Assembly: GCF_001375535.1 (NCBI RefSeq)
Contig: NZ_LN831197.1
Location: 4,027,823-4,091,822, forward strand
Direction of reading: 5' to 3'
Origin: Bacillus niameyensis
Lineage (GTDB): Bacteria; Bacillota; Bacilli; Bacillales; Bacillaceae_C
Length of the DNA: 64,000 nucleotides
Made by a program: the position numbers and the translations under genes. Within the stretch, counting starts at the first letter, position 1, and each line of letters opens with the position of its first letter. The notes under the pieces are model-generated. The model was not told the origin of the DNA, made no database searches, and saw nothing but the letters and a program-made list of their open reading frames with translations. This document shows, piece by piece, positions 1 to 64,000 of this stretch.

Positions 1-70
1 AAACATCCACGGATAAGGAGGTAGCGCGCGTTATTACTAAATTTTTTACGAAAATGAAAGTAGGGTTAGC

Positions 71-1093
71 ATGTCAATCACTATCAAGGATGTAGCGAAG
101 CTTGCAAATGTTGCTCCATCTACTGTATCTAGAGTCATTGCCGACAATCCAAGAATTAGTGAAGAAACAAAGAAAAGAGTAAGGAAGGCAATGAAGGAAT
201 TAGGATACCATCCGAATTTAATCGCTAGAAGTCTCGCAAGTAAATCAACAAGTGTCCTTGGGCTTGTCATGCCGGAATCAGCTGATGTTATTTTTCAAAA
301 TCCATTTTTTTCAAGTGTCCTCCAAGGACTTAGTGAAAGTGCCCATGAGAAAATGTATGCTTTGCAAATGACAACGGGAAAGACGAAGGAAGAAATTTAT
401 GAAGAAGTCGTTCAAATGGTGCAGGGAGGACGGGTGGATGGCTTAGTTCTTCTAAACTCACGTGTGGAAGATAAACTTATGTCTTATCTAATGAATAGTA
501 ATTTCCCTTTCGTTGTTATTGGTAAACCTTATAAAAATGAGGAACAAATAACTCATATTGATAATGATAATTTCCGAGCTGCTAGGGAAGTTACAGAATA
601 TTTACTAGCGCTAAATCATGACAGAATTGCTTTTATAGGTGGAAGTCTTGAGCTAGTTGTTACAGTTGACCGCTTGCTAGGTTATGAGAAGGCATTAAGA
701 GATGCTAACATTACACTAAGAGATGAATATGTAGTTCATGGAGAATTTCTTGAAGAAAGTGGCAGAGGAGCAATTTTAGAGTTATTGAAACTTGATGAAC
801 CTCCAACTGCATTAGTCGTTACGGACGATTTGGTTGCACTTGGTGTAATGCATATGCTTGATGAAATGGAAATGACGGTCGGTAAAGATATTTCAATTGT
901 CAGCTTTAATAATGTTTTATTAGCGAGGATGGCACAACCGCCTTTAACATCCATTGATATTAATATCTTTTCTCTAGGTTATGAAGCAGCGAAAAACGTC
1001 ATTCTTAAAATCGAAAATCCGAGGGAGCCCGTAAAGCGAATAATTATACCTCATAAACTGGTTGTCAGGTCTTCCTGTCAAAAACTAGAATAG
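71..1093 (+). CDS. LacI/GalR-family transcriptional regulator
   Basis: A 340-residue protein with the standard LacI layout. Residues 4-23 hold the N-terminal helix-turn-helix and hinge start (TIKDVAKLANVAPSTVSRVI), and the rest is the periplasmic-binding-like sugar-sensing domain. It begins at the ATG at 71; the Shine-Dalgarno (GTAGGG) is weak. The family usually represses carbohydrate genes until a sugar effector binds. It resembles the MalR/YvdE type, but this is a family-level impression. The genes it controls are probably to the left of the window, because the downstream gene is an ABC exporter behind a terminator. No operator can be assigned from this sequence. Confidence 0.9.
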   Translation: MSITIKDVAKLANVAPSTVSRVIADNPRISEETKKRVRKAMKELGYHPNLIARSLASKSTSVLGLVMPESADVIFQNPFFSSVLQGLSESAHEKMYALQMTTGKTKEEIYEEVVQMVQGGRVDGLVLLNSRVEDKLMSYLMNSNFPFVVIGKPYKNEEQITHIDNDNFRAAREVTEYLLALNHDRIAFIGGSLELVVTVDRLLGYEKALRDANITLRDEYVVHGEFLEESGRGAILELLKLDEPPTALVVTDDLVALGVMHMLDEMEMTVGKDISIVSFNNVLLARMAQPPLTSIDINIFSLGYEAAKNVILKIENPREPVKRIIIPHKLVVRSSCQKLE

Positions 1094-1101
1094 TGGTATT
1101 G

Positions 1102-1138
1102 AAAAAGGCGAGTCTATTATTAGATAGATTCGCTTTTT
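1102..1138 (+). terminator. Rho-independent terminator after the LacI gene
   Basis: Hairpin arms GCGAGTCTAT and ATAGATTCGC pair with one G-T wobble and are followed by TTTTT. It lies 10 bases after the stop codon and separates the regulator from the exporter genes. Confidence 0.8.
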
Positions 1139-1224
1139 AAATTCATAAGAAATAACAATTGACCTTATGAAAAATTAGCACTACGATAAAGATTATAAAT
1201 GGGCAGAGGGAAGTGATTCTGAAC

Positions 1225-2937
1225 GTGTTTAAGCAATTAAAAACATATAATTGGCAAATAGGAGCGGTCATCATACTAACATTGGCTGGTATTCTCCTGG
1301 AATTACTTTTGCCAACGCTAATGGCCAATATAGTAGATGTTGGGATTGTAAACGGTGACATTCCTTACATAATTAAAACAGGAATTTGGATGATTCTTGC
1401 TGCATTGGCGGCTGTCGCAATTACAATCGGGGTTTCTTATTTTGCCTCGAAGACTTCTCAAGGTTTTGGGCGTGATGTGAGACGCAGCATATTTACCCAT
1501 GTTGAAGAGTTTTCTTTACAGTCATTTGAGAAAATTGGACCTGCATCCTTAATTACGAGGTCAACCAATGATGTGAAGATAATCCAAGATGTTTTAAATA
1601 TGGTATTAAGAATGATGACACGTGCTCCATTAATGTTGGTCGGGGGGATTATCCTTGCGGTTTCACGTGACCCTAAACTTTCACTAGTCTTTTTAGGAGC
1701 TTTACCAGTTTTATCTATTCTTATTTTCATCATTTCTCGAAAAGCGATTCCGTTATTTGTTTCTTTACAAAAGAAGACAGACAAATTGAATTTGATTGTT
1801 CGAGAAAATTTAAACGGGATCCGTGTAGTTCGTGCATTTAATAAAGTCGATTTTGAGAAAAAGCGATTTAATGTGGCAAATGAGGATTTTAGAGATACGG
1901 GAATTAAAGTTAATCAGATGATGGCGGTATTATTCCCGATCATGATGATTGTCATGAACTTTACTAATTTAGCGATCGTTTGGTTTGGTGCTATTCGTAT
2001 TGATCAAGGTGCCATGCAAGTTGGAAATTTAATGGCCTTTTTGCAATATGCGATGATGATTTTAATGTCACTCGTCATGATGTCTATGGGGCTCATTATG
2101 ATACCTAGAGCTCAAGCATCAGTGAAGCGAATTAACGAAGTCCTTCAGATGGAAAGAGAAATTATGGATCCAGAAAACCCTAAAGGTTCTAGTAAGCACG
2201 GATATGTAGAGTTTCAAAATGTGACATTTCGTTATGCCGGTGCGGAAAAGCCTGTAATCAGTGGGGTTTCCTTTTCTGCAAAGCCAGGGGAAACAACAGC
2301 GATCATTGGAAGTACTGGAGCGGGAAAATCAACACTGCTCAAGTTAATTCCAAGATTTTATGATGTGGAAGAAGGCAAGGTTTTAATTGATGGCGTCGAT
2401 GTTAGGGATATGACGCAGGAAACACTTAGAGAGAAAATTGGTTATGTTCCTCAGAAAGCTTCCTTATTTAGTGGAACGATTGCCGATAATCTTCGCTTTG
2501 GTAAAGAAGATGCAAGCGATGAAGAAATGGCAGAATCGCTTGAAATTGCTCAAGCTGATTTTGTTCAACAAACAGTAGAGGGGATTGACGCTGTCGTCGA
2601 ACAAGGAGGCGTTAATTTTTCGGGTGGTCAGAAGCAACGACTTTCGATTGCACGTGCACTTATTCGTAAACCGGAAATTTATTTGTTTGATGATAGTTTT
2701 TCAGCACTTGATTATAAAACGGATGCGAAGTTAAGAGCTGCTCTTAATCATGTTACCGACGAAGCGACAATAATTATGGTTGCTCAACGAGTTAGCACAG
2801 TCACTCAAGCTGATCAAATCATTGTATTAAATGAAGGACAAGTGGCGGGAGTCGGTACTCATAGCGAATTATTAGAAGGGAATAAGATTTATCAAGAAAT
2901 TGCTGCCTCACAAGGAATGGGGGTGGAAGGGGCATGA
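1225..2937 (+). CDS. ABC exporter half-transporter, subunit with degenerate ATPase site (YfiB-like)
   Basis: About 570 residues: an N-terminal six-helix exporter membrane domain, then a nucleotide-binding domain. Walker A is GSTGAGKST near residue 361, the signature is FSGGQKQRL near 464, and Walker B is IYLFDDS near 490. The usual catalytic Glu after Walker B is Asp, and the switch His is Gln (VAQR instead of IAHR). This is the degenerate half seen in heterodimeric exporters such as TM287/288 and BmrC/BmrD. I prefer the GTG at 1225, with AAGTGAT seven bases upstream; a GTG at 1213 is also in frame. The gene overlaps the next by 4 bases (ATGA), so the two are co-translated. Substrate unknown; multidrug or lipid export is typical. 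Confidence 0.88.
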   Translation: MFKQLKTYNWQIGAVIILTLAGILLELLLPTLMANIVDVGIVNGDIPYIIKTGIWMILAALAAVAITIGVSYFASKTSQGFGRDVRRSIFTHVEEFSLQSFEKIGPASLITRSTNDVKIIQDVLNMVLRMMTRAPLMLVGGIILAVSRDPKLSLVFLGALPVLSILIFIISRKAIPLFVSLQKKTDKLNLIVRENLNGIRVVRAFNKVDFEKKRFNVANEDFRDTGIKVNQMMAVLFPIMMIVMNFTNLAIVWFGAIRIDQGAMQVGNLMAFLQYAMMILMSLVMMSMGLIMIPRAQASVKRINEVLQMEREIMDPENPKGSSKHGYVEFQNVTFRYAGAEKPVISGVSFSAKPGETTAIIGSTGAGKSTLLKLIPRFYDVEEGKVLIDGVDVRDMTQETLREKIGYVPQKASLFSGTIADNLRFGKEDASDEEMAESLEIAQADFVQQTVEGIDAVVEQGGVNFSGGQKQRLSIARALIRKPEIYLFDDSFSALDYKTDAKLRAALNHVTDEATIIMVAQRVSTVTQADQIIVLNEGQVAGVGTHSELLEGNKIYQEIAASQGMGVEGA

Positions 2938-4769
2938 GTCGAAAAGCTCAAACGAATCCAGCTCCTCGAGGTCATGGTGGTGGACCACATGGAATGCACG
3001 GAGAAAAACCAAAAGAATTCAAAAAGACTCTTTTAAGATTAACATCTTATTTAAAGCCGAGAAAATATCAGATTATATTTGTCTCAATTGCCGCCCTTTT
3101 TGCCACTTTATTTAATGTAATTAGTCCGAAAGTGCTTGGAGATGCGACAACTTCTATTTTTAATAGTATTACGAGCGGAACTCGTGTAGACTTTGCATTT
3201 CTACAAAGGTTATTGCTTATCTTGCTCGGATTATATATATTATCAGCCTTATTCTCTTATTTACAGCAGTATATTATGGCTAGTGTCGCCCAAAAAACTA
3301 CTGCTGAACTTAGGAAGCAAGTGAATGAAAAGTTAACAAGGCTGCCGCTGCGATATTATGATCAGCATCCACATGGTGATGTCCTTAGTCGAGTAATCAA
3401 TGATATTGATAATATAAATAATTCGATTCAGCAAGCTCTATCCCAAATCATTACATCAACAATAATGATTGTCGGAACGATCGTCATGATGCTTTATATA
3501 AGTCCTTTATTAACTTTAGTTGTCTTAATTACATTTCCTTTAAGTGCTTTGGTCATTCGCTATATTGCAGTTTTTTCCCAAAAGCATTTTCGCGATCAGC
3601 AAAAAGAATTGGGGAATGTGAACGGCCATATAGAAGAAATGTTTTCGGGTCACCAAGTAGTGAAGGCTTTTGGTTATGAAAAGGCGGCGATTAAGCAATT
3701 TGATGAAATGAATGAGCGGCTTTATGAATCCGGGTGGAAAGCCCAATTTGTTAGTGGGATCATGATGCCACTTATGACCTTTGTTGGTAACTTAGGTTAT
3801 GTATTTGTCAGTATCGTTGGTGGAATTCGAGTACTCTCGGGTCATATTAATATTGGGGATGTACAAGCCTTTATTCAGTATTCACAACAGTTATCGCAAC
3901 CAATGGCCCAGGCCGCGGGGATTGCTAATATGATTCAAACAGCTTTAGCGAGTGCAGAGCGTGTCTTTGCTTTACTCGATGAAGAAGAAGAAAAGAAAGA
4001 AGAACTGGCGCCTGTAAATATCGATCAGCTAGATGGCCATATTACATTTGATCATGTTCGTTTCGGTTATGAAAAAGGAACTCCGATTATTAAAGATTTA
4101 AGTCTAGATGTTCAGTCGGGACAAACGATCGCTATTGTTGGTCCAACCGGAGCTGGAAAAACGACGATTATTAATTTATTAATGAGATTCTACGAATTGG
4201 ATAGCGGGAGTATTAGTATTGACGGCAAGAGTTTGACCGATTTATCAAGAGAACAAGCGAGGTCTCTTTTTGCAATGGTCCTTCAAGATACTTGGTTATT
4301 TAAAGGGACGATTCGTGAAAATATAGCTTATGGTCGTGAAGGAGCGAGTGAAGAAGAAATTGTGCAGGCGGCGAAAAGTGCCTATGCCGATGATTTTATT
4401 CGAACTTTACCTGATGGGTATGAAACGGTGCTTGGGGAAGATGCCTCGAATATTTCTCAAGGTCAGCGACAATTGCTTACGATCGCTCGTGCTATTTTGG
4501 CAGATCCGAAAATTCTCATTTTAGATGAGGCGACAAGTAGTGTTGATACACGGACTGAAATGAATATCCAAAGAGCGATGAACGATCTAATGGTAGGAAG
4601 AACAAGTTTCGTTATCGCCCACAGACTATCGACGATTCGAGACGCAGATCTAATTTTAGTCATGAACGAAGGCGATATTATCGAAAAAGGAACGCATGAA
4701 GAATTGCTAGCACAGCATGGATTTTATGCGGATCTGTATCAGAGTCAGTTTGTTGTACAGGCTGGATAG
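2934..4769 (+). CDS. ABC exporter half-transporter, catalytic subunit (YfiC-like)
   Basis: A 611-residue fused membrane and ATPase subunit, the partner of the preceding gene. The N-terminus is a Gly/His/Pro-rich cytoplasmic tail (about residues 8-25). The ATPase domain has Walker A GPTGAGKTT near residue 402, a canonical Walker B with Glu (ILILDEATSSVD) and the switch His (IAHRLST). Its signature is SQGQ rather than SGGQ. Together the two subunits therefore give one consensus and one degenerate ATP site, which is known for heterodimeric exporters. The start overlaps the upstream stop. A strong terminator follows. Confidence 0.9.
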   Translation: MSRKAQTNPAPRGHGGGPHGMHGEKPKEFKKTLLRLTSYLKPRKYQIIFVSIAALFATLFNVISPKVLGDATTSIFNSITSGTRVDFAFLQRLLLILLGLYILSALFSYLQQYIMASVAQKTTAELRKQVNEKLTRLPLRYYDQHPHGDVLSRVINDIDNINNSIQQALSQIITSTIMIVGTIVMMLYISPLLTLVVLITFPLSALVIRYIAVFSQKHFRDQQKELGNVNGHIEEMFSGHQVVKAFGYEKAAIKQFDEMNERLYESGWKAQFVSGIMMPLMTFVGNLGYVFVSIVGGIRVLSGHINIGDVQAFIQYSQQLSQPMAQAAGIANMIQTALASAERVFALLDEEEEKKEELAPVNIDQLDGHITFDHVRFGYEKGTPIIKDLSLDVQSGQTIAIVGPTGAGKTTIINLLMRFYELDSGSISIDGKSLTDLSREQARSLFAMVLQDTWLFKGTIRENIAYGREGASEEEIVQAAKSAYADDFIRTLPDGYETVLGEDASNISQGQRQLLTIARAILADPKILILDEATSSVDTRTEMNIQRAMNDLMVGRTSFVIAHRLSTIRDADLILVMNEGDIIEKGTHEELLAQHGFYADLYQSQFVVQAG

Positions 4770-4820
4770 CGAGTGTTGTTCGCGCCAGTGTCTAGTCTAG
4801 GCTTGATCTAGTACTTAGCA

Positions 4821-4855
4821 GGACCCACCAAAGTTTAAAATGGTGGGTCTTTTTT
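4821..4855 (+). terminator. Terminator of the ABC exporter operon
   Basis: Perfect 9-bp stem GACCCACCA/TGGTGGGTC with a 10-base loop, followed by TTTTTT. It touches the stop codon of the convergent appC gene. Confidence 0.88.
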
Positions 4856-5748
4856 CAGTTTTCTTTTGGGTCAAGAGCATCACGTAACCCATCACCTACA
4901 AAGTTAAAACAAAGCACGGTGATTAAGATGAATAGTCCTGGAAAGGCGGGATACCATGGTGCTTTTACAAGAACAGTAAAATTTTGGGCATCTTCCAGCA
5001 TATTCCCCCAACTTGCCGTCGGTGGCTGAACGCCTAAACCAAAGTAACTTAGTGCTGCTTCTGCAAGGATGACAGATCCAACTAATAAAGTGGCTGCGAC
5101 GATAATTGGTCCGATGGCGTTCGGTAAAATATGGCTAAAAATAATTTTTGAAGAACGTGTTCCGATCGTCCTCGATGCTAGTACAAAATCTCTGCTTCTA
5201 AGGGATAAAAATTCACCGCGCACGAGCCTTGCTGTTCCTGTCCAAGTCGTAAGAGAAAAGATTAAAATTAGTTTATCGATGCTTGGTTGAAAAATGGTTA
5301 ACACTGTAAACAGTAAAAAGATACTTGGTATAGAAATAATCATATCGACAAATCTCATTAAGATTCCGTCTATTATCCCCCCGAAATAGCCAGCTAATGC
5401 TCCAATGGGAATGCCGATAAGAAGGGCGCCCGCAACTGAGACAAAACCCACGAGCAGGGAAACCCTTCCACCATAAAGGATACGGGAGAAAATATCTCGG
5501 CCATAGCGATCAGTTCCTAGCCAATAATCTTTACTTGGTGGCTTAAGCTTGTCTGTTAAATGTGTTTCACCTGGATTATAAGGAGCAATTAAAGGGGCTA
5601 AAATCGCTGCTAATATAATAATGAATAAGATAATTGCTCCAATCACGGCTAATTTATTTTTAAAGAATTTCCTGAAAAAAATATTTGTTAAGGTTTCAGG
5701 CTTATCCTGAAAATTAGTGTGGAGATCGACAGAATTGACTTGTGCCAT
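4855..5748 (-). CDS. appC: Oligopeptide ABC transporter permease AppC
   Basis: A 297-residue inner-membrane permease of the Opp/Dpp type. A first membrane helix lies around residues 32-55, followed by the conserved [13 protein letters not shown] segment at 77-89 and further helices. The cytoplasmic EAA-type loop that contacts the ATPases is around 190-211. It is the last gene of a leftward operon ordered D-F-A-B-C, the order of the B. subtilis app operon. It starts at ATG 5748 with a one-base overlap with appB (TAATG), so translation is coupled. It forms the peptide channel together with AppB. Confidence 0.92.
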
Positions 5749-6710
5749 TATGACCCTCCTTTGTATTCAATCCGCGGATCAAAAATAGCGTAAAGTATAT
5801 CCGCAATTAAATTTCCAAGTACAACTAAAACTGCGGAAATGGTCGTTAAAGCCATAATGACAGGGTAATCACGCTTGAAAGCAGAATCAATAAATAGACT
5901 TCCCAGCCCTGGCCAACTAAAAATCGCTTCCGTAATCGCTGCTCCACCGATAAGGGAAGGGAGCATCAAGCCAAAAATGGTGATGATGGGAATAAGCCCA
6001 TTCCGTAGACCGTGCTTTAGAACAACTTTCCCTTCTTTGAATCCTTTTGATTTTGCAGTTTGAATATAATCTTGTTTTAAAACATCAAGCATACTTGAAC
6101 GTGAATAACGGGTAAGGGCCGCCATGTCGGCAGTGGCTAAAACGAATGCCGGCATGATCAAATGATGAATTCTATCCCAAATATTAAAAGGGGAATTCAA
6201 TGTTGCAACTCCTCCGGTTGGAAACCAGCCAAGTTTTACTCCGAATAAAATAATCATCATAATTCCTAGCCAAAAGTTAGGTGTTGCAACACCTAAGAAA
6301 GAAAAAACGGTTAATGAATAATCGCGTTTCGAGTAGGGGCGCATGGCTGAAATAATCCCCATTGGTATAGCGATAATAAATGCTAATATTGTGGAAACTC
6401 CAATGAGTAATAGGGTGTTTGGGAGACGTTTTACAATCAAATCGCTTACTGGTTCGCCACGTCGAACTATGGATGTACCGAAATCTCCTTTCAACATGTT
6501 GCCAAGCCACTTCCGATATTGGGTAGGGATTGAATCATCTAAGCCGTATTTTTCACGGAACTTTATTTGATCTTCTGGCTTTAGTGTAGGATCCATTAAC
6601 AATGTAGTTGGATCTCCCGGAGCAAATTGAATGATACCAAACGAAATTATACTAATTCCGAATAATAAAGGGATGGCAATAAGTAATCGGCGGATAATAT
6701 AGGCACCCAT
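5748..6710 (-). CDS. appB: Oligopeptide ABC transporter permease AppB
   Basis: A 320-residue permease beginning [20 protein letters not shown], the typical N-terminal helix of OppB/DppB proteins. It has about six membrane segments and an EAA loop near residue 215 ([21 protein letters not shown]). Start ATG at 6710 with a good GGAGGATC-type ribosome site. It is preceded by a 193-base gap containing hairpins that separates it from the binding-protein gene. It pairs with AppC. Confidence 0.92.
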
Positions 6711-6771
6711 TTTGATCCTCCTTTCTGTAATTGTTAGTTATGAAGGTTATTTATAACTTTTTCCAGGGAAT

Positions 6772-6882
6772 GGTAGTCAAGAAGTTTTTATGACTCCCGT
6801 AATAAAGCAATTCCACATAGAACGGTAGTCAATAAAGTCTCATGACGACCGAACAGTGCAAACTTCACTATTAACGGTCGTC
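6772..6882 (-). repeat. Repeated hairpins between appA and appB
   Basis: Two similar hairpins lie in the appA-appB spacer. At 6772-6798 GGTAGTCA pairs with TGACTCCC (one mismatch). At 6824-6850 GGTAGTCA pairs with TGACGACC (one mismatch). A third half copy (GGTCGTCA) is at 6875-6882. Hairpins downstream of a binding-protein gene commonly stabilise its mRNA or reduce read-through, which raises binding protein over permease. That role is inferred here. Confidence 0.6.
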
Positions 6883-6903
6883 AAGAGAACCTAGATTATC
6901 AAT

Positions 6904-8610
6904 CTATTCTTTATTTATCCACCATTCATGGATGTTATAAAGTTCATCCTTTGCATGGAACACATAACCTTCAAGTTCAGCAGGCATTGCGCGAAATTCA
7001 ATTGGATAATATAGGAACGTGTATGGTTGGTCCTCGGCGAGTTTTGCTTGAATTTCTCCAATTTGTTCCTTGCGTTTCTCTTTATCCTGCTGTTGCAGTT
7101 GTGCCTCCATTAATTTGTCTAATTCAGGATTGGAATAGCCAATAAAGTTTAAGCCTTTCTCAATTTCTTTTGTATGGAAGATTCCGCTTGGGTCCGGATC
7201 TGTCGCAAGACTCCATCCGAGAACGATCGCATCAAAATTCCATACACCAGGATCGATATCAGCGATTAATGAGCCGAACTCCACGATTCTAGGTTTTAAT
7301 TCAATGCCCACTTCTTTAAGTTGTTCTTGGAGAAGAATGACAATGTCTTCACGAACTTTGTTTCCTTGATTTGTTTTTGTTTCAAAAGAAAATTTCTTAC
7401 CATCTTTTTCGAGGATACCGTCATTACCTGGCTCCCAACCAGCTGCAGCAAGCATCTCCTTTGCTTTTTCAGGATCATATTCAAAGCTTGGTACGTCCGG
7501 ATTATATGCCCAGCTTAACGGACTTTCTGGAACATCGGCGACTTCTCCGTAACCTTCCATGATCGTGTCTACGATTAATTGCCGGTCAATCGCATGAGTA
7601 ATCGCTTGACGGACTTCTTTCTCTTTAAAAAGATCGTTTCGTAAGTTGTAAGCAAAGAAGGTATATGATAAAGCGAGTCCTTCTTCAATTTTTATTCCGA
7701 TGCTATCGGAGAATTCTTTGACAACTTCAATATCAGATTGTGGAACGCCAGACCAAAAGTTAATATCGCCATTTTGCAACTGTGTCAGCATCGCATTAGC
7801 ATCTTTAATGATTTTGAAAGTTAGCGAGTCTAAGTGGGGGCGACCAAGATAAAATTCATCAAACGCTTCTACCTTTACATATTGCCCCTCTACCCATTCA
7901 ACAAATTTAAATGGACCAGATCCAATTGGATTCTTCCTGTTAAACTCATGATCACCTAAGTCAGCAATTGGTACATCACTTAAAATATGTTCTGGCAAGA
8001 TCCCGTAGCTAAGTCCTACACTCGGGAACTGAGCATCTACTTGCTTCATATGGAAGATGACTGTCAAATCATCCTTCTTTTCGACACTTTCCAAAGCTTC
8101 AAAATTAGATTTGCGGGGTCCATCGTAATCTTCGTGTAGTGGAATGTTATAGGTGAAAACAACGTCATCTGCAGTCAAAGGCTCACCATCGTGAAACTTA
8201 ATACCTTCTTTTAATTTAACAGTATATGTGAGACCGTCATCAGACTGCTCAACACTCTCAGCTAATCCATTTTCTGTTGTAGGATTAAATTCCTCAGGCT
8301 CTGAGCCGACAAGTCCAACATAAAGCATACCTTCAATATCTGAACTGATGGAATCATTGGAATAGAGCGGGTTAAAGAGTGTTGGATCTCCACCTGTTCC
8401 GATAATAAGGTCTCCTCCGTCGACAGGTCCAGTATCCTCAACAACTGGCGGTTCTTCTTCATTATCATCTGTTTGTTCTTCTTGTTCTTCGCCAGTATTT
8501 GGATCATCTCCAGGAGTCCCTGTACTTTCTGGATCGCCTCCCTTACAAGCTGCTAGAAACATAGACAGGACAAGCATCATAGCTAGTAATAGCCAAACCG
8601 ATTTTCTCAT
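6904..8610 (-). CDS. appA: Oligopeptide-binding lipoprotein AppA
   Basis: A 568-residue extracellular solute-binding protein of the OppA family (SBP_bac_5). The signal peptide ends in the lipobox LAAC, with lipidated Cys at 22. An acidic, low-complexity linker (about residues 27-60) tethers the domain to the membrane. Segments such as KFHDGEPLTADDVVFTY, NPIGSGPFKFVEW and TKTNQGNKVRED are close to B. subtilis AppA as I recall it. It captures peptides for AppBCDF. It lies after appF and before appB in the operon, matching the app order. Confidence 0.93.
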   Translation of the reverse strand: MRKSVWLLLAMMLVLSMFLAACKGGDPESTGTPGDDPNTGEEQEEQTDDNEEEPPVVEDTGPVDGGDLIIGTGGDPTLFNPLYSNDSISSDIEGMLYVGLVGSEPEEFNPTTENGLAESVEQSDDGLTYTVKLKEGIKFHDGEPLTADDVVFTYNIPLHEDYDGPRKSNFEALESVEKKDDLTVIFHMKQVDAQFPSVGLSYGILPEHILSDVPIADLGDHEFNRKNPIGSGPFKFVEWVEGQYVKVEAFDEFYLGRPHLDSLTFKIIKDANAMLTQLQNGDINFWSGVPQSDIEVVKEFSDSIGIKIEEGLALSYTFFAYNLRNDLFKEKEVRQAITHAIDRQLIVDTIMEGYGEVADVPESPLSWAYNPDVPSFEYDPEKAKEMLAAAGWEPGNDGILEKDGKKFSFETKTNQGNKVREDIVILLQEQLKEVGIELKPRIVEFGSLIADIDPGVWNFDAIVLGWSLATDPDPSGIFHTKEIEKGLNFIGYSNPELDKLMEAQLQQQDKEKRKEQIGEIQAKLAEDQPYTFLYYPIEFRAMPAELEGYVFHAKDELYNIHEWWINKE

Positions 8611-8687
8611 TAAACTTTTCCCCCTATTGATTGTTTATTTGATTCTCAGTTCAATATTTGTGCCTCATGTATCACCCCTTTCAAGCA

Positions 8688-9695
8688 CTAACTGCCCGTG
8701 TTATACAAATGACAAGCAACAAAATGGTCCGGTTTTAACTCTTGGAATATAGGAGTAGTTTGCTTGCAAATATCCATTGCAAACGGACATCTTGTATGAA
8801 ATACACAGCCGGTTGGCGGATTTGCTGGACTTGGAATCTCTCCCTTTAGAACGATTCGTTCACGTTTCGCCATTCCTTTTTTTCTAGGAACAGGGACGGC
8901 AGAGAGTAGAGCCTTTGTATAAGGATGGAGTGGTTCCTCGTATATAGTGGATTTCGGTGCAATTTCCATCATATTGCCTAGATACATAACGGCTACCCGA
9001 TCACTAATATGACGAACGACACTTAAATCATGAGAAATAAAGATGTAAGTCAAATCAAATTCAGCTTGCAAATCTTCCAGTAGATTAATAATTTGTGCTT
9101 GAATCGATACATCCAATGCAGAAACAGCTTCATCTGCAATAATTAATTCGGGATTAAGGGCAAGTGCTCTAGCAATGCCAATTCGCTGACGTTGTCCACC
9201 GGAAAATTCATGAGGATAACGATTCATATAAGAAGGGCTTAATCCAACACGATTAAGGAGTTCTGCGATTCTATCGTCGCTATGGTCATCCAACAGTCCG
9301 TGGGTAGCGAGCGGTTCTTTTAAAATCGATTTCAATGTTTTTCTCGGGTTCATAGAAGCATAAGGATCTTGAAAAATCATTTGTATGTCTTTCCTAATAT
9401 GAGTTCTTAAGTCAGATTCCCTCATCCGGGTAATATCCTGATTTTTGAAAATTATTTTTCCCGATGACGGCTTATAAAGTCTAATAACGGTTCTGCCTAT
9501 CGTCGATTTACCACAGCCTGATTCGCCGACAATTCCTAATGTTTCACCTTTTTTAACAAAAAAGGAGACGCCATCAACGGCTTTAACATGACCAACTGTT
9601 GTTTGAAAGATGCCTGCTCTAATAGGAAAAAACTTTTTTAATTGCCGAATTTCTAATAGATTTTCAGAACTCTGACCAGCTGCACTGTCTGTCAC
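8688..9695 (-). CDS. appF: Oligopeptide ABC transporter ATPase AppF
   Basis: A 335-residue ATPase of the OppF type. Walker A is GESGCGKST, the signature [15 protein letters not shown], Walker [13 protein letters not shown], and the switch His lies in [11 protein letters not shown]. The C-terminal Opp extension keeps the Cys-rich segment ([17 protein letters not shown]) that is predicted to bind a metal or Fe-S centre in this family. Its ATG overlaps the appD stop by four bases (ATGA). It powers peptide import together with AppD. Confidence 0.93.
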
Positions 9696-10675
9696 TTTTT
9701 TCGCCCCTTCCCCTCATATAAAAAGCAGCGTGTAGAATGCTTTTCATTCATCGTTATTAAATCTGGCGTTTCTGTAAAGCAACGTTCAAAGGCATGGGGA
9801 CAACGTGGTGCAAATCGACAACCTTTAGGAAATTGCTCTGGTGATGGAACATGTCCTTCAATTGGAATGAGTCGATCCGTATCACTATCAAGAGTAGGAA
9901 TAGAGTCAATTAATCCAACGGTATAGGGGTGAAGCGGTTCTGAAAAAAGTTCTTCAACAGGTGCTTCTTCTACAACTTGACCACAATACATGACGAGGAC
10001 TTTGTCGGCGATCTCGGATACAACACCTAAGTCGTGAGTAATGATAAGAATCGACGTGTTCGTTCTCTCTTTTAAATCGCGCATTAAGTCTAATATTTGT
10101 GCTTGTATGGTCACATCAAGAGCAGTTGTAGGTTCATCCGCAATCAAAAGTTTTGGATTGCAACTCATAGCAATCGCGATCATGACGCGCTGCCTCATTC
10201 CTCCCGAGAGCCGGTGGGGGTATTCGGATATCAAATCTTCAGCCCGAGAAAATCCTACTAACTTTAATAATTCAATCGCCTGTTCTTTTGCTTCTCTTTT
10301 CGTCATCTTTTTATGGTAAACAAGCACTTCAATAATTTGCTCCCCAATCGTTAATACGGGGTTGAGAGAGGTCATGGGGTCCTGGAAAATCATGGAGATA
10401 TCATTTCCCCGGACTTTGCACATTTGCTTCTCTGATAAAGAAACTAAGTCGGTGCCATTAAATAAAATTTCACCCTCTACTATTTTTCCAGGAGGATTGG
10501 GGATGAGTTTCAGAATCGATAAGGAAGCAATGGATTTTCCTGCTCCTGATTCGCCAACAAGAGCAACAGTCTGGCCTTGCTCGATATTCAAATCAATTCC
10601 ATCTACAGCAGGAATTACATGATTCCTATTAAAAAAATGAGTTTTTAAATTTTTTACTTGAAGTAAAACTGACAT
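9692..10675 (-). CDS. appD: Oligopeptide ABC transporter ATPase AppD
   Basis: A 327-residue OppD-type ATPase and the first gene of the leftward app operon. Walker A is GESGAGKS, the signature LSGGMRQRVMIAIAM, Walker B LLIADEPTTALD, and the switch His lies in ITHDLGVV. The C-terminal Cys-rich Opp domain (GCRFAPRCPHAFERC) is intact. The ATG at 10675 has a near-ideal ribosome site, AAGGAAGGTGATCAC, just upstream. The promoter should lie in the 600-bp divergent region next to it. Confidence 0.93.
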   Translation of the reverse strand: MSVLLQVKNLKTHFFNRNHVIPAVDGIDLNIEQGQTVALVGESGAGKSIASLSILKLIPNPPGKIVEGEILFNGTDLVSLSEKQMCKVRGNDISMIFQDPMTSLNPVLTIGEQIIEVLVYHKKMTKREAKEQAIELLKLVGFSRAEDLISEYPHRLSGGMRQRVMIAIAMSCNPKLLIADEPTTALDVTIQAQILDLMRDLKERTNTSILIITHDLGVVSEIADKVLVMYCGQVVEEAPVEELFSEPLHPYTVGLIDSIPTLDSDTDRLIPIEGHVPSPEQFPKGCRFAPRCPHAFERCFTETPDLITMNEKHSTRCFLYEGKGRKK

Positions 10676-10831
10676 TAAGTGATCACCTTCCTTTTAATTG
10701 CCGACAGAATATTCCTTTAATTAATGATATGACAGACTAGTAAAAAAATTATCTTTCTAGGAAATTTAATATAACTATTTGAACGCTTACAAAGAAAGAG
10801 CGGTTTTTTTATGCGTTTTTAAAAATAAAAA

Positions 10832-10900
10832 TATTCCAGTATAATTATTAAGATCCTTTGAAATGAAAGCGATTTAGGGAGAAATGACTATACTGGAATA
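10832..10900. repeat. Separated 12-bp inverted repeat
   Basis: TATTCCAGTATA at 10832-10843 is exactly reverse-complemented by TATACTGGAATA at 10889-10900, with 45 bases between. It could form a hairpin in RNA or be a pair of operator half-sites. There is no coding sequence inside. Confidence 0.6.
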
Positions 10901-11066
10901 ATGTATGGTTTGGCGCTTACACTGGTTATTTATGCGATTTGAATGAAAATTACATAAATAACTTCTTGTTTAATTAGATTGAATAATATTAATAAAAGTG
11001 AATTGACTTCCTCAAACTCTTTTATTAAAATATATTAATATATTAGGATATTAATTAAATGATAAA

Positions 11067-11127
11067 AAATATCAGAAAATAATAACAAAAGAGATGGTTT
11101 AACCGTGTTATTACTTTTCTGAAAAAT
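11067..11127 (+). promoter_or_regulatory. Two candidate CodY-binding boxes
   Basis: Compared with the known consensus AATTTTCWGAAAATT, the site at 11113-11127 (ACTTTTCTGAAAAAT) has two mismatches and the site at 11067-11081 (AAATATCAGAAAATA) has three. CodY represses peptide transport in nutrient-rich Bacillus cells, so the position upstream of a peptide operon is apt. Such AT-rich motifs arise by chance, hence the moderate confidence. Confidence 0.45.
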
Positions 11128-11142
11128 ATTTAATTTTATCGA

Positions 11143-11156
11143 ACTGAATATTCAGT
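11143..11156. promoter_or_regulatory. 14-bp perfect palindrome upstream of peptide operon
   Basis: ACTGAATATTCAGT is a perfect palindrome about 130 bases upstream of the first gene, in the right place for a dimeric regulator. I do not recognise the binding protein. Confidence 0.4.
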
Positions 11157-11283
11157 AAATTTATTTTATTTAACTGAACTGAAGAAAAATGTCTAAACAC
11201 AGTTGATTTTTAAATGCAGGATAATGTCTCTGTTGTTAGACAAAATAAAAAGATAACGATAATAGGAAAAACGGGTGATTAGG

Positions 11284-12297
11284 TTGAGTGAAGAGTTACT
11301 TAATATAAAAAATTTAACAACTTCCTTTCGAATTAAAGATAAATATTATCCAGCAGTTGATGATGTATCACTCGTTGTGAACAAAAATGAACTGCTTGCT
11401 ATTGTTGGTGAATCTGGTTGTGGGAAAAGTGCTTTAGCATTCTCTATTATGGGTTTGCATAGTCGTGCAAAAATTGAAGGGAATATCCAATTTAAAGGAC
11501 ATGATCTTGCTAATTTATCTCCAGATAACTTAAATAAGCTTCGTGGTCAAGATGTAGGTATGATCTTTCAGGATCCTTTAACAGCATTAAATCCATTAAT
11601 GATTATTGGGGACCAGATAGGGGAAACCATTTTCCTTCATCATAAAGATATTTCGAAAGCAGAACGGAAAAAGCGAGTTATTGAATTATTAAATAAGGTT
11701 GGTATTCCAAGGCCTGAACACACTTATGAGCAGTATCCGCATCAATTATCTGGTGGAATGAGACAACGGGTTGTAATTGCGATGGCAATTGCGAATGATC
11801 CTGAACTTCTTATTGCAGATGAACCGACAACTGCTTTGGATGTATCGATTCAATCTCAAATTCTCGATCTCATTAAAAAACTGAAAGAAGATACAAATGC
11901 AGGGATTATTTTGATTACACACGATTTAGGTGTTGTTGCAGAAATGGCCGATCGTGTTGCGGTCATGTATGCCGGGCAAATTGTGGAAATAGCCGATGTG
12001 TACACTATCTTTGAAAATCCGTTACATCCTTATACAAGATCGCTTTTAAACTCAGTACCAAATACAAATGAAGCACAATCTGAGCTCCATGTAATTCAAG
12101 GGATTGTACCTACCTTGCAAAAATTGCCAAGAACTGGATGCAGGTTTAGCGCAAGAATTCCATGGATGGATGCAAAGGAACATGAAGAACATCCTGAGTT
12201 GCGTGAAGTAAGCCCAGGGCATTTTGTGCGATGTACATGTTATAAACATTTCCACTTTCCTGATGAAATTGAGGGGGAACATCATGGCATATCTTGA
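11284..12297 (+). CDS. Peptide ABC transporter ATPase, OppD type
   Basis: About 337 residues, the first gene of a rightward five-gene peptide importer. Walker A is GESGCGKSA, the signature LSGGMRQRVVIAMAI, Walker B LLIADEPTTALD, and the switch His lies in ITHDLGVV. I prefer the TTG at 11284, with GGGTGAT four bases upstream; a GTG at 11275 is in frame. The C-terminal Opp region reads CRFSARIPWMDAKEH where relatives have CRFxxRCPxA, so at least one Cys of the usual cluster is missing. It overlaps the next gene by 14 bases. Confidence 0.9.
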   Translation: MSEELLNIKNLTTSFRIKDKYYPAVDDVSLVVNKNELLAIVGESGCGKSALAFSIMGLHSRAKIEGNIQFKGHDLANLSPDNLNKLRGQDVGMIFQDPLTALNPLMIIGDQIGETIFLHHKDISKAERKKRVIELLNKVGIPRPEHTYEQYPHQLSGGMRQRVVIAMAIANDPELLIADEPTTALDVSIQSQILDLIKKLKEDTNAGIILITHDLGVVAEMADRVAVMYAGQIVEIADVYTIFENPLHPYTRSLLNSVPNTNEAQSELHVIQGIVPTLQKLPRTGCRFSARIPWMDAKEHEEHPELREVSPGHFVRCTCYKHFHFPDEIEGEHHGIS

Positions 12298-13216
12298 AGT
12301 AAAAAATCTGAAAGTTCACTTTCCTATTAAGGGCGGAATTTTTGGACAAACAGTTGACCATATTAAAGCAGTTGATGGTGTTAATTTTACGATCGAAGAG
12401 GGAAAAACATATGGATTAGTCGGAGAGTCTGGTTCGGGAAAATCAACAACTGGACGAGCGATTATGGGTCTTAATCGGATTACTTCTGGACAAGTTCTCT
12501 ACCAAAATCGTGATATAACGAATTTACGTAAAGCAGATAAAAGTTTACGTAAAGATATTCAAATGATTTTCCAAGATCCCTACTCGTCTTTAAATCCTAA
12601 GAAGCGTGTGATTGATATTGTTGCGGAGCCGATTCGAAACTATGAGAATCTATCAAAAGATGAGGAAAAAAGACGGGTTCAGGAGTTAATGGAAAAGGTC
12701 GGATTAAGCCCAGATAGCATTTACAAGTATCCGCATCAATTTTCTGGAGGACAAAGACAGAGAATCGGGATAGCTCGGGCAATTGCTCTAAAGCCGAAGT
12801 TAATTATCGCGGATGAACCAGTATCAGCATTAGATGTCTCTGTTCAAGCACAGGTACTTAATTTTATGAAAGATATTCAAAAGGAATTAGGTCTTACTTA
12901 TCTATTTATTAGCCACGATTTGGGAATTATAAAACATATGTGTGACCAAATCGGGATTATGTATAAAGGGCGTTACGTTGAACAAGGGTTAACAGAAGAA
13001 ATTTTTAATAATCCCCAGCATATTTACACGAAACGACTCGTTGCAGCGATTCCAGATATTAATCCAAGAAAACGAGAGCAACAGCTAAAGTTTCGCGAAG
13101 AAGTCCAAAAAGAATACGCAAATTCCTTTAATCATTACTTTGATCGTGAAGGATTGGCTTATCCATTAAAGGCTATTTCGGATACACATTTAGTGGCATT
13201 GCCTGAGAAAGGTTGA
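12284..13216 (+). CDS. Peptide ABC transporter ATPase, OppF type
   Basis: A 310-residue ATPase starting at ATG 12284, directly after GAGGGGGAAC; the longer upstream frame lies within the previous gene. Walker A is GESGSGKST, the signature [15 protein letters not shown], Walker B LIIADEPVSALD, and the switch His lies in ISHDLGII. The C-terminus is atypical: after INPRKREQQ it runs into a charged tail and lacks the Cys-rich motif seen in AppF. With the OppD-type subunit it forms the ATPase pair. Confidence 0.9.
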   Translation: MAYLEVKNLKVHFPIKGGIFGQTVDHIKAVDGVNFTIEEGKTYGLVGESGSGKSTTGRAIMGLNRITSGQVLYQNRDITNLRKADKSLRKDIQMIFQDPYSSLNPKKRVIDIVAEPIRNYENLSKDEEKRRVQELMEKVGLSPDSIYKYPHQFSGGQRQRIGIARAIALKPKLIIADEPVSALDVSVQAQVLNFMKDIQKELGLTYLFISHDLGIIKHMCDQIGIMYKGRYVEQGLTEEIFNNPQHIYTKRLVAAIPDINPRKREQQLKFREEVQKEYANSFNHYFDREGLAYPLKAISDTHLVALPEKG

Positions 13217-13221
13217 ACGGT

Positions 13222-14184
13222 ATGTGGAAATTCATTGTACGAAGAATATTAATAATGATTCCTCAGATTATATTATTGAGTGTTTTAGTGTTTATATTAG
13301 CAAAGTTAATGCCAGGTGATGCTTTAAGCGGCTTGGTGGATCCGAATATTGATCCTAAAACAATAGAGGAACTCGCTGATAAATTAGGTCTTAATAACCC
13401 TTGGTATGTCCAATATTGGGACTGGATACAAGGTGTATTAAAAGGTGATTTAGGACAATCCTTCCGTTTTAAAATGGATGTTACAGATATAATTGGCGAA
13501 CGGCTTGTCAATACATTTTGGTTATCATTAGCGACATTGATTTTTACGTATTTAATTGCGATTCCACTCGGGATTACGAGTGGCCGTTATAACGATACGT
13601 GGGCAGATCGTTTAATTACTGGTTATACGTATGTTGGATTTGCCGCACCATTATTTATCTTTGCTTTATTAATGCTGTGGGTTTTCGGTTTCCATTTTGG
13701 ATGGTTTCCAACTGGAGGAAGTGTTGAACCAGGCATTGCAAAAGGAAGCTTTGAGTATGTCATAAGTAAATTTTACCACTTACTACTTCCAGCTTTATCA
13801 ATGGCCTTAATCGCGACAGTTTCAACCGTTCAATATTTGCGGAATGAAATTATTGATACGAAACAAAAAGACTTCATTTTAACTGCAAGAGCAAAGGGTG
13901 CATCGGAATCAAGAGTTTATAATCGCCATATCCTTCGAAATTCACTTTTGCCAATTGCTGCATTTTTAGGTTATGAGCTTACAGGCTTAATCGGGGGAAC
14001 CGTATTTGTTGAAAATATTTTTGGTTATCCTGGAATGGGGCAATTATTTTTAGAGTCGCTTAATTTACGTGATTACAGTGTTGTAACAGCGCTCGTTCTA
14101 TTGTTTGGTGTGGCTTCAATTCTTGGAGCATTAATTTCGGATATTATATTAAGTCTTATTGATCCACGGATTAGGATTAAATAA
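13222..14184 (+). CDS. Peptide ABC transporter permease, OppB type
   Basis: About 320 residues beginning MWKFIVRRILIMIPQIILLS, the hallmark first helix of OppB/DppB. The ATG at 13222 is preceded by GAGAAAGG at suitable distance; a TTG at 13213 overlapping the upstream stop is less likely. The EAA loop is near residue 222 (LTARAKGASESRVYNRHILRN). It forms the membrane channel with the next gene. Confidence 0.92.
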   Translation: MWKFIVRRILIMIPQIILLSVLVFILAKLMPGDALSGLVDPNIDPKTIEELADKLGLNNPWYVQYWDWIQGVLKGDLGQSFRFKMDVTDIIGERLVNTFWLSLATLIFTYLIAIPLGITSGRYNDTWADRLITGYTYVGFAAPLFIFALLMLWVFGFHFGWFPTGGSVEPGIAKGSFEYVISKFYHLLLPALSMALIATVSTVQYLRNEIIDTKQKDFILTARAKGASESRVYNRHILRNSLLPIAAFLGYELTGLIGGTVFVENIFGYPGMGQLFLESLNLRDYSVVTALVLLFGVASILGALISDIILSLIDPRIRIK

Positions 14185-14201
14185 GAAGTGAGGTGATTCA
14201 G

Positions 14202-15110
14202 TTGGAAATAAATAATGTTCAATCGCCTAATGAGGCTGTAGAAGTAGAAGAGAGTCCATCAAGTTTACGAATTATTTGGCGAGAACTTGTTCGTGATAAA
14301 TTGGCGTTTATTTCATTTATTTTTCTCATTTTAATCATGGCATTTGTATACGGTATAGCTCTCTTTCTTAATCAAGAGGAGATTGTCAGTGTTGATCCGT
14401 TTTCCATTAATCTTCCACCATCCAGTGATCATTGGTTGGGGACAGACCAAGGTGGTCGAGATATCTTTGGTCAGCTAATTATAGGAACTCGCAATTCATT
14501 ATCGATTGGCTTATTAGTTACATTAATGACAGGTATTATTGGAATTGTATTTGGGTTAACCTCAGGCTATTTCGGTGGAACTGTTGATAACATTTTTATG
14601 AGAGTCCTTGACTTTTTCATGATTCTCCCATTTTTAATGGTTGTTATTGCTTTCGTTGCAATTGTTCCTAAATATAATATTTTTACCTTTTCATTAATTA
14701 TGACTGCTTTTTTATGGATGGGGATTGCAAGGTTAATTCGCTCTAAAGCCTTACAGGAAAAGGAGCTGGATTATGTACAAGCTTCAAAAACATTGGGATC
14801 CTCTAATTTGAAAATTATGTTTACTCAAGTGTTGCCTAATTTAAGTTCCATTATCATCGTTACGATGACATTAAATTTGGCAGCTAATATTGGTTTAGAA
14901 TCAGGGCTTTCATTTCTAGGTTTTGGTTTTCCAGAAGATACTCCAAGTCTGGGAACCCTTGTCAGCTATGCAAGAAACCCACAGACATTACAGTCTAGAT
15001 GGTGGATTTGGTTACCCGCATCACTACTCATTCTAGTATTGATGTTGAGTATAAATAATGTCGGTCAAGCGTTAAAACGTGCAACCGATGCAAGACAAAG
15101 AAGAGGATAA
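14202..15110 (+). CDS. Peptide ABC transporter permease, OppC type
   Basis: About 302 residues. The cytoplasmic N-terminal segment is acidic, followed by a first helix (KLAFISFIFLILIMAFVYGI), the conserved LGTDQGGRDIFGQ motif, and an EAA loop (QASKTLGSSNLKIMFTQVLPN). The TTG at 14202 is preferred because GAGGTGAT lies just upstream; a GTG at 14193 would fall inside that ribosome site. It follows the OppB-type gene by 17 bases. Confidence 0.9.
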   Translation: MEINNVQSPNEAVEVEESPSSLRIIWRELVRDKLAFISFIFLILIMAFVYGIALFLNQEEIVSVDPFSINLPPSSDHWLGTDQGGRDIFGQLIIGTRNSLSIGLLVTLMTGIIGIVFGLTSGYFGGTVDNIFMRVLDFFMILPFLMVVIAFVAIVPKYNIFTFSLIMTAFLWMGIARLIRSKALQEKELDYVQASKTLGSSNLKIMFTQVLPNLSSIIIVTMTLNLAANIGLESGLSFLGFGFPEDTPSLGTLVSYARNPQTLQSRWWIWLPASLLILVLMLSINNVGQALKRATDARQRRG

Positions 15111-15127
15111 GAAAGGGAGGAAATAAG

Positions 15128-16939
15128 ATGAAGAAAACACATCTTGGCAAAATAGTTTTCGCGGCAATGCTTGTACTTGTACTTGCACTAGGTGCATGTG
15201 GCAAGGACAATAGCGGCGAATCTAAATCAGATAAGGACTCTGGTAAAAAGGAAGAAGATCTTTATTCGATTGAAGATTTTAATAAAATCAAAGAGAATAA
15301 AGGCGAAGCAATTGATGGAGGTTCCTTTACATTCGGACTTGTTTCCGGTACTGCATTTGAAGGTACGTTGAATTGGAACTTTTATGCTGGTAACCCTGAT
15401 GCACAAGTGTTGAGCTGGTTTGATGAAGGATTGTTAACATGGGATGAAAACTATGTTTACACAAACGATGGTGCTGCAACTTATGAAGCTTCAGAAGATG
15501 GAAAAACATTTACATTTAAAATTCGTGATAATGTTAACTGGCAAGATGGCGAGCCTGTAACAGCGGAAGACTGGTTATTTGCTCATGAAGTAATTGGTCA
15601 CCCTGACTACGATGGTGTTCGTTATGGCGATGTTTCTAACATTGTTGGTATGGATGAATATCATGAAGGTAAAGCAGAAACAATTTCCGGTATTGAAGTT
15701 GTTGATGCGAAAACTTTGAAAATTACTTATAAAGAATCTACTCCATCTTTAATAACAGGTGGAATTTGGACATACCCGCTTGCAAAACATATTTTTAAAG
15801 ATATCCCTGTAAAAGATATGTCTTCTTCACCTGAAGTCCGTGAACATCCAATTGGTTTTGGACCATTTATCGTTGAATCTATCGTACCTGGTGAATCTGT
15901 AACATTGAAAAAGAACGAAAACTATTGGCGCGGCGAACCGAAACTTGATAAAGTAACGGTAAAAGTTGTTAATCCAAATGTTGTTGTTCAAGCGTTGAAA
16001 AAAGGAGAAGTCGACACTGTTAGTGAATTCCCTGTTGACCAATTCCCTGCCAATGCAGATATGTCTAATGTTGAATTCTTAGGCGATATTGATCGTGCAT
16101 ATTCTTATATTGGTTTTAAACTCGGAACATGGGATAAAGAGAAAAAAGAAGTTGTAACAAACCCTGATGCAAAAATGGCTGATGTTAATTTACGTAAAGC
16201 AATGTGGTTAGCAGTTGATAATGACACTGTAGGTAAGAAGTTTTACCATGGTCTTCGTTGGAATGCGACTACACTAATTCCGCCATCCCATCCTGAATTC
16301 CATGATGCATCTAATCCTGGAGTAGCATACGATCCGGAAAAAGCAAAACAACTACTAGACGAAGCTGGATTTAAAGATGTCGACGGAGATGGTATCCGTG
16401 AAGATAAAGAGGGTAAAGAGTTAGTCATTAATTTCGCTTCTATGTCTGGGGACGAAGTTGCTGAACCAATTGCAAACTATTACATTCAAGCATGGAAAGA
16501 AATTGGTCTTAAAGTTGAAAAACTTGATGGTCGTTTACATGAGTTGAATTCCTTCTATGACCGTGTTGGTAGAGGTGGAGAAGATGATCCACAAATTGAT
16601 GTATATGCTGCTGCATGGGGCGTAGGTATTGATGTTGATCCGACTGGTCTTTATGGACGTAATGTATTGTTCAATTTCACCCGCTGGTCCAGCGAAGAAA
16701 ACGATCGTCTTTTAGCGGAAGGTGTTTCTGAAGAAGCATTTGACGTTGAAAAGCGTAAAGAAATTTATAACGAATGGCAACAAATGATGATTGATGAAGT
16801 TCCTGTATTCCCAACATTGTACCGTTCTGTATTAGTACCTGTTAACAACCGTGTTGTAAATTACTCTATCGGTGATGGAACAGGAATGTATCTATACGAA
16901 ATCGGAGTTACACAAGAAGAACCATTAGCAGATAAATAA
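15128..16939 (+). CDS. Peptide-binding lipoprotein, OppA type
   Basis: A 603-residue extracellular binding protein of the SBP_bac_5 family. The signal peptide ends in LGAC with lipidated Cys at 24, followed by a Ser/Lys/Asp-rich linker. Family segments include FKIRDNVNWQDGEPVTAEDW and HPIGFGPFIVESI. It has a strong ribosome site (AAAGGGAGG) and is the last gene of the D-F-B-C-A operon. It is a distinct subfamily from the AppA across the divergent promoter, so the two systems probably prefer different peptides. The codons here are smoother than in neighbouring genes, as expected for an abundant protein. Confidence 0.92.
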   Translation: MKKTHLGKIVFAAMLVLVLALGACGKDNSGESKSDKDSGKKEEDLYSIEDFNKIKENKGEAIDGGSFTFGLVSGTAFEGTLNWNFYAGNPDAQVLSWFDEGLLTWDENYVYTNDGAATYEASEDGKTFTFKIRDNVNWQDGEPVTAEDWLFAHEVIGHPDYDGVRYGDVSNIVGMDEYHEGKAETISGIEVVDAKTLKITYKESTPSLITGGIWTYPLAKHIFKDIPVKDMSSSPEVREHPIGFGPFIVESIVPGESVTLKKNENYWRGEPKLDKVTVKVVNPNVVVQALKKGEVDTVSEFPVDQFPANADMSNVEFLGDIDRAYSYIGFKLGTWDKEKKEVVTNPDAKMADVNLRKAMWLAVDNDTVGKKFYHGLRWNATTLIPPSHPEFHDASNPGVAYDPEKAKQLLDEAGFKDVDGDGIREDKEGKELVINFASMSGDEVAEPIANYYIQAWKEIGLKVEKLDGRLHELNSFYDRVGRGGEDDPQIDVYAAAWGVGIDVDPTGLYGRNVLFNFTRWSSEENDRLLAEGVSEEAFDVEKRKEIYNEWQQMMIDEVPVFPTLYRSVLVPVNNRVVNYSIGDGTGMYLYEIGVTQEEPLADK

Positions 16940-16948
16940 ATTTTAGTG

Positions 16949-16980
16949 AAAAAGGTCGTTCCGAATGGGGCGGCCTTTTT
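16949..16980 (+). terminator. Terminator of the second peptide operon
   Basis: AAAAAGGTCGTTCC pairs with GGGGCGGCCTTTTT around a GAAT loop, ending in a T run, 10 bases after the stop codon. Confidence 0.88.
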
Positions 16981-17020
16981 GTGAGTGTGAAAGCAAAACT
17001 AATATAGATAAAGGAGGAAA

Positions 17021-17262
17021 TATCTCTGATAGGTGTTCTCGAAGACAAAAATTCGTATTTTATGTATAGAATGTCTCTGATAGGTGTTCTCAGAGACAAA
17101 AGATTGTAATTTTAGTAAAAAATGTCTCTGACAGGGGCGATCAGAGACAAAATCAAGCGGGAACAGGTGAAAATGTCTCTGATAGGTGTTCTCAGAGACA
17201 AAAAATTGTAATTTATGTAAAGAATGTCTCTGATAGACAAAATTTTGTATTTTACGTGAAAA
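17021..17262. repeat. Tandem array of about five 50-bp hairpin units
   Basis: Units begin near 17021, 17070, 17121, 17172 and 17223. The core in the best copies is GTCTCTGA, a nine-base spacer, then TCAGAGAC, an exact inverted repeat. The first unit has a damaged right arm and the last lacks most of the core. One unit replaces the loop TAGGTGTTC with CAGGGGCGA while keeping both arms. The array fills the space between the peptide operon and the convergent thioredoxin gene. No protein is likely encoded. Confidence 0.85.
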
Positions 17263-17333
17263 GCGCCACGAAAAAAGATCTCATGATACTTGTCTGTCAT
17301 TTTATCGTGGTGATAAAGGAAATACATATACCG

Positions 17334-17368
17334 AAAAAAATGCCCTTCATAGCTCGATGAAGGACATT
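17334..17368 (-). terminator. Terminator of the thioredoxin-like gene
   Basis: ATGCCCTTCAT and ATGAAGGACAT pair with one mismatch, with a run of T on the minus strand after the hairpin (A run at 17334-17340). Located just downstream of the leftward thioredoxin gene. Confidence 0.75.
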
Positions 17369-17376
17369 TCATAATT

Positions 17377-17694
17377 TCATTTTTGTGCTGCTAAAAATTC
17401 ATTCACTTGATCAGGTGTTTTGGCGTTGGCACTATGCAAGTGCGCTAGTTTTTCACCGTTTTGATAAATAAGCAGGCTCGGTATACCCATTACTTGGTAT
17501 TTTTCCGCTAGTTCAGGGAACTGATCACGATTGATTTCGTACCAAGTATATTGTTTGTTCGCTTCAATGATTTCATCGATAAACATGTCCATTCGTTTAC
17601 AGTCAGGGCACCAGTCTGCCTCAAACTTGACGATAACAGGATCATTGCTTGAGATAATTTCTTCAAATTGATCGTTACTTTTAATTTCTATCAT
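17377..17694 (-). CDS. ydbP: Thioredoxin-like protein (YdbP-like)
   Basis: A 105-residue single thioredoxin fold with active site WCPDC (Cys 29 and Cys 32) and the cis-proline segment MGIPSLL. The active site is WCPDC rather than the classic WCGPC, as in YdbP of B. subtilis. No signal peptide, so it is cytoplasmic. It probably reduces protein disulfides; the specific partner is unknown. Good AAGGAGG site upstream on the minus strand. Confidence 0.85.
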   Translation of the reverse strand: MIEIKSNDQFEEIISSNDPVIVKFEADWCPDCKRMDMFIDEIIEANKQYTWYEINRDQFPELAEKYQVMGIPSLLIYQNGEKLAHLHSANAKTPDQVNEFLAAQK

Positions 17695-17863
17695 TTAAAT
17701 AACCTCCTATCTATTCTCTCCATTGTACGTATTTACAGCCTCTTTTTTCAAATTTCTTGCCCAAAAATAGCTATTTAAAAAATCGCCAAAAATTGTTCCT
17801 TTTTTAATACAGCGAAGTTCAGTATAATAGTAAGATGAACCTTTGAATAGAGGAAGAGAAAAA

Positions 17864-19048
17864 ATGACTTCATCCAAAAAAACAATTCCAAAAATCGATT
17901 ATGGTATTATTTTAACGCTTATGTTACTGGCATTGGTCAGTTTAATTTCAATATATAGCGCACAGAAAACAGGGCAGTATAAGACAAATTTTGTTCCGCA
18001 ACAAATTAAATGGTATGTCATTAGCTCAGTCGCCGCCTACGTTGTTATGAGACTAGACTCTGATCAAATGAAAAAAATTTCGTGGTATGCCTATGCTCTT
18101 TGTGCATTATCATTATTAGGTTTACTTTTAATTGCTAAATTTTTCCCGGGTTTTCCGTTAGCTCCTGAGAGAAATGGCGCACGTAGTTGGTACCTAATAC
18201 CGGGAGCTGGGTTAATTCAACCAGCTGAATTTATGAAGATATTTCTGATTGTACTATTAGCAAAAATAACGGCTAGTCACAATCAAAAGTTCCTAAATAA
18301 AACGATAAAAACGGATATGTGGTTACTGCTTAAAATCGGTATTATTTCTGGAGTACCAACCATTCTTATTTTAGAGCAGCCTGACTTAGGAACTGCACTC
18401 GTAATGGTCTGTATATTATTAGCCATCATTCTCGTATCGGGTATTACTTGGAAGATACTTGTGCCGATGTTTGCTTTTCTTGGTACGGCTGGAGGGGTCG
18501 TCCTTTACATTGCCATCTATTATCATGAACTTTTACAGGGCATTTTGGAACCCCATCAATATAAAAGAATATATTCTTGGTTAGACCCTTATAATTTCCG
18601 TACAGATGAAGGTTACCATCTTGTGAACTCTTTGCAAGCAGTAGGTTCCGGACAAACGGTCGGAAAGGGATTTTATAACGGGGAAGTCTATATGCCAGAA
18701 AGCCATTCTGATTTTATCTTTAGCACCATTGGTGAAGAATTTGGTTTTATTGGCTCAAGTGTTGTCATCAGTTTATTCTTTTTGTTAATCTATCAAATTA
18801 CAAGGACAGCATTAGAAACGAAAAATCCATTTTATTCCTATATTTGTGCAGGAATCATCGCGATGATAGCATTCCATGTTTTTCAAAATATCGGTATGAC
18901 TGTCGGGTTAATGCCTATTACGGGTATTCCGCTTCCGTTTATTAGTTATGGTGGTAGTGCCTTATTAGGGAATATGATGGGAATTGGTATTATCTTATCG
19001 GTCCGTTATCATTTTAAAAAATATATGTTTGCCTCGAATGAGGAATAA
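17864..19048 (+). CDS. rodA: RodA/FtsW-family SEDS peptidoglycan polymerase
   Basis: About 394 residues with roughly ten membrane helices. Family motifs are present: ARSWYLIPGAGLIQPAEFMK, EQPDLGTALVM (containing the conserved catalytic-region Asp), the long extracellular loop with YRIYSW-like sequence, PESHSDFIFSTIGEEFG, and the C-terminal GIPLPFISYGGSALL. It polymerises glycan strands for wall elongation with a class B penicillin-binding protein. Within the family it looks closer to RodA than to FtsW or SpoVE, but this is not certain. The ATG at 17864 follows AGAGGAAG; an in-frame TTG lies 21 bases earlier. Confidence 0.85.
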   Translation: MTSSKKTIPKIDYGIILTLMLLALVSLISIYSAQKTGQYKTNFVPQQIKWYVISSVAAYVVMRLDSDQMKKISWYAYALCALSLLGLLLIAKFFPGFPLAPERNGARSWYLIPGAGLIQPAEFMKIFLIVLLAKITASHNQKFLNKTIKTDMWLLLKIGIISGVPTILILEQPDLGTALVMVCILLAIILVSGITWKILVPMFAFLGTAGGVVLYIAIYYHELLQGILEPHQYKRIYSWLDPYNFRTDEGYHLVNSLQAVGSGQTVGKGFYNGEVYMPESHSDFIFSTIGEEFGFIGSSVVISLFFLLIYQITRTALETKNPFYSYICAGIIAMIAFHVFQNIGMTVGLMPITGIPLPFISYGGSALLGNMMGIGIILSVRYHFKKYMFASNEE

Positions 19049-19260
19049 AGAAAAGCGTAAGCGCCTGTTTAGCGGCGTACGAACTTTTGTAATAAGGATG
19101 AACGGCTAAAGACGCGCCGTCCTGGCGCAACGCCGTTCTGACCAACGTCCTGTTGGCCTGAGATAAAGGAAACACGATGAGCCCACAAGGCGAATCGATG
19201 TTGACTTATCGTAGGAAGAAGCTGAAAGTTCGCTAGCCGCTAGGCGCTGGAGCTAGACAA
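19049..19260 (+). repeat. Dispersed structured element, copy A (long form)
   Basis: About 210 bases starting GAAAAGCGTAAGCGCC. The ends form a stem in which GCGCC pairs with GGCGC and AGCGGC pairs with GCCGCT. An internal module has AACGGC/GCCGTT and GCGCC/GGCGC nested stems. Relatives occur at 25597, 42157, 49855 (minus) and 59040 (minus). Not coding. Confidence 0.88.
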
Positions 19261-19270
19261 GAAAAGCGTA

Positions 19271-19308
19271 AGCGGCCGTTCCATGGAAGTGGAACGGCCG
19301 CTTTTTTT
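19271..19308. terminator. Bidirectional terminator between rodA and the CPBP protease gene
   Basis: Perfect 12-bp GC-rich stem AGCGGCCGTTCC/GGAACGGCCGCT with an eight-base loop and a seven-T run. It abuts the stop codon of the convergent gene. Confidence 0.9.
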
Positions 19309-20218
19309 AAGAAGTAAAATTTGTTTCTGCATGATGTTGTTTCCTATTGTATAGCTTAGTAGCAAAGAAGCCGAGCAGAATGAAAACTGTAGCCATAATC
19401 CCACCTTCGAGGCCAAAGGCTCCACCCGTAAGAAGTGCATTGCCTTTTTCAATATCAATTTGGTAAAGACCATGTGGAGCTGTTCCACTAACAGCAAATC
19501 CGAAGACATTTCCTTGAAAGTAATTCCAAGTGATGTGATAGCCAATTGGCAACCATAAACTATTTGTTTTGATAAACATATAAGCGAATAGTAGTCCGAC
19601 AAAAACAATATTAATTAGTCCAATTACACTTACGTTTGGATTTGTGCCGTGAACGGCGCTAAATATGATCGCTGAAATAATGTAAATAACCCACTGTTTA
19701 TTCCCACGGGAAGCCATCACTTTCATAACATACCCGCGGAAAAATATTTCTTCGAAAAATCCGACAAGAATGAACATAATTAAGAAGCTAATTGTAAAGG
19801 CACTAAATTTAGGTTCAGATAAAGTGTTTAAAAGCTCAATATTTCCGGTTGCGAGTAAAAGAAGGAAAATCAATGTAATCGAGATTGCCCCTAGAAAAAG
19901 TCCAAAAAGGAGATCTTTTAAGCTACCTTGAAACCCTAGATCTTTAAGTGACTTTTTATTCAAATATTTCCAAAGTAAAAGAGTCGCAATAATTCCGCCA
20001 ACAGTTCCCCCACCTTGAGTGAGTAGCAAAATCCATGGGCGATTCCACAAAGCGGCTTCAAAATCAATCGTAATTGATCCAGATTGCCCTGTAAGTTCAA
20101 CTACCGCTAACATGATTGATCCTGGTATTTGAAAAAGAATTTGTCCCGCGAACATAGCAAGAAAGGCTAGAAGGATAATCCATCCCGATCGAATTTGATC
20201 GTTTTGATTTTTAAACAT
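19307..20218 (-). CDS. CPBP-family intramembrane metalloprotease
   Basis: A 303-residue polytopic membrane protein of the CAAX-protease/bacteriocin-processing (Abi) family. The diagnostic EEIFFRG motif (catalytic Glu pair, near residue 157) lies in a helix, followed by the FSAVHG histidine and the HITWN segment with the third metal ligand. Members process membrane peptides or confer bacteriocin immunity; the substrate here is unknown. It stands alone between the XRE gene pair and rodA. Confidence 0.88.
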   Translation of the reverse strand: MFKNQNDQIRSGWIILLAFLAMFAGQILFQIPGSIMLAVVELTGQSGSITIDFEAALWNRPWILLLTQGGGTVGGIIATLLLWKYLNKKSLKDLGFQGSLKDLLFGLFLGAISITLIFLLLLATGNIELLNTLSEPKFSAFTISFLIMFILVGFFEEIFFRGYVMKVMASRGNKQWVIYIISAIIFSAVHGTNPNVSVIGLINIVFVGLLFAYMFIKTNSLWLPIGYHITWNYFQGNVFGFAVSGTAPHGLYQIDIEKGNALLTGGAFGLEGGIMATVFILLGFFATKLYNRKQHHAETNFTS

Positions 20219-20321
20219 GTTTATTTCCCCGTTTCTTTAGTTAAAGTAAATTAGCGTATCGAAAAGCATTCGTAATATGGTTCTATTCTTGCATCGCCAA
20301 GTTTATTCTCAGACGAAAATA

Positions 20322-20786
20322 TTATATTTTTCGGATATTAACAAAGTAGGCAATGATTTGGATAACCGGGATGATTAAGACAACTAAAATCGGAAAATAA
20401 TGAAAATGTTCTTCAAACAACGGATAAAAGGCAAGCAACCCAGCAACAATGGGTGCTGATATCCAACAAGAAATAAAGGCTTTTCTGCAAGCTTCTCCGG
20501 AGATTTCCCGTTCACGCTCATCCCTTTCTGAAAATTGAAGAGGGAATAGCCAAATTGAAATTTTCTCACCTTTTTTCTTTTTCCGGCGATAAAGGAAAAA
20601 CATGATCAAGCTATATATAAGAAAGACGAAGATAGGTAGTACGTAAAAATTAATCTCCCATGGCGGAGTTGGATCCTTAATAATCTCTGCGAATTGAACA
20701 TACACATCATACATCGCTCCAAGTGCCCAACCCATTAAAGCTAGTGTAACTAAACTCAAAACCATTGAATAGATAGGTGTTTTCAT
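20322..20786 (-). CDS. Membrane protein paired with an XRE regulator
   Basis: A 154-residue protein with four predicted membrane helices (about residues 5-25, 48-66, 108-128 and 133-150). A basic, charged cytoplasmic loop lies in the middle (RRKKKKGEK and SERDEREREISGEA). The ATG at 20786 overlaps the upstream stop (TGATG), so it is translationally coupled to the small regulator. This arrangement is common in Firmicutes, where a DUF-type membrane protein accompanies a 70-residue Xre repressor. Function not known. Confidence 0.8.
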   Translation of the reverse strand: MKTPIYSMVLSLVTLALMGWALGAMYDVYVQFAEIIKDPTPPWEINFYVLPIFVFLIYSLIMFFLYRRKKKKGEKISIWLFPLQFSERDEREREISGEACRKAFISCWISAPIVAGLLAFYPLFEEHFHYFPILVVLIIPVIQIIAYFVNIRKI

Positions 20787-20998
20787 CACTTTTCCTCCTT
20801 TGCTTCAAGCCAAAATATTTCCTCCATAGGAAGATTAAATGTTTTGCAGATGGATAAACCAAGTAATAAAGATGGGACATAATCGCCTTTTTCGATAGCA
20901 GCAATCGTTTGACGAGTTACTCCAACCCGGTCCGCTAGATCTGTTTGCGAGTAATGGTAGCGAGCGCGCAGCTCCTTCACTCGGTTTTGGATGACCAC
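20786..20998 (-). CDS. Small Xre/Cro-family transcriptional regulator
   Basis: A 70-residue helix-turn-helix protein consisting almost only of the DNA-binding domain (YSQTDLADRVGVTRQTIAAIEKGDYVPSLLLGLSI). It starts with GTG at 20998, 11 bases after GGAGG. A near-perfect 20-bp palindrome sits just downstream of a good promoter on the same strand, which suggests autorepression. It is cotranscribed with the membrane protein that follows. Confidence 0.9.
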   Translation of the reverse strand: MVIQNRVKELRARYHYSQTDLADRVGVTRQTIAAIEKGDYVPSLLLGLSICKTFNLPMEEIFWLEAKEEK

Positions 20999-21014
20999 AT
21001 AATGTTCCTCCTTT

Positions 21015-21034
21015 ATGTCAAGTTAACTTAACAT
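21015..21034 (-). promoter_or_regulatory. Palindromic operator of the Xre gene pair
   Basis: ATGTCAAGTTAACTTAACAT is a 20-bp palindrome with a single mismatched pair, centred on AAGTTAACTT. It covers the expected transcription start of the promoter at 21037-21065, an ideal site for autorepression by the adjacent Xre protein. Confidence 0.65.
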
Positions 21035-21036
21035 AT

Positions 21037-21065
21037 ATTGTATAGTGTATTAAACAAAATGTAAA
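21037..21065 (-). promoter_or_regulatory. Sigma-A-type promoter of the Xre gene pair
   Basis: On the minus strand, TTTACA (-35, 21060-21065) and TACAAT (-10, 21037-21042) are separated by 17 bases, upstream of the GTG start of the regulator. Confidence 0.65.
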
Positions 21066-21134
21066 GTATATTTAACATTAAATATAAAGAAAAGGAGCAG
21101 CCTGCATGATGGCCGCTCTACTTCAAGATCTTGA

Positions 21135-21491
21135 TTATTGAATTGTTCCTTGATATGGGAATTGATTCATATATCCTGAGTGCTGTTGATATGATTGTTG
21201 GATCTTTTGCGCGCTTTCAGCTTCTAGCTTGTACCAGCCCTTTTGGAACATAAGATCAAACAACTCGTGTTGCATATTTTGTGTTTCATTGAAGATCCCT
21301 AACAAATCGTTATAGAGATGTTGATGACTCGCTTCATTAAGTGCCACAGAATAAGCATTTGTCATATATTTCTCCGTCGATAGTATATCATTAACAAAAT
21401 CTCGTTCATTCATTTGCGGAGTTTTCGGAACTTGTGTACTTGGGTTTTGAATCTTGTTTTGATTCTGATTTTGCATATTAGAATTTTGCAT
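21135..21491 (-). CDS. CotF-like spore coat protein
   Basis: A 118-residue protein with an Asn/Gln-rich N-terminus (residues 1-25), then a helical CotF-type domain (ERDFVNDILSTEKYMTNAYSVALNEASHQHLYNDLL). Proteins of this kind are ferritin-like helical bundles in the Bacillus spore coat. It is the second of two related genes immediately upstream of and divergent from fadN; in B. subtilis a spore-coat gene of this type (yusN) sits at the same position. Strong ribosome site. Confidence 0.82.
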   Translation of the reverse strand: MQNSNMQNQNQNKIQNPSTQVPKTPQMNERDFVNDILSTEKYMTNAYSVALNEASHQHLYNDLLGIFNETQNMQHELFDLMFQKGWYKLEAESAQKIQQSYQQHSGYMNQFPYQGTIQ

Positions 21492-21506
21492 TTTCCGGCT
21501 CCTCTC

Positions 21507-21776
21507 TTATTGAGTAATGGAATTATTGAATTGTTTTTCTTCTAAGTGAGCTAAAATCTTCATATAATGACGTTGGTGCATTTGCCCACATGCATCAAGC
21601 TTATTTTTTAGCTGCTGATCCTGACATTGAGATGCTGCGTGATGAGCTTTTTTCATTGCAAGCAAATTCCATGCAAGCATATCATTAATGTAGGAAAAGT
21701 CCTTGGTAGTAATGACGTGAGGCGGCTGTGGCATGACTGGTTGTTGATTTTGCTGATTCATTGGTTGATTTTGCAT
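21507..21776 (-). CDS. Small CotF-like spore protein
   Basis: An 89-residue relative of the next gene: a Gln/Pro-rich leader, then a short helical hairpin (YINDMLAWNLLAMKKAHHAASQCQDQQLKNKLDACGQMHQRHY). It probably occurs in the spore coat. It precedes the other CotF-like gene by 15 bases, in the same operon. Expected to be under a sporulation sigma factor, but I cannot point to a clear promoter. Confidence 0.78.
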   Translation of the reverse strand: MQNQPMNQQNQQPVMPQPPHVITTKDFSYINDMLAWNLLAMKKAHHAASQCQDQQLKNKLDACGQMHQRHYMKILAHLEEKQFNNSITQ

Positions 21777-21987
21777 AATATTACCTCCTTTACTAGTTAC
21801 AAAGTTAGTTTGGCTTGGCGTTAGGTTTTTATGTATCGCTTTACTTTTGGCAAACGTATTGTTCTCACTGCCTTTCCGAAAATGGGGAATTTTAAATATT
21901 TTCTAATTGCAAGTTAAGAAAAAGTTGGATATATTTATAGTATCTACAGTAGTCATTAAATTTAGAGAAATTTTTTTGCGTAAAAAA

Positions 21988-22005
21988 TGAATGACTATTC
22001 ATTCA
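21988..22005 (+). promoter_or_regulatory. FadR operator
   Basis: TGAATGACTATTCATTCA matches the known Bacillus FadR consensus (TGAATGAMTANTCATTCA) at every position. It lies 20 bases upstream of the fadN start. FadR represses beta-oxidation genes and is released by long-chain acyl-CoA. Confidence 0.93.
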
Positions 22006-22025
22006 AAAGGTGAGGAGGAATTTTT

Positions 22026-24398
22026 TTGACACTTCAGATTAAAAAGGCTGCTGTCATTGGCTCAGGTGTTATGGGTTCAGGAATTGCGGCACATTTAGCT
22101 AATGTAGGGATTCCAGTTTTGTTAATGGACATAGTCCCTAACGAAACAAATGCTGAAGAGAAGGAAAAGGGACTGACGACTAAGGATAGAGAAGTCCGCA
22201 ATAGATTGGCAAATAATGCCTTAAGAAAATTATTAAAAGAAAAGCCAGCTCCATTAACACATAAAAGCCACCTATCCCTCATCACTCCAGGCAATATGGA
22301 AGATGATCTAGAACAATTACGAGAAGTAGACTGGATCATTGAAGTTGTCGTAGAAAATTTGCAAATTAAAAAGCAGATTTTTGAAAAGATTGACCACTAT
22401 CGCCGAAAACATAGCATTGTTAGTTCGAATACTTCAGGAATTTCTGTCGAATCAATGGCAGAAGGCCGTTCTGAAAACTTCCAGAAACACTTCTTAGGAA
22501 CTCATTTTTTTAACCCACCACGTTATTTAAAACTACTTGAGATCATTCCAACAACAAAGACAGAACCTAAAGTACTAAGTTTTATGAAAAAGTTTGGCGA
22601 AGATATCCTTGGTAAAGGAGTTGTCATCGCAAAAGATACACCGAATTTTATTGCCAATCGAATAGGAACTTATGGACTTCTTGTTACTGTGCGAGAAATG
22701 CTCGCAGGGGACTTTAGCATCGGAGAAATCGATTCTATTACTGGCACGCTCATTGGCAGGCCAAAAAGTGCAACGTTTCGGACATTGGATATTGTAGGGC
22801 TTGATACATTCATTCACGTCGCAAATAATGTCTATGCCCAAGTAGATGGAGCTGAAAAACAGGTCTTCGATGTACCAGATTTTATGAGTAAAATGCACGA
22901 GAACGGATTGCTAGGCAGTAAAACTGGAAAAGGATTTTATTGGAAAAAGGGAAAGGAAATTTTGGAATTAAATCCGAAGTCATTTGACTATGAACCGAGA
23001 AAGAAATTAACAACACCTGGCATTGAGATGGCAAAGCAAACTAAAGGGGCAGGACAAAAACTAAAAGCCCTTTTATATTCTGGTGATCGCGCAGGGGAAT
23101 TACTATGGAAGATCACTGCTCCTGTTCTCGCAATTTCAGCGGAACTGCTTGGAGAAATCGCGGATACGGTTGTTTCGATCGACAATGCGATGAAATGGGG
23201 CTTCGGCTGGAAAATGGGGCCGTTTGAGATGTGGGATGCAATCGGTCTTGAAAAATCTGTTCAGAAAATGAAAGCAGAAGGAATTCGGTTACCTGTATGG
23301 ATCGATGAAATGCTTGAAAAAGGGCATACTTCGTTTTACAAAGAAGAAAGCTTTTATTCTGATGGCGAATATAAATCAATTGAAAGAAATCTAAAAGAAA
23401 TTGATTTACGATTGTTGAAGAAGCAAGGAAAGATTGTTAAGAAAAATAGCGGAGCCAACTTAATTGATATTGGAGATGAGGTTCTGTTACTTGAATTTCA
23501 ATCTCCGAATAATGCAATTGGTTTTGATATTATCCAAATGATTAACAGTGCAATCGATGAGGTGGAAAAAAATTATAAAGGTCTTGTGATTGCTAATCAA
23601 GGGAAAAATTTCTGTGTCGGTGCCAATCTAGCTATGATTTTAATGGCTGCACAGGATGATGATATGTTTGAGATAGATCTTGTTGTTCGCAAGTTTCAAG
23701 AAGCAATGATGCGCATTAAGTATAGTGAAAAGCCAGTAGTAGTAGCTCCATTTGCAATGACACTTGGAGGAGGAGCAGAAGTCAGTTTACCTGCAGCACA
23801 TATTCAAGCTTCTATGGAAACGTATATTGGGCTTGTTGAGACGGGGGTTGGACTAATACCAGGTGGCGGCGGAAATAAAGAATTATATTTGAAAGTATTA
23901 AGAAACATGGCAAAAGGAATTGAATTTGATTTACAGAAAGTCGCAAATCAAGTATTCGAAACGATCGCACTTGCAAAAGTATCTACGTCGGCGGAGGAAG
24001 CTGTAGAAAATCATTTTCTTGATCGCAATGATGGCATTAGCGTGAATGGGGATCACTTAATATTTGACGCAAAGCAAGCAGTTCTTACTTTGCATCGACG
24101 TGGCTATAAACCACCTGCACGAGAAAAGATTCCCGTTGTCGGTGAAACAGGGTATGCAACATTGTTAATTGGTGCGGAAGGAATGCGTTTATCAGGCTAT
24201 ATATCTGAACACGACATGAAAATTGCCAAAAAGCTTGCTTATGTCATTGCTGGGGGAAGTGTCCCATATGGAACAGAAGTAGATGAACAATACTTATTGG
24301 ATTTGGAAAGAGAAGCATTTTTAAGCTTAGTCATGGAGCCAAAGTCGCAAGCTAGAATGCAACATATGCTCGTGAAAGGAAAACCACTTCGAAATTAG
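22026..24398 (+). CDS. fadN: 3-hydroxyacyl-CoA dehydrogenase / enoyl-CoA hydratase FadN
   Basis: A 790-residue bifunctional enzyme for two middle steps of fatty-acid beta-oxidation. The N-terminal NAD-binding fold has GSGVMGSGIAAHLAN near residues 12-26 and the HFFNPPRYLKLLEIIP catalytic segment, then a C-terminal dehydrogenase domain. The C-terminal half is crotonase-like (NFCVGANLAMILMAAQ, LGGGAEVSLPAAHIQ, GLIPGGGGNKEL). It starts with TTG at 22026, eight bases after GAGGAGG. First gene of fadN-fadA-fadE, under the FadR operator. Confidence 0.95.
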   Translation: MTLQIKKAAVIGSGVMGSGIAAHLANVGIPVLLMDIVPNETNAEEKEKGLTTKDREVRNRLANNALRKLLKEKPAPLTHKSHLSLITPGNMEDDLEQLREVDWIIEVVVENLQIKKQIFEKIDHYRRKHSIVSSNTSGISVESMAEGRSENFQKHFLGTHFFNPPRYLKLLEIIPTTKTEPKVLSFMKKFGEDILGKGVVIAKDTPNFIANRIGTYGLLVTVREMLAGDFSIGEIDSITGTLIGRPKSATFRTLDIVGLDTFIHVANNVYAQVDGAEKQVFDVPDFMSKMHENGLLGSKTGKGFYWKKGKEILELNPKSFDYEPRKKLTTPGIEMAKQTKGAGQKLKALLYSGDRAGELLWKITAPVLAISAELLGEIADTVVSIDNAMKWGFGWKMGPFEMWDAIGLEKSVQKMKAEGIRLPVWIDEMLEKGHTSFYKEESFYSDGEYKSIERNLKEIDLRLLKKQGKIVKKNSGANLIDIGDEVLLLEFQSPNNAIGFDIIQMINSAIDEVEKNYKGLVIANQGKNFCVGANLAMILMAAQDDDMFEIDLVVRKFQEAMMRIKYSEKPVVVAPFAMTLGGGAEVSLPAAHIQASMETYIGLVETGVGLIPGGGGNKELYLKVLRNMAKGIEFDLQKVANQVFETIALAKVSTSAEEAVENHFLDRNDGISVNGDHLIFDAKQAVLTLHRRGYKPPAREKIPVVGETGYATLLIGAEGMRLSGYISEHDMKIAKKLAYVIAGGSVPYGTEVDEQYLLDLEREAFLSLVMEPKSQARMQHMLVKGKPLRN

Positions 24399-24419
24399 AA
24401 AACTATGAGGAGGAATTTC

Positions 24420-25595
24420 ATGCGGGAGGCAGTGATTGTCGCAGGTGCGAGAACCCCTGTTGGTAGAGCGAAAAAGGGAACACTCGCTCAGACGCGACCA
24501 GATGATCTTGGGGCACTAGTGGTTAAGGAAACATTAAAACGAGCGGGAAATTATGATGGAAATATTGATGATCTCATTATTGGCTGCGCTATGCCAGAAG
24601 CAGAGCAAGGAATGAATATGGCGAGATATATTGGTGTTTTGGCAGGTTTACCGAATACCGTGCCAGCTATTACAGTGAATCGCTATTGTTCATCAGGTTT
24701 ACAATCAATTGCCTTTGCGGCTGAACGAATTATGCTTGGCTCAGCAGATACGATTATTGCCGGAGGAGCAGAATCTATGAGTCTAGTTCCAATGATGGGT
24801 CATGTCGTTCGACCCAATATAAAGATTGCAGAAACGAATCCAGAATATTACATGAGTATGGGACACACGGCGGAGGAAGTTGCTAAAAAGTATGGAGTTT
24901 CTCGCGAGGATCAGGATGCTTTTGCGGTTAGAAGTCATCAAAGAGCAGCAAAGGCGATTGAAGAAGGTAAATTCAATGATGAAATCGTACCTGTCGTAGT
25001 GAACAAAAGAAGTGTGGACCGTAACAATAAACTTCAGGAAAATATCATAGAGTTTGCTATGGATGAAGGAGTTCGGCCAAATACAAATATGGAAGTTTTA
25101 TCAACTTTACGACCAGCCTTTTCTGTGCAAGGAACTGTAACTGCAGGGAATTCTTCGCAAATGAGTGATGGAGCAGCTGCCGTTATGGTTATGGAGCAAG
25201 AAAAAGCAAAATCATTGGGGCTAGCACCAATGGCAAAGTTCCGTTCGTTTGCTGTTGCAGGTGTGCCCCCCGAAGTAATGGGGATTGGACCCATTGAAGC
25301 TGTACCTAAGGCCTTGAAGTTAGCGGGGCTGGAATTATCTGACATTGGGTTGTTTGAACTGAATGAAGCATTTGCCTCACAATCGATTCAAGTTATTCGC
25401 GAACTGGGCCTTGATGAAAGCATCGTTAATGTTAATGGAGGGGCGATTGCGTTAGGGCATCCGCTTGGCTGCACAGGAACTAAATTAACATTGTCCCTTA
25501 TCCATGAAATGAAACGTCGGAATGTCCAGTTTGGGGTTGTAACAATGTGCATTGGCGGAGGAATGGGTGCAGCAGGGGTATTTGAATTAGTATAA
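24420..25595 (+). CDS. fadA: Acetyl-CoA C-acyltransferase (3-ketoacyl-CoA thiolase) FadA
   Basis: A 391-residue thiolase that cleaves 3-ketoacyl-CoA to acetyl-CoA. Nucleophilic Cys 90 lies in [11 protein letters not shown], the [15 protein letters not shown] segment holds the active His, and a second Cys is in [10 protein letters not shown]. The ATG at 24420 follows GAGGAGG; an ATG at 24405 overlaps that ribosome site. It is 21 bases after fadN in the same operon. Confidence 0.95.
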
Positions 25596-25596
25596 A

Positions 25597-25745
25597 TAGA
25601 AAAGCGTAATCGCCTGTTTAGCGACGAACAAACTTTTTAAGCTTCCGACGAGATAAAGGAAACACGGCGAGGAACGAGCCGATGTTGACTTATCGTAGGA
25701 GGAAGCTGAAAGTTTGCAAGTCGCTAGGCGATGGAGCTGGACCAA
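25597..25745 (+). repeat. Dispersed structured element, copy B (short form)
   Basis: A short-form copy between fadA and fadE, inside an otherwise tight operon. The outer stem is TCGCC/GGCGA here, differing from copy A (GCGCC/GGCGC) by a matched change. It ends about 14 bases before the fadE start and so would be transcribed in the fad mRNA. Confidence 0.85.
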
Positions 25746-25758
25746 AAAAGAACGGGGG

Positions 25759-27549
25759 ATGACATTGGAAAACAAAACTGAAAAGTGGGTTAAAGGTGGA
25801 GCCTTTCTAATAGAGGAAATTCGTCCGGAACAAATGTTTACACTTGAGGATTGTACAGACGAGCATAAAATGATTTATAAAACGAGTGAAGATTTCGTCA
25901 TCAATGAAGTGCTTCCTGAAGTAGAGTATTTAGAAAATCATGAGTTTGATCGGTCAGTAAGGCTATTGAAGCAAGCAGGTGACCTGGGGCTACTCGGAGC
26001 GGATGTCCCAGAAGATTATGGTGGATTAGGGCTAGATAAAGTGAGTTCATCCTTGATTTCGGAAGCAATGTCCAGAGTAGGCGGCTTTTCCATATCTCAC
26101 GGTGCTCATGTTGGAATTGGTTCCCTTCCAATAGTCTTGTTTGGAAATGAAGAACAGAAACAGAAGTATTTGCCCTCACTTGCAACGGGTGAAAAGCTGG
26201 CGGCCTATGCTCTGACAGAGCCAGGTTCAGGATCTGATGCACTTGCCGCGAAAACAACAGCTAAACTTAATGATTCAGGAACCCATTATATTTTAAATGG
26301 AGAAAAACAGTGGATTACAAATTCTGCGTTTGCTGATGTTTTTATTGTTTATGCGAAAATTGATGGAGAACATTTTACCGCTTTTATCATTGAACGTGAT
26401 TTTCTGGGCGTATCGACAGGACCAGAAGAAAAGAAAATGGGGATTAAGTCTTCGTCAACTCGTACATTAATATTGGAAGATGCGGAAGTTCCTGTTGAAA
26501 ACTTACTCGGTGAAAAGGGGAAAGGTCATCGTATCGCTTTTAATATTTTAAACATTGGCAGGTATAAATTGGGAGTGGGCGCTGTTGGCGGTTCTAAGCG
26601 AGCTTTGGAAATTACGCTTCAATATGCTAATCAGCGGAAACAATTTAAAACTCCTATTTCCCAATTTAACTTAACGAAAGAAAAATTCGGTACGTTAGGT
26701 TCAGAAATCTATGCAGCAGAAAGCTCGGTGTACAGAACAGTAGGCTTATTTGAAGAACGAATGAGCCAGTTAACAAATGAACAAGTGAAAGATGGGACGG
26801 AAGTAGCAAACTCGATACGTGAGTATGCAATTGAATGCTCACTAAATAAAGTGTTTGCTTCTGAAGTGCTAGACCATGTAGTCGATGAAGGTGTACAAAT
26901 TCACGGTGGATATGGATATATGGAAGAATATGAGATTGAAAGGGCCTATCGAGATTCTCGAATTAATCGAATTTTTGAAGGAACGAATGAAATAAATCGT
27001 TTGCTTGTACCTGGTACGTTTTTGAAAAAGGCTTTTAAAGGGGAACTTCCTCTTTTGCAAAAAGCACAGGCATTGCAAGAGGAGTTAATGATGATGATGC
27101 CAGAAGAACCTGGAAATGAACCTCTAGAGCAGGAAAAATATTTAGTCCGTGGAAGTAAGAAAGTGGCACTTATGATTGCAGGACTTGGAGTACAAAAATT
27201 TGGGCATGCCATTGAGAAAGAACAAGAAGTTTTAGCAAAACTGGCTGATATCGTGTCGATGGCGTATGCGATGGAATCAGTTGTTGTTCGTACGGAAAAG
27301 GCAATTGCTAAAACGGGAGTAGATCGTCATAAACAGAAGCTTCTATATACGGAAATTTATTGCCAAGATGCCATTGTGAAGGTAGAACAATTGGCTAGGG
27401 AATGCTTATCCGCGATTGAAGAGGGAGATACATTCCGCATGATGAACTCTGCTTTACGCAAATTGATTCGTCATACACCTATTAATGTGATCGCGAAAAA
27501 ACGGAAGGCTGCTGAACGGCTGATTGATGCGGAAAAGTACGTAGTGTAA
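25759..27549 (+). CDS. fadE: Acyl-CoA dehydrogenase FadE
   Basis: A 596-residue flavoprotein for the first oxidation step of beta-oxidation. It has TEPGSGSDALAAKT (FAD/substrate loop), WITNSAFADVF, and QIHGGYGYMEEYEIERAYRD followed by RIFEGTNEINR, with the Glu of FEGT as the expected catalytic base. A C-terminal extension of about 170 residues is typical of this long Bacillus type. Start at ATG 25759 after GGGGG; the longer frame runs back into a dispersed repeat and is rejected. Confidence 0.94.
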   Translation: MTLENKTEKWVKGGAFLIEEIRPEQMFTLEDCTDEHKMIYKTSEDFVINEVLPEVEYLENHEFDRSVRLLKQAGDLGLLGADVPEDYGGLGLDKVSSSLISEAMSRVGGFSISHGAHVGIGSLPIVLFGNEEQKQKYLPSLATGEKLAAYALTEPGSGSDALAAKTTAKLNDSGTHYILNGEKQWITNSAFADVFIVYAKIDGEHFTAFIIERDFLGVSTGPEEKKMGIKSSSTRTLILEDAEVPVENLLGEKGKGHRIAFNILNIGRYKLGVGAVGGSKRALEITLQYANQRKQFKTPISQFNLTKEKFGTLGSEIYAAESSVYRTVGLFEERMSQLTNEQVKDGTEVANSIREYAIECSLNKVFASEVLDHVVDEGVQIHGGYGYMEEYEIERAYRDSRINRIFEGTNEINRLLVPGTFLKKAFKGELPLLQKAQALQEELMMMMPEEPGNEPLEQEKYLVRGSKKVALMIAGLGVQKFGHAIEKEQEVLAKLADIVSMAYAMESVVVRTEKAIAKTGVDRHKQKLLYTEIYCQDAIVKVEQLARECLSAIEEGDTFRMMNSALRKLIRHTPINVIAKKRKAAERLIDAEKYVV

Positions 27550-27584
27550 TACCCACGAGGCTCTGTTATGATATTTCCTCCTCG

Positions 27585-27640
27585 TAAAACGATCCCGAAG
27601 TGTCATGAGATCACTCCTCATGGCACTTTCTCGTCGTAAA
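27585..27640. repeat. Short hairpin repeat family 2, copy after fadE
   Basis: GAAGTGTCATGAG (27597-27609) pairs with CTCATGGCACTTTC (27617-27630), and a half copy AAGTGTCATGA follows at 27650-27660. Similar hairpins occur at 53793, 60841 and 63127. It probably acts as the terminator of the fad operon, although the T run is poor. Confidence 0.6.
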
Positions 27641-27777
27641 ACAAGTCTAAAGTGTCATGAACCCACTCTCCTTAACCGTTCTTACTATCATTTCCCGCTT
27701 AAATTCGGGTATTGGAGAGGTTTTCTCATATGGGAAATGCTATAATGATCTTGTCATAATAGATGGGAGGAATATAG

Positions 27778-28137
27778 GTGGCTTTACGCTTTTATTGGTA
27801 CCCGAAATGCGGAACATGCCGCAAAGCTAAAAAGTGGCTGGAGGAACATAACATTCAATTTGATGAGATTCATATTGTTGAAAACCCTCCTACTGCAGGA
27901 GAATTAAAAGAACTCTATCACAATAGTGGATTTGAATTAAAGAAGTTTTTTAATACGAGCGGGATGAAGTATCGAGAACTTGGCTTAAAAGATAAAGTAG
28001 GGACGGCTTCTGAAGAGGAACTCCTTGAGATTCTTGCGAGCGATGGTATGTTAATAAAACGTCCGATCGTGACAGATGGTAAAAAAGTAACTGTTGGTTT
28101 CAAGGAAGCGGATTTTGAACAAGCTTGGTCCAATTAG
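27778..28137 (+). CDS. yusI: ArsC/Spx-family thiol protein YusI
   Basis: A 119-residue ArsC-like thioredoxin fold. The active-site CGTC (Cys 11 and Cys 14) is in YWYPKCGTCRKAKKWL, and the C-terminal part has LIKRPIVTDGKKVTVGF typical of ArsC/Spx proteins. It starts with GTG at 27778 after GGGAGG. In B. subtilis it is also next to gcvH and fadE. Probably a glutaredoxin-like reductase; the substrate is unknown, and a role in arsenate resistance is not implied. Confidence 0.9.
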   Translation: MALRFYWYPKCGTCRKAKKWLEEHNIQFDEIHIVENPPTAGELKELYHNSGFELKKFFNTSGMKYRELGLKDKVGTASEEELLEILASDGMLIKRPIVTDGKKVTVGFKEADFEQAWSN

Positions 28138-28218
28138 TTTCATATTATAAAGAGGGATTTCTTGATTTCACTAAGCTCTTTTTGTACATTTGAATTATAC
28201 TTTCTTGGAGGGATAAAG

Positions 28219-28602
28219 ATGAATACACCAAAAGGATTGCGTTATTCAGAAGAACATGAGTGGGTAAAAGAAGAAGGGGATAAAGTTCGAATCGGCATTA
28301 CGGATTTTGCTCAATCCGAATTGGGAGATATTGTATTCGTTGAGCTCCCTGATATTGGCGATGAAGTCACAGCTAATGAGCCATTTGGTAGTGTTGAATC
28401 TGTTAAAACTGTATCGGAATTATACGCTCCACTAAGTGGAAAAGTTGTCGAAGTAAACGAAGATCTAGATGACAGTCCAGAGTTTGTTAATGAATCACCA
28501 TATGAAAAAGCATGGATGATCGTTATTGAACCTACTAATCCGAGTGAAATGGACAAGCTCATGTCTGTGGAACAATATGAGCAATTAATAAGTGAAGAAT
28601 AA
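28219..28602 (+). CDS. gcvH: Glycine cleavage system H protein GcvH
   Basis: A 127-residue lipoyl-carrier protein. The lipoylated Lys 63 is in [17 protein letters not shown] and the N-terminus has the conserved YSEEHEWVK. It carries the aminomethyl group in glycine cleavage and, in B. subtilis, relays octanoyl/lipoyl groups to E2 subunits via LipL. Start at ATG 28219 with TTGGAGGG upstream; the longer frame from 28162 has no ribosome site. Confidence 0.95.
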
Positions 28603-28610
28603 AATTCCCA

Positions 28611-28645
28611 AAAATACACCTTGGCTGTTTGCTAAGGTGTATTTT
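28611..28645 (+). terminator. Terminator after gcvH
   Basis: Perfect 12-bp stem AAAATACACCTT/AAGGTGTATTTT with an 11-base loop, ending in TTTTCTT. Confidence 0.85.
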
Positions 28646-28705
28646 CTTACTTATTGGTGATAAAATTATCAACAATATACATTTACTATAAAAGGATTTG
28701 TTATT

Positions 28706-29017
28706 ATGGACCTTTACTCACAGGAAGATATTTTACATATATTAGAAGAAAAGAAGTCTGCAATACTTTATTTTTATACCCCTCTATGTGGAACTTGCCA
28801 AGTAGCAGGACGAATGCTTGATGTAGTTGAACAGATGATTCATGATTGGTCGTTTGGAAAGTCAGATTTAAATTATATGCCGGAAGTTGCTAAGCTATTT
28901 TCAATAGAAAGTGTTCCATGTTTGTTGGTGATTAGAGAAGGAATAGTACTGGAGAAAATCTACGCTTTTCAATCTGTACCTTATCTTTATTCAACCATTA
29001 AGGCTTTTTCCGAATAA
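28706..29017 (+). CDS. yusE: Thioredoxin-like protein YusE
   Basis: A 103-residue thioredoxin fold with active site CGTC in FYTPLCGTCQVAGRMLD and the cis-proline ESVPCLLVI, which carries an extra Cys next to the proline. It starts with ATG at 28706. In B. subtilis yusE is also in the gcvH neighbourhood. The preceding AT-rich stretch has a weak AAAGGA ribosome site. Function unknown beyond likely thiol exchange. Confidence 0.85.
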   Translation: MDLYSQEDILHILEEKKSAILYFYTPLCGTCQVAGRMLDVVEQMIHDWSFGKSDLNYMPEVAKLFSIESVPCLLVIREGIVLEKIYAFQSVPYLYSTIKAFSE

Positions 29018-29133
29018 AACAGTTCATTTGTATCAGTTTTGGAAATGAATACTATTGCACAAATCCTCTAGCGATCCCATGTATAGCGCGGTTCATCGCT
29101 TGTTTTTCCTAGAAAGCTATGTTTTATAAATAA

Positions 29134-29399
29134 ATGAAATGTGTATATAATAGGGGTCGGATCAAAAATACGGCCTTTATAGAAGGCCCCCAAAATGAAA
29201 GGATTGGTTCTTTATTAATCCCCTGAAGATTGAGTACACCAATGGTATGGAAAAGGCGATGCATGCGGCACATGGAGTAGGCTATGAGGTTTATAAACGG
29301 CAGCATCAAATCCGTATGACAATCGAGATGAAACGAGAAAAAGAATACTTGCGTTCTCAAAGAGTGGCTTCAGATATCGAACGAAAAATTTATGTATAA
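29134..29399 (+). pseudogene. Decayed small gene, two frames
   Basis: A 30-codon frame from ATG 29134 (containing GPQNERIGSLLIP) stops at 29224. A second frame, shifted by one base, then runs without stops to TAA 29397-29399 (KIEYTNGMEKAMHAAHGVGYE then YKRQHQIRMTIEMKREKEYL). The join looks like a one-base frameshift in one original protein of about 85 residues. A terminator follows at 29450. I do not recognise the family; the position next to yusE fits a remnant of one of the small yus genes. A real short protein from an internal start is possible. Confidence 0.45.
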
Positions 29400-29449
29400 C
29401 ATACTTTATAATTAAATAAGAAGTGGAATGAATACTTGATTCATATAGG

Positions 29450-29479
29450 GCTGGCGTATTTTATACGTTGGCTTTTTTT
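29450..29479 (+). terminator. Terminator upstream of the suf operon
   Basis: GCTGGCGTAT and ATACGTTGGC form a 10-bp stem with two G-T wobbles and a three-base loop, followed by seven T. It isolates the decayed gene from sufC. Confidence 0.75.
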
Positions 29480-29622
29480 ACATGCGTTTTTTTGATAAAA
29501 ACAGACTGAAAATCTCTCCTAGTTGATAATAATTTTAAAATGGTTTAAGATGTAAATTGAGTATAAATTGGGAATAACTCATTAAAATAAAAAAATCACA
29601 ATCTCGATACGGAGGTATGATC
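29480..29622 (+). promoter_or_regulatory. Leader of the suf operon
   Basis: AT-rich 140 bases that must hold the sufC promoter. I see no single convincing -35/-10 pair and no recognisable operator. GGAGG at 29611-29615 is the sufC ribosome site. Confidence 0.4.
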
Positions 29623-30405
29623 ATGGCTTCAACGTTGACAATCAAGGATCTTCACGTGGAGATCGAAGGTAAAGAGATATTAAAAGGTGTAAACCTTGAA
29701 ATAAAAGGTGGAGAAATCCACGCAGTTATGGGTCCGAATGGAACAGGAAAATCGACATTAGCTTCTGCCATTATGGGACATCCAAAATATGAAATTACAA
29801 GCGGATCTATCACACTTGATGGCCAAGATGTTTTAGAAATGGAAGTAGATGACCGTGCACGTGCAGGACTTTTCCTTGCAATGCAATATCCAAGCGAAAT
29901 TACTGGTGTTACGAATGCAGATTTCCTTCGTTCAGCTATTAATGCACGTCGTGAGGAAGGTAAAGAAATTTCATTAATGAAGTTTATTAAAGAATTAGAT
30001 AACAAAATGGAATTGCTTGAAATGGATCTAGATATGGCTCAACGTTATCTAAATGAAGGATTCTCTGGTGGAGAAAAGAAACGTAACGAAATCCTTCAAT
30101 TGATGATGATTCAGCCAGCGATTGCTATCCTCGACGAAATCGACTCTGGTCTTGATATTGATGCATTGAAGATTGTTTCTAAAGGAATTAATGAAATGCG
30201 CTCTAGTGAATTCGGCTGCATGATTATCACACACTATCAACGTCTTCTTAACTATATAACTCCTGACAAAGTCCATGTTATGATGCAAGGACGGGTTGTA
30301 AAATCCGGTGGTCCAGAACTTGCACAAAGACTGGAAGCAGAAGGCTATGACTGGATTAAAGCAGAACTTGGAATTGAAGACGAAACAGTTAGTCAAGAAG
30401 CTTAA
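29623..30405 (+). CDS. sufC: Fe-S assembly ATPase SufC
   Basis: A 260-residue soluble ABC-type ATPase. Walker A is GPNGTGKST, the signature FSGGEKKRNEILQ, Walker B AILDEIDSGLD, and the switch His lies in ITHYQRLLNYI. The SufC-specific INARREEG region is present. It binds SufB and SufD and drives cluster assembly on the scaffold. Start at ATG 29623, seven bases after GGAGG. First gene of sufC-sufD-sufS-sufU-sufB, the Bacillus order. Confidence 0.97.
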   Translation: MASTLTIKDLHVEIEGKEILKGVNLEIKGGEIHAVMGPNGTGKSTLASAIMGHPKYEITSGSITLDGQDVLEMEVDDRARAGLFLAMQYPSEITGVTNADFLRSAINARREEGKEISLMKFIKELDNKMELLEMDLDMAQRYLNEGFSGGEKKRNEILQLMMIQPAIAILDEIDSGLDIDALKIVSKGINEMRSSEFGCMIITHYQRLLNYITPDKVHVMMQGRVVKSGGPELAQRLEAEGYDWIKAELGIEDETVSQEA

Positions 30406-30420
30406 GTTAGGAGGATCATA

Positions 30421-33384
<2,964 letters not shown>

Positions 33385-33404
33385 AAAGAATGGAGGAATG
33401 AACA

Positions 33405-34802
33405 ATGGCCAGAAAAGCACCAGAAATTGGCGATTACAAATATGGCTTTAGAGATCGGGATGTCTCCATTTTCCGTTCAGAACGTGGATTGACGAAAGAA
33501 ATCGTCGAAGAAATCTCGAAAATGAAAGAAGAACCAGAATGGATGCTCGAATTTCGTTTGAAATCTTTAGAGCATTTTTATAAAATGCCAATGCCACAAT
33601 GGGGTGGAGATTTAAACGGCTTAAATTTTGATGAAATAACTTATTATGTAAAACCATCTGAACAAGCTGGACGTTCATGGGATGAAGTTCCTGAGGAAAT
33701 CAAACAAACATTTGATAAATTGGGGATTCCAGAGGCAGAACAGAAGTATCTTGCAGGGGTTTCTGCGCAATATGAATCAGAAGTTGTTTATCACAACATG
33801 AAAGAAGATCTTGAGGACATGGGGATCGTTTTTAAAGACACTGATTCAGCTTTGAAGGAAAACGAAGATATTTTCCGTAAACACTGGGCTACAGTTATTC
33901 CAGCAACAGATAATAAATTTGCAGCGCTAAATTCAGCTGTTTGGTCTGGTGGTTCGTTTATTTATGTGCCTCCAGGCGTGAAAGTGGATACTCCACTTCA
34001 AGCTTATTTCCGTATCAACTCTGAAAATATGGGACAGTTTGAACGTACGCTAATCATCGTTGATGAAGGAGCTTCCGTTCATTATGTTGAAGGATGTACA
34101 GCACCTGTTTATACAACAAACTCTCTTCATAGTGCGGTTGTTGAAATTATTATTAAAAAAGACGCTTATTGCCGTTATACAACGATTCAAAACTGGGCAA
34201 ATAACGTTTATAACTTAGTTACTAAACGTGCAGTTTGTGAAGAAAATGCGACTATGGAATGGATTGATGGTAACATCGGTTCTAAATTAACAATGAAATA
34301 TCCATCTGTTTTATTAAAAGGTGAAGGTGCACGAGGAATGACTCTTTCCATCGCAATGGCTGGAAAAGGTCAACATCAAGATGCTGGTGCCAAAATGATG
34401 CATTTAGCGCCAAATACATCTTCCTCGATCGTTTCTAAATCGATTTCCCAACATGGTGGAAAAGTAACGTATCGTGGAATCGTTCATTTTGGCCGTAAAG
34501 CTGATGGTGCTCGTTCCAATATCGAATGTGATACAATCATCATGGATAATAAATCTACATCAGATACGATCCCTTATAATGAAATTTATAATGACAATAT
34601 TTCATTGGAACACGAAGCAAAAGTTTCTAAAGTTTCTGAGGAGCAGCTTTTTTACTTAATGAGCCGTGGAATCAGCGAACAGGAAGCTACTGAAATGATC
34701 GTTATGGGCTTCATCGAGCCATTTACAAAAGAACTACCGATGGAGTATGCCGTTGAAATGAACCGTCTTATCAAGTTTGAGATGGAAGGTTCTATCGGTT
34801 AA
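33405..34802 (+). CDS. sufB: Fe-S assembly scaffold subunit SufB
   Basis: A 465-residue scaffold on which the cluster is built with SufC and SufD. Family segments include [46 protein letters not shown] and the C-terminal [22 protein letters not shown]. It has a good GGAGG site, and the operon ends after it with a hairpin. Length is normal for the family. Confidence 0.97.
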
Positions 34803-34826
34803 TAATATAGACTATGTCAAAATTTG

Positions 34827-34856
34827 CCCGTCCAGTTATGCTGGGCGGGCTCTTTC
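34827..34856 (+). terminator. Terminator of the suf operon
   Basis: GCCCGTCCAG and CTGGGCGGGC form a 10-bp stem with one wobble and a five-base loop. The T run is short (TCTTTCC). Confidence 0.75.
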
Positions 34857-34946
34857 CATTTTTAAAGTTCTATCTCTTCAATTTCTTTAATAGATTTGAT
34901 AAAGTTTTGAGTATCACTGATTGTCTAATCGTTAGGAAGTGTACTA

Positions 34947-36314
34947 TTGAAAGAAACGATATATATATACCATACAAATGACTTTCACAGCCATTTTGAA
35001 AATTGGCCCAAAATCGAGGCCTTTTTAAAAGAGAAAAAGTCTTACCATGAAGCTGCTAAGGAAGATGTTTTTATTTTTGATTGCGGTGATTTTACTGATC
35101 GTTTTCATCCATTTACTGAGGGAACAATGGGGAAGGGAAATACGAAACTGTTAAATGAAACGGGGTATACGGCTGCAACGATTGGAAATAACGAAGGAAT
35201 TACACTTCCACATGAAGATCTAGCAGTTCTTTATGAAGATGCGCAATTTGATCTAATCGTCGCAAATCTATATACATTAGAAAACGAACATCCTAACTGG
35301 CTGCAACCGTACAAAATATATGAAACGAAACTGGGAACAAGAATAGGGGTTACAGCTGTTACGACCTACTATCAGAAATTATATGAACTGCTCGGTTGGC
35401 ATGTAAGTGAGCCTTTTACGGAACTTGAAATTCAACTGAATAGGATGAAAGAGCAAGTTGATATGATCATTGTTCTTTCTCATTTAGGTATTCATGAAGA
35501 TGAAAAAATGACGAAGCTTTTCCCACAAATTGATTTAATTATTGGAGCTCATACCCATCATTTTTTTCCAGAAGGTAAGAAATTAGGCAAGACGATGATG
35601 GCAGCAGCAGGGAAGTATGGGCAATTGATCGGACAAGTTCAGGTGGAAATCCATCAAAGGAAAGTGAGTCATATCCAACCAAGCTTAGTACAAACGAGCG
35701 ATTTGCCTTATCTTCCTAATGAGGCAGCCCGTGTGCATCACTTTAAGAAGACTGGGAAGGAACAACTAAATACTAAGATTGCAGAAATTAACAAAGTCTT
35801 AAGTTATTCTTGGGAGAAGCCTTCAGAGCTTTCTCAACTGCTTTGTGATGCTGTACATGAATGGTCGAATGCAGAATGTACGATCATTAATTCTGGTCTG
35901 GTACTCTCAGAACTTCAAGCAGGGAGGGTGACGAAATATGATTTGCATAAAATGCTGCCTCATCCAATCAATCCTTGTATGGTCGAATTATCTGGTGCCG
36001 AATTAAAAGAAATTATTCTTCACGCTACAGAAGATGGTTGGTCAGACTTTGCCGTTAAAGGACTTGGTTTTAGAGGAAAAGTAATGGGGATATTCGTTTT
36101 TCGAGGGATTGAACTCGATAAAGCCCAACTGCAAGTAAAAATAAATGGTCAACTGCTTGATCCAGAGCGCCTCTATAAATTAGGGACAGTTGACATGTTT
36201 ACATTCGGAAAATTTTTTCCTGAAATACAACGTTCCCCGAAAAAACAATATTTCATGCCAGAATTTCTTCGCGATATTATGGAGTGGAAATTAAAGCAAG
36301 TTTACCTTAGTTAA
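34947..36314 (+). CDS. yunD: Metallophosphatase, 5'-nucleotidase family YunD
   Basis: A 455-residue two-domain protein. The N-terminal metallophosphatase domain has YHTNDFHSHFENW, DCGDFTD, GNNEG, LSHLGIHED and GAHTHHF, which supply the dinuclear metal ligands. The C-terminal 5'-nucleotidase domain binds substrate. No signal peptide, so it is probably cytoplasmic, unlike UshA-type enzymes. Start TTG at 34947 after GGAAGTG. Neighbours yunC and yunB match B. subtilis. Confidence 0.92.
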   Translation: MKETIYIYHTNDFHSHFENWPKIEAFLKEKKSYHEAAKEDVFIFDCGDFTDRFHPFTEGTMGKGNTKLLNETGYTAATIGNNEGITLPHEDLAVLYEDAQFDLIVANLYTLENEHPNWLQPYKIYETKLGTRIGVTAVTTYYQKLYELLGWHVSEPFTELEIQLNRMKEQVDMIIVLSHLGIHEDEKMTKLFPQIDLIIGAHTHHFFPEGKKLGKTMMAAAGKYGQLIGQVQVEIHQRKVSHIQPSLVQTSDLPYLPNEAARVHHFKKTGKEQLNTKIAEINKVLSYSWEKPSELSQLLCDAVHEWSNAECTIINSGLVLSELQAGRVTKYDLHKMLPHPINPCMVELSGAELKEIILHATEDGWSDFAVKGLGFRGKVMGIFVFRGIELDKAQLQVKINGQLLDPERLYKLGTVDMFTFGKFFPEIQRSPKKQYFMPEFLRDIMEWKLKQVYLS

Positions 36315-36369
36315 GTCAACTAATCCAACGCCTTCACATACATATAAAGAAGGGGAAGGAGTGGTTATT

Positions 36370-36672
36370 GTGGTATCAATTGAACCCTTGTTTATAGAGG
36401 GAAAAACCTTTATTGCCACATCGGTTTTATTGCCCAAAACGACATTGCTTACCATTTCTAATGATAAAGGCTATATCATGTGCGGTGCACTTGATGTTGC
36501 ACTTTTAAACAATAAGCTAGGAGATCGAAAAATCATTGCTGGGCGGGCAGTCGGGGTAAAGACGATTGAGCAATTATTAGAAGCACCGCTAGAGTCAGTG
36601 ACAGTTGAGGCAGAAAAAAAGGGCATAACAGCGGGAATGATCGGCAAGGACGCTTTGTTAAAAATGATATAG
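36370..36672 (+). CDS. yunC: DUF1805 family protein YunC
   Basis: About 100 residues of the DUF1805 family, with the conserved GYIMCGALDVALLN and AGRAVGVKTIEQLLEAPLESVT segments. The GTG at 36370 is preferred because GGGGAAGGAG lies eight bases upstream; the GTG at 36361 abuts that site. Function is unknown; structures of relatives are known but no activity is assigned. Confidence 0.9.
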   Translation: MVSIEPLFIEGKTFIATSVLLPKTTLLTISNDKGYIMCGALDVALLNNKLGDRKIIAGRAVGVKTIEQLLEAPLESVTVEAEKKGITAGMIGKDALLKMI

Positions 36673-36706
36673 AAGGAAATCGTACTGGCAAAAAAATTTG
36701 CCCTAA

Positions 36707-36750
36707 CTCCCCTTATCAATGCATATATTGTCATTGAGGGGGGATTTTTT
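36707..36750 (+). terminator. Terminator-like hairpin that contains the yunB ribosome site
   Basis: CTCCCC (36707-36712) and CAATG (36717-36721) pair with CATTG (36732-36736) and GGGGGG (36738-36743), followed by ATTTTTT. The 3' arm is the only Shine-Dalgarno for yunB, whose TTG starts at 36750 right after the T run. Confidence 0.7.
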
Positions 36751-37508
36751 TGGCTAGATTCCGTGCGAGAAATTATCGGCGTGGCCCGTTGCCGTTTCGA
36801 TACGTTTTATTGTTATCATTTGTATTTTTTATCCTATCTACTTCATTGGGACTTTGGATTGTGAATGCAGGTATAAAGCCTACATTAATAAGATATGCAG
36901 AGTCCCAGACAAGAAAAGTTGCACCAATGGCTGTCAATAAAGCCATTAAAGACGTGATCCCCGAAGCAAAAGATTTATCGGAGGTTACTCAGCAGGTTCC
37001 GAATGGAGTTGGAGGGACATCAGTCCAATTTCGAACAGATGTTATTAATGAAATTACAGCAGATTTAAATAGATCCATCCAGTTAAGCCTGAAGCAGGCA
37101 GAACAAGGGAATTTAGAGTTACTTGAGGAAGAAACAGGGGTTGAGATAGATTATGAAAAATCAAGTGAAGGTGAAGGTATTGTCTATTCTTTTCCATTAG
37201 GGCAAGCGACTAATAATGCACTTCTCGGAAATCTCGGTCCTAGAATTCCAATAAAATTTACTGCGATCGGTAGTGTTGAAACAGATGTAGAAACTAAAAT
37301 TGAGCATTACCCAATTAATAATGCTTTTATCTCTGTCGTTATCCATGTAAAAGTAAATGTACAAATCATCATCCCTTTTGCGACTGAAATGGCTGTCGTA
37401 GAGCAAAATGTTCCAATTGCGATTGGTTATTACCACGGAGATGTGCCACAGTTTTATAATGGGCAGGGGAGTACTAGTCCATCTATTCAATTGCCTACAA
37501 ATCCATAA
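36750..37508 (+). CDS. yunB: Sporulation protein YunB
   Basis: A 252-residue protein with one N-terminal membrane helix (about residues 16-36) and an extracytoplasmic domain (PRIPIKFTAIGSVETDVETKIEHYPINN). YunB is required for normal sporulation in B. subtilis and is made in the mother cell. It starts with TTG at 36750, with the G-rich ribosome site inside a terminator-like hairpin. Confidence 0.9.
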   Translation: MARFRARNYRRGPLPFRYVLLLSFVFFILSTSLGLWIVNAGIKPTLIRYAESQTRKVAPMAVNKAIKDVIPEAKDLSEVTQQVPNGVGGTSVQFRTDVINEITADLNRSIQLSLKQAEQGNLELLEEETGVEIDYEKSSEGEGIVYSFPLGQATNNALLGNLGPRIPIKFTAIGSVETDVETKIEHYPINNAFISVVIHVKVNVQIIIPFATEMAVVEQNVPIAIGYYHGDVPQFYNGQGSTSPSIQLPTNP

Positions 37509-37519
37509 CCTTGGTAAAC

Positions 37520-37548
37520 TTGTTATTTTGAAATTATAGTGATATAAT
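37520..37548 (+). promoter_or_regulatory. Promoter of the lysine riboswitch transcript
   Basis: TTGTTA (-35) and TATAAT (-10) are separated by exactly 17 bases. Transcription would start near 37555, just before the riboswitch. Confidence 0.8.
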
Positions 37549-37561
37549 AACAACATCAATT

Positions 37562-37825
37562 GAATATATAACCTTATCAATATCGGATGAGGTAGAGGTG
37601 CAAAAAAAATCAGTAACATGTGTAAGGATGACAACGATGATCACATGTGAAAGGTTTTTTTGCCGAAGCTGAAGTTGCGTCAATCAATTTCATGCTGGTG
37701 TTGCTTTGAAGAAGAGTAACACTCTCATTTTTGCAGTTTTTTTGCAAAAAATGGGGAGCTACAGATCACGATGGAGATACCTTTACAAGAGTAATGGTAG
37801 TCCTCTATCATTGCTCTTTTTGTTT
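37562..37825 (+). ncRNA. Lysine riboswitch (L box) with terminator
   Basis: Conserved L-box blocks appear in order: GATGAGGTAGAGGTGC (37586-37601), a P2/P3 region with ACATGTG/CACATGT pairing, GAAAGG then GCCGAAG (near 37660), the GCTGG block (near 37693), and the 3' GGGGAGCTA block. It ends in a terminator at 37789-37822, where GAGTAATGGTAG pairs with CTATCATTGCTC and then TTTTT follows. High lysine should favour termination. The presumed target lies 640 bases further on, across a tandem array. Confidence 0.88.
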
Positions 37826-37880
37826 TGTCAAAAATGACTGCACTTGGACGGGGGCTCCCAAGAAAGTTTTGAAAAATATG

Positions 37881-38380
37881 AGCGAGAATCGTGATAAATG
37901 AGCGAGAATCATGATATATGAGCAAGAATCATGATATATGAGCAAGAATCGTGATATATGAGCGAGAATCGTGATAAATGAGCGCGAATCGCGATAAATG
38001 AGCGAGAATCGCGATAAATGAGCAAGAATCGTGATAAATGAGCGAGGATCGTGATATATGAGCGCGAATCGCGATATATGAGCAAGGATCGTGATATATG
38101 AGCAAGGATCGTGATATATGAGCGAGAATCGTGATATATGAGCAAGAATCGTGATATATGAGCAAGAATCGTGATAAATGAGCGAGAATCGTGATATATG
38201 AGCAAGAATCGTGATAAATGAGCGAGGATCGCGATATATGAGTAAGGATCGTGATATATGAGCAAGAATCGTGATAAATGAGCGAGGATCGCGCTATATG
38301 AGCGCGAATCGCGATGTATGAGCAAGAATCGCGCTATATGAGCGAGAATCGTGATAAATGAGCGCGAATCGCGATAAATG
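37881..38380. repeat. Tandem array of 25 units of 20 bp
   Basis: Twenty-five contiguous 20-bp units of the form AGCGAGAATCGTGATATATG fill exactly 500 bases, with a degenerate unit after. Variation is concentrated at a few positions: AGCGAG/AGCAAG/AGCGCG, ATCGTGAT/ATCGCGAT/ATCATGAT and ATATG/AAATG. The ATCxxGAT core is palindromic or nearly so in each unit. There are no spacers, so this is not CRISPR. Long minus-strand open frames across it are by-products of the repeat. Confidence 0.95.
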
Positions 38381-38467
38381 AGCGAACTTCGAAATGTACG
38401 CCCGAAATTTCGAAATCCTAAGTATATGCTTAAAATTAGGAAAAGACTTTTCAAAAGGAGAATTATT

Positions 38468-40051
38468 ATGGAGCATTCAATTTTATCTATTCTGCCGCCG
38501 ATTCTGGCGATTGTGATGGTTATTCTAACAAAAAGAGTCCTCTTATCACTCGGAACGGGGGTTGTTGCATCAGCATTACTATTAGCAAAGGGACAACCTA
38601 TTGAGACATTAGCGATTTTATGGGAAGCGATCAAGGGAATTGTAATTGATGACGGTAGCCTAAATACGTGGAACCTTTATATTGTTCTTTTCCTGTTTTT
38701 ATTAGGTGCTATTACTTCTTTAATTAATATGGCTGGAGGAAGTAGAGCATTCGGTGAATGGGCAATGACGAAGGTTAAAAGTAGAGCAGGGGCACAATTA
38801 CTGGCAGTTGCTTTAGGAATCATTATTTTTATTGATGATTATTTTAATGCATTAGCTGTTGGCCAAGTGGCAAGACCGATAACAGATCGACATAGAGTAT
38901 CGCGAGCCAAGCTAGCCTATATTATTGATTCAACATCTGCACCTATATGTGTTATTTCTCCGATATCGAGCTGGGGAGCTTATATTATTGGAATTGTAGG
39001 GCTCGTTTTGATCAATCACGGTTTAACCGATATTTCCCCATTTACAGCATTTATGGAAATGATTCCAATGAACCTATATGTGTGGACAACACTTGCTTTT
39101 GTTATAATCATTTCATTTCGTAAAGTTGATTTTGGTTCTATGAAAAAGCATGAGGATCGAACAATCGAAACGGGTGTACCTTATGATCCTAATAAAGTCA
39201 TTCCGGGTGAAGTAAAAGAAAACTTACCTGTTAGTGAAAGTGGGACAGTTGGCGATTTATTATGGCCTATTGTTGCATTATTCGTTGGGACAATTGGTGC
39301 GATCATTATTAGTGGTGTAAATGCGACGAAAGGGAAAGCAACAATCATGGATATCTTTGGAAATGCAGATGTTGCACTTTCATTGATTATTGGTGGTTTT
39401 ATTGCGCTCGCAGTAGCTGCAAGTTTATTCCTTGTTCAAGCAAAAAAATCTAAATTACTAAAAGGAACTTTATTTTTTAAAGGGTTAAAAGTTGGAGTTC
39501 AATCCATGTTGCCAGCTGTATTAATTTTGTTGTTTGCATGGACAATTATTACTCTTATTGATCAATTAGGAACGGGGATTTATCTCGGCAATGTGGTGGA
39601 ACAATCGAATTTAAATCCAGCTTTTCTGCCGGTTATCTTATTTTTAGGTGCAGCGGGTATGGCTTTTGCTACTGGAACCTCTTGGGGATCGTTTGGAATT
39701 TTATTACCGATCGCTGGCCAAATCATTTCGGCAACCGATATATCGTTACTTTTACCAGGGCTTGCTGCAGTTTTAGCAGGTGCCGTGATGGGGGATCATT
39801 GTTCTCCAATTTCAGATACGACGATTTTGTCTTCAACTGGTGCAGGCTGTAACCATATGGACCATGTTATGACTCAGCTTCCTTATGCACTGATGGCAGG
39901 ATTGTTCTCAGCGATCGGTTATCTCATTATGGGAATAACAAGCTCGGTAATCTTTGGCTTACTAACAATTGCACTTTTATTAATACTCTTTTTTACCTGG
40001 CTTGAGCTTCGCAATAAGGCTGTAGTGAAAAATCAAGAGGAGTTTCGGTGA
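38468..40051 (+). CDS. lysW: Predicted lysine transporter LysW (NhaC superfamily)
   Basis: A 527-residue protein with about 12 membrane helices in the NhaC Na+/H+ antiporter superfamily. Signature segments are FIDDYFNALAVGQVARPITD, STSAPICVISPISSWGAYI and GDHCSPISDTTILSSTGAGC. Genes of this family under lysine riboswitches have been predicted as the lysine importer LysW, and the upstream L box supports that. Start ATG 38468 after AAAGGAG; the longer frame runs into the tandem array. In B. subtilis no such gene lies between yunB and lytH. Confidence 0.82.
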   Translation: MEHSILSILPPILAIVMVILTKRVLLSLGTGVVASALLLAKGQPIETLAILWEAIKGIVIDDGSLNTWNLYIVLFLFLLGAITSLINMAGGSRAFGEWAMTKVKSRAGAQLLAVALGIIIFIDDYFNALAVGQVARPITDRHRVSRAKLAYIIDSTSAPICVISPISSWGAYIIGIVGLVLINHGLTDISPFTAFMEMIPMNLYVWTTLAFVIIISFRKVDFGSMKKHEDRTIETGVPYDPNKVIPGEVKENLPVSESGTVGDLLWPIVALFVGTIGAIIISGVNATKGKATIMDIFGNADVALSLIIGGFIALAVAASLFLVQAKKSKLLKGTLFFKGLKVGVQSMLPAVLILLFAWTIITLIDQLGTGIYLGNVVEQSNLNPAFLPVILFLGAAGMAFATGTSWGSFGILLPIAGQIISATDISLLLPGLAAVLAGAVMGDHCSPISDTTILSSTGAGCNHMDHVMTQLPYALMAGLFSAIGYLIMGITSSVIFGLLTIALLLILFFTWLELRNKAVVKNQEEFR

Positions 40052-40072
40052 TTTTCCCGGAACTCCTCTATT
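40037..40072. terminator. Hairpin spanning the lysW and lytH stop codons
   Basis: GAGGAGTTTCGG in the last lysW codons pairs with CCGGAACTCCTC (one wobble) at the end of the convergent lytH. The loop contains the lysW stop. It is probably a compact bidirectional terminator. Confidence 0.6.
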
Positions 40073-41042
40073 TCTTTTGGGACCTTTCCCATAACCTTAA
40101 ATGAGGATAAGGATCAAATGACCACTCATTTAAGCCATTATCTTTATACATTCCGAAGTGTAAATGTGGAGGGAATTTTCCTGCTGTTCCAGGTGGCCCA
40201 TAGCCAGAGCTACCCACACTACCGATGATCATTCCAGGCTCTACAACATCTCCAATTTTTAAGCCTTTCGCGAAACCGTTTAAGTGGGCGTAATAATGAT
40301 ACGTATTGTTTAAATCGCGAATACCGATTCTCCAACCGCCATATTTATTCCATCCTTTTAACTCGACAACTCCATAAGCGACTGCTCTTACTGGTGTTCC
40401 ATAGTTTGCAAAAATATCTGTACCCTCATGAATTCGCCTTCCGCCCCATCCCCTGCGATCTCCCCAAGTATTTTTGTAGGAGTAATTATACCCTTTCGGA
40501 ATGGGAAAAGCCTTTTCAGATAAATCAATACGTTTAAAAGTACGGTATACTTTAGCATTGCCCATAATGGAGCGTACAGATTGATCTCGTTGATAATAAT
40601 CCCAAAGCGCTAATCTAAAACTTTGATCATCCATCCCGTATTTAGAAAGATACTGGGCTAGAAGAAACAGAAGATCCTCATTATTTGTACGATCCGCCTT
40701 CCCATCTCCGTTTCCGTCTACTCCAATTCCTCCAAAAAGCTCAATCGTCATAGGATTGATATCTTCGAGAGTAGAGTTAAGTGCTCCTGACCAAATTTCA
40801 GGTGGTATATAATAACCTGTAATCGCAGGTGGGTCAGGCAAGTCTTTCCTTACATCCCGAATACTGCGCTCAAACTGATCAATAGCCGCCAAATAATACC
40901 ATGGTACTTGGGTAGTCGCCTCTGTCTTTTTATAGAGATCCATTCTTTTTTCAAAAATTTCATCCTGTGTTAATTCCTTTGCGCTCGCTTTTCCTACACC
41001 GAATAAAATAAAAAAGATGACCAGGGGTATAACTTTTTTCAT
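40068..41042 (-). CDS. lytH: Sporulation L-Ala-D-Glu endopeptidase LytH (M23 family)
   Basis: A 324-residue exported protein with a signal peptide (residues 1-21). The C-terminal M23/LytM zinc peptidase domain has HEGTDIFANYGTP, YYAHLNGFAKGLKIGDVV and PPHLHFGMY, which supply the metal and catalytic residues. In B. subtilis LytH trims spore cortex peptides to single L-Ala and is made under sigma-K. In B. subtilis lipA lies between it and yutC; here only 60 bases do. Confidence 0.93.
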   Translation of the reverse strand: MKKVIPLVIFFILFGVGKASAKELTQDEIFEKRMDLYKKTEATTQVPWYYLAAIDQFERSIRDVRKDLPDPPAITGYYIPPEIWSGALNSTLEDINPMTIELFGGIGVDGNGDGKADRTNNEDLLFLLAQYLSKYGMDDQSFRLALWDYYQRDQSVRSIMGNAKVYRTFKRIDLSEKAFPIPKGYNYSYKNTWGDRRGWGGRRIHEGTDIFANYGTPVRAVAYGVVELKGWNKYGGWRIGIRDLNNTYHYYAHLNGFAKGLKIGDVVEPGMIIGSVGSSGYGPPGTAGKFPPHLHFGMYKDNGLNEWSFDPYPHLRLWERSQKK

Positions 41043-41064
41043 CGTGACTTACCTCGTTTCATTA

Positions 41065-41096
41065 GATGCTTGGTCTTATGGTGAAGACCAAGCATC
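41065..41096 (-). terminator. Strong hairpin between yutC and lytH
   Basis: Perfect 13-bp stem GATGCTTGGTCTT/AAGACCAAGCATC with a six-base loop, between the yutC stop and the lytH ribosome site. There is no T run on the minus strand, so it may protect or attenuate the transcript rather than end it. On the plus strand it is followed by ACCTTTTTATTT. Confidence 0.6.
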
Positions 41097-41102
41097 ACCT
41101 TT

Positions 41103-41771
41103 TTATTTCTGTTTTTCATCAAATTGTTGGCGGTATTTTGTTCGATCGATATTATCGTTAGGTCCCCCAAATGTTTCACCGTTGGGATTTTCACCATCAT
41201 TTAGTTTTCTTCCTTGCGGTGAACGTTCGAGCATCCGATTTACTACATTTTTGACAGATTCGTCTTTATTAGCTGAATCTGCATTCATGGAACCGATATT
41301 TTCAACATCTTGTCTTAAAGCTGTATCATCCGTTATATAAACGTGATACCAACGGGGAACAACATTTAGCGCTGATTTTTTAACTTGATCAGCCGTTTCA
41401 AAACGACCTTTCTCATCGTTTTGATCAGTTGTGTAGGCAACTAACACTTCTTGGTCGGTTACAATGACACTTGCATCATTTACATTCGGAAGTGCAACAA
41501 GGATTTGACTAAGGGCAAGAGCAGCTTTTTCCCTATTCATCCAACTTACTTGTGTTTCTCCCGAATCATTACCAGGGACAGGACTTTTAACTTGGCGGAC
41601 ATACCCAAACTGATCATCATCTTTATGATCATTATAATTATCAGCTTGTTCGTTGATGTTAATGGAGTTACCATCCTTTGGATAGATCCCTCTATTCTCA
41701 TCAGCATTATTCACACCGCAAGCCGAAAGTGTTACGATAGTAGTTAATAAAACAGCCCATCTAAATTTCAT
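41103..41771 (-). CDS. yutC: YhcN/YlaJ-family sporulation lipoprotein YutC
   Basis: A 222-residue lipoprotein with lipobox LSAC (Cys 18). The domain of the YhcN/YlaJ family covers most of the rest (KAALALSQILVALPNVNDASVIVTDQEVLVAY). Family members are spore-membrane lipoproteins that influence germination. It has an Asp/Asn-rich, probably disordered C-terminus. It is transcribed toward lytH. Confidence 0.88.
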   Translation of the reverse strand: MKFRWAVLLTTIVTLSACGVNNADENRGIYPKDGNSININEQADNYNDHKDDDQFGYVRQVKSPVPGNDSGETQVSWMNREKAALALSQILVALPNVNDASVIVTDQEVLVAYTTDQNDEKGRFETADQVKKSALNVVPRWYHVYITDDTALRQDVENIGSMNADSANKDESVKNVVNRMLERSPQGRKLNDGENPNGETFGGPNDNIDRTKYRQQFDEKQK

Positions 41772-41883
41772 TCATACACCCCCTCTTTTGTTAGCGTGTG
41801 CAGTTATATATAATTTTTTCTTAGTAATTGTTGGGGATTAAGCTATAATCTATATAGGAATTGAAAAAAGTGGAGGGAAGTTC

Positions 41884-42156
41884 GTGATTATTATTAGCAA
41901 TCGAAAGTACGAATTAGTAAACGACTTTCGCAATGGCTTTAATGAGGAAGCATTTCGAAACCGTTTTAGCGATATATTAACAAAATATGACTTTATCGTC
42001 GGAGATTGGGGATACGGTCAACTACGGCTTAAAGGATTTTTCTCCGATCACCACAAAGCCCCAGAAGAATCCAAAATTGAGTCCCTATATGAATATCTGT
42101 ACGAATATTGTAATTTCGGCTGTGCTTACTTTGTTTTAAAAAGAGTGGACAAATAA
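41884..42156 (+). CDS. yutD: DUF1027 protein YutD
   Basis: A 90-residue protein of the YutD/DUF1027 family, with the conserved FVGDWGYGQLRLKGF-like segment (YDFIVGDWGYGQLRLKGF) and C-terminal YLYEYCNFGCAYFVLKRV. It begins at GTG 41884 after GTGGAGGG. Function unknown; conserved across Bacilli. Confidence 0.9.
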   Translation: MIIISNRKYELVNDFRNGFNEEAFRNRFSDILTKYDFIVGDWGYGQLRLKGFFSDHHKAPEESKIESLYEYLYEYCNFGCAYFVLKRVDK

Positions 42157-42302
42157 AAAAGCGGAAGGCAGCGTTTAGCGACGTACGAACTTTTTAAGCT
42201 TCTGACGAGATAAAGGAAACACGGCGAAGAATGAGCCGATGTTGACTTATCGTAGGAAGAAGCTGAAAGTTCGCTAGTCGCTGCTGCCTGAAGCTAGCCA
42301 TA
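42157..42302 (+). repeat. Dispersed structured element, copy C1 (short form)
   Basis: First of three adjacent copies after yutD. The outer stem is GGCAGC/GCTGCC with inner AGCGAC/GTCGCT, then GAACTTT/AAAGTTC, AAGCTT/AAGCT and GATAA/TTATC. The whole element can fold as one long imperfect hairpin. Confidence 0.9.
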
Positions 42303-42506
42303 AAAAAGCGGAAGGCAGCGTTTAGCGACGTACGAACTTTGTTATAAGGATGAACGGCTAAAAACGCGCCGTCCTGGCGCAACGCCGTTCTGACCAACAT
42401 CCTGTTGGCCTGAGATAAAGGAAACACGGCGAAGAATGAGCCGATGTTGACTTATCGTAGGAAGAAGCTGAAAGTTCGCTAGTCGCTGCTGCCTGAAGCT
42501 GGCCAT
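42303..42506 (+). repeat. Dispersed structured element, copy C2 (long form)
   Basis: Nearly identical to C1, but with a module of about 60 bases inserted after GAACTTT. That module has stems AAGGATG/CATCCTG, AACGGC/GCCGTT and GCGCC/GGCGC nested around a small loop. The outer stem is again GGCAGC/GCTGCC. Confidence 0.9.
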
Positions 42507-42620
42507 AAAAAAGCGGAAGTCAGCGTTTAGCGACGTACGAACTTTTGTTATAAGGATGAACGGCTAAAAACGCGCCGTCCTGGCGCAACGCCGTTCTGAC
42601 CAACATCCTGTTGGCCTGAT
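42507..42620 (+). repeat. Dispersed structured element, copy C3 (truncated)
   Basis: The left end and the complete long-form module are present, but it stops at GGCCTGAT and lacks the GATAAAGG to right-end half. Truncated exactly where the terminator of the next gene begins. Confidence 0.88.
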
Positions 42621-42649
42621 AAAAAGCATGGCAATCTTGCCATGCTTTT
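42621..42649 (-). terminator. Terminator of the small cytosolic-protein gene
   Basis: AAAAGCATGGCA and TGCCATGCTTTT form a perfect 12-bp stem with a four-base loop (ATCT). It begins within the TAA stop of the leftward gene. Confidence 0.85.
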
Positions 42650-42947
42650 AGCTATCTTCATAAGGAGTTTGTGTATCTTTCTTAGGATCATCATGGGTAG
42701 GATGGGCACCTGGAAACTGACGGGGAATATTTTGATGCATCGATTTAAATTCATAATTAAATGCACTATATTTACGTTGCCCCTCTTTCCAAGGTGTTGA
42801 TTTATTTTCTACGGGTGTATTTTTTCCTCGAGCTGATCCAAAAGCTCCTTCGGGAAATTCTTCGGCCGTTAAGTAATTTTTTTGAGTCTCCACATTGGAA
42901 ACATCTGTATAAGGAATTCCAGTTACATCATCTTTTTCACGAGCCAT
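42648..42947 (-). CDS. Conserved small Bacillus protein of unknown function
   Basis: A 99-residue hydrophilic protein without membrane segments or signal peptide. Distinct stretches are NKSTPWKEGQRKYSAFNYEF and PGAHPTHDDP. I recall similar Bacillus proteins annotated only as cytosolic protein; no activity is known to me. It has a good AAGGAGATG ribosome site and its own terminator. It is not in the B. subtilis yutD-yutE interval as far as I recall. Confidence 0.8.
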   Translation of the reverse strand: MAREKDDVTGIPYTDVSNVETQKNYLTAEEFPEGAFGSARGKNTPVENKSTPWKEGQRKYSAFNYEFKSMHQNIPRQFPGAHPTHDDPKKDTQTPYEDS

Positions 42948-43061
42948 TTAAACCATCTCCTTTTAGTTTAGAGTTCCCAAATGGAAAGTACTCATGCGGG
43001 AATTGGACGGTTTCTCATCTATTCTGATAAAATAAGACATGATGAAGTGAGGAGGGATCTT

Positions 43062-43499
43062 ATGTATTTTGTTGATCGAGATAAGCTCGAAATAAAGCTC
43101 GCTTTTATGGAAAAACAACTTCAACTTTTGAAAACAAATAAAGACTGGGATTCAGCTATCGAGCAGGCTGCTTTTGAACGGGTAGCCCACACTGTAATTG
43201 AAGCTGTTTTGGACACAGGAAATGCGATGATCGATGGGTTTATTATGAGAGACCCTGGCAGTTACGAAGATATAGTGGATATTCTTACTGATGAAAAGGT
43301 AATTGATCTAGAGTTATCCGATACATTGAAAAAAGTAATTTTTTATCGAAAAATGCTTGTTCAACAATATGAGGCTGTCAATCATCGTGAGATTTTAGAT
43401 GTATTTACAGAGGAACTGCCTCTATTAGAAACATTTCCTCATAAAGTAAGGGATTATTTAATAAATGAATTAGGTCCAATCTCTGCTTTTGGGAAGTAA
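43062..43499 (+). CDS. yutE: HepT-like DUF86 protein YutE
   Basis: A 145-residue all-helical protein of the DUF86/HepT family. The conserved RxxxxxY-type motif appears as YRKMLVQQY. In HepT-MNT toxin-antitoxin pairs that motif belongs to an RNase, but YutE has no nucleotidyltransferase partner here. The ATG at 43062 follows GAGGAGGG; the earlier in-frame start at 42981 is unsupported. yutF follows directly, as in B. subtilis. Confidence 0.92.
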   Translation: MYFVDRDKLEIKLAFMEKQLQLLKTNKDWDSAIEQAAFERVAHTVIEAVLDTGNAMIDGFIMRDPGSYEDIVDILTDEKVIDLELSDTLKKVIFYRKMLVQQYEAVNHREILDVFTEELPLLETFPHKVRDYLINELGPISAFGK

Positions 43500-43521
43500 A
43501 CAGTATAAAGGAGTACATAAA

Positions 43522-44289
43522 TTGAAAAATTATCAAGGTTATCTGATTGATCTCGATGGTACGATGTATCGAGGAACGGAAAAAATCGAAGAAGCATTAA
43601 CATTTGTAGAACGATTAAAAAGGAAAAACATCCCTTATTTATTTGTGACGAATAATTCATCAAAGCGCCCAGAACAATTTGCCGAGCATTTACAAAGCTT
43701 TGGTCTAGAAACAAAGGCTGAAGAGGTTTTTACAACATCGATGGCAACAGCCAATTTTTTAGTTGAAAAACAGCCAGGAGCAAGTGTGTATGTAATTGGG
43801 GGAGAGGGAGTTCGTTCAGCCCTTTCAGAAAAAGGCTTCACAATAGTCGATGAAGAAAAAGCGGATGCGGTTGTCATCGGACTTGATCGAGAAATTAATT
43901 ACGAGAAATTAGCGAAAGCTTGCTTGGCAGTAAGGAATGGAGCAACTTTTATTTCTACCAATGGCGATATCGCTTTGCCTTCTGAAAGAGGATTACTCCC
44001 AGGAAATGGCTCTCTCACATCGGTTATCTCTGTATCCACTCAAGTGGAACCAATTTTTATAGGAAAACCACATTCGATTATTGTGGAACAAGCCTTGGCA
44101 GAGCTCGGGACATCTAAGGCGGAAACATTAATGGTTGGAGATAATTACGACACAGATATTATGGCGGGAATTAATGCTGGTCTAGATACATTGCTCGTTC
44201 ATACGGGTGTTACGACGAAAGAAATATTAAGTTTAAAAGAAGTACAGCCAACTTATGTATTGGATACATTGGCGGATTGGGATGTGTGA
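43522..44289 (+). CDS. yutF: HAD-family phosphatase YutF (NagD-like)
   Basis: A 255-residue HAD-superfamily (NagD/AraL, C2 cap) phosphatase. Motif I is YLIDLDGTMYRG with nucleophile Asp, motif II TNNSSKRP, and motif IV GDNYDTDIMAGINAG. It probably hydrolyses small phosphate esters such as nucleotides or sugar phosphates. It starts with TTG at 43522 after AAAGGAG; the frame overlapping yutE has no ribosome site. Confidence 0.92.
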   Translation: MKNYQGYLIDLDGTMYRGTEKIEEALTFVERLKRKNIPYLFVTNNSSKRPEQFAEHLQSFGLETKAEEVFTTSMATANFLVEKQPGASVYVIGGEGVRSALSEKGFTIVDEEKADAVVIGLDREINYEKLAKACLAVRNGATFISTNGDIALPSERGLLPGNGSLTSVISVSTQVEPIFIGKPHSIIVEQALAELGTSKAETLMVGDNYDTDIMAGINAGLDTLLVHTGVTTKEILSLKEVQPTYVLDTLADWDV

Positions 44290-44294
44290 AGGTA

Positions 44295-44326
44295 AGGGCT
44301 ATCTCTGAAAGGGGGTAGCTCTTTTT
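44295..44326 (+). terminator. Terminator after yutF
   Basis: AGGGCTATC pairs with GGGTAGCTCT (wobbles allowed) and is followed by TTTTT. Confidence 0.7.
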
Positions 44327-44367
44327 ATTGGGCTTCAAAGGGGAGGGGATTCATCCATCTTAATGGA

Positions 44368-45130
44368 GGGAAATACCAATTAACCGTCGAATAGACCGCC
44401 CCAATTCATCCGAAGAAAAGGAAATACACGTCAAAGGTCGAAAAGATCGCCCCAATTCGCCTGAAGAAAAGGAAATACACTTCAAAGGTCGAAAAGATCG
44501 CCCCAATTCGCCCGAAGAAAAGGAAATACACGTCAACGGTCGAAAAGATCGCCCCAATTCATCCGAAGAAAAGGAAATACACGTCAAAGGTCGAATAGAC
44601 CGCCCCAATTCATCCGAAGAAAAGGAAATACTCGTCAATGGTCGAATAGATCGCCCCAATTCACCCGAAGAAAAGGAAATACCGATCAACGGTCGAATAG
44701 ACCGCCCCAATTCACCCGAAGAAAAGGAAATACACGTCAAAGGTCGAATAGACCGCCCCAATTCACCCAAAGAAAAGGAAATACACGTCAACGGTCGAAT
44801 AGACCGCCCCAATTCACCCGAAGAAAAGGAAATACACGTCAACGGTCGAATAGATCGCCCCAATTCACCCGAAGAAAAGGAAATACTCGTCAACGGTCGA
44901 ATAGATCGCCCCAATTCACCCGAAGAAAAGGAAATACACGTCAATGGTCGAATAGATCGCCCCAATTCGCCCGAAGAAAAGGAAATACTCGTCAACGGTC
45001 GAATAGACCGCCCCAATTCACCCAAAGAAAAGGAAATACACGTCAATGGTCGAATAGATCGCCCCAATTCACCCGAAGAAAAGGAAATACACGTCAATGG
45101 TCGAATAGACCGCATCAACGGTCGAATAGG
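44368..45130. repeat. Tandem array of 14 full 51-bp units plus partial ends
   Basis: Fourteen 51-bp units, plus a partial one at each end, lie between yutF and the convergent yutG. The unit contains GGTCGAATAGACC (arms GGTC/GACC), GCCCCAATTC and GAAGAAAAGGAAATAC. Variants alternate at a few sites (ATAG/AAAG, GACC/GATC, CACCCG/CATCCG/CGCCCG, CACGTC/CTCGTC). Because 51 is divisible by three, long open frames exist on both strands, but neither has a credible start and ribosome site. Confidence 0.95.
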
Positions 45131-45210
45131 GACGTTCTTTTCCAAATAAATAAGCGCATGTTCACTAGAAATTATTGTTAAAATTCCCCAAGCCCACAAT
45201 TTTAATAGCG

Positions 45211-45711
45211 TTATTGCTCTCCCTTTGCACTGTGCGCCAGTCTGCTTGATGCTGCGGCGGCAATTGCACCGACGATATCATCTAAAAAGGTGTGACATTC
45301 ACCAGTTGTGTGGTCATTTAATCTTTTTAGAATGCCTGGCTTTTGCTTATCAATATATCCGTAGTTCGTAAAACCAATCGATCCATATACATTAACGATG
45401 GAAAAAGCGAGGATTTCATCTACACCATAAAGACTTTCGTCATCAGCAATTATCGATTGGAGCGGTTCAGCCAATTTACCTTGTTCAGCCAATACGTCTA
45501 ATTGAATACCAGTTAAAATTGCATTTTGTACTTCTCTTTTTTGAAGAACGCGCTCAATATTATAAATACAATCCTCCATTTGCAGATTGGGATGATACTT
45601 ATTTTGCAAATACATGACAAGCTCACCTATATCTTCAATGGTTACGCCACGTTCTTTAAGAAGGCGGCGGGCTGTTTCTTCTGTTTTACTTATAATTCTT
45701 TTTTCTTCCAT
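45211..45711 (-). CDS. yutG: Phosphatidylglycerophosphatase A-like protein YutG
   Basis: A 166-residue protein of the PgpA/YutG family. Key segments are YGVDEILAFSIVNVYGSIGFTNYGY and the C-terminal HTFLDDIVGAIAAAASSRLAHS; the acidic cluster is expected to bind metal. In this Gram-positive branch the membrane helices of PgpA are lacking, so the substrate is uncertain. Transcribed toward the 51-bp array. Confidence 0.88.
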   Translation of the reverse strand: MEEKRIISKTEETARRLLKERGVTIEDIGELVMYLQNKYHPNLQMEDCIYNIERVLQKREVQNAILTGIQLDVLAEQGKLAEPLQSIIADDESLYGVDEILAFSIVNVYGSIGFTNYGYIDKQKPGILKRLNDHTTGECHTFLDDIVGAIAAAASSRLAHSAKGEQ

Positions 45712-45812
45712 ATTATTTTCATCCTTTCATATCTTGATTTGTTCTTTCCGAATGATCGACAAAAACAAATCATATAAATGTATATACATATCAACTAAAT
45801 GAGGGATGCATC

Positions 45813-46814
45813 ATGTCTGAAGAAATATTAGAATCCTATTTCGGTATCAACCCCGTGCAGACGATTAAAGATGGAAATATAATCCGTTATCTTTCGGAAG
45901 ACTCACTTTATACTACTGTTCAAGTGACCCATTGGGAACAGGAAGGATTAATTGAATTATATGAGATGTCTGAGCATATGGCAAAGAATGGGGATCAGAA
46001 AGTTTCTACATTTGTTGCTGGAAATAATCAAAAGTTCCTTATCACGCATGATGATCAAGACTATGTATTACTGCATAACCACTATTGGCCATTATCCCGA
46101 AATAAAAATTCTGGGAGAAGACTAGCCAGATTTCATTTACGGGGAGCATATTTACAATCCACTATTTCAAAATTAAATCATTATGGGCAATGGAAATCCT
46201 ATTGGATTCAAAGATTAGAACAAATGGAAAAAGTTTGGCGAGGGTTGGTTCGTGAACCTGGAAGCGAAAAGTTTGAAAAGATGTTTACAGATTCTTTCCC
46301 GTATTTTTTAGGGCTTTGTGAGAATGCTATCCAATACTTTACAGATACTGTACTGGATGAAGAGCCTGGACCAATGGATCACGGTACGATTACTCACCAT
46401 CGATATACCGAAGCTACTTGGTCAGGTGAATGGCAAATAAGAAGTCCTTTCGATTGGGTTTACGATCATCATGCACGTGATATTGCTGAATGGATTAGAA
46501 ATTGTTATTTTAACAACCCGCGTACTTTTAAACCAGAACTACAAAAATTTATCCAAGAATATCAAAGTGTATTCCCATTGTCACGTTTCTCTTGGAGATT
46601 AATTTATGCCCGGCTTTTATTTCCGCTTCACTATTTCTTATGTGTAGAGGATTATTTTCTCACTCACTCGCAATGGTCTCAGTTACAGCTTGAAGAAAGA
46701 CTGAGTAGATTGATCAGGGATACTCGGGATTATGAATTATTTCTCGGTCATTTTTTCCATCTAGCTAGTGGAAATCTTGGAGAAATTCCAGAAGTGGAGT
46801 GGTTATCCTATTAG
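45813..46814 (+). CDS. yutH: Spore coat-associated protein YutH
   Basis: A 333-residue kinase-fold protein of the CotS/YutH group. The aminoglycoside-phosphotransferase-like core shows EPGPMDHGTITHHRY in place of the usual catalytic loop and FDWVYDHHARDIAEWIRN at the metal-binding position. YutH is a coat-associated protein in B. subtilis. Start ATG 45813 with GAGGGATG upstream. Divergent from yutG. Confidence 0.9.
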   Translation: MSEEILESYFGINPVQTIKDGNIIRYLSEDSLYTTVQVTHWEQEGLIELYEMSEHMAKNGDQKVSTFVAGNNQKFLITHDDQDYVLLHNHYWPLSRNKNSGRRLARFHLRGAYLQSTISKLNHYGQWKSYWIQRLEQMEKVWRGLVREPGSEKFEKMFTDSFPYFLGLCENAIQYFTDTVLDEEPGPMDHGTITHHRYTEATWSGEWQIRSPFDWVYDHHARDIAEWIRNCYFNNPRTFKPELQKFIQEYQSVFPLSRFSWRLIYARLLFPLHYFLCVEDYFLTHSQWSQLQLEERLSRLIRDTRDYELFLGHFFHLASGNLGEIPEVEWLSY

Positions 46815-46879
46815 CTATAGGTTTTCATAAAGGGGAACTCCCACTATACCCGGGCCTTTGTAACCTATCTTGCGGGGAT

Positions 46880-46912
46880 AAAAAAACCAAGCGACCCTTA
46901 AAGGACGCTTGG
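46880..46912 (-). terminator. Terminator of yutI
   Basis: CCAAGCG (46887-46893) pairs with CGCTTGG (46906-46912) around a short loop with partial pairing. On the minus strand it is followed by a seven-T run (46880-46886). Also downstream of yutH on the plus strand. Confidence 0.75.
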
Positions 46913-46926
46913 AAACATAACTTTTA

Positions 46927-47163
46927 TTAAAATACTTGCTCAACTTCTAGTACACCAGGTACTTCTTCAACTAATGCACGTTCAATACCGGCTTTTAATG
47001 TAATAGTTGAACTTGGGCAAGTTCCACATGCACCTAGCAGGCGGAGCTTTACAATACCTTCATCGACATCAACGAGCTCACAATCGCCTCCGTCGCGAAG
47101 CAAAAATGGGCGTAATTTATCTAAGACACTCTGAACTTGTTCCATCATCGTTTCTTCGTTCAT
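46927..47163 (-). CDS. yutI: NifU C-terminal-domain Fe-S carrier YutI
   Basis: A 78-residue Nfu-type protein. The CxxC pair in [23 protein letters not shown] binds a transferable [4Fe-4S] cluster. It probably delivers clusters made by the Suf system encoded 14 kb away. Good ribosome site GGAAAGGAG upstream on the minus strand. Divergent from yuzD. Confidence 0.94.
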
Positions 47164-47267
47164 TGCTATCGACTCCTTTCCTTTATACCATTATAATCAG
47201 ATTAAGAGAAAAAATCTACAGAGTGGACTGGGATCTGACTAGATTGTGTAGGAACGGAGGAAAGTTG

Positions 47268-47591
47268 ATGAACAAGCAATCGGAAATTGTCGTTTATGGT
47301 GCCGAACAAATTTGTGCAAGTTGTGTAGGAATGCCGTCTTCCGTTGAAACGTATGAGTGGTTAGAAGCAGCGATTGCAAGAAAATTTCCTAATCAACCTT
47401 TCATTATGACTTATGTGGATATTTTTCATCCACCTACTGAAGATCAGGAAAAAGTTGATTTTGCAAGGCGAGTTGTAAATGAGGAATTCTTTTACCCAGT
47501 TGTTACGATAAATGGAGTGGTAGTGGGGGAAGGGAATCCGAAATTAAAATCCGTCTATCAACAATTGGAAGAGTGTGGATATGAATCCTAA
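47268..47591 (+). CDS. yuzD: DUF1462 thioredoxin-fold protein YuzD
   Basis: A 107-residue protein with CxxC in AEQICASCVGMPSSVETYEWLEAA and an overall thioredoxin-like pattern (VVTINGVVVGEGNPKLKSVY). DUF1462 family. Located next to yutI, it probably takes part in thiol or Fe-S chemistry, although no function is shown. The ATG at 47268 follows GGAGG; the longer frame is antisense to yutI and rejected. Confidence 0.9.
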   Translation: MNKQSEIVVYGAEQICASCVGMPSSVETYEWLEAAIARKFPNQPFIMTYVDIFHPPTEDQEKVDFARRVVNEEFFYPVVTINGVVVGEGNPKLKSVYQQLEECGYES

Positions 47592-47661
47592 ATGATTTAA
47601 CCGTCTAATGATACGCGCTCCAGACCCCGTGGTAGTTTCCTTCAAATCAATAGTTTTTAAT

Positions 47662-47699
47662 AAGGTATAATCCCTCGATTTGAGGTGTTATACCTTATT
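47662..47699. terminator. Bidirectional terminator between yuzD and yutJ
   Basis: AAGGTATAA and TTATACCTT form a 9-bp stem with an inner CCTC/GAGG pairing, followed by ATTT. Located between convergent genes. Confidence 0.7.
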
Positions 47700-47719
47700 T
47701 ACTGCTGTTGAATTTTAGC

Positions 47720-48787
47720 TTATCCTTTATGGAACTTATACATCCACAGCACACCTGATTTTAAAATGCGTGCAATTCGCCCTGTAATGGCATGGTCAGC
47801 CATCATTCCGAATCCTCGCTTTTTTCCAAGTGAGCCGAGCACACCCTTTAATTTAATTGTTGGCATTTCTTCAGGGAGTTCAATACCTTTCCAGCGCTTT
47901 GTCATCACCTCAACAATTTGCTCTGCTTGTCCCTCAGCGAGTTGTGCACTCGGGGCATGAGGCAAGCTGGCACAATCACCGACAACGTAAACGCCTTCAT
48001 AGTTTGGGATATTATGATGTTTAGTTAAGACAATTCGTCCTTGTCGATCCTTTTCAACTTCCATATCGCGAACAATTTTACTTGGTTGAATACCTGCTGT
48101 CCATACGACGACGTCAGTTGGAACCGGTTCATCATGATTGTACAAAAAGCCTTCTTCTACTTTAGTAATGTTAGCTTCATTATAAACTTCCACACCATTT
48201 TTAGAAAACCAATTTTGCACATAAAGGCTAATTCGTTCTGGAAATGAAGAAAGAATTGTTTTGCCACGATCAAAAAGTTTGATCACTAAGTCCGGACGGC
48301 TCTCACGGAGTTCACTAGCTAATTCAATACCGCTGAGTCCTCCGCCAACGATACTAACAATGGAATTTGCTTGTAAGTTATTTAACTTTTTGTATGTATC
48401 TCTTGCGTCAGCAATGGTTTGAATACTGTGTGTAAACGTATCAGCACCAGGAACATTATGATATTTGTCTTCACAACCAAGGCCAATAATTAGTTGGTCG
48501 TACTCGATAGGGGAAGAATTAGCGAGGTGGACCAAATTGTCATCTAGGTCAATTTTAGTAACTTCTCCATATTGAATATTTACATTGGCATCTTCTGGAA
48601 AAGGTACACGAACTTCTTGGTCTGAAACAGTCCCAGCAGCAAGAGCATAATATTCTGTTTTTAAACTATGATAGGGAACTCTGTCAATTAATGTAATAGA
48701 ATAATCGTCTGGAAGATGATTAGGCAACAGTTCACGCAAAATGCGCATGTTTCCATATCCGCCACCGAGCAATACCAGTTTCTTCAT
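47720..48787 (-). CDS. yutJ: NADH dehydrogenase-like flavoprotein YutJ
   Basis: A 355-residue pyridine nucleotide-disulfide oxidoreductase fold. The FAD-binding GGGYGNMR is at the N-terminus, the NAD-binding VGGGLSGIELASELRE in the middle, and the second FAD contact VYVVGDCASLP near the C-terminus. It is related to type II NADH dehydrogenases but has a different C-terminus. The start is taken at 48787, after AAAAGGAG; an ATG 21 bases upstream is in frame but lacks a site. Confidence 0.9.
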   Translation of the reverse strand: MKKLVLLGGGYGNMRILRELLPNHLPDDYSITLIDRVPYHSLKTEYYALAAGTVSDQEVRVPFPEDANVNIQYGEVTKIDLDDNLVHLANSSPIEYDQLIIGLGCEDKYHNVPGADTFTHSIQTIADARDTYKKLNNLQANSIVSIVGGGLSGIELASELRESRPDLVIKLFDRGKTILSSFPERISLYVQNWFSKNGVEVYNEANITKVEEGFLYNHDEPVPTDVVVWTAGIQPSKIVRDMEVEKDRQGRIVLTKHHNIPNYEGVYVVGDCASLPHAPSAQLAEGQAEQIVEVMTKRWKGIELPEEMPTIKLKGVLGSLGKKRGFGMMADHAITGRIARILKSGVLWMYKFHKG

Positions 48788-48994
48788 CAAAATTCTCCTT
48801 TTTGCCATCTATCTTTGAGGTGGGGTAAAACTTAATCAACCGTTGAAAACGTTATATATCCACGTAATAGTATACAGAATTCGATTGGGATATACAACCA
48901 AACTTGTAAAATAGACGTCGGCGAAAACTAAGGCATCATCTTTGACTAGAAGGTGCGGAACGAGTAGGATTATGGTGTAGATGAGGTGATGCTT

Positions 48995-49231
48995 ATGAAT
49001 CCGATTATTGAATTTTGCATAAGCAATTTGGGCATGGGGAGTTACGAGGCAATGCAAGTGCTAGAAGAGGATCCAAATTTGGATGTGATCGAATATGGAT
49101 GTCTAGATCATTGTGATCAATGTGCAGAATCTCTATATGCCCTTGTCAATGGTGATGTTGTCACAGGCGAAACACCTGAATTGCTTGTGAAAGCCATTTA
49201 TCAATATTTAGAAGAAAATCCAATGTTCTAA
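48995..49231 (+). CDS. yuzB: DUF1450 protein YuzB
   Basis: A 78-residue protein with clustered cysteines (CLDHCDQCAE), plus one near the N-terminus (FCISNLG). DUF1450 family, a short thioredoxin-like or metal-binding domain. Start ATG 48995, with GAGGTGAT correctly spaced; the earlier ATG at 48986 lies in the ribosome site. Unknown function, conserved beside Fe-S genes. Confidence 0.9.
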   Translation: MNPIIEFCISNLGMGSYEAMQVLEEDPNLDVIEYGCLDHCDQCAESLYALVNGDVVTGETPELLVKAIYQYLEENPMF

Positions 49232-49414
49232 TTAGCTTATAGAAAATCCCAACTTGGTTGAGAACTGCCTTAGGGGATTTCAGCAAAATGATTTCGTTAG
49301 TTGAGAATACGGATTAAGATGTTATATACTTAAAGAAAGTGGAAGCTTCTCAGATAAAATTTTAAATCTGACAGGAGCAAGCTCTTAAGCACAAACATAT
49401 TGGGGGTGTAAGAT

Positions 49415-49777
49415 ATGAGTGCCATAATTACTTTGACAGATGCGGCGGTCATGCAAATTAAAGATATGATGAAGCAGAATGGAGAAGAAGATGCATTTTT
49501 CCGTTTTTCCATAAATGGTGGTGGCTGTAGTGGACTATCTTATGGAATGAGTCTTGATCATGATAAAGCCGAATCAGACCAATCTTTTGAAATAAATGGA
49601 ATTCCTGTGGTAATCGATGAAGAAAGTGCACCCATTGTCACAGGCACAGTTATTGATTATAAACAATCCATGATGGGTGGCGGCTTTACCATTGATAATC
49701 CCAATGCACTCGTTTCGTGTGGCTGTGGTTCTTCATTCCGGACCGCAAAGGTAACAGGTACACCAGAGAAATGTTAA
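49415..49777 (+). CDS. yutM: A-type Fe-S carrier YutM (HesB/IscA family)
   Basis: A 120-residue A-type carrier with the three canonical cysteines: one in GGGCSGLSYGM and two in SCGCGSSFRTA. These proteins receive clusters from the Suf scaffold and pass them to target enzymes. ATG 49415 follows GGGGGTG. It complements SufCDSUB and YutI in this window. Confidence 0.94.
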   Translation: MSAIITLTDAAVMQIKDMMKQNGEEDAFFRFSINGGGCSGLSYGMSLDHDKAESDQSFEINGIPVVIDEESAPIVTGTVIDYKQSMMGGGFTIDNPNALVSCGCGSSFRTAKVTGTPEKC

Positions 49778-49790
49778 TGATTAATATATT

Positions 49791-49828
49791 AAAGGGTTGA
49801 ACCTGATTTTGGGGTTCAACCCTTTTGT
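49791..49828 (+). terminator. Terminator after yutM
   Basis: Perfect 13-bp stem AAAGGGTTGAACC/GGTTCAACCCTTT with a nine-base loop and TTTTGTTT. Confidence 0.88.
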
Positions 49829-49854
49829 TTATACGTCGCAAAACGTCGTATTGC

Positions 49855-50008
49855 GCTTTTCTGTGTCTAGCTTCAGACGACAGCGCCTAGCAAACTTTCG
49901 GTTTCATCCTACGATAAGTCAACATCGGCTCATTCTTCGCCGTATTTCCTATATCTCGTCAGAATCCTAGAAAGTTTGTACGTCGCTAAACGTCGTCTTG
50001 CGCTTTTC
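49855..50008 (-). repeat. Dispersed structured element, copy D (minus strand, short form)
   Basis: Reading on the minus strand, the element starts AAAAGCGCAAGACGACGTTTAGCGAC and its outer stem is GACGAC/GTCGTC, a third independent stem sequence. It lies right after the yumC stop codon. Confidence 0.88.
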
Positions 50009-51004
50009 TTACTCAAACATTGAGGTGCTGTGCATCGGCTGTAGTCTTGCTTTAGGGTCAATAAATGCTTTGGCGTTGCTGACAGCCGTTGGAGCTTCAC
50101 CAAAACCAGTGGCAATCAGCTTCACTTTTCCAGGGTAGGTCGTAATATCGCCTGCAGCATATATACCAGGGATATTCGTTTCCATGCGACTATTGACTAC
50201 AATCGAGTTTTTCTCAATTTCAAGCCCCCAATTTTTAATAGGACCTAAAGAGGAAATAAATCCGTAGTTACAAATTAATGAATCTAATTCGACAGATAGC
50301 TTTCGTTCTCCTCGAACCTCTTCAAGAAGAAGCTCGCGAATTGCTTCGTCATCACATACAAGATCAGCAGCTATAAAAGGAGTTAAAATTTCTACTCGTG
50401 AATTCTGTAGTTGAGTTACACTACTTTCATGAGCACGGAATTTATCTCTACGGTGGATCAAAGTAACTTTTTCTGCAATTGGCTCGAGCATTAGCGCCCA
50501 ATCAACTGCTGAATCTCCTCCGCCTAATATCGCAACTTTCTGATCTCTAAATTGTTCCATATTATCTACGAAATAATGAAGATTGCGACCCTCGAATTGC
50601 GTAGCTTGTTCTAATTCCAAGCGTCTTGGTTGAAAAGCGCCAATTCCGGCAGTAATGATAACAGTTTTTGAATAGTGAACTTCTTGTTCTGAAGCTAACC
50701 TAAATGTACCGTCTTCCAACTTTTCGACCTCTGTAATAGACTGGCCGAGGCAGATAGTTGGGGAGAACATAGCCATTTGTTCTTTTAAATTATGAACGAG
50801 ATCATTGGCTTTGATTTTGGGAAAACCAGCGACATCGTATATATATTTTTCAGGGTAAAGAGTAGCAAGTTGTCCACCAAGTTCTGGCAAACTTTCAATG
50901 ATTTTCACACTTGCATCTCTGAGCCCGCCATAAAAGGCAGTAAACAGTCCAGTTGGCCCTCCGCCTAAAATTGTTATATCATATATTTGTTGATCTTCTT
51001 TCAA
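50009..51004 (-). CDS. yumC: Ferredoxin/flavodoxin-NADP+ reductase YumC (thioredoxin reductase-like)
   Basis: About 331 residues. FAD-binding [14 protein letters not shown] is at the N-terminus, NADP-binding [12 protein letters not shown] in the middle, and [25 protein letters not shown] at the C-terminus. The redox Cys pair of thioredoxin reductases is absent, as in TrxR-like ferredoxin reductases. It supplies electrons to ferredoxin or flavodoxin. I prefer the TTG at 51004, seven bases after GGGAGGG; an ATG at 51043 is in frame but that site would lie inside the gene. Confidence 0.93.
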
Positions 51005-51378
51005 AGAAAGTCCCTCCCATAATTCCGGAAATATCCTCTCCAATCATACCATATACATGTATAAGTTACATAATCTAAGAAAGGGGATGCACTCTTTCAT
51101 GAAACTGATAATTCTTTTAATAGGGTGATTTATCTGATCCCACTAGTAAAATTTACACTTTCTTAAAACAAACTATCGCTTGAAAAATAGAAAAATTCAT
51201 CGCATGGAATTAACTGCTTGAAAATGACGAATAATAGCATATAATGTTAAATGAGACTAATGTAGAATTTGTGACAATATTCTGGAATTCAATTTATTTA
51301 CGTGAATAGGATCACATTGGACTTTATAATATTTTTCGTACAAGTTCATTACTACGATGCAAAGGTGGAAGGGATATT
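51005..51378. other. Intergenic region between yumC and yumB
   Basis: About 370 AT-rich bases between divergent flavoprotein genes. It must contain both promoters. I see no convincing -35/-10 pair and no recognisable operator; TTGTGACAATATTC near 51270 only half resembles a Rex site. Confidence 0.4.
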
Positions 51379-52596
51379 ATGAAAAGGCCGAAAATAGTTG
51401 TATTAGGTGCAGGTTATGGAGGACTTATGACGGTTACCCGTCTTCAAAAGCAATTAGGTAAAAATGATGCGGATATCACTCTAGTGAATAAAAATGATTA
51501 CCATTACGAAACGACATGGCTCCATGAAGCATCTGCGGGAACACTCCACCATGATCGTGTTCGTTATGATATATCGAGCGTAATTGATAGTGGTAAAACT
51601 GAATTTATGCAGGCAACAGCTATGAAAGTAGATACAGAAGCTAAAAAAGTAATCCTTAATGAAGGTGAACTTTCCTATGATTATCTAGTAGTAGCTCTTG
51701 GTGGTGCACCCGAGACTTTTGGAATCCAAGGTCTGGATAAATATGCATTCTCTATCGCAAATGTAGATGCGGCACGTCAAATTCGTGAACATATTGAATA
51801 TCAATTTGCGACTTTTAAAGTTGAAGGTGAAATAAATCCTGACCGCTTGACGATTGTGGTTGGCGGTGCGGGCTTTACAGGAATCGAATTCCTAGGAGAG
51901 CTAGGGAACAGAATTCCTGAACTATGTAAAGAATATGATATTGATCAGAAACTTGTTCGTGTTATCTGTGTTGAAGCTGCTCCAACAGCTTTACCAGGAT
52001 TTGATCCCGAACTTGTTCAATATGCGATGGCTCATCTTCAGAAAAAGGGTGTCGAGTTTATGATCGGTACCGCGATTAAAGAGGCGACACCTGAAGGAAT
52101 TATCGTAGGTAAGGGTGAAGATGAAACAGAAGAAATTAAAGCGGGAACAGTTGTCTGGGCAGCGGGTGTGCGTGGAAATGCTATTATTGAAGAATCTGGT
52201 TTCGAAAACATGCGTGGCCGTGTTAAAGTAAACCCAGATCTTCGCGCTCCAGGTCTTGATGATGTCTTTGTCATTGGAGATTGTTCTTTGGTGATTAACG
52301 AGGAAATTAATCGTCCTTATCCGCCAACTGCACAAATTTCAATGCAGCAAGGCGAACTCGTAGCAGCCAACCTCGCTAAGCTAATTAATGGTAACAATGA
52401 TTTAGGTACTTTCCATTTTGATAATAAAGGTACTGTCTGCTCACTTGGTGATGACGATGCAATCGGAGTTGTCTTCGGTAAAAAAGTTACTGGTTTCCAA
52501 GCATCGTTCATGAAGAAAATGGTCGATAATCGTGCACTCTTCATGATCGGTGGAGTTCCGCTTACGGTAAAAAAAGGAAAATTCAATATTTTTTAA
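51379..52596 (+). CDS. yumB: Type II NADH dehydrogenase YumB
   Basis: A 405-residue non-proton-pumping NADH:quinone reductase. The N-terminal FAD motif is [15 protein letters not shown], the NAD motif [17 protein letters not shown], and the third is [15 protein letters not shown] followed by [15 protein letters not shown]. The C-terminal amphipathic segment attaches it to the membrane. GGAAGG site before ATG 51379. Divergent from yumC. Confidence 0.93.
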
Positions 52597-52607
52597 GATA
52601 CTTCTCT

Positions 52608-52646
52608 AAGGGTAGAACTGTAGATCTATAGTTCTGCCTTTTTCTT
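52608..52646 (+). terminator. Terminator after yumB
   Basis: AAGGGTAGAACT pairs with AGTTCTGCCTT (one bulge) around a ten-base loop, followed by TTTCTTTT. Confidence 0.8.
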
Positions 52647-52865
52647 TTACAGTTAGGGTGCGAGGGGACAAGAGTATGGCAACCGGATGCTACAAATTTC
52701 GTTTTTTTCACTGAGTCATTTGGAGTTAAAAAGCACCTCCACTGATTAAAATTTCACTTTATGAATATGAAAAGGTCATGAAATCGTCGGAATATCTTCA
52801 TTGACGCATTTCGACAAATTGAGTAAACTAAAAATTAGTGCGAAAAATCAAGGGGGAAAACATCC

Positions 52866-53189
52866 ATGCCAATGACCATACCGGTGTTAATTATTTCGAT
52901 GTTGCTCTTTTTCGTGTTATTTTTTGGTATTGGATTTATACTGAACATGCTGTTACGAATGACATGGATTATGGCGATTATCTATCCGATTGTGGCCATT
53001 TTGATTATTAATACTTTCGATTTCAGTGAATACTTTACAAATACCAAAGCGGCATTTTCGGGATTAGGGAGAAACATTGCGGGATTACAAGCAGCAGATA
53101 TTACAATTTTATCAGCCGGACTTCTTGGTGCTATTCTCTCTGGAATAACGATGAGAATTCTCCGTTCAAAAGGCTATCGAATGTTCTAG
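52866..53189 (+). CDS. yuiB: Membrane protein YuiB
   Basis: A 107-residue protein with three predicted membrane helices (about residues 5-27, 30-50 and 78-98). It matches YuiB in position after yumB and in its N-terminus (MTIPVLIISMLLFFVLFFGIGF). Function unknown. AAGGGGG ribosome site before ATG 52866. Confidence 0.85.
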   Translation: MPMTIPVLIISMLLFFVLFFGIGFILNMLLRMTWIMAIIYPIVAILIINTFDFSEYFTNTKAAFSGLGRNIAGLQAADITILSAGLLGAILSGITMRILRSKGYRMF

Positions 53190-53191
53190 AG

Positions 53192-53230
53192 AAAAAAATC
53201 TTTATCTTTTAAAAAGATAAGGATTTTTTG
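53192..53230 (+). terminator. Terminator after yuiB
   Basis: AAAAAATCTTTATCTTTT pairs with AAAAGATAAGGATTTTTT (one wobble), ending in a T run. Confidence 0.82.
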
Positions 53231-53278
53231 TTTTTAATACATAGAATATTGAAATGGATTTGAAAGGATGAGCAGCTA

Positions 53279-53749
53279 GTGAGAATTCGGGAAACGAATG
53301 ATTATGTTATAATTGCAAAGTTAAATAAAGGAGTACACGAATTACACGAAAAGCTTTACCCTGAATATTTCAAACCATATAATTTTGAAGATATGCTGGA
53401 ATATTTCAAGGAAATCGTTTATTTTCCCGATTTCATTTTCTTAGTACTGGAAGAAGAAGAAAAACCAATTGGATATGCGTGGATTGAAATTAGAAATTAC
53501 ATGGAAAATGCTTTAATCAAGGCTAATCAAGCTATCTATGTCCATCAGATTAACATTGAAGAGGATCATCGTAATAACGGATATGGCGGCCATTTAATGG
53601 ATGCCATCATTGAAATGGCCAAGTCGAAAGACATTCATAGGGTTGAGTTAGATTATTGGTTTGATAATGAAGTGGCGAAGAAATTTTATGAAAAGCTAGG
53701 ATTTAAAAAATATCGGGAATTTGTTTATAAGAATTTATCTGGTGACTAA
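53279..53749 (+). CDS. GNAT-family N-acetyltransferase
   Basis: A 156-residue acetyltransferase. The acetyl-CoA binding motif A appears as INIEEDHRNNGYGGHLMDAIIEMA, and motif B as FYEKLGFKKYREF near the C-terminus. Starts with GTG at 53279 after AAGGATGAG. Substrate unknown. First gene of a block inserted between yuiB and yuiC relative to B. subtilis. Confidence 0.87.
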   Translation: MRIRETNDYVIIAKLNKGVHELHEKLYPEYFKPYNFEDMLEYFKEIVYFPDFIFLVLEEEEKPIGYAWIEIRNYMENALIKANQAIYVHQINIEEDHRNNGYGGHLMDAIIEMAKSKDIHRVELDYWFDNEVAKKFYEKLGFKKYREFVYKNLSGD

Positions 53750-53792
53750 CCATTTGAAAGAACATACCGGGTTCGGCAGGGAAATTGTTCCG

Positions 53793-53860
53793 ATGTCACG
53801 AATCCGCCTCTCATGGCGGATTCGACATGGAAACTCGCTCCGAAGTGTTATGAGACTTGC
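53793..53860. repeat. Short hairpin repeat family 2, copy between GNAT and DUF418 genes
   Basis: Perfect stem CGAATCCGCC/GGCGGATTCG (53799-53824), extended by ATGTC/GACAT. Next to it is a degraded GAAGTGTTATGAG arm like those at 27597 and 60841. Probably a terminator for convergent genes. Confidence 0.6.
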
Positions 53861-53891
53861 TATTGTCCGCCTTCCAACATAGAAAAACTCT

Positions 53892-55094
53892 TCATGCTGC
53901 CTTATGTGTAGGCTGCTTAATTTTAGCTTTGCCTGAAAATGATAAATAGGTCCAGATCCGACTCATTTTTTCGAATGGGCCTGAGCGAAAATGCTTTAAA
54001 TAAAATGTGCTTAACAGAACTTGCAAACCGAAGACGGCAATCCCGAAAAGGACTCCCCATGCAACACCGAAATGACCAAACAATCCCAAACCGTATCCGT
54101 AAAAAACTGATGTACAAATGACAGTTTGTAACAAGTAATTTGTCATCGATAGCTTCCCGACATTCTCAAATATCATGATCATTCGCGCTGATGCCGCTTT
54201 AGTGTATAGGAGAGCAAATAGCGAGATATAGCCAAGTGCAAGAAGCGTTCCTCCCATTGATATCGCAATTTGTGTCCAGCCCAATTCTGGAAAAAAGTAA
54301 TAAGATGCTTTCAGGAAAAGGCCAATCGGAATTAAAAAGCCCGCACTGTATTTATAAAGCTTTTTTTCTTTAATCGGGTTTAAAAACAGCTTAATCTTTG
54401 CTGCGTACATTCCAAATAAAAACATTGGTGCAGAGAAAAGCGGAGAAAACAAAACCATCAATAAGAGAAAATAACCTTCTTCTAGCATTGGATCTTCATT
54501 ATTACGAAAATCCATAATTTCGGAATATGTTCCATTCCCGTAAACTTCAATCGATTTTTCTACATAGGGAATTAATTTTTCTGGAGCAACTAAATCTTTC
54601 TCTGCTCCGCCTGTAAAACTACCCAAAATAACGAATAATTGCATAATAGAAAAGAGAACAAGTCCCCAAACGAGAATCGTTGTTTTTTTGCGTTTTAGGA
54701 AAAGCAGAAGGAAGAAGCTCATCAATCCATAGAAAAATAAAATGTCGCCTTCCCATAGAAATATACTGTGTAACAAACCAACCGCAGCTAAAAATAATGC
54801 TCTTCTTGCGAAATATCGCTTTACTTTTAAATTTTTACGTTCGAGACTTTCCTTCATCATGATCATCGAGTAGCCGAATAGAAAAGTAAAGATTGGCATG
54901 AAACTTTCTTCTATGGCAATTTTAACAACCCCATACATGAATTGGTCTACACCAGAAAGAGAGAAGAACTCCATTTCGTCTTTTCCCCATAATCCATATT
55001 GAAATATTAATAAATTCGCAAGCAAAATACCAAATAAACTGAAACCACGAATACCATCGATTGAATGGATTCTGTGAGAAGCAGCGTTTTTCAT
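53892..55094 (-). CDS. DUF418-family polytopic membrane protein
   Basis: A 400-residue membrane protein with about ten helices and the characteristic start IHSIDGIRGFSLFGILLANLL. The C-terminal DUF418 domain (KLSMTNYLLQTVICTSVFYGYGLGLFG) is present. These YeiB-like proteins are related to acyltransferase-3 membrane enzymes, but activity is unproven. It is divergent from a two-component system, which may control it. GGGGGATGACGG ribosome site. Confidence 0.88.
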   Translation of the reverse strand: MKNAASHRIHSIDGIRGFSLFGILLANLLIFQYGLWGKDEMEFFSLSGVDQFMYGVVKIAIEESFMPIFTFLFGYSMIMMKESLERKNLKVKRYFARRALFLAAVGLLHSIFLWEGDILFFYGLMSFFLLLFLKRKKTTILVWGLVLFSIMQLFVILGSFTGGAEKDLVAPEKLIPYVEKSIEVYGNGTYSEIMDFRNNEDPMLEEGYFLLLMVLFSPLFSAPMFLFGMYAAKIKLFLNPIKEKKLYKYSAGFLIPIGLFLKASYYFFPELGWTQIAISMGGTLLALGYISLFALLYTKAASARMIMIFENVGKLSMTNYLLQTVICTSVFYGYGLGLFGHFGVAWGVLFGIAVFGLQVLLSTFYLKHFRSGPFEKMSRIWTYLSFSGKAKIKQPTHKAA

Positions 55095-55249
55095 CCGTCA
55101 TCCCCCATTTATTGTTCATTCTAGTTAATTAGTATACGGACTTAAGTTGAACGGTGAGAAAACGAAACCTTACGAAAACCTTAATTTTACATATAATCCA
55201 TTCATCTCCTGTTAAGTTTTGTGTGCTACTATTAATTTGGGTGAGGAGA

Positions 55250-55954
55250 ATGAAAAATGCCAAAATTTTATTAGTCGATGATGAAATTTCAATTTTACAG
55301 ATGGTCGAAATGGTTTTGAAAAAAGAGGGATTTACAAACGTGTTAAAAGCATCTACTGGGAAAGAAGCAATAGAAATCGTAAAAAGAGAGCCTGTTGACT
55401 ATATCATCCTCGATGTGATGCTTCCGGATATTAATGGCTTCGATTTGTGTGAAAAAATACGTGAGTATACGGATGTCCATATCTTATTTTTAACTGCTAG
55501 AATTACTGATTTTGATGTTTTAACTGGCTTTGAAAAAGGAGGGGATGACTATGTTACTAAACCATTTAATCCTCTTGAAATTGTTGCAAGAATCAAGGTG
55601 CAATTGCGCAGAAGCCGAAAAACAGAATCGGTTCCAAAAGTAAATTTAAAAAGGCATGATTTCGGTCATTTCCTTGTCGATGAGGAAGCTGGAGACTTAA
55701 TAGTTGAAGGAAAACTGGTTGCATGTCCGGCTCAAGTTTTTTTACTACTAGTCTATTTTTGCCAAAATGTGAATCGCGTGCTATCCAAGGAGCAGTTATT
55801 TAATGCAGTATGGGGATATGATCATTTGATAGATGACAATACCGTAATGGTGCATATTCGAAGGATTCGTGAGCGAATTGAGCCAGACCCGGGGAAACCG
55901 GTATTTCTTCAAACTGTACGAGGATTAGGCTATAAATTGGTAAAGGAAGCATAG
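55250..55954 (+). CDS. OmpR-family response regulator
   Basis: About 234 residues. The receiver domain has acidic pocket Asp 10/Asp 11, phospho-acceptor Asp 55 (YIILDVMLPDINGF) and conserved Lys in YVTKPFNP. The C-terminal winged helix ends with DNTVMVHIRRIRERIEPDPG and VRGLGYKL. The ATG at 55250 is very close to GAGGAG; a GTG at 55241 is an alternative. It is cotranscribed with the sensor kinase two bases later. Confidence 0.92.
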   Translation: MKNAKILLVDDEISILQMVEMVLKKEGFTNVLKASTGKEAIEIVKREPVDYIILDVMLPDINGFDLCEKIREYTDVHILFLTARITDFDVLTGFEKGGDDYVTKPFNPLEIVARIKVQLRRSRKTESVPKVNLKRHDFGHFLVDEEAGDLIVEGKLVACPAQVFLLLVYFCQNVNRVLSKEQLFNAVWGYDHLIDDNTVMVHIRRIRERIEPDPGKPVFLQTVRGLGYKLVKEA

Positions 55955-55956
55955 TT

Positions 55957-57687
55957 ATGAAATTACAGAGAAGAATCGCCCTTCATTTTTCTTTTCAATT
56001 TATCATTTTACTCTTGTTTACTTTTTTATTTCTTATTTTATTGCTCGTATTTCTAGCTAATCTAGTTTCAAAAGTGGAGTTAAATTATAAAACTGTTGAT
56101 GGTTTAATGGATACGATTACGACTGTGACGGTTATTGAAAAAAACAAAGTTACATTAGAAGATAAATGGGTGCAACAATTGAAAGAAAATGATATATGGA
56201 TGCAGATCGTTGATAAGGAAGGAAAAGTGATATATTCCGCGAATGATCACTCAGCGCTCCAGCAATCGTATACTACTCATGAACTGCTTCTAATCGATGA
56301 AACGAAGAAACTTGACAATTACACGGTTAGAACCTTTTTTGATACATGGCTGTATGGGAATTATTACTTTTTATTCGGCTTTCAAGATCATGAGAAGGAA
56401 CTGCTGACAGAATGGTTCCACTTATATAGTGAAAATGGACGTGTAAAACAGGAGAATCTTTCCTTATTAGAAAATAAATTACGCTCAATAGATGGTTCGA
56501 TTCAAGTATTTCAGGAAGAGAAGCTGATTCAAACGATAGGAAAAACGAAAAACGAAAATTATGAGCCACTAGATTTATTAACCCGATTGTATGAACCGGG
56601 AAGATATTCCACCAGAGTTAGTGTATTCAATGATCAACCAACAGACACAACATGGGCACTGCATTTTCCGGGAAAGGAAGGTCAAAAAACTGGATGGCTT
56701 ATTCCTTCTAGAGAAACTCAAATCATTTTAATCGCCGTTGGTACGAGCTTAATAGTAGCTATTTTATTCTCTATTTGGAATGGCTATCGGTATGGTCAAC
56801 CGCTAATACTACTAGTGAACTGGCTAGAACGAATGGGAAAAGAACAATACGATGAAGTATTTACGGAAAAAGAGCGGAAGAAAGTATTTAAGAAAAAGGG
56901 TAAAACACGTCATCGTTATCGGTTATATGAAGAGGTAATTCAATCCTTTTACAGTATGACGAAAAAGTTGGATAAGGCTCAACAAGAGCGGAAACGTCTT
57001 GAGCAAACTCGTGAAGAATGGATGGCGGGTATTTCTCATGATCTGCGCACCCCGCTTTCAACAATCCAAGGATATGGTCATTTGTTAGAAAGTAATAAGT
57101 ATCCATTCACTCCAGAGGAATTACAAGAAATTGGTAAGGTTGTGCGTGAAAAAGGGGATTATATGGTTCAACTAGTGAACGACTTTTCCCTTGTTTTTCA
57201 ATTGAAAAATAGTGCTATTCAATTAGAGAAACAATCGATTGATTTAAATGAATTTGTTCGTAGTACTGTATTGAAGTTTGAAAGAGATTTAACATTAAGA
57301 GCTGTGTCTTTTTCATTTACACAATCGTCCTCTGTAACCGAAGTTGCAATTGATCCAAAATGGTTTGTTAGAGTTCTCGATAATATTATGTATAACGCTG
57401 TAAAACATAACCCTTCCGGTACACAAATTGATGTTGCTGTAATACAAGAAAAAGAAGATGCCTTAATTCAAATCCGTGATAATGGTCAAGGAATGGATGA
57501 GGAATATATCGAAAATCTTTTTGAAAGATATTATCGCGGGACAAGTACGAGTGAAAGAGCGGAGGGAGCTGGCCTCGGGATGAGTATTGCGAAGGCGATT
57601 ATTGAATTGCATGATGGCAGGATTCAAGTACATTCCTCAGTTGGTAAAGGAACAACCGTTGTTCTTATACTTCCACTCCTTGAATAG
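55957..57687 (+). CDS. Sensor histidine kinase
   Basis: A 576-residue membrane kinase. TM1 is about residues 14-36, an extracellular sensor region of about 210 residues follows, and TM2 is about 247-270. A HAMP-like linker precedes the dimerisation domain with His 361 (ISHDLRTPLSTIQGYGHL). The ATPase domain has the N box (NIMYNAVKHN), G1 (DNGQGMDEEY) and G2 (GAGLGMSIAKAI). The signal is unknown. Partner of the response regulator upstream; part of the block inserted in the yui cluster. Confidence 0.92.
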   Translation: MKLQRRIALHFSFQFIILLLFTFLFLILLLVFLANLVSKVELNYKTVDGLMDTITTVTVIEKNKVTLEDKWVQQLKENDIWMQIVDKEGKVIYSANDHSALQQSYTTHELLLIDETKKLDNYTVRTFFDTWLYGNYYFLFGFQDHEKELLTEWFHLYSENGRVKQENLSLLENKLRSIDGSIQVFQEEKLIQTIGKTKNENYEPLDLLTRLYEPGRYSTRVSVFNDQPTDTTWALHFPGKEGQKTGWLIPSRETQIILIAVGTSLIVAILFSIWNGYRYGQPLILLVNWLERMGKEQYDEVFTEKERKKVFKKKGKTRHRYRLYEEVIQSFYSMTKKLDKAQQERKRLEQTREEWMAGISHDLRTPLSTIQGYGHLLESNKYPFTPEELQEIGKVVREKGDYMVQLVNDFSLVFQLKNSAIQLEKQSIDLNEFVRSTVLKFERDLTLRAVSFSFTQSSSVTEVAIDPKWFVRVLDNIMYNAVKHNPSGTQIDVAVIQEKEDALIQIRDNGQGMDEEYIENLFERYYRGTSTSERAEGAGLGMSIAKAIIELHDGRIQVHSSVGKGTTVVLILPLLE

Positions 57688-57762
57688 AATGAACTTTTCT
57701 GAAAACGGTGTGTATACTTCCTCTTAATCTGGGCAAACTGGATGTTTGAGAGGAGCGTATAT

Positions 57763-58410
57763 ATGTTCAATCTAAAAAAAGTTGCAAAAAGAACCTTTAT
57801 GGTAGTGTTGTTTATTTTAGCTTTAGTCACCACGGTCGAATACATAACAGGTATTGAAGTAAAGGCAATGGTTACATGGGCAAATTCAGGGCAAGGGGGA
57901 TACTTTTTACCAGACAATCGGATCAGAACAGACACGAAAGCAGAAGTAGCAGAAAATTATGATCTAGAGAGTAAAGAAGACTGGTCAAAGTATCCGAGCA
58001 AGAAAGTGACAGCAACAGGATACACAGCTGGGGTTGAATCAACAGGAAAGAAACCCGGTCATCCCCAATATGGTATTACTTTTTCAGGTGTAAAAGTAAA
58101 GAGAGATATATATTCAACAATTGCAGCAGATCCTAACGTCTTTCCGATCGGGACTATATTGTTTATTCCGGAATATGGTTATGGAGTCGTTGCAGATACA
58201 GGATCGAAAATTAAAGGAAATAAAATCGATTTATATTATGAAACCGTTGAAGACGTTTATAACGAGTGGGGCAAAAAAGATGTGGAAGTTTATATCATTC
58301 AAGAAGGCGACGGTAAATTAACGGAAGAAGTTATGAACGATTTGAATGAAGATGAGGCCATTCAAGTGTTTCGCCAAAATTTCCTGAAAAAAAATAAAAG
58401 TAAAGAGTAA
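57763..58410 (+). CDS. yuiC: 3D-domain cell-wall protein YuiC
   Basis: About 215 residues with an N-terminal signal or anchor helix (residues 8-28) and a C-terminal 3D domain. Three conserved Asp lie in [27 protein letters not shown] and the preceding AADP region. 3D domains occur in lytic transglycosylases such as MltA and Sps proteins, so a peptidoglycan-cleaving role is likely. The ATG at 57763 follows GAGAGGAG. Confidence 0.88.
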
Positions 58411-58420
58411 GCTGAATAAA

Positions 58421-58465
58421 AAGAAGGCATCCATAGTCAAAGTTCGACTTGTTGGATGCCTTTAT
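58421..58465. terminator. Bidirectional terminator between yuiC and yuiD
   Basis: AAGGCATCCA/TGGATGCCTT forms a perfect 10-bp stem with additional inner AGTC/GACT pairing. A and T runs flank it on both sides. Confidence 0.85.
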
Positions 58466-58956
58466 TATATTAGCTCAAAAGCAGTATAAATGATAATCGA
58501 CCAAACAATACCTGTTAAACATCCGAAGAACACCTCAGCTGGTTTATGTCCAAGCAATTCCTTTAGCATCGTAAATTCTTCCTGTTTTTGCTTTTGATCT
58601 CGTCCTTGCCATGCGTGAAAATCAGTTATCATTCTTTGAAAATCTCCGCGCAACCTATTTAGGACAGCAGCATGTTCACCAGCCTGCCTGCGAACTCCAG
58701 TTGCATCGTACATGACAATACCAGCAAAGACGGCGGAAATAGCAAAGAAGATAGAATCAAGCCCTGTCTCCATGGCGACACTCGTTGTGAGAGCGGTTAC
58801 CCCTGCGGAATGAGAACTCGGCATTCCCCCTGTAGAAGTAAGCAACTTCCAGTCTAATTTTTTTGTCATAATAAATTGTAGTGGAACTTTTACAAACTGG
58901 GCGAAAAAGATGGCGGAGACCGCAATCCAAAGTGGATAATTATATAGGAGACTCAT
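58465..58956 (-). CDS. yuiD: Divergent PAP2-family membrane protein YuiD
   Basis: A 163-residue membrane protein of the DUF212/divergent PAP2 group. The phosphatase-like GGMPSSHSAGVTALTT and YDATGVRRQAGEHA motifs are present. It is predicted to act on a lipid or isoprenoid phosphate, but activity is not established. Position between yuiC and pepA matches B. subtilis. Confidence 0.9.
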   Translation of the reverse strand: MSLLYNYPLWIAVSAIFFAQFVKVPLQFIMTKKLDWKLLTSTGGMPSSHSAGVTALTTSVAMETGLDSIFFAISAVFAGIVMYDATGVRRQAGEHAAVLNRLRGDFQRMITDFHAWQGRDQKQKQEEFTMLKELLGHKPAEVFFGCLTGIVWSIIIYTAFELI

Positions 58957-59039
58957 AATTGACTAACATCCTTTCTCGGTTGTTTAAGAAGTTATAAAAT
59001 TAGAGGATATGTGTAGCTTAAACAATGTGTATATTCGTC

Positions 59040-59170
59040 CAGTTCCAGAGAATAAAGACTAGCAAGCTTTTACGCAGCTTCCTACGATGAAGTCGATATC
59101 GGCTTATTCTTCGCCGTTCATCCTTAACATAGAAGTTTGTACGTCGATGAGCAATGCGCTTGCACTTTTG
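59040..59170 (-). repeat. Dispersed structured element, copy E (minus strand, degenerate)
   Basis: Recognisable blocks on the minus strand: AAAAGTGCAAGCGCATTG, CGACGTACAAACTT, GGATGAACGGCGAAGAATAAG, TCGTAGGAAGCTGCGTAAAAG and TCTGGAAC. The interior is shortened and the outer stem is damaged, so this is an old copy. Confidence 0.7.
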
Positions 59171-59174
59171 TTCA

Positions 59175-59204
59175 TTGTCACAAATTGACGGTTCCATATA
59201 TAAT
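59175..59204 (+). promoter_or_regulatory. Candidate promoter of pepA
   Basis: TTGTCA at 59175-59180 and TATAAT at 59199-59204 with an 18-base spacer, upstream of pepA. The remaining bases to the gene contain no other feature. Confidence 0.5.
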
Positions 59205-59320
59205 ACCATAAAATTTTTAGAAGGAAAAATAAAAGTAAAACTTCGGAGATCGTAACAATCTTCGTCTATAATAGGTAATGAAACAAGATCTATGAGGACA
59301 TTGAATTGGAAGGTGAAGAG

Positions 59321-60829
59321 ATGTTTATTGTAAAAAGTGAAAATCCGTTTCAAAGCACGTCAGAGTGTATGTTGATTGGATTGTATGACAAAACGGAGAA
59401 ATTTTCAGGTGGACTAGCTGCCTTGGACGAAATGTTTGCGGGAGATTTGACTGAGCTAGTAAAGTCAGGAGATATTTCAGCAAAATATAAATCGGTTTCA
59501 GTCATTCACTCTTTAGGCAGAACTGGTATAAAACGACTAGTATTTATTGGACTTGGAAAGGAAAAGGATCGTACTCTTAATGACGTTAAAATTGCATTAG
59601 GGGCAGCTTGTAAAAAAATCGACGGCATGCGGTTGAAACAATTTTCAGTCGCTATTGATACTTTTACAAATGCCGAAATTTCAGAAGCAGATGCGGCTCT
59701 TATTTTTAGTGAAGCGTACATATTATCTACCTATAAGTTTGCCGGATATAAACAACGTTCAAATGAACCTGATGTTAAAGTCGAGTCAATTCATGTGTTC
59801 ACGGAAGCTGACCAACAGGAAGTAGTTAGTGCACTAGAAATTGGTCAAGCTTATGGAGAGGGAACAAACTCAACTAGAACGCTCGTCAATCTTCCTGGGA
59901 ATATGTTAAAGGCTGTTGACTTAGCGGAATATGCTCGCAGTCTTGGTGAAAAACATGAGCTTGAGGTGGAAATTTTATCAAAAGAAGAAATTGAAAAGCT
60001 CGGCATGGGCGCGCTATTGGCAGTCAACCAAGGTTCCACAGAACCACCGTTTATGATCACTTTGAAATATCAAGGGAAGTCAGAATGGACAGATGTCATC
60101 GGTTTAGTTGGAAAAGGAATCACATTTGATACAGGCGGTTATTCATTGAAGCCCAAAGACGGCATCGTTGGAATGAAAACGGATATGGGAGGAGCAGCAG
60201 CAGTATTAGGTGCGATGGAAATTATCGGGAAACTTCGTCCAGAACAAAATGTAGTTGCTGTCATTCCAACGACTGACAATATGGTAAATGGAAATGCTTT
60301 TAAACCGGATGATGTTATTACATCGATGAGCGGAAAAACGATTGAAGTATTAAATACCGATGCGGAAGGCAGATTAGTTTTAGCTGATGCGATAACCTAT
60401 GCGAAACATAACGGCGCAAATTTTTTAGTCGATATAGCAACCTTAACGGGTGGAGTTATTGTTGCCCTCGGTCTTGATAAAACAGGGGCTCTGACTAATA
60501 ACGAAGAACTATTTGAAAAAGTGTTAATGGCATCTTATGAAGCGGATGAATTCATCTGGCGTCTCCCATATACAGAGAAAGATAAGGAACGAGTGCGCAG
60601 CAGTAAAATCGCCGATTTAAATAACTCTCCTGGACGCGAAGGCCATGCGATTATGGGTGGTGCTTTTGTTGGTGAATTTGTGGAGAATACTCCATGGGTG
60701 CACCTTGATATCGCAGGTACTGCGACAATAAAATCTGCCCATGAACTCGGCCCAGACGGCGCAACTGGAGTTATGGCCCGTACGTTAGCATTGCTAGTAG
60801 AAAATTTTGATGAGGGTGAGAAAAAATAG
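59321..60829 (+). CDS. pepA: Leucyl aminopeptidase PepA (M17)
   Basis: A 502-residue cytosolic metallo-aminopeptidase. The catalytic domain has the first metal-binding Lys/Asp region ([15 protein letters not shown]), [11 protein letters not shown] and the family signature [13 protein letters not shown]. The N-terminal domain is less conserved. It removes N-terminal residues from peptides, consistent with the two peptide importers in this window. The ATG at 59321 follows AAGGTGAAGAG; an in-frame ATG-like start 15 bases earlier is weaker. Named yuiE in B. subtilis. Confidence 0.94.
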
Positions 60830-60834
60830 ATTTT

Positions 60835-60960
60835 CCCGAAGCGTCACGAGAACTCCTCTCGTGGCGCATTTCCTATGAAAAACTCGAGCCTATGTGCCAT
60901 GGGAATCTCTCATGCCCCATTCTCATCAAAAAGAGGGGCCAACGGGCCATGAGAACTCTC
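60835..60960. repeat. Short hairpin repeat family 2, copy after pepA
   Basis: GCGTCACGAG (60841-60850) pairs with CTCGTGGCGC (60858-60867). Two degraded GGCCATGAGAACTC-like arms follow at 60900-60955. Compared with 27597, two base pairs changed on both sides (T-A to C-G). Confidence 0.65.
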
Positions 60961-61049
60961 TAGTCTTGTCCCATTGATCTAATTTAAACATACTCCTCTA
61001 ACTGCGCCCCTCTTAGCACTAGAAAATCCCCCATTGACAACAACACAAA

Positions 61050-61065
61050 ATAAGGTTAACCTTAT
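61050..61065. promoter_or_regulatory. 16-bp perfect palindrome before yuiF
   Basis: ATAAGGTTAACCTTAT is a perfect palindrome, 10 bases after a TTGACA hexamer (61034-61039). It overlaps the spacer and -10 area, as expected for a repressor operator. The regulator is unknown. Confidence 0.6.
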
Positions 61066-61128
61066 CATTATATTTTATCACTCTACCAATTTAGCAAGCT
61101 AAAGAATTTAAAAAAAGAAGGTTTTAAT

Positions 61129-62445
61129 ATGAATGCTGTTGTTATTGCTGTTATCGTTATGTTGATTTTAAGTTTACTACGAGTGAATGTTGTCTTTGCC
61201 TTAATTGCCGGGGCGTTTGTAGGCGGATTAACTGGGGGCTTAACCGTTAGTGAATCGATAGATGCCTTTAGTGCCGGGGTTGGCGGCGGAGCCAATATTG
61301 CTTTGAGTTATGCTTTACTTGGTGGTTTTGCTGTTGCTATTTCTAAAGCAGGACTTCCGGAATGGCTTGTGGAAAAGGTTTTGAAAATCGTTAGTAAAAA
61401 AGAAGACTCACGTGGAAGAGAGTTATCGAAGACATTAATCGTTTTTGTGATTTTCACGATTTCATGTTTTTCACAAAATTTAATCCCGATTCATATTGCC
61501 TTTATTCCTTTGCTCATTCCACCTTTGCTTTATATAATGAATGAGCTTCAAATTGATCGCCGACTCATTGCATGTGTGCTGACATTCGGTCTTACGGCTC
61601 CATATATTTTACTACCAGTTGGTTTTGGTCAGCTGTTTCAACAATTATTAGTCGATAATATTTCTAAAAATGGCCTGGATGTGCAATTGTCGCAAATATC
61701 GGGAACTCTTCTCATTCCTGTTGGTGGAATGTTTCTAGGATTACTCTTTGCTATATTCATATCTTATCGTAAGCCACGCAGTTATCAATCTAAGTCAGTG
61801 ACAGAAAATCAGGAAAAAGAGGGATATACGATCCGTGGTGTAATTTTTTCTCTTATCGCCATTATTGTCACGATGATCGTTCAAATTGTGACAGACTCGA
61901 TGATCTTTGGGGCTCTTGCTGGAATAACCGTATTGTATATTACAAGATCGATTCGTTGGAGCGAAGCCGACTCTTTGTTTTCGCAAGGAATGCAAATGAT
62001 GGCTTTTATTGGATTTACAATGATCGCTGCGTCTGGATTCGCAGAGGTTTTAGATAAAACAGGTGATGTAAATGAGCTTGTCCAAAATGCTGCAAATTTA
62101 ATTGGAGACAATAAATCATTAGGAGCCCTAATTATGTTGCTAGTCGGTCTTCTTGTTACGATGGGAATTGGTTCATCATTCTCTACGATCCCAATCATTG
62201 CAACGATTTTTGTCCCGCTTGCTCTAGAGCTTGGTTTTAGCCCGCTTGCAACAATTAGCATCGTAGGAACAGCAGCCGCATTAGGCGATGCGGGATCACC
62301 AGCTTCCGATAGTACACTTGGACCTACAGCAGGGTTAAATGCCGATGGAAAGCATAATCATATTTGGGATTCCTGTGTTCCAACATTTTTGCATTATAAT
62401 ATTCCACTCGTCATTTTTGGTTGGATTGCCGCCATGATTTTATAG
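61129..62445 (+). CDS. yuiF: YuiF-type Na+/H+ antiporter-family permease
   Basis: A 438-residue transporter with about 12 membrane helices in the ion-transporter superfamily near NhaC. Family stretches are GVGGGANIALSYALLGGFAVAI, CFSQNLIPIHIAFIPLLIPP and GDAGSPASDSTLGPTAGLNADG. The substrate is probably an amino acid or Na+/H+ exchange; no direct evidence. A palindromic operator-like site lies in its promoter. AAGAAGG ribosome site before ATG 61129. Confidence 0.88.
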   Translation: MNAVVIAVIVMLILSLLRVNVVFALIAGAFVGGLTGGLTVSESIDAFSAGVGGGANIALSYALLGGFAVAISKAGLPEWLVEKVLKIVSKKEDSRGRELSKTLIVFVIFTISCFSQNLIPIHIAFIPLLIPPLLYIMNELQIDRRLIACVLTFGLTAPYILLPVGFGQLFQQLLVDNISKNGLDVQLSQISGTLLIPVGGMFLGLLFAIFISYRKPRSYQSKSVTENQEKEGYTIRGVIFSLIAIIVTMIVQIVTDSMIFGALAGITVLYITRSIRWSEADSLFSQGMQMMAFIGFTMIAASGFAEVLDKTGDVNELVQNAANLIGDNKSLGALIMLLVGLLVTMGIGSSFSTIPIIATIFVPLALELGFSPLATISIVGTAAALGDAGSPASDSTLGPTAGLNADGKHNHIWDSCVPTFLHYNIPLVIFGWIAAMIL

Positions 62446-62449
62446 TAGG

Positions 62450-62472
62450 AAAACTGGGGGAATTGCCCAGTC
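62450..62472 (+). terminator. Hairpin after yuiF
   Basis: ACTGGG and CCCAGT pair around GGAATTG, just after the yuiF stop. The T run is weak. Confidence 0.45.
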
Positions 62473-62540
62473 CATCCGCCTTCTTGTCGCATAAACAAAT
62501 AGGGAAGAGCTTTTGCTCATAGACAAAGGAGGTAGCTAAA

Positions 62541-62798
62541 ATGATGAATCATTATCGTGGTCCAGAACCTTATCCTGCAAATCGCTTTTTCTTCGGGGCT
62601 CCTTTATTAGGAGGATTTGTAGGGGGGTTGCTCGGCGGTGGAATTGCTAATGCATTTTTACGACCGCGTCCGTACTACCCAGGTTATCCACCACGACCAT
62701 ACCCTTATGGAGCTGGTCCATACGGTGGTTACGGAGGTTATCCAGGTTATCCACCTGGTCCAGGTCCGTACGGCGGTTATGGTGTCCCATACAGATAG
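62541..62798 (+). CDS. Small Gly/Tyr/Pro-rich protein with one membrane segment
   Basis: An 85-residue protein with a glycine-rich hydrophobic segment (about residues 16-40), followed by a repetitive Pro/Tyr/Gly tail (PYGGYGGYPGYPPGPGPYGGYG). AAGGAGG lies before tandem ATGs at 62541 and 62544. Such proteins are widespread in Bacillus and often linked to the spore surface or envelope, but no function is established. Confidence 0.8.
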   Translation: MMNHYRGPEPYPANRFFFGAPLLGGFVGGLLGGGIANAFLRPRPYYPGYPPRPYPYGAGPYGGYGGYPGYPPGPGPYGGYGVPYR

Positions 62799-63288
62799 AG
62801 TGGAATGACTTGGAGAACAATGCTCCAGATTAATAATAAAATGGGTAAGTTCCAAAGCCCTCTTAGTTGGGGGCTTTACCTTGTGCCGACGGGTAGTCGT
62901 ACATTGTACAGATTTCTACGCAGAATGAGTTGACTTTTCAAATCACCCAAACTGCCTTCTTCTTTAAGTACTTGTTTTTTTAAAAGCTAAATAAAACATA
63001 ATTAAAAAATATTTATATTAGGGTGTCCTTTTGGATTCTATTGATCAAAAATCCTTGCAAATGACAACGGAAACAGAAGGAATAGTCAAGGCCGTCACAA
63101 ACCGCCCCCTAAATAATTTAGTGAAAAAAGGTCATGAGTCTAACTCGTGGCCTTTATTACTTATAAAATCCATAAAGTTCGGAAACAATAATTGATATGA
63201 CCATGTTTCTGATCGATTTTCATATAAGTTTTAAGGAGTAAGAAAAAGGGAAAAGAGTAAATTAATTCTCCAAATGAGGAGGAATATT
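62799..63288. other. Intergenic region with two hairpins
   Basis: About 490 bases without a credible gene. A terminator (AAAGCCC/GGGCTTT, 62854-62877) follows the Gly-rich gene. A family-2 hairpin is at 63127-63155 (AAAGGTCATGAGT with ACTCGTGGCCTTT, then TTATTA). A TTG-started 54-codon frame from about 63030 spans that hairpin and is not convincing. Confidence 0.6.
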
Positions 63289-63522
63289 ATGGACATGTGT
63301 AGAAATAGTGATAACGATAAGAATAATTCCCAAAAATATAGTGATGAGGTGGTAAAAATGCTTTCAATGCCTCTGACAAAAGCGGCTCCAACTAAAACAG
63401 TTGGTAGAAAGATTGTAAAAAATCCAAAGAAAAAACGGAGTGCTCTTGAGATTTCAAATTCCATTGGTGTTCATGGTGCTTTCGGACGAACCCTATCGGA
63501 ACTACATAAGCAAGGGAGATAG
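63289..63522 (+). CDS. Small basic protein, possible partner of the PIN-domain protein
   Basis: A 77-residue, Lys/Asn-rich protein. The N-terminal half is polar (MDMCRNSDNDKNNSQ), the middle very basic (VGRKIVKNPKKKRS), and the end may form a helix (SALEISNSIGVHGAFGRTLSEL). ATG 63289 follows GAGGAGG at 63276. It ends two bases before the PIN-domain start, so the two are cotranscribed and likely coupled. I do not recognise the family; size, charge and context suggest an antitoxin-like role, which is inference. Confidence 0.7.
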   Translation: MDMCRNSDNDKNNSQKYSDEVVKMLSMPLTKAAPTKTVGRKIVKNPKKKRSALEISNSIGVHGAFGRTLSELHKQGR

Positions 63523-63524
63523 GT

Positions 63525-64000
63525 ATGGACTTTATTATCGGGGGAGAACAAGTTGATCAGGAAGATTTCTCTGGAGCATCTATTTATTTAGATGCTTGTT
63601 TTATATTGGCTTTTTTGGATCTAGATGATGATCGTCGCCCTGAAGTTGCAAGAGTGCTTGATGTTTGGTCAGATCATCCAGGAGTAATTTTAGGGGTTAG
63701 TAATCATACTATAGCTGAAGTAATCAATCGACTTTTTCAAATGAATATTTTAGGAGCATTAGAAACCTATCATCGAAACAATAAACTCATCAACCAGACA
63801 AGAGATGGCCTTAATAAATTATCTTTCGAACAGAGAATTAAATTGTTAGATATAGATGGTATTAGATTTTTATACGGCTTGGCAAAACGTGAAGAAATCA
63901 TTAGCTTCTACAATAAAAATATCAATATTCATGTAAAAGTAATGGAATTAATCAAATTAGCCAAAAAAGATGAAGAAAATCGAAAAAAATTAGATGTCTT
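63525..64000 (+). CDS. PIN-domain-like protein, truncated by the window end
   Basis: At least 158 residues and still open at the window edge. The N-terminal pattern matches PIN nucleases: a strand ending in Asp (IYLDACFILAFLD, Asp 23), then a helix and SNHTIAEVINRL with Glu 65. The fold assignment rests on these two acidic motifs; the later Asp is not identified. Further C-terminal helical sequence is Lys-rich. Start ATG 63525 after AAGGGAG. PIN proteins are usually RNases of toxin-antitoxin pairs; the small gene upstream fits that arrangement. Confidence 0.72.
   Translation, partial: MDFIIGGEQVDQEDFSGASIYLDACFILAFLDLDDDRRPEVARVLDVWSDHPGVILGVSNHTIAEVINRLFQMNILGALETYHRNNKLINQTRDGLNKLSFEQRIKLLDIDGIRFLYGLAKREEIISFYNKNINIHVKVMELIKLAKKDEENRKKLDV

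Follow-up and report, generated by a model that had tools for sequence, protein, structure and literature searches.

Hairpin-bodied intergenic repeats of Bacillus niameyensis are probably non-autonomous mobile elements of the IS91 kind

What kind of element scatters a long hairpin among the genes of Bacillus niameyensis, and keeps the outer stem paired while its sequence changes from copy to copy? The window analyzed here, a 64-kb stretch of this genome, contains seven copies, A, B, C1, C2, C3 (truncated), D, and E (decayed), all of them present where an earlier note, made from the letters alone, had placed them. The features of the window are as follows.

19051..19259, + strand: copy A, long form, with flanking tetranucleotide AAAG at 19047-19050; the upstream stop codon ends 2 nt 5' of the element
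19090..19156, + strand: Bacillaceae-1 (RF01690) module of copy A, 74 bits
25600..25743, + strand: copy B, short form, flank ATAG
42157..42300, + strand: copy C1, short form, unit 1 of a tandem array, starting immediately 3' of a stop codon TAA
42304..42505, + strand: copy C2, long form, unit 2 of the C array
42342..42408, + strand: Bacillaceae-1 module of C2, 74.8 bits
42509..42619, + strand: copy C3, unit 3 of the C array, ending just past its own Bacillaceae-1 module
42548..42614, + strand: Bacillaceae-1 module of C3, 74.8 bits
49864..50007, − strand: copy D, short form, flank TAAG; the upstream stop codon ends 1 nt 5' of the element
49827..49860, − strand: 34-nt partial copy, the 5' end of a second unit, adjoining D
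59036..59169, − strand: copy E, decayed, flank GAAC

An additional short partial copy lies 3' of copy A. Scans using the ends and the stem also returned false elements, among them one at window 63419-63626, which is included in the 221 first copies of the tail and tetranucleotide count below and excluded from the stop-codon test.

The element is occupied throughout by a conserved hairpin about 145 nt long. The four outer-stem pairs of the earlier note (GCGCC/GGCGC, TCGCC/GGCGA, GGCAGC/GCTGCC, and GACGAC/GTCGTC) are in the sequence as listed, and its claim that the arms vary yet pair was borne out in the 28 short copies of this genome that have no gap in the outer stem, where the paired fraction was 0.905; in 500 shuffles of the arms it averaged 0.566 and never exceeded 0.720. 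The outer stem is fully paired in 18 of the 28, through 12 different arm pairs, and incompletely paired in 10. Some incompletely paired copies look chimeric for two stem classes, such as GTCGGC with GGGCAC. On the + strand, C1 and C2 fold far below their dinucleotide shuffles (z = −7.8 and −6.0, respectively). In a set of 115 distinct short forms from several genomes, pairing is mostly preserved via several Watson-Crick types, stretches of the inner helix hardly vary, and G-T outnumbers A-C on the + strand (73 versus 26 cells, with one constant G-T pair left out of the count), a bias that would fit a + strand working as a single strand, either RNA or DNA. Two further readings were rejected by eye: the stems are unsuitable for a hammerhead-like interpretation of CTGACGAG...GAAAC, and the core motif of attC-like sites is a misfit.

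Bacillus-like bacteria commonly carry these repeats, which are small mobile DNA elements devoid of genes. The host genome alone contains 122 BLAST matches to C1, and the repeat is present in all 16 genus genomes searched, while phages, plasmids, and viral contigs gave no match to the exact pattern or by blastn with C2. The check for empty orthologous sites that the earlier note had proposed found copy B absent in 15 of 15 genus relatives; between a pair of species, six of seven sites were empty. Of seven 16S rRNA 3' ends compared, one (L257) lacks the element, and the other six spacers have it. Target duplication did not exceed the control at the tail end of 46 tailed copies (mean match 3.67, control 3.46), and none of fixed length was seen when the hairpin ends of short copies were listed. 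One site, the pair L102/L348, is readable as having a 4-7 bp target duplication.

A candidate mover was suggested by the 3' ends. A search of 34 family genomes for the tail pattern TTATCCACA-N6-16-TTTATAATTTCCT gave 54 matches, spread over 11 of them, and the reversed control pattern gave none. An element of the repeat family lies upstream at 23 of the 30 tail loci fetched (13 recognized by the core pattern and 10 by eye); two of the others have a transposase gene instead, one has neither, and four are at contig ends. One of the two loci with a transposase gene, the 1.6-kb element L318, consists of GAAC followed by AAAAGCGCTAACGCGC, a gene for a 410-aa transposase, and the tail. The encoded protein scores as an IS91-family equivalog (NF033538, E = 8e-87) and contains Y2_Tnp and Zn_Tnp_IS91 domains. 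Both ends were found at 7 of 14 IS91 loci, in four genomes (L318, L335, L337, L338, and L340-L342), only the tail at L326, L330, and L336, and neither end class at L328, L334, and L339. At L327, a second protein with a Y2_Tnp domain, 34% identical, lies between TAAG followed by AAAA and a second class of tail, GCCAAAATTTTATACTTTCTTATC; this single element, with an origin end located by eye, constitutes the second autonomous class. Similarity between the hairpin and the autonomous elements at their origin end stops after the tetranucleotide and some 10 nt.

The tailed copies of the repeat fall into the same two classes, and the 5' tetranucleotide, either GAAC-like or TAAG-like, depends on the tail: the first tail goes with 27 xAAC and three AAG/TAG flanks, the second with two xAAC and 20 AAG/TAG (p about 3e-9, with nine other flanks, six undecided copies, and 154 tail-less copies excluded from the test). 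Most tailed first copies have a GAAC-like or xAAG-like flank, and a recognizable tail is missing in 154 of the 221 first copies and in 42 of 50 in the host genome. Neither protein nor Pfam searches found an IS91 transposase in the host, which is one of 13 among the 16 genus genomes without PF04986, so present activity there is doubtful.

We conclude that the repeats probably belong with the IS91 (HUH, rolling-circle) transposons, as mobile elements that are not autonomous. Their 5' end (a GAAC or TAAG-like tetranucleotide, then AAAAGCGNAAG and the outer stem) would be the counterpart of the origin end in an autonomous transposon of the IS91 family, and the 3' tail, recognized in a minority of copies, that of its terminator end; sequence comparison supports both the ends common to two IS91-type transposons and the matching tetranucleotide and tail classes. 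A transposase acting in trans, now or formerly, would nick at the tetranucleotide, and the + strand, displaced as single-stranded DNA by rolling-circle replication, would form the long hairpin, which is conserved, and insert elsewhere; insertion is lineage-specific and leaves no target duplication above control. Where the tail is missed or missing, replication would continue to the next tetranucleotide-like site, producing tandem arrays with partial last units. Selection would act on the DNA hairpin.

The empty sites complicate this scheme. Members of the IS91 family insert beside a pre-existing tetranucleotide of the GAAC/CAAG type, whereas here the flanking tetranucleotide of the occupied copy is unchanged in only one of six empty sites (L347), off by one base in another (L348), and missing from the remainder (L349, L351, L352, and L353). 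The tetranucleotide may therefore arrive with the element, contrary to the IS91 rule, and our confidence in the IS91 reading is slightly lowered for this reason.

The earlier note had offered two possibilities. A mobile element of single-strand DNA is what the dispersal, the empty sites, the lack of target duplication above control, and the IS91-family ends point to; a structured RNA is retained as a candidate. In the strongest version of the latter, the repeats are functional structured RNAs of 3' untranslated regions, stabilizing or processing mRNA like REP or BOX, with selection on the RNA and mobility secondary. Copies do start preferentially after genes: 15 of 47 first copies of the host genome begin at most 7 nt past a sense stop codon, compared with 58 of 697 intergenic sites in the window that were matched for tetranucleotide and judged by the same criterion (Fisher p = 1.1e-5). 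Copies A, C, and D lie between a stop codon and a terminator, and the G-T excess of the + strand and the nearly invariant parts of the inner helix would also suit an RNA. However, related species do not keep the insertions, the element ends match transposon ends, and single-stranded DNA explains the strand bias equally well, leaving this interpretation rather doubtful. It is less probable still that the matched changes arose by mutation instead of selection, through template switching between quasi-palindrome arms or recombination between tandem units; arrays do contain copies with arms of two stem classes, but the middle and inner helices also keep pairing through varied pairs, and an excess of G-T over A-C is not expected from arm-templated correction alone.

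We consider other movers less likely than an IS91-type transposase. An IS200/IS605-type (Y1) element would account for the hairpin ends and for the lack of target duplication above control, and one intact Y1 transposase is encoded in the genome (locus L258), but the tails adjoin IS91 transposases, which makes this origin very unlikely. We regard as slimmer yet the chance that the repeats are terminal-inverted-repeat MITEs moved by a cut-and-paste DDE transposase: despite the high copy number and the short, imperfect terminal inverted repeats (AGCGNAAG versus the complement of CTGNAGCT), the 46 tailed copies have no excess of target duplication, the linkers in arrays are variable, and the ends match IS91-type elements.

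The earlier note had also described a further module of the long forms and had known no named family for the element. The module is indeed present, and short forms lack it, but it is not nameless: it is Rfam RF01690, Bacillaceae-1, at 74-75 bits, the modules of A, C2, and C3 all exceeding the cut-off of 35 bits. For the core and the ends the statement holds; the rest of the C array has no Rfam match above cut-off, and a lax threshold gave only sub-cut-off matches beside RF01690. The long-form module is only one part of the element. Bacillaceae-1 occurs in several repeats in both orientations, also in rRNA operons, and the two members of an orthologous pair of copies differ in it, which gives it the look of an insertable module. 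Its strand signal is weak (G-T 1, A-C 4 in 23 distinct copies). RF01690 has been counted among abundant bacterial sRNA families (PMC9029176). We tentatively raise the possibility, which we hold at somewhat less than even, that Bacillaceae-1 is primarily a mobile hairpin module rather than an sRNA, and that, together with a related module of two hairpins, it enters structured sites in other mobile repeats in either orientation, among them positions shortly after a TCCTG loop of the other module. These genomes would then contain self-nesting single-strand hairpin elements, some of them subsequently spread by IS91-type rolling-circle transposons.

If these interpretations are true, a repeat of 16 of 16 genus genomes gains an identity as well as a probable mover, easily grown bacteria offer a counterpart of non-autonomous Helitrons for study, and the annotation of RF01690 changes, since many copies belong to mobile repeats. 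With its covariation, the outer stem provides a natural set of variants for asking what maintains the hairpin, HUH transposition or RNA function.

Among the matches listed in a search of titles and abstract starts of open-licence literature, neither the repeat family nor a mobile Bacillaceae-1 was recognized. BOX and ERIC repeats are built of modules. The present repeats are, like REP, ERIC, BOX, and bcr1, intergenic, palindromic, and often gene-adjacent, but, judging from published descriptions, the ends differ; GTAG REPs are linked to Y1 transposases (PMC3733652). Some overlap is possible with Bhal-1 and Bhal-2, repeat families of B. halodurans with lengths of 74 and 76 bp (PMC2267715). With the IS91 family (IS91, IS801, and ISCR) the repeats share the GAAC/xAAG tetranucleotide at the origin end, common origin and tail ends, no target duplication above control, and partial and tandem products; unlike it, they have no coding sequence, a hairpin body of about 145 nt, and about a hundred matches in one genome. 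IS801, a relative of IS91, is moved by transposase in trans, uses GAAC, GGAC, CAAG, and CGAC, and yields miniature one-ended products, which, unlike these repeats, derive from the ends of the transposon (PMC3189936). Non-autonomous Helitrons are high-copy and gene-less, capture foreign DNA, and are presumed to rely on a rolling-circle transposase acting in trans (PMC4778049). High copy number, lack of genes, capture of foreign DNA, and a presumed need for such a transposase are common to them and the present repeats, which differ in being bacterial and much shorter. Helitrons are the eukaryotic relatives of IS91, and their hairpin is only a terminus, whereas here the hairpin is the body of the element.

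All seven dispersed copies described in the earlier note (A, B, C1 to C3 in tandem, D and E) were found in the window. Their conserved unit starts with AAAAGCGNAAG, ends with GCTAGACA and measures ~145 nt (short form) or 200-210 nt (long form); C1 folds as a single long hairpin (−65.4 kcal/mol, z = −7.8). That note knew of no named family, which holds for the C array outside the long form's additional module, where no Rfam match reaches the cut-off, but not for the module itself, which is Rfam RF01690, Bacillaceae-1. Elements with a different core, GCGACAAGCAAATGTTC-hairpin-GGTTATTTGACCTCGAG, but the same ends and variable outer stem were also seen (L039, L064, L121, L170, L189, L202 and other fetched loci).

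Bacillaceae-1 modules and other features, in window positions
19090-19156, Bacillaceae-1 module
37585-37769, lysine riboswitch RF00168 (114 bits)
37756-38515, tandem array with a 20-bp period
42342-42408, Bacillaceae-1 module
42548-42614, Bacillaceae-1 module
44216-45229, tandem array with a 51-bp period, overlapping ORF 44360-45199

The proposal that the arms of the outer stem change together was borne out in 28 short copies from the host's own genome in which this stem is gap-free: these carry 18 distinct 5' arms, 18 of the 28 pair completely, using 12 distinct arm pairs, and the paired fraction of 0.905 exceeds all 500 shuffles (mean 0.566, maximum 0.720), the copies being related and hence not independent events. 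Pairing in the middle and inner helices of own-genome short copies likewise lies above all 500 shuffles. Across 115 distinct short forms, drawn from the genomes retrieved up to that analysis, pair cells comprise 3883 Watson-Crick, 184 G-T, 26 A-C and 139 other; one constant pair contributes 111 of the G-T cells, leaving 73. The excess of G-T over A-C indicates that the plus strand is the pairing strand, and is compatible with RNA and single-stranded DNA alike, so that it does not discriminate between them.

The search for copies missing from orthologous intergenic sites was positive in two comparisons. At the site of copy B, the element is absent in 15 of 15 genus relatives with the same two genes on either side, the spacer in several being longer and of other sequence (L234, L242, L243). 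Between two compared species, G002 and G012 (92.7% identical across one 4.2-kb locus), the G012 place was located for all seven G002 element sites; the element is missing from six and present in one (L270/L350). At the seven 16S rRNA 3' ends of the own genome, six spacers hold the element and L257 does not. No target duplication beyond control was detected in 46 tailed copies. The element is a real, covarying, mobile family.

The own genome contains 122 matches to C1 and 104 to RF01690, and two long arrays are prominent.

Long arrays in the own genome
C6:2805232-2812643, ~20 units of 363 bp (short plus long), scores equal unit after unit
C6:523595-525766, ~10 units of 206 bp, scores equal unit after unit

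Most arrays read place a short unit first and long units later, with L077 and one array of L079 as exceptions. Each of the 16 genomes of the genus that were searched, including the own one, contains the element. Among the matches listed for its core pattern are records titled Siminovitchia, Lederbergia, Neobacillus, Rossellomorea, Mesobacillus and others; no match turned up in phages, plasmids or viral contigs.

In many copies, most of them outside the own genome, a tail of ~50 nt extends past GCTAGAC. Of 34 genomes searched for one tail type, 11 contain it (54 matches in all) and none matches its reversed control. Thirty tail loci were fetched: the element lies upstream in 23 (10 of these calls made by eye), a transposase gene takes its place in two (L296, L302), one has neither (L291) and four reach a contig end. 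L318, a wider stretch around L296, is complete, with GAAC then AAAAGCGCTAACGCGC at one end and the tail at the opposite end; it encodes a 410-aa protein of the IS91 family (NF033538, 8e-87; Pfam Y2_Tnp and Zn_Tnp_IS91). An order-level search of 397 genomes gave 10 matches at E < 1e-100, in 7 genomes. Both ends, 1.5-1.6 kb apart, were found in 7 (from 4 genomes) of the 14 IS91 loci examined; three have the tail only, three neither end, and one, L327 in G012, is of another class. L327 is a more distant IS91-type element (34% identity, PF04986) directly 3' of TATAAG, and its terminal sequence GCCAAAATTTTATACTTTCTTATC is the elements' second tail type, matched by 5 of 6 copies tried with at most 4 differences. 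TTATCCACA, frequent in the first tail class (e.g. copies L040, L187 and L202, and the autonomous elements L318 and L337), equals the DnaA-box consensus, raising a possible link to replication.

To relate tail class to the tetranucleotide flanking the 5' end, 221 first copies were taken from 259 elements, leaving out 38 preceded by another unit. The first tail occurs in 36 and the second in 25; 6 match the two equally well, and in 154 no tail was recognised. First-tail copies follow xAAC in 27 cases, AAG/TAG in 3 and other sequences in 6; second-tail copies do so in 2, 20 and 3, respectively (Fisher p = 2.7e-9 for the four main cells, approximate because copies are related). Such a pattern would be expected if each of two IS91 types mobilised its own elements. 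Of six empty sites, one (L347) has the occupied copy's tetranucleotide unchanged, one (L348) has it with a single base different, and four (L349, L351, L352, L353) lack it. With just one of six unchanged, it may be part of either the target or the element, and this behaviour is the weakest point of an IS91 interpretation.

Among own-genome first copies, 15 of 47 start within 7 nt past a stop, versus 58 of 697 window intergenic sites with the same tetranucleotides, an open frame of ≥80 codons being applied identically to both; an earlier count (15/48 versus 51/712) applied unequal criteria and contained one false element. TAAG as a target would account for some of the raw excess, as TAA is a stop codon. 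Sites of the TAAG type are, however, already matched in the background, and what remains of the excess may reflect an RNA role or selection against insertions at other positions.

Bacillaceae-1 is not confined to the element. Of 54 own-genome RF01690 matches (30 + 24 from two sets, at least one place double-counted), 34 lie within it. The other 20 comprise 6 in a GTGGGGG-type palindromic repeat, 5 inside a GACTCCTG/GCGGGATC repeat, whose uninterrupted relative was seen once, in another species, 4 directly 3' of 16S rRNA and 5 adjoining 5S rRNA, 4 of these visibly between 23S and 5S. In rRNA operons (L086, L087, L088, L089, L253, L255) it sits 5 nt upstream of 5S in five copies and directly after 16S in others. 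At L270/L350, the site where both species have the element, the module is present in the G012 copy, antisense to the element, and missing from the G002 copy, and a second, related two-hairpin module interrupts Bacillaceae-1 a few bases past the TCCTG loop (L202, L215, L311). With several repeat hosts, both orientations, this presence/absence and its own interruption, Bacillaceae-1 looks like an insertable module. PMC4333381 proposes a CsrA-sponge role for its reverse complement; in the rRNA operons seen here, the module runs in the rRNA sense, the strand opposite to the proposed sponge, and pair counts (G-T 1, A-C 4) lean weakly away from the rRNA-sense strand.

Taken together, the best reading of the elements is that they are non-autonomous rolling-circle elements of the IS91 type whose body is structured. 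Searches detected no IS91 transposase in the own genome, where 42 of 50 first copies lack a recognised tail; the copies of this genome are perhaps relics, or else units without a tail that moved as one-ended products. Such products are known from IS801, whose transposase acts in trans, according to PMC3189936.
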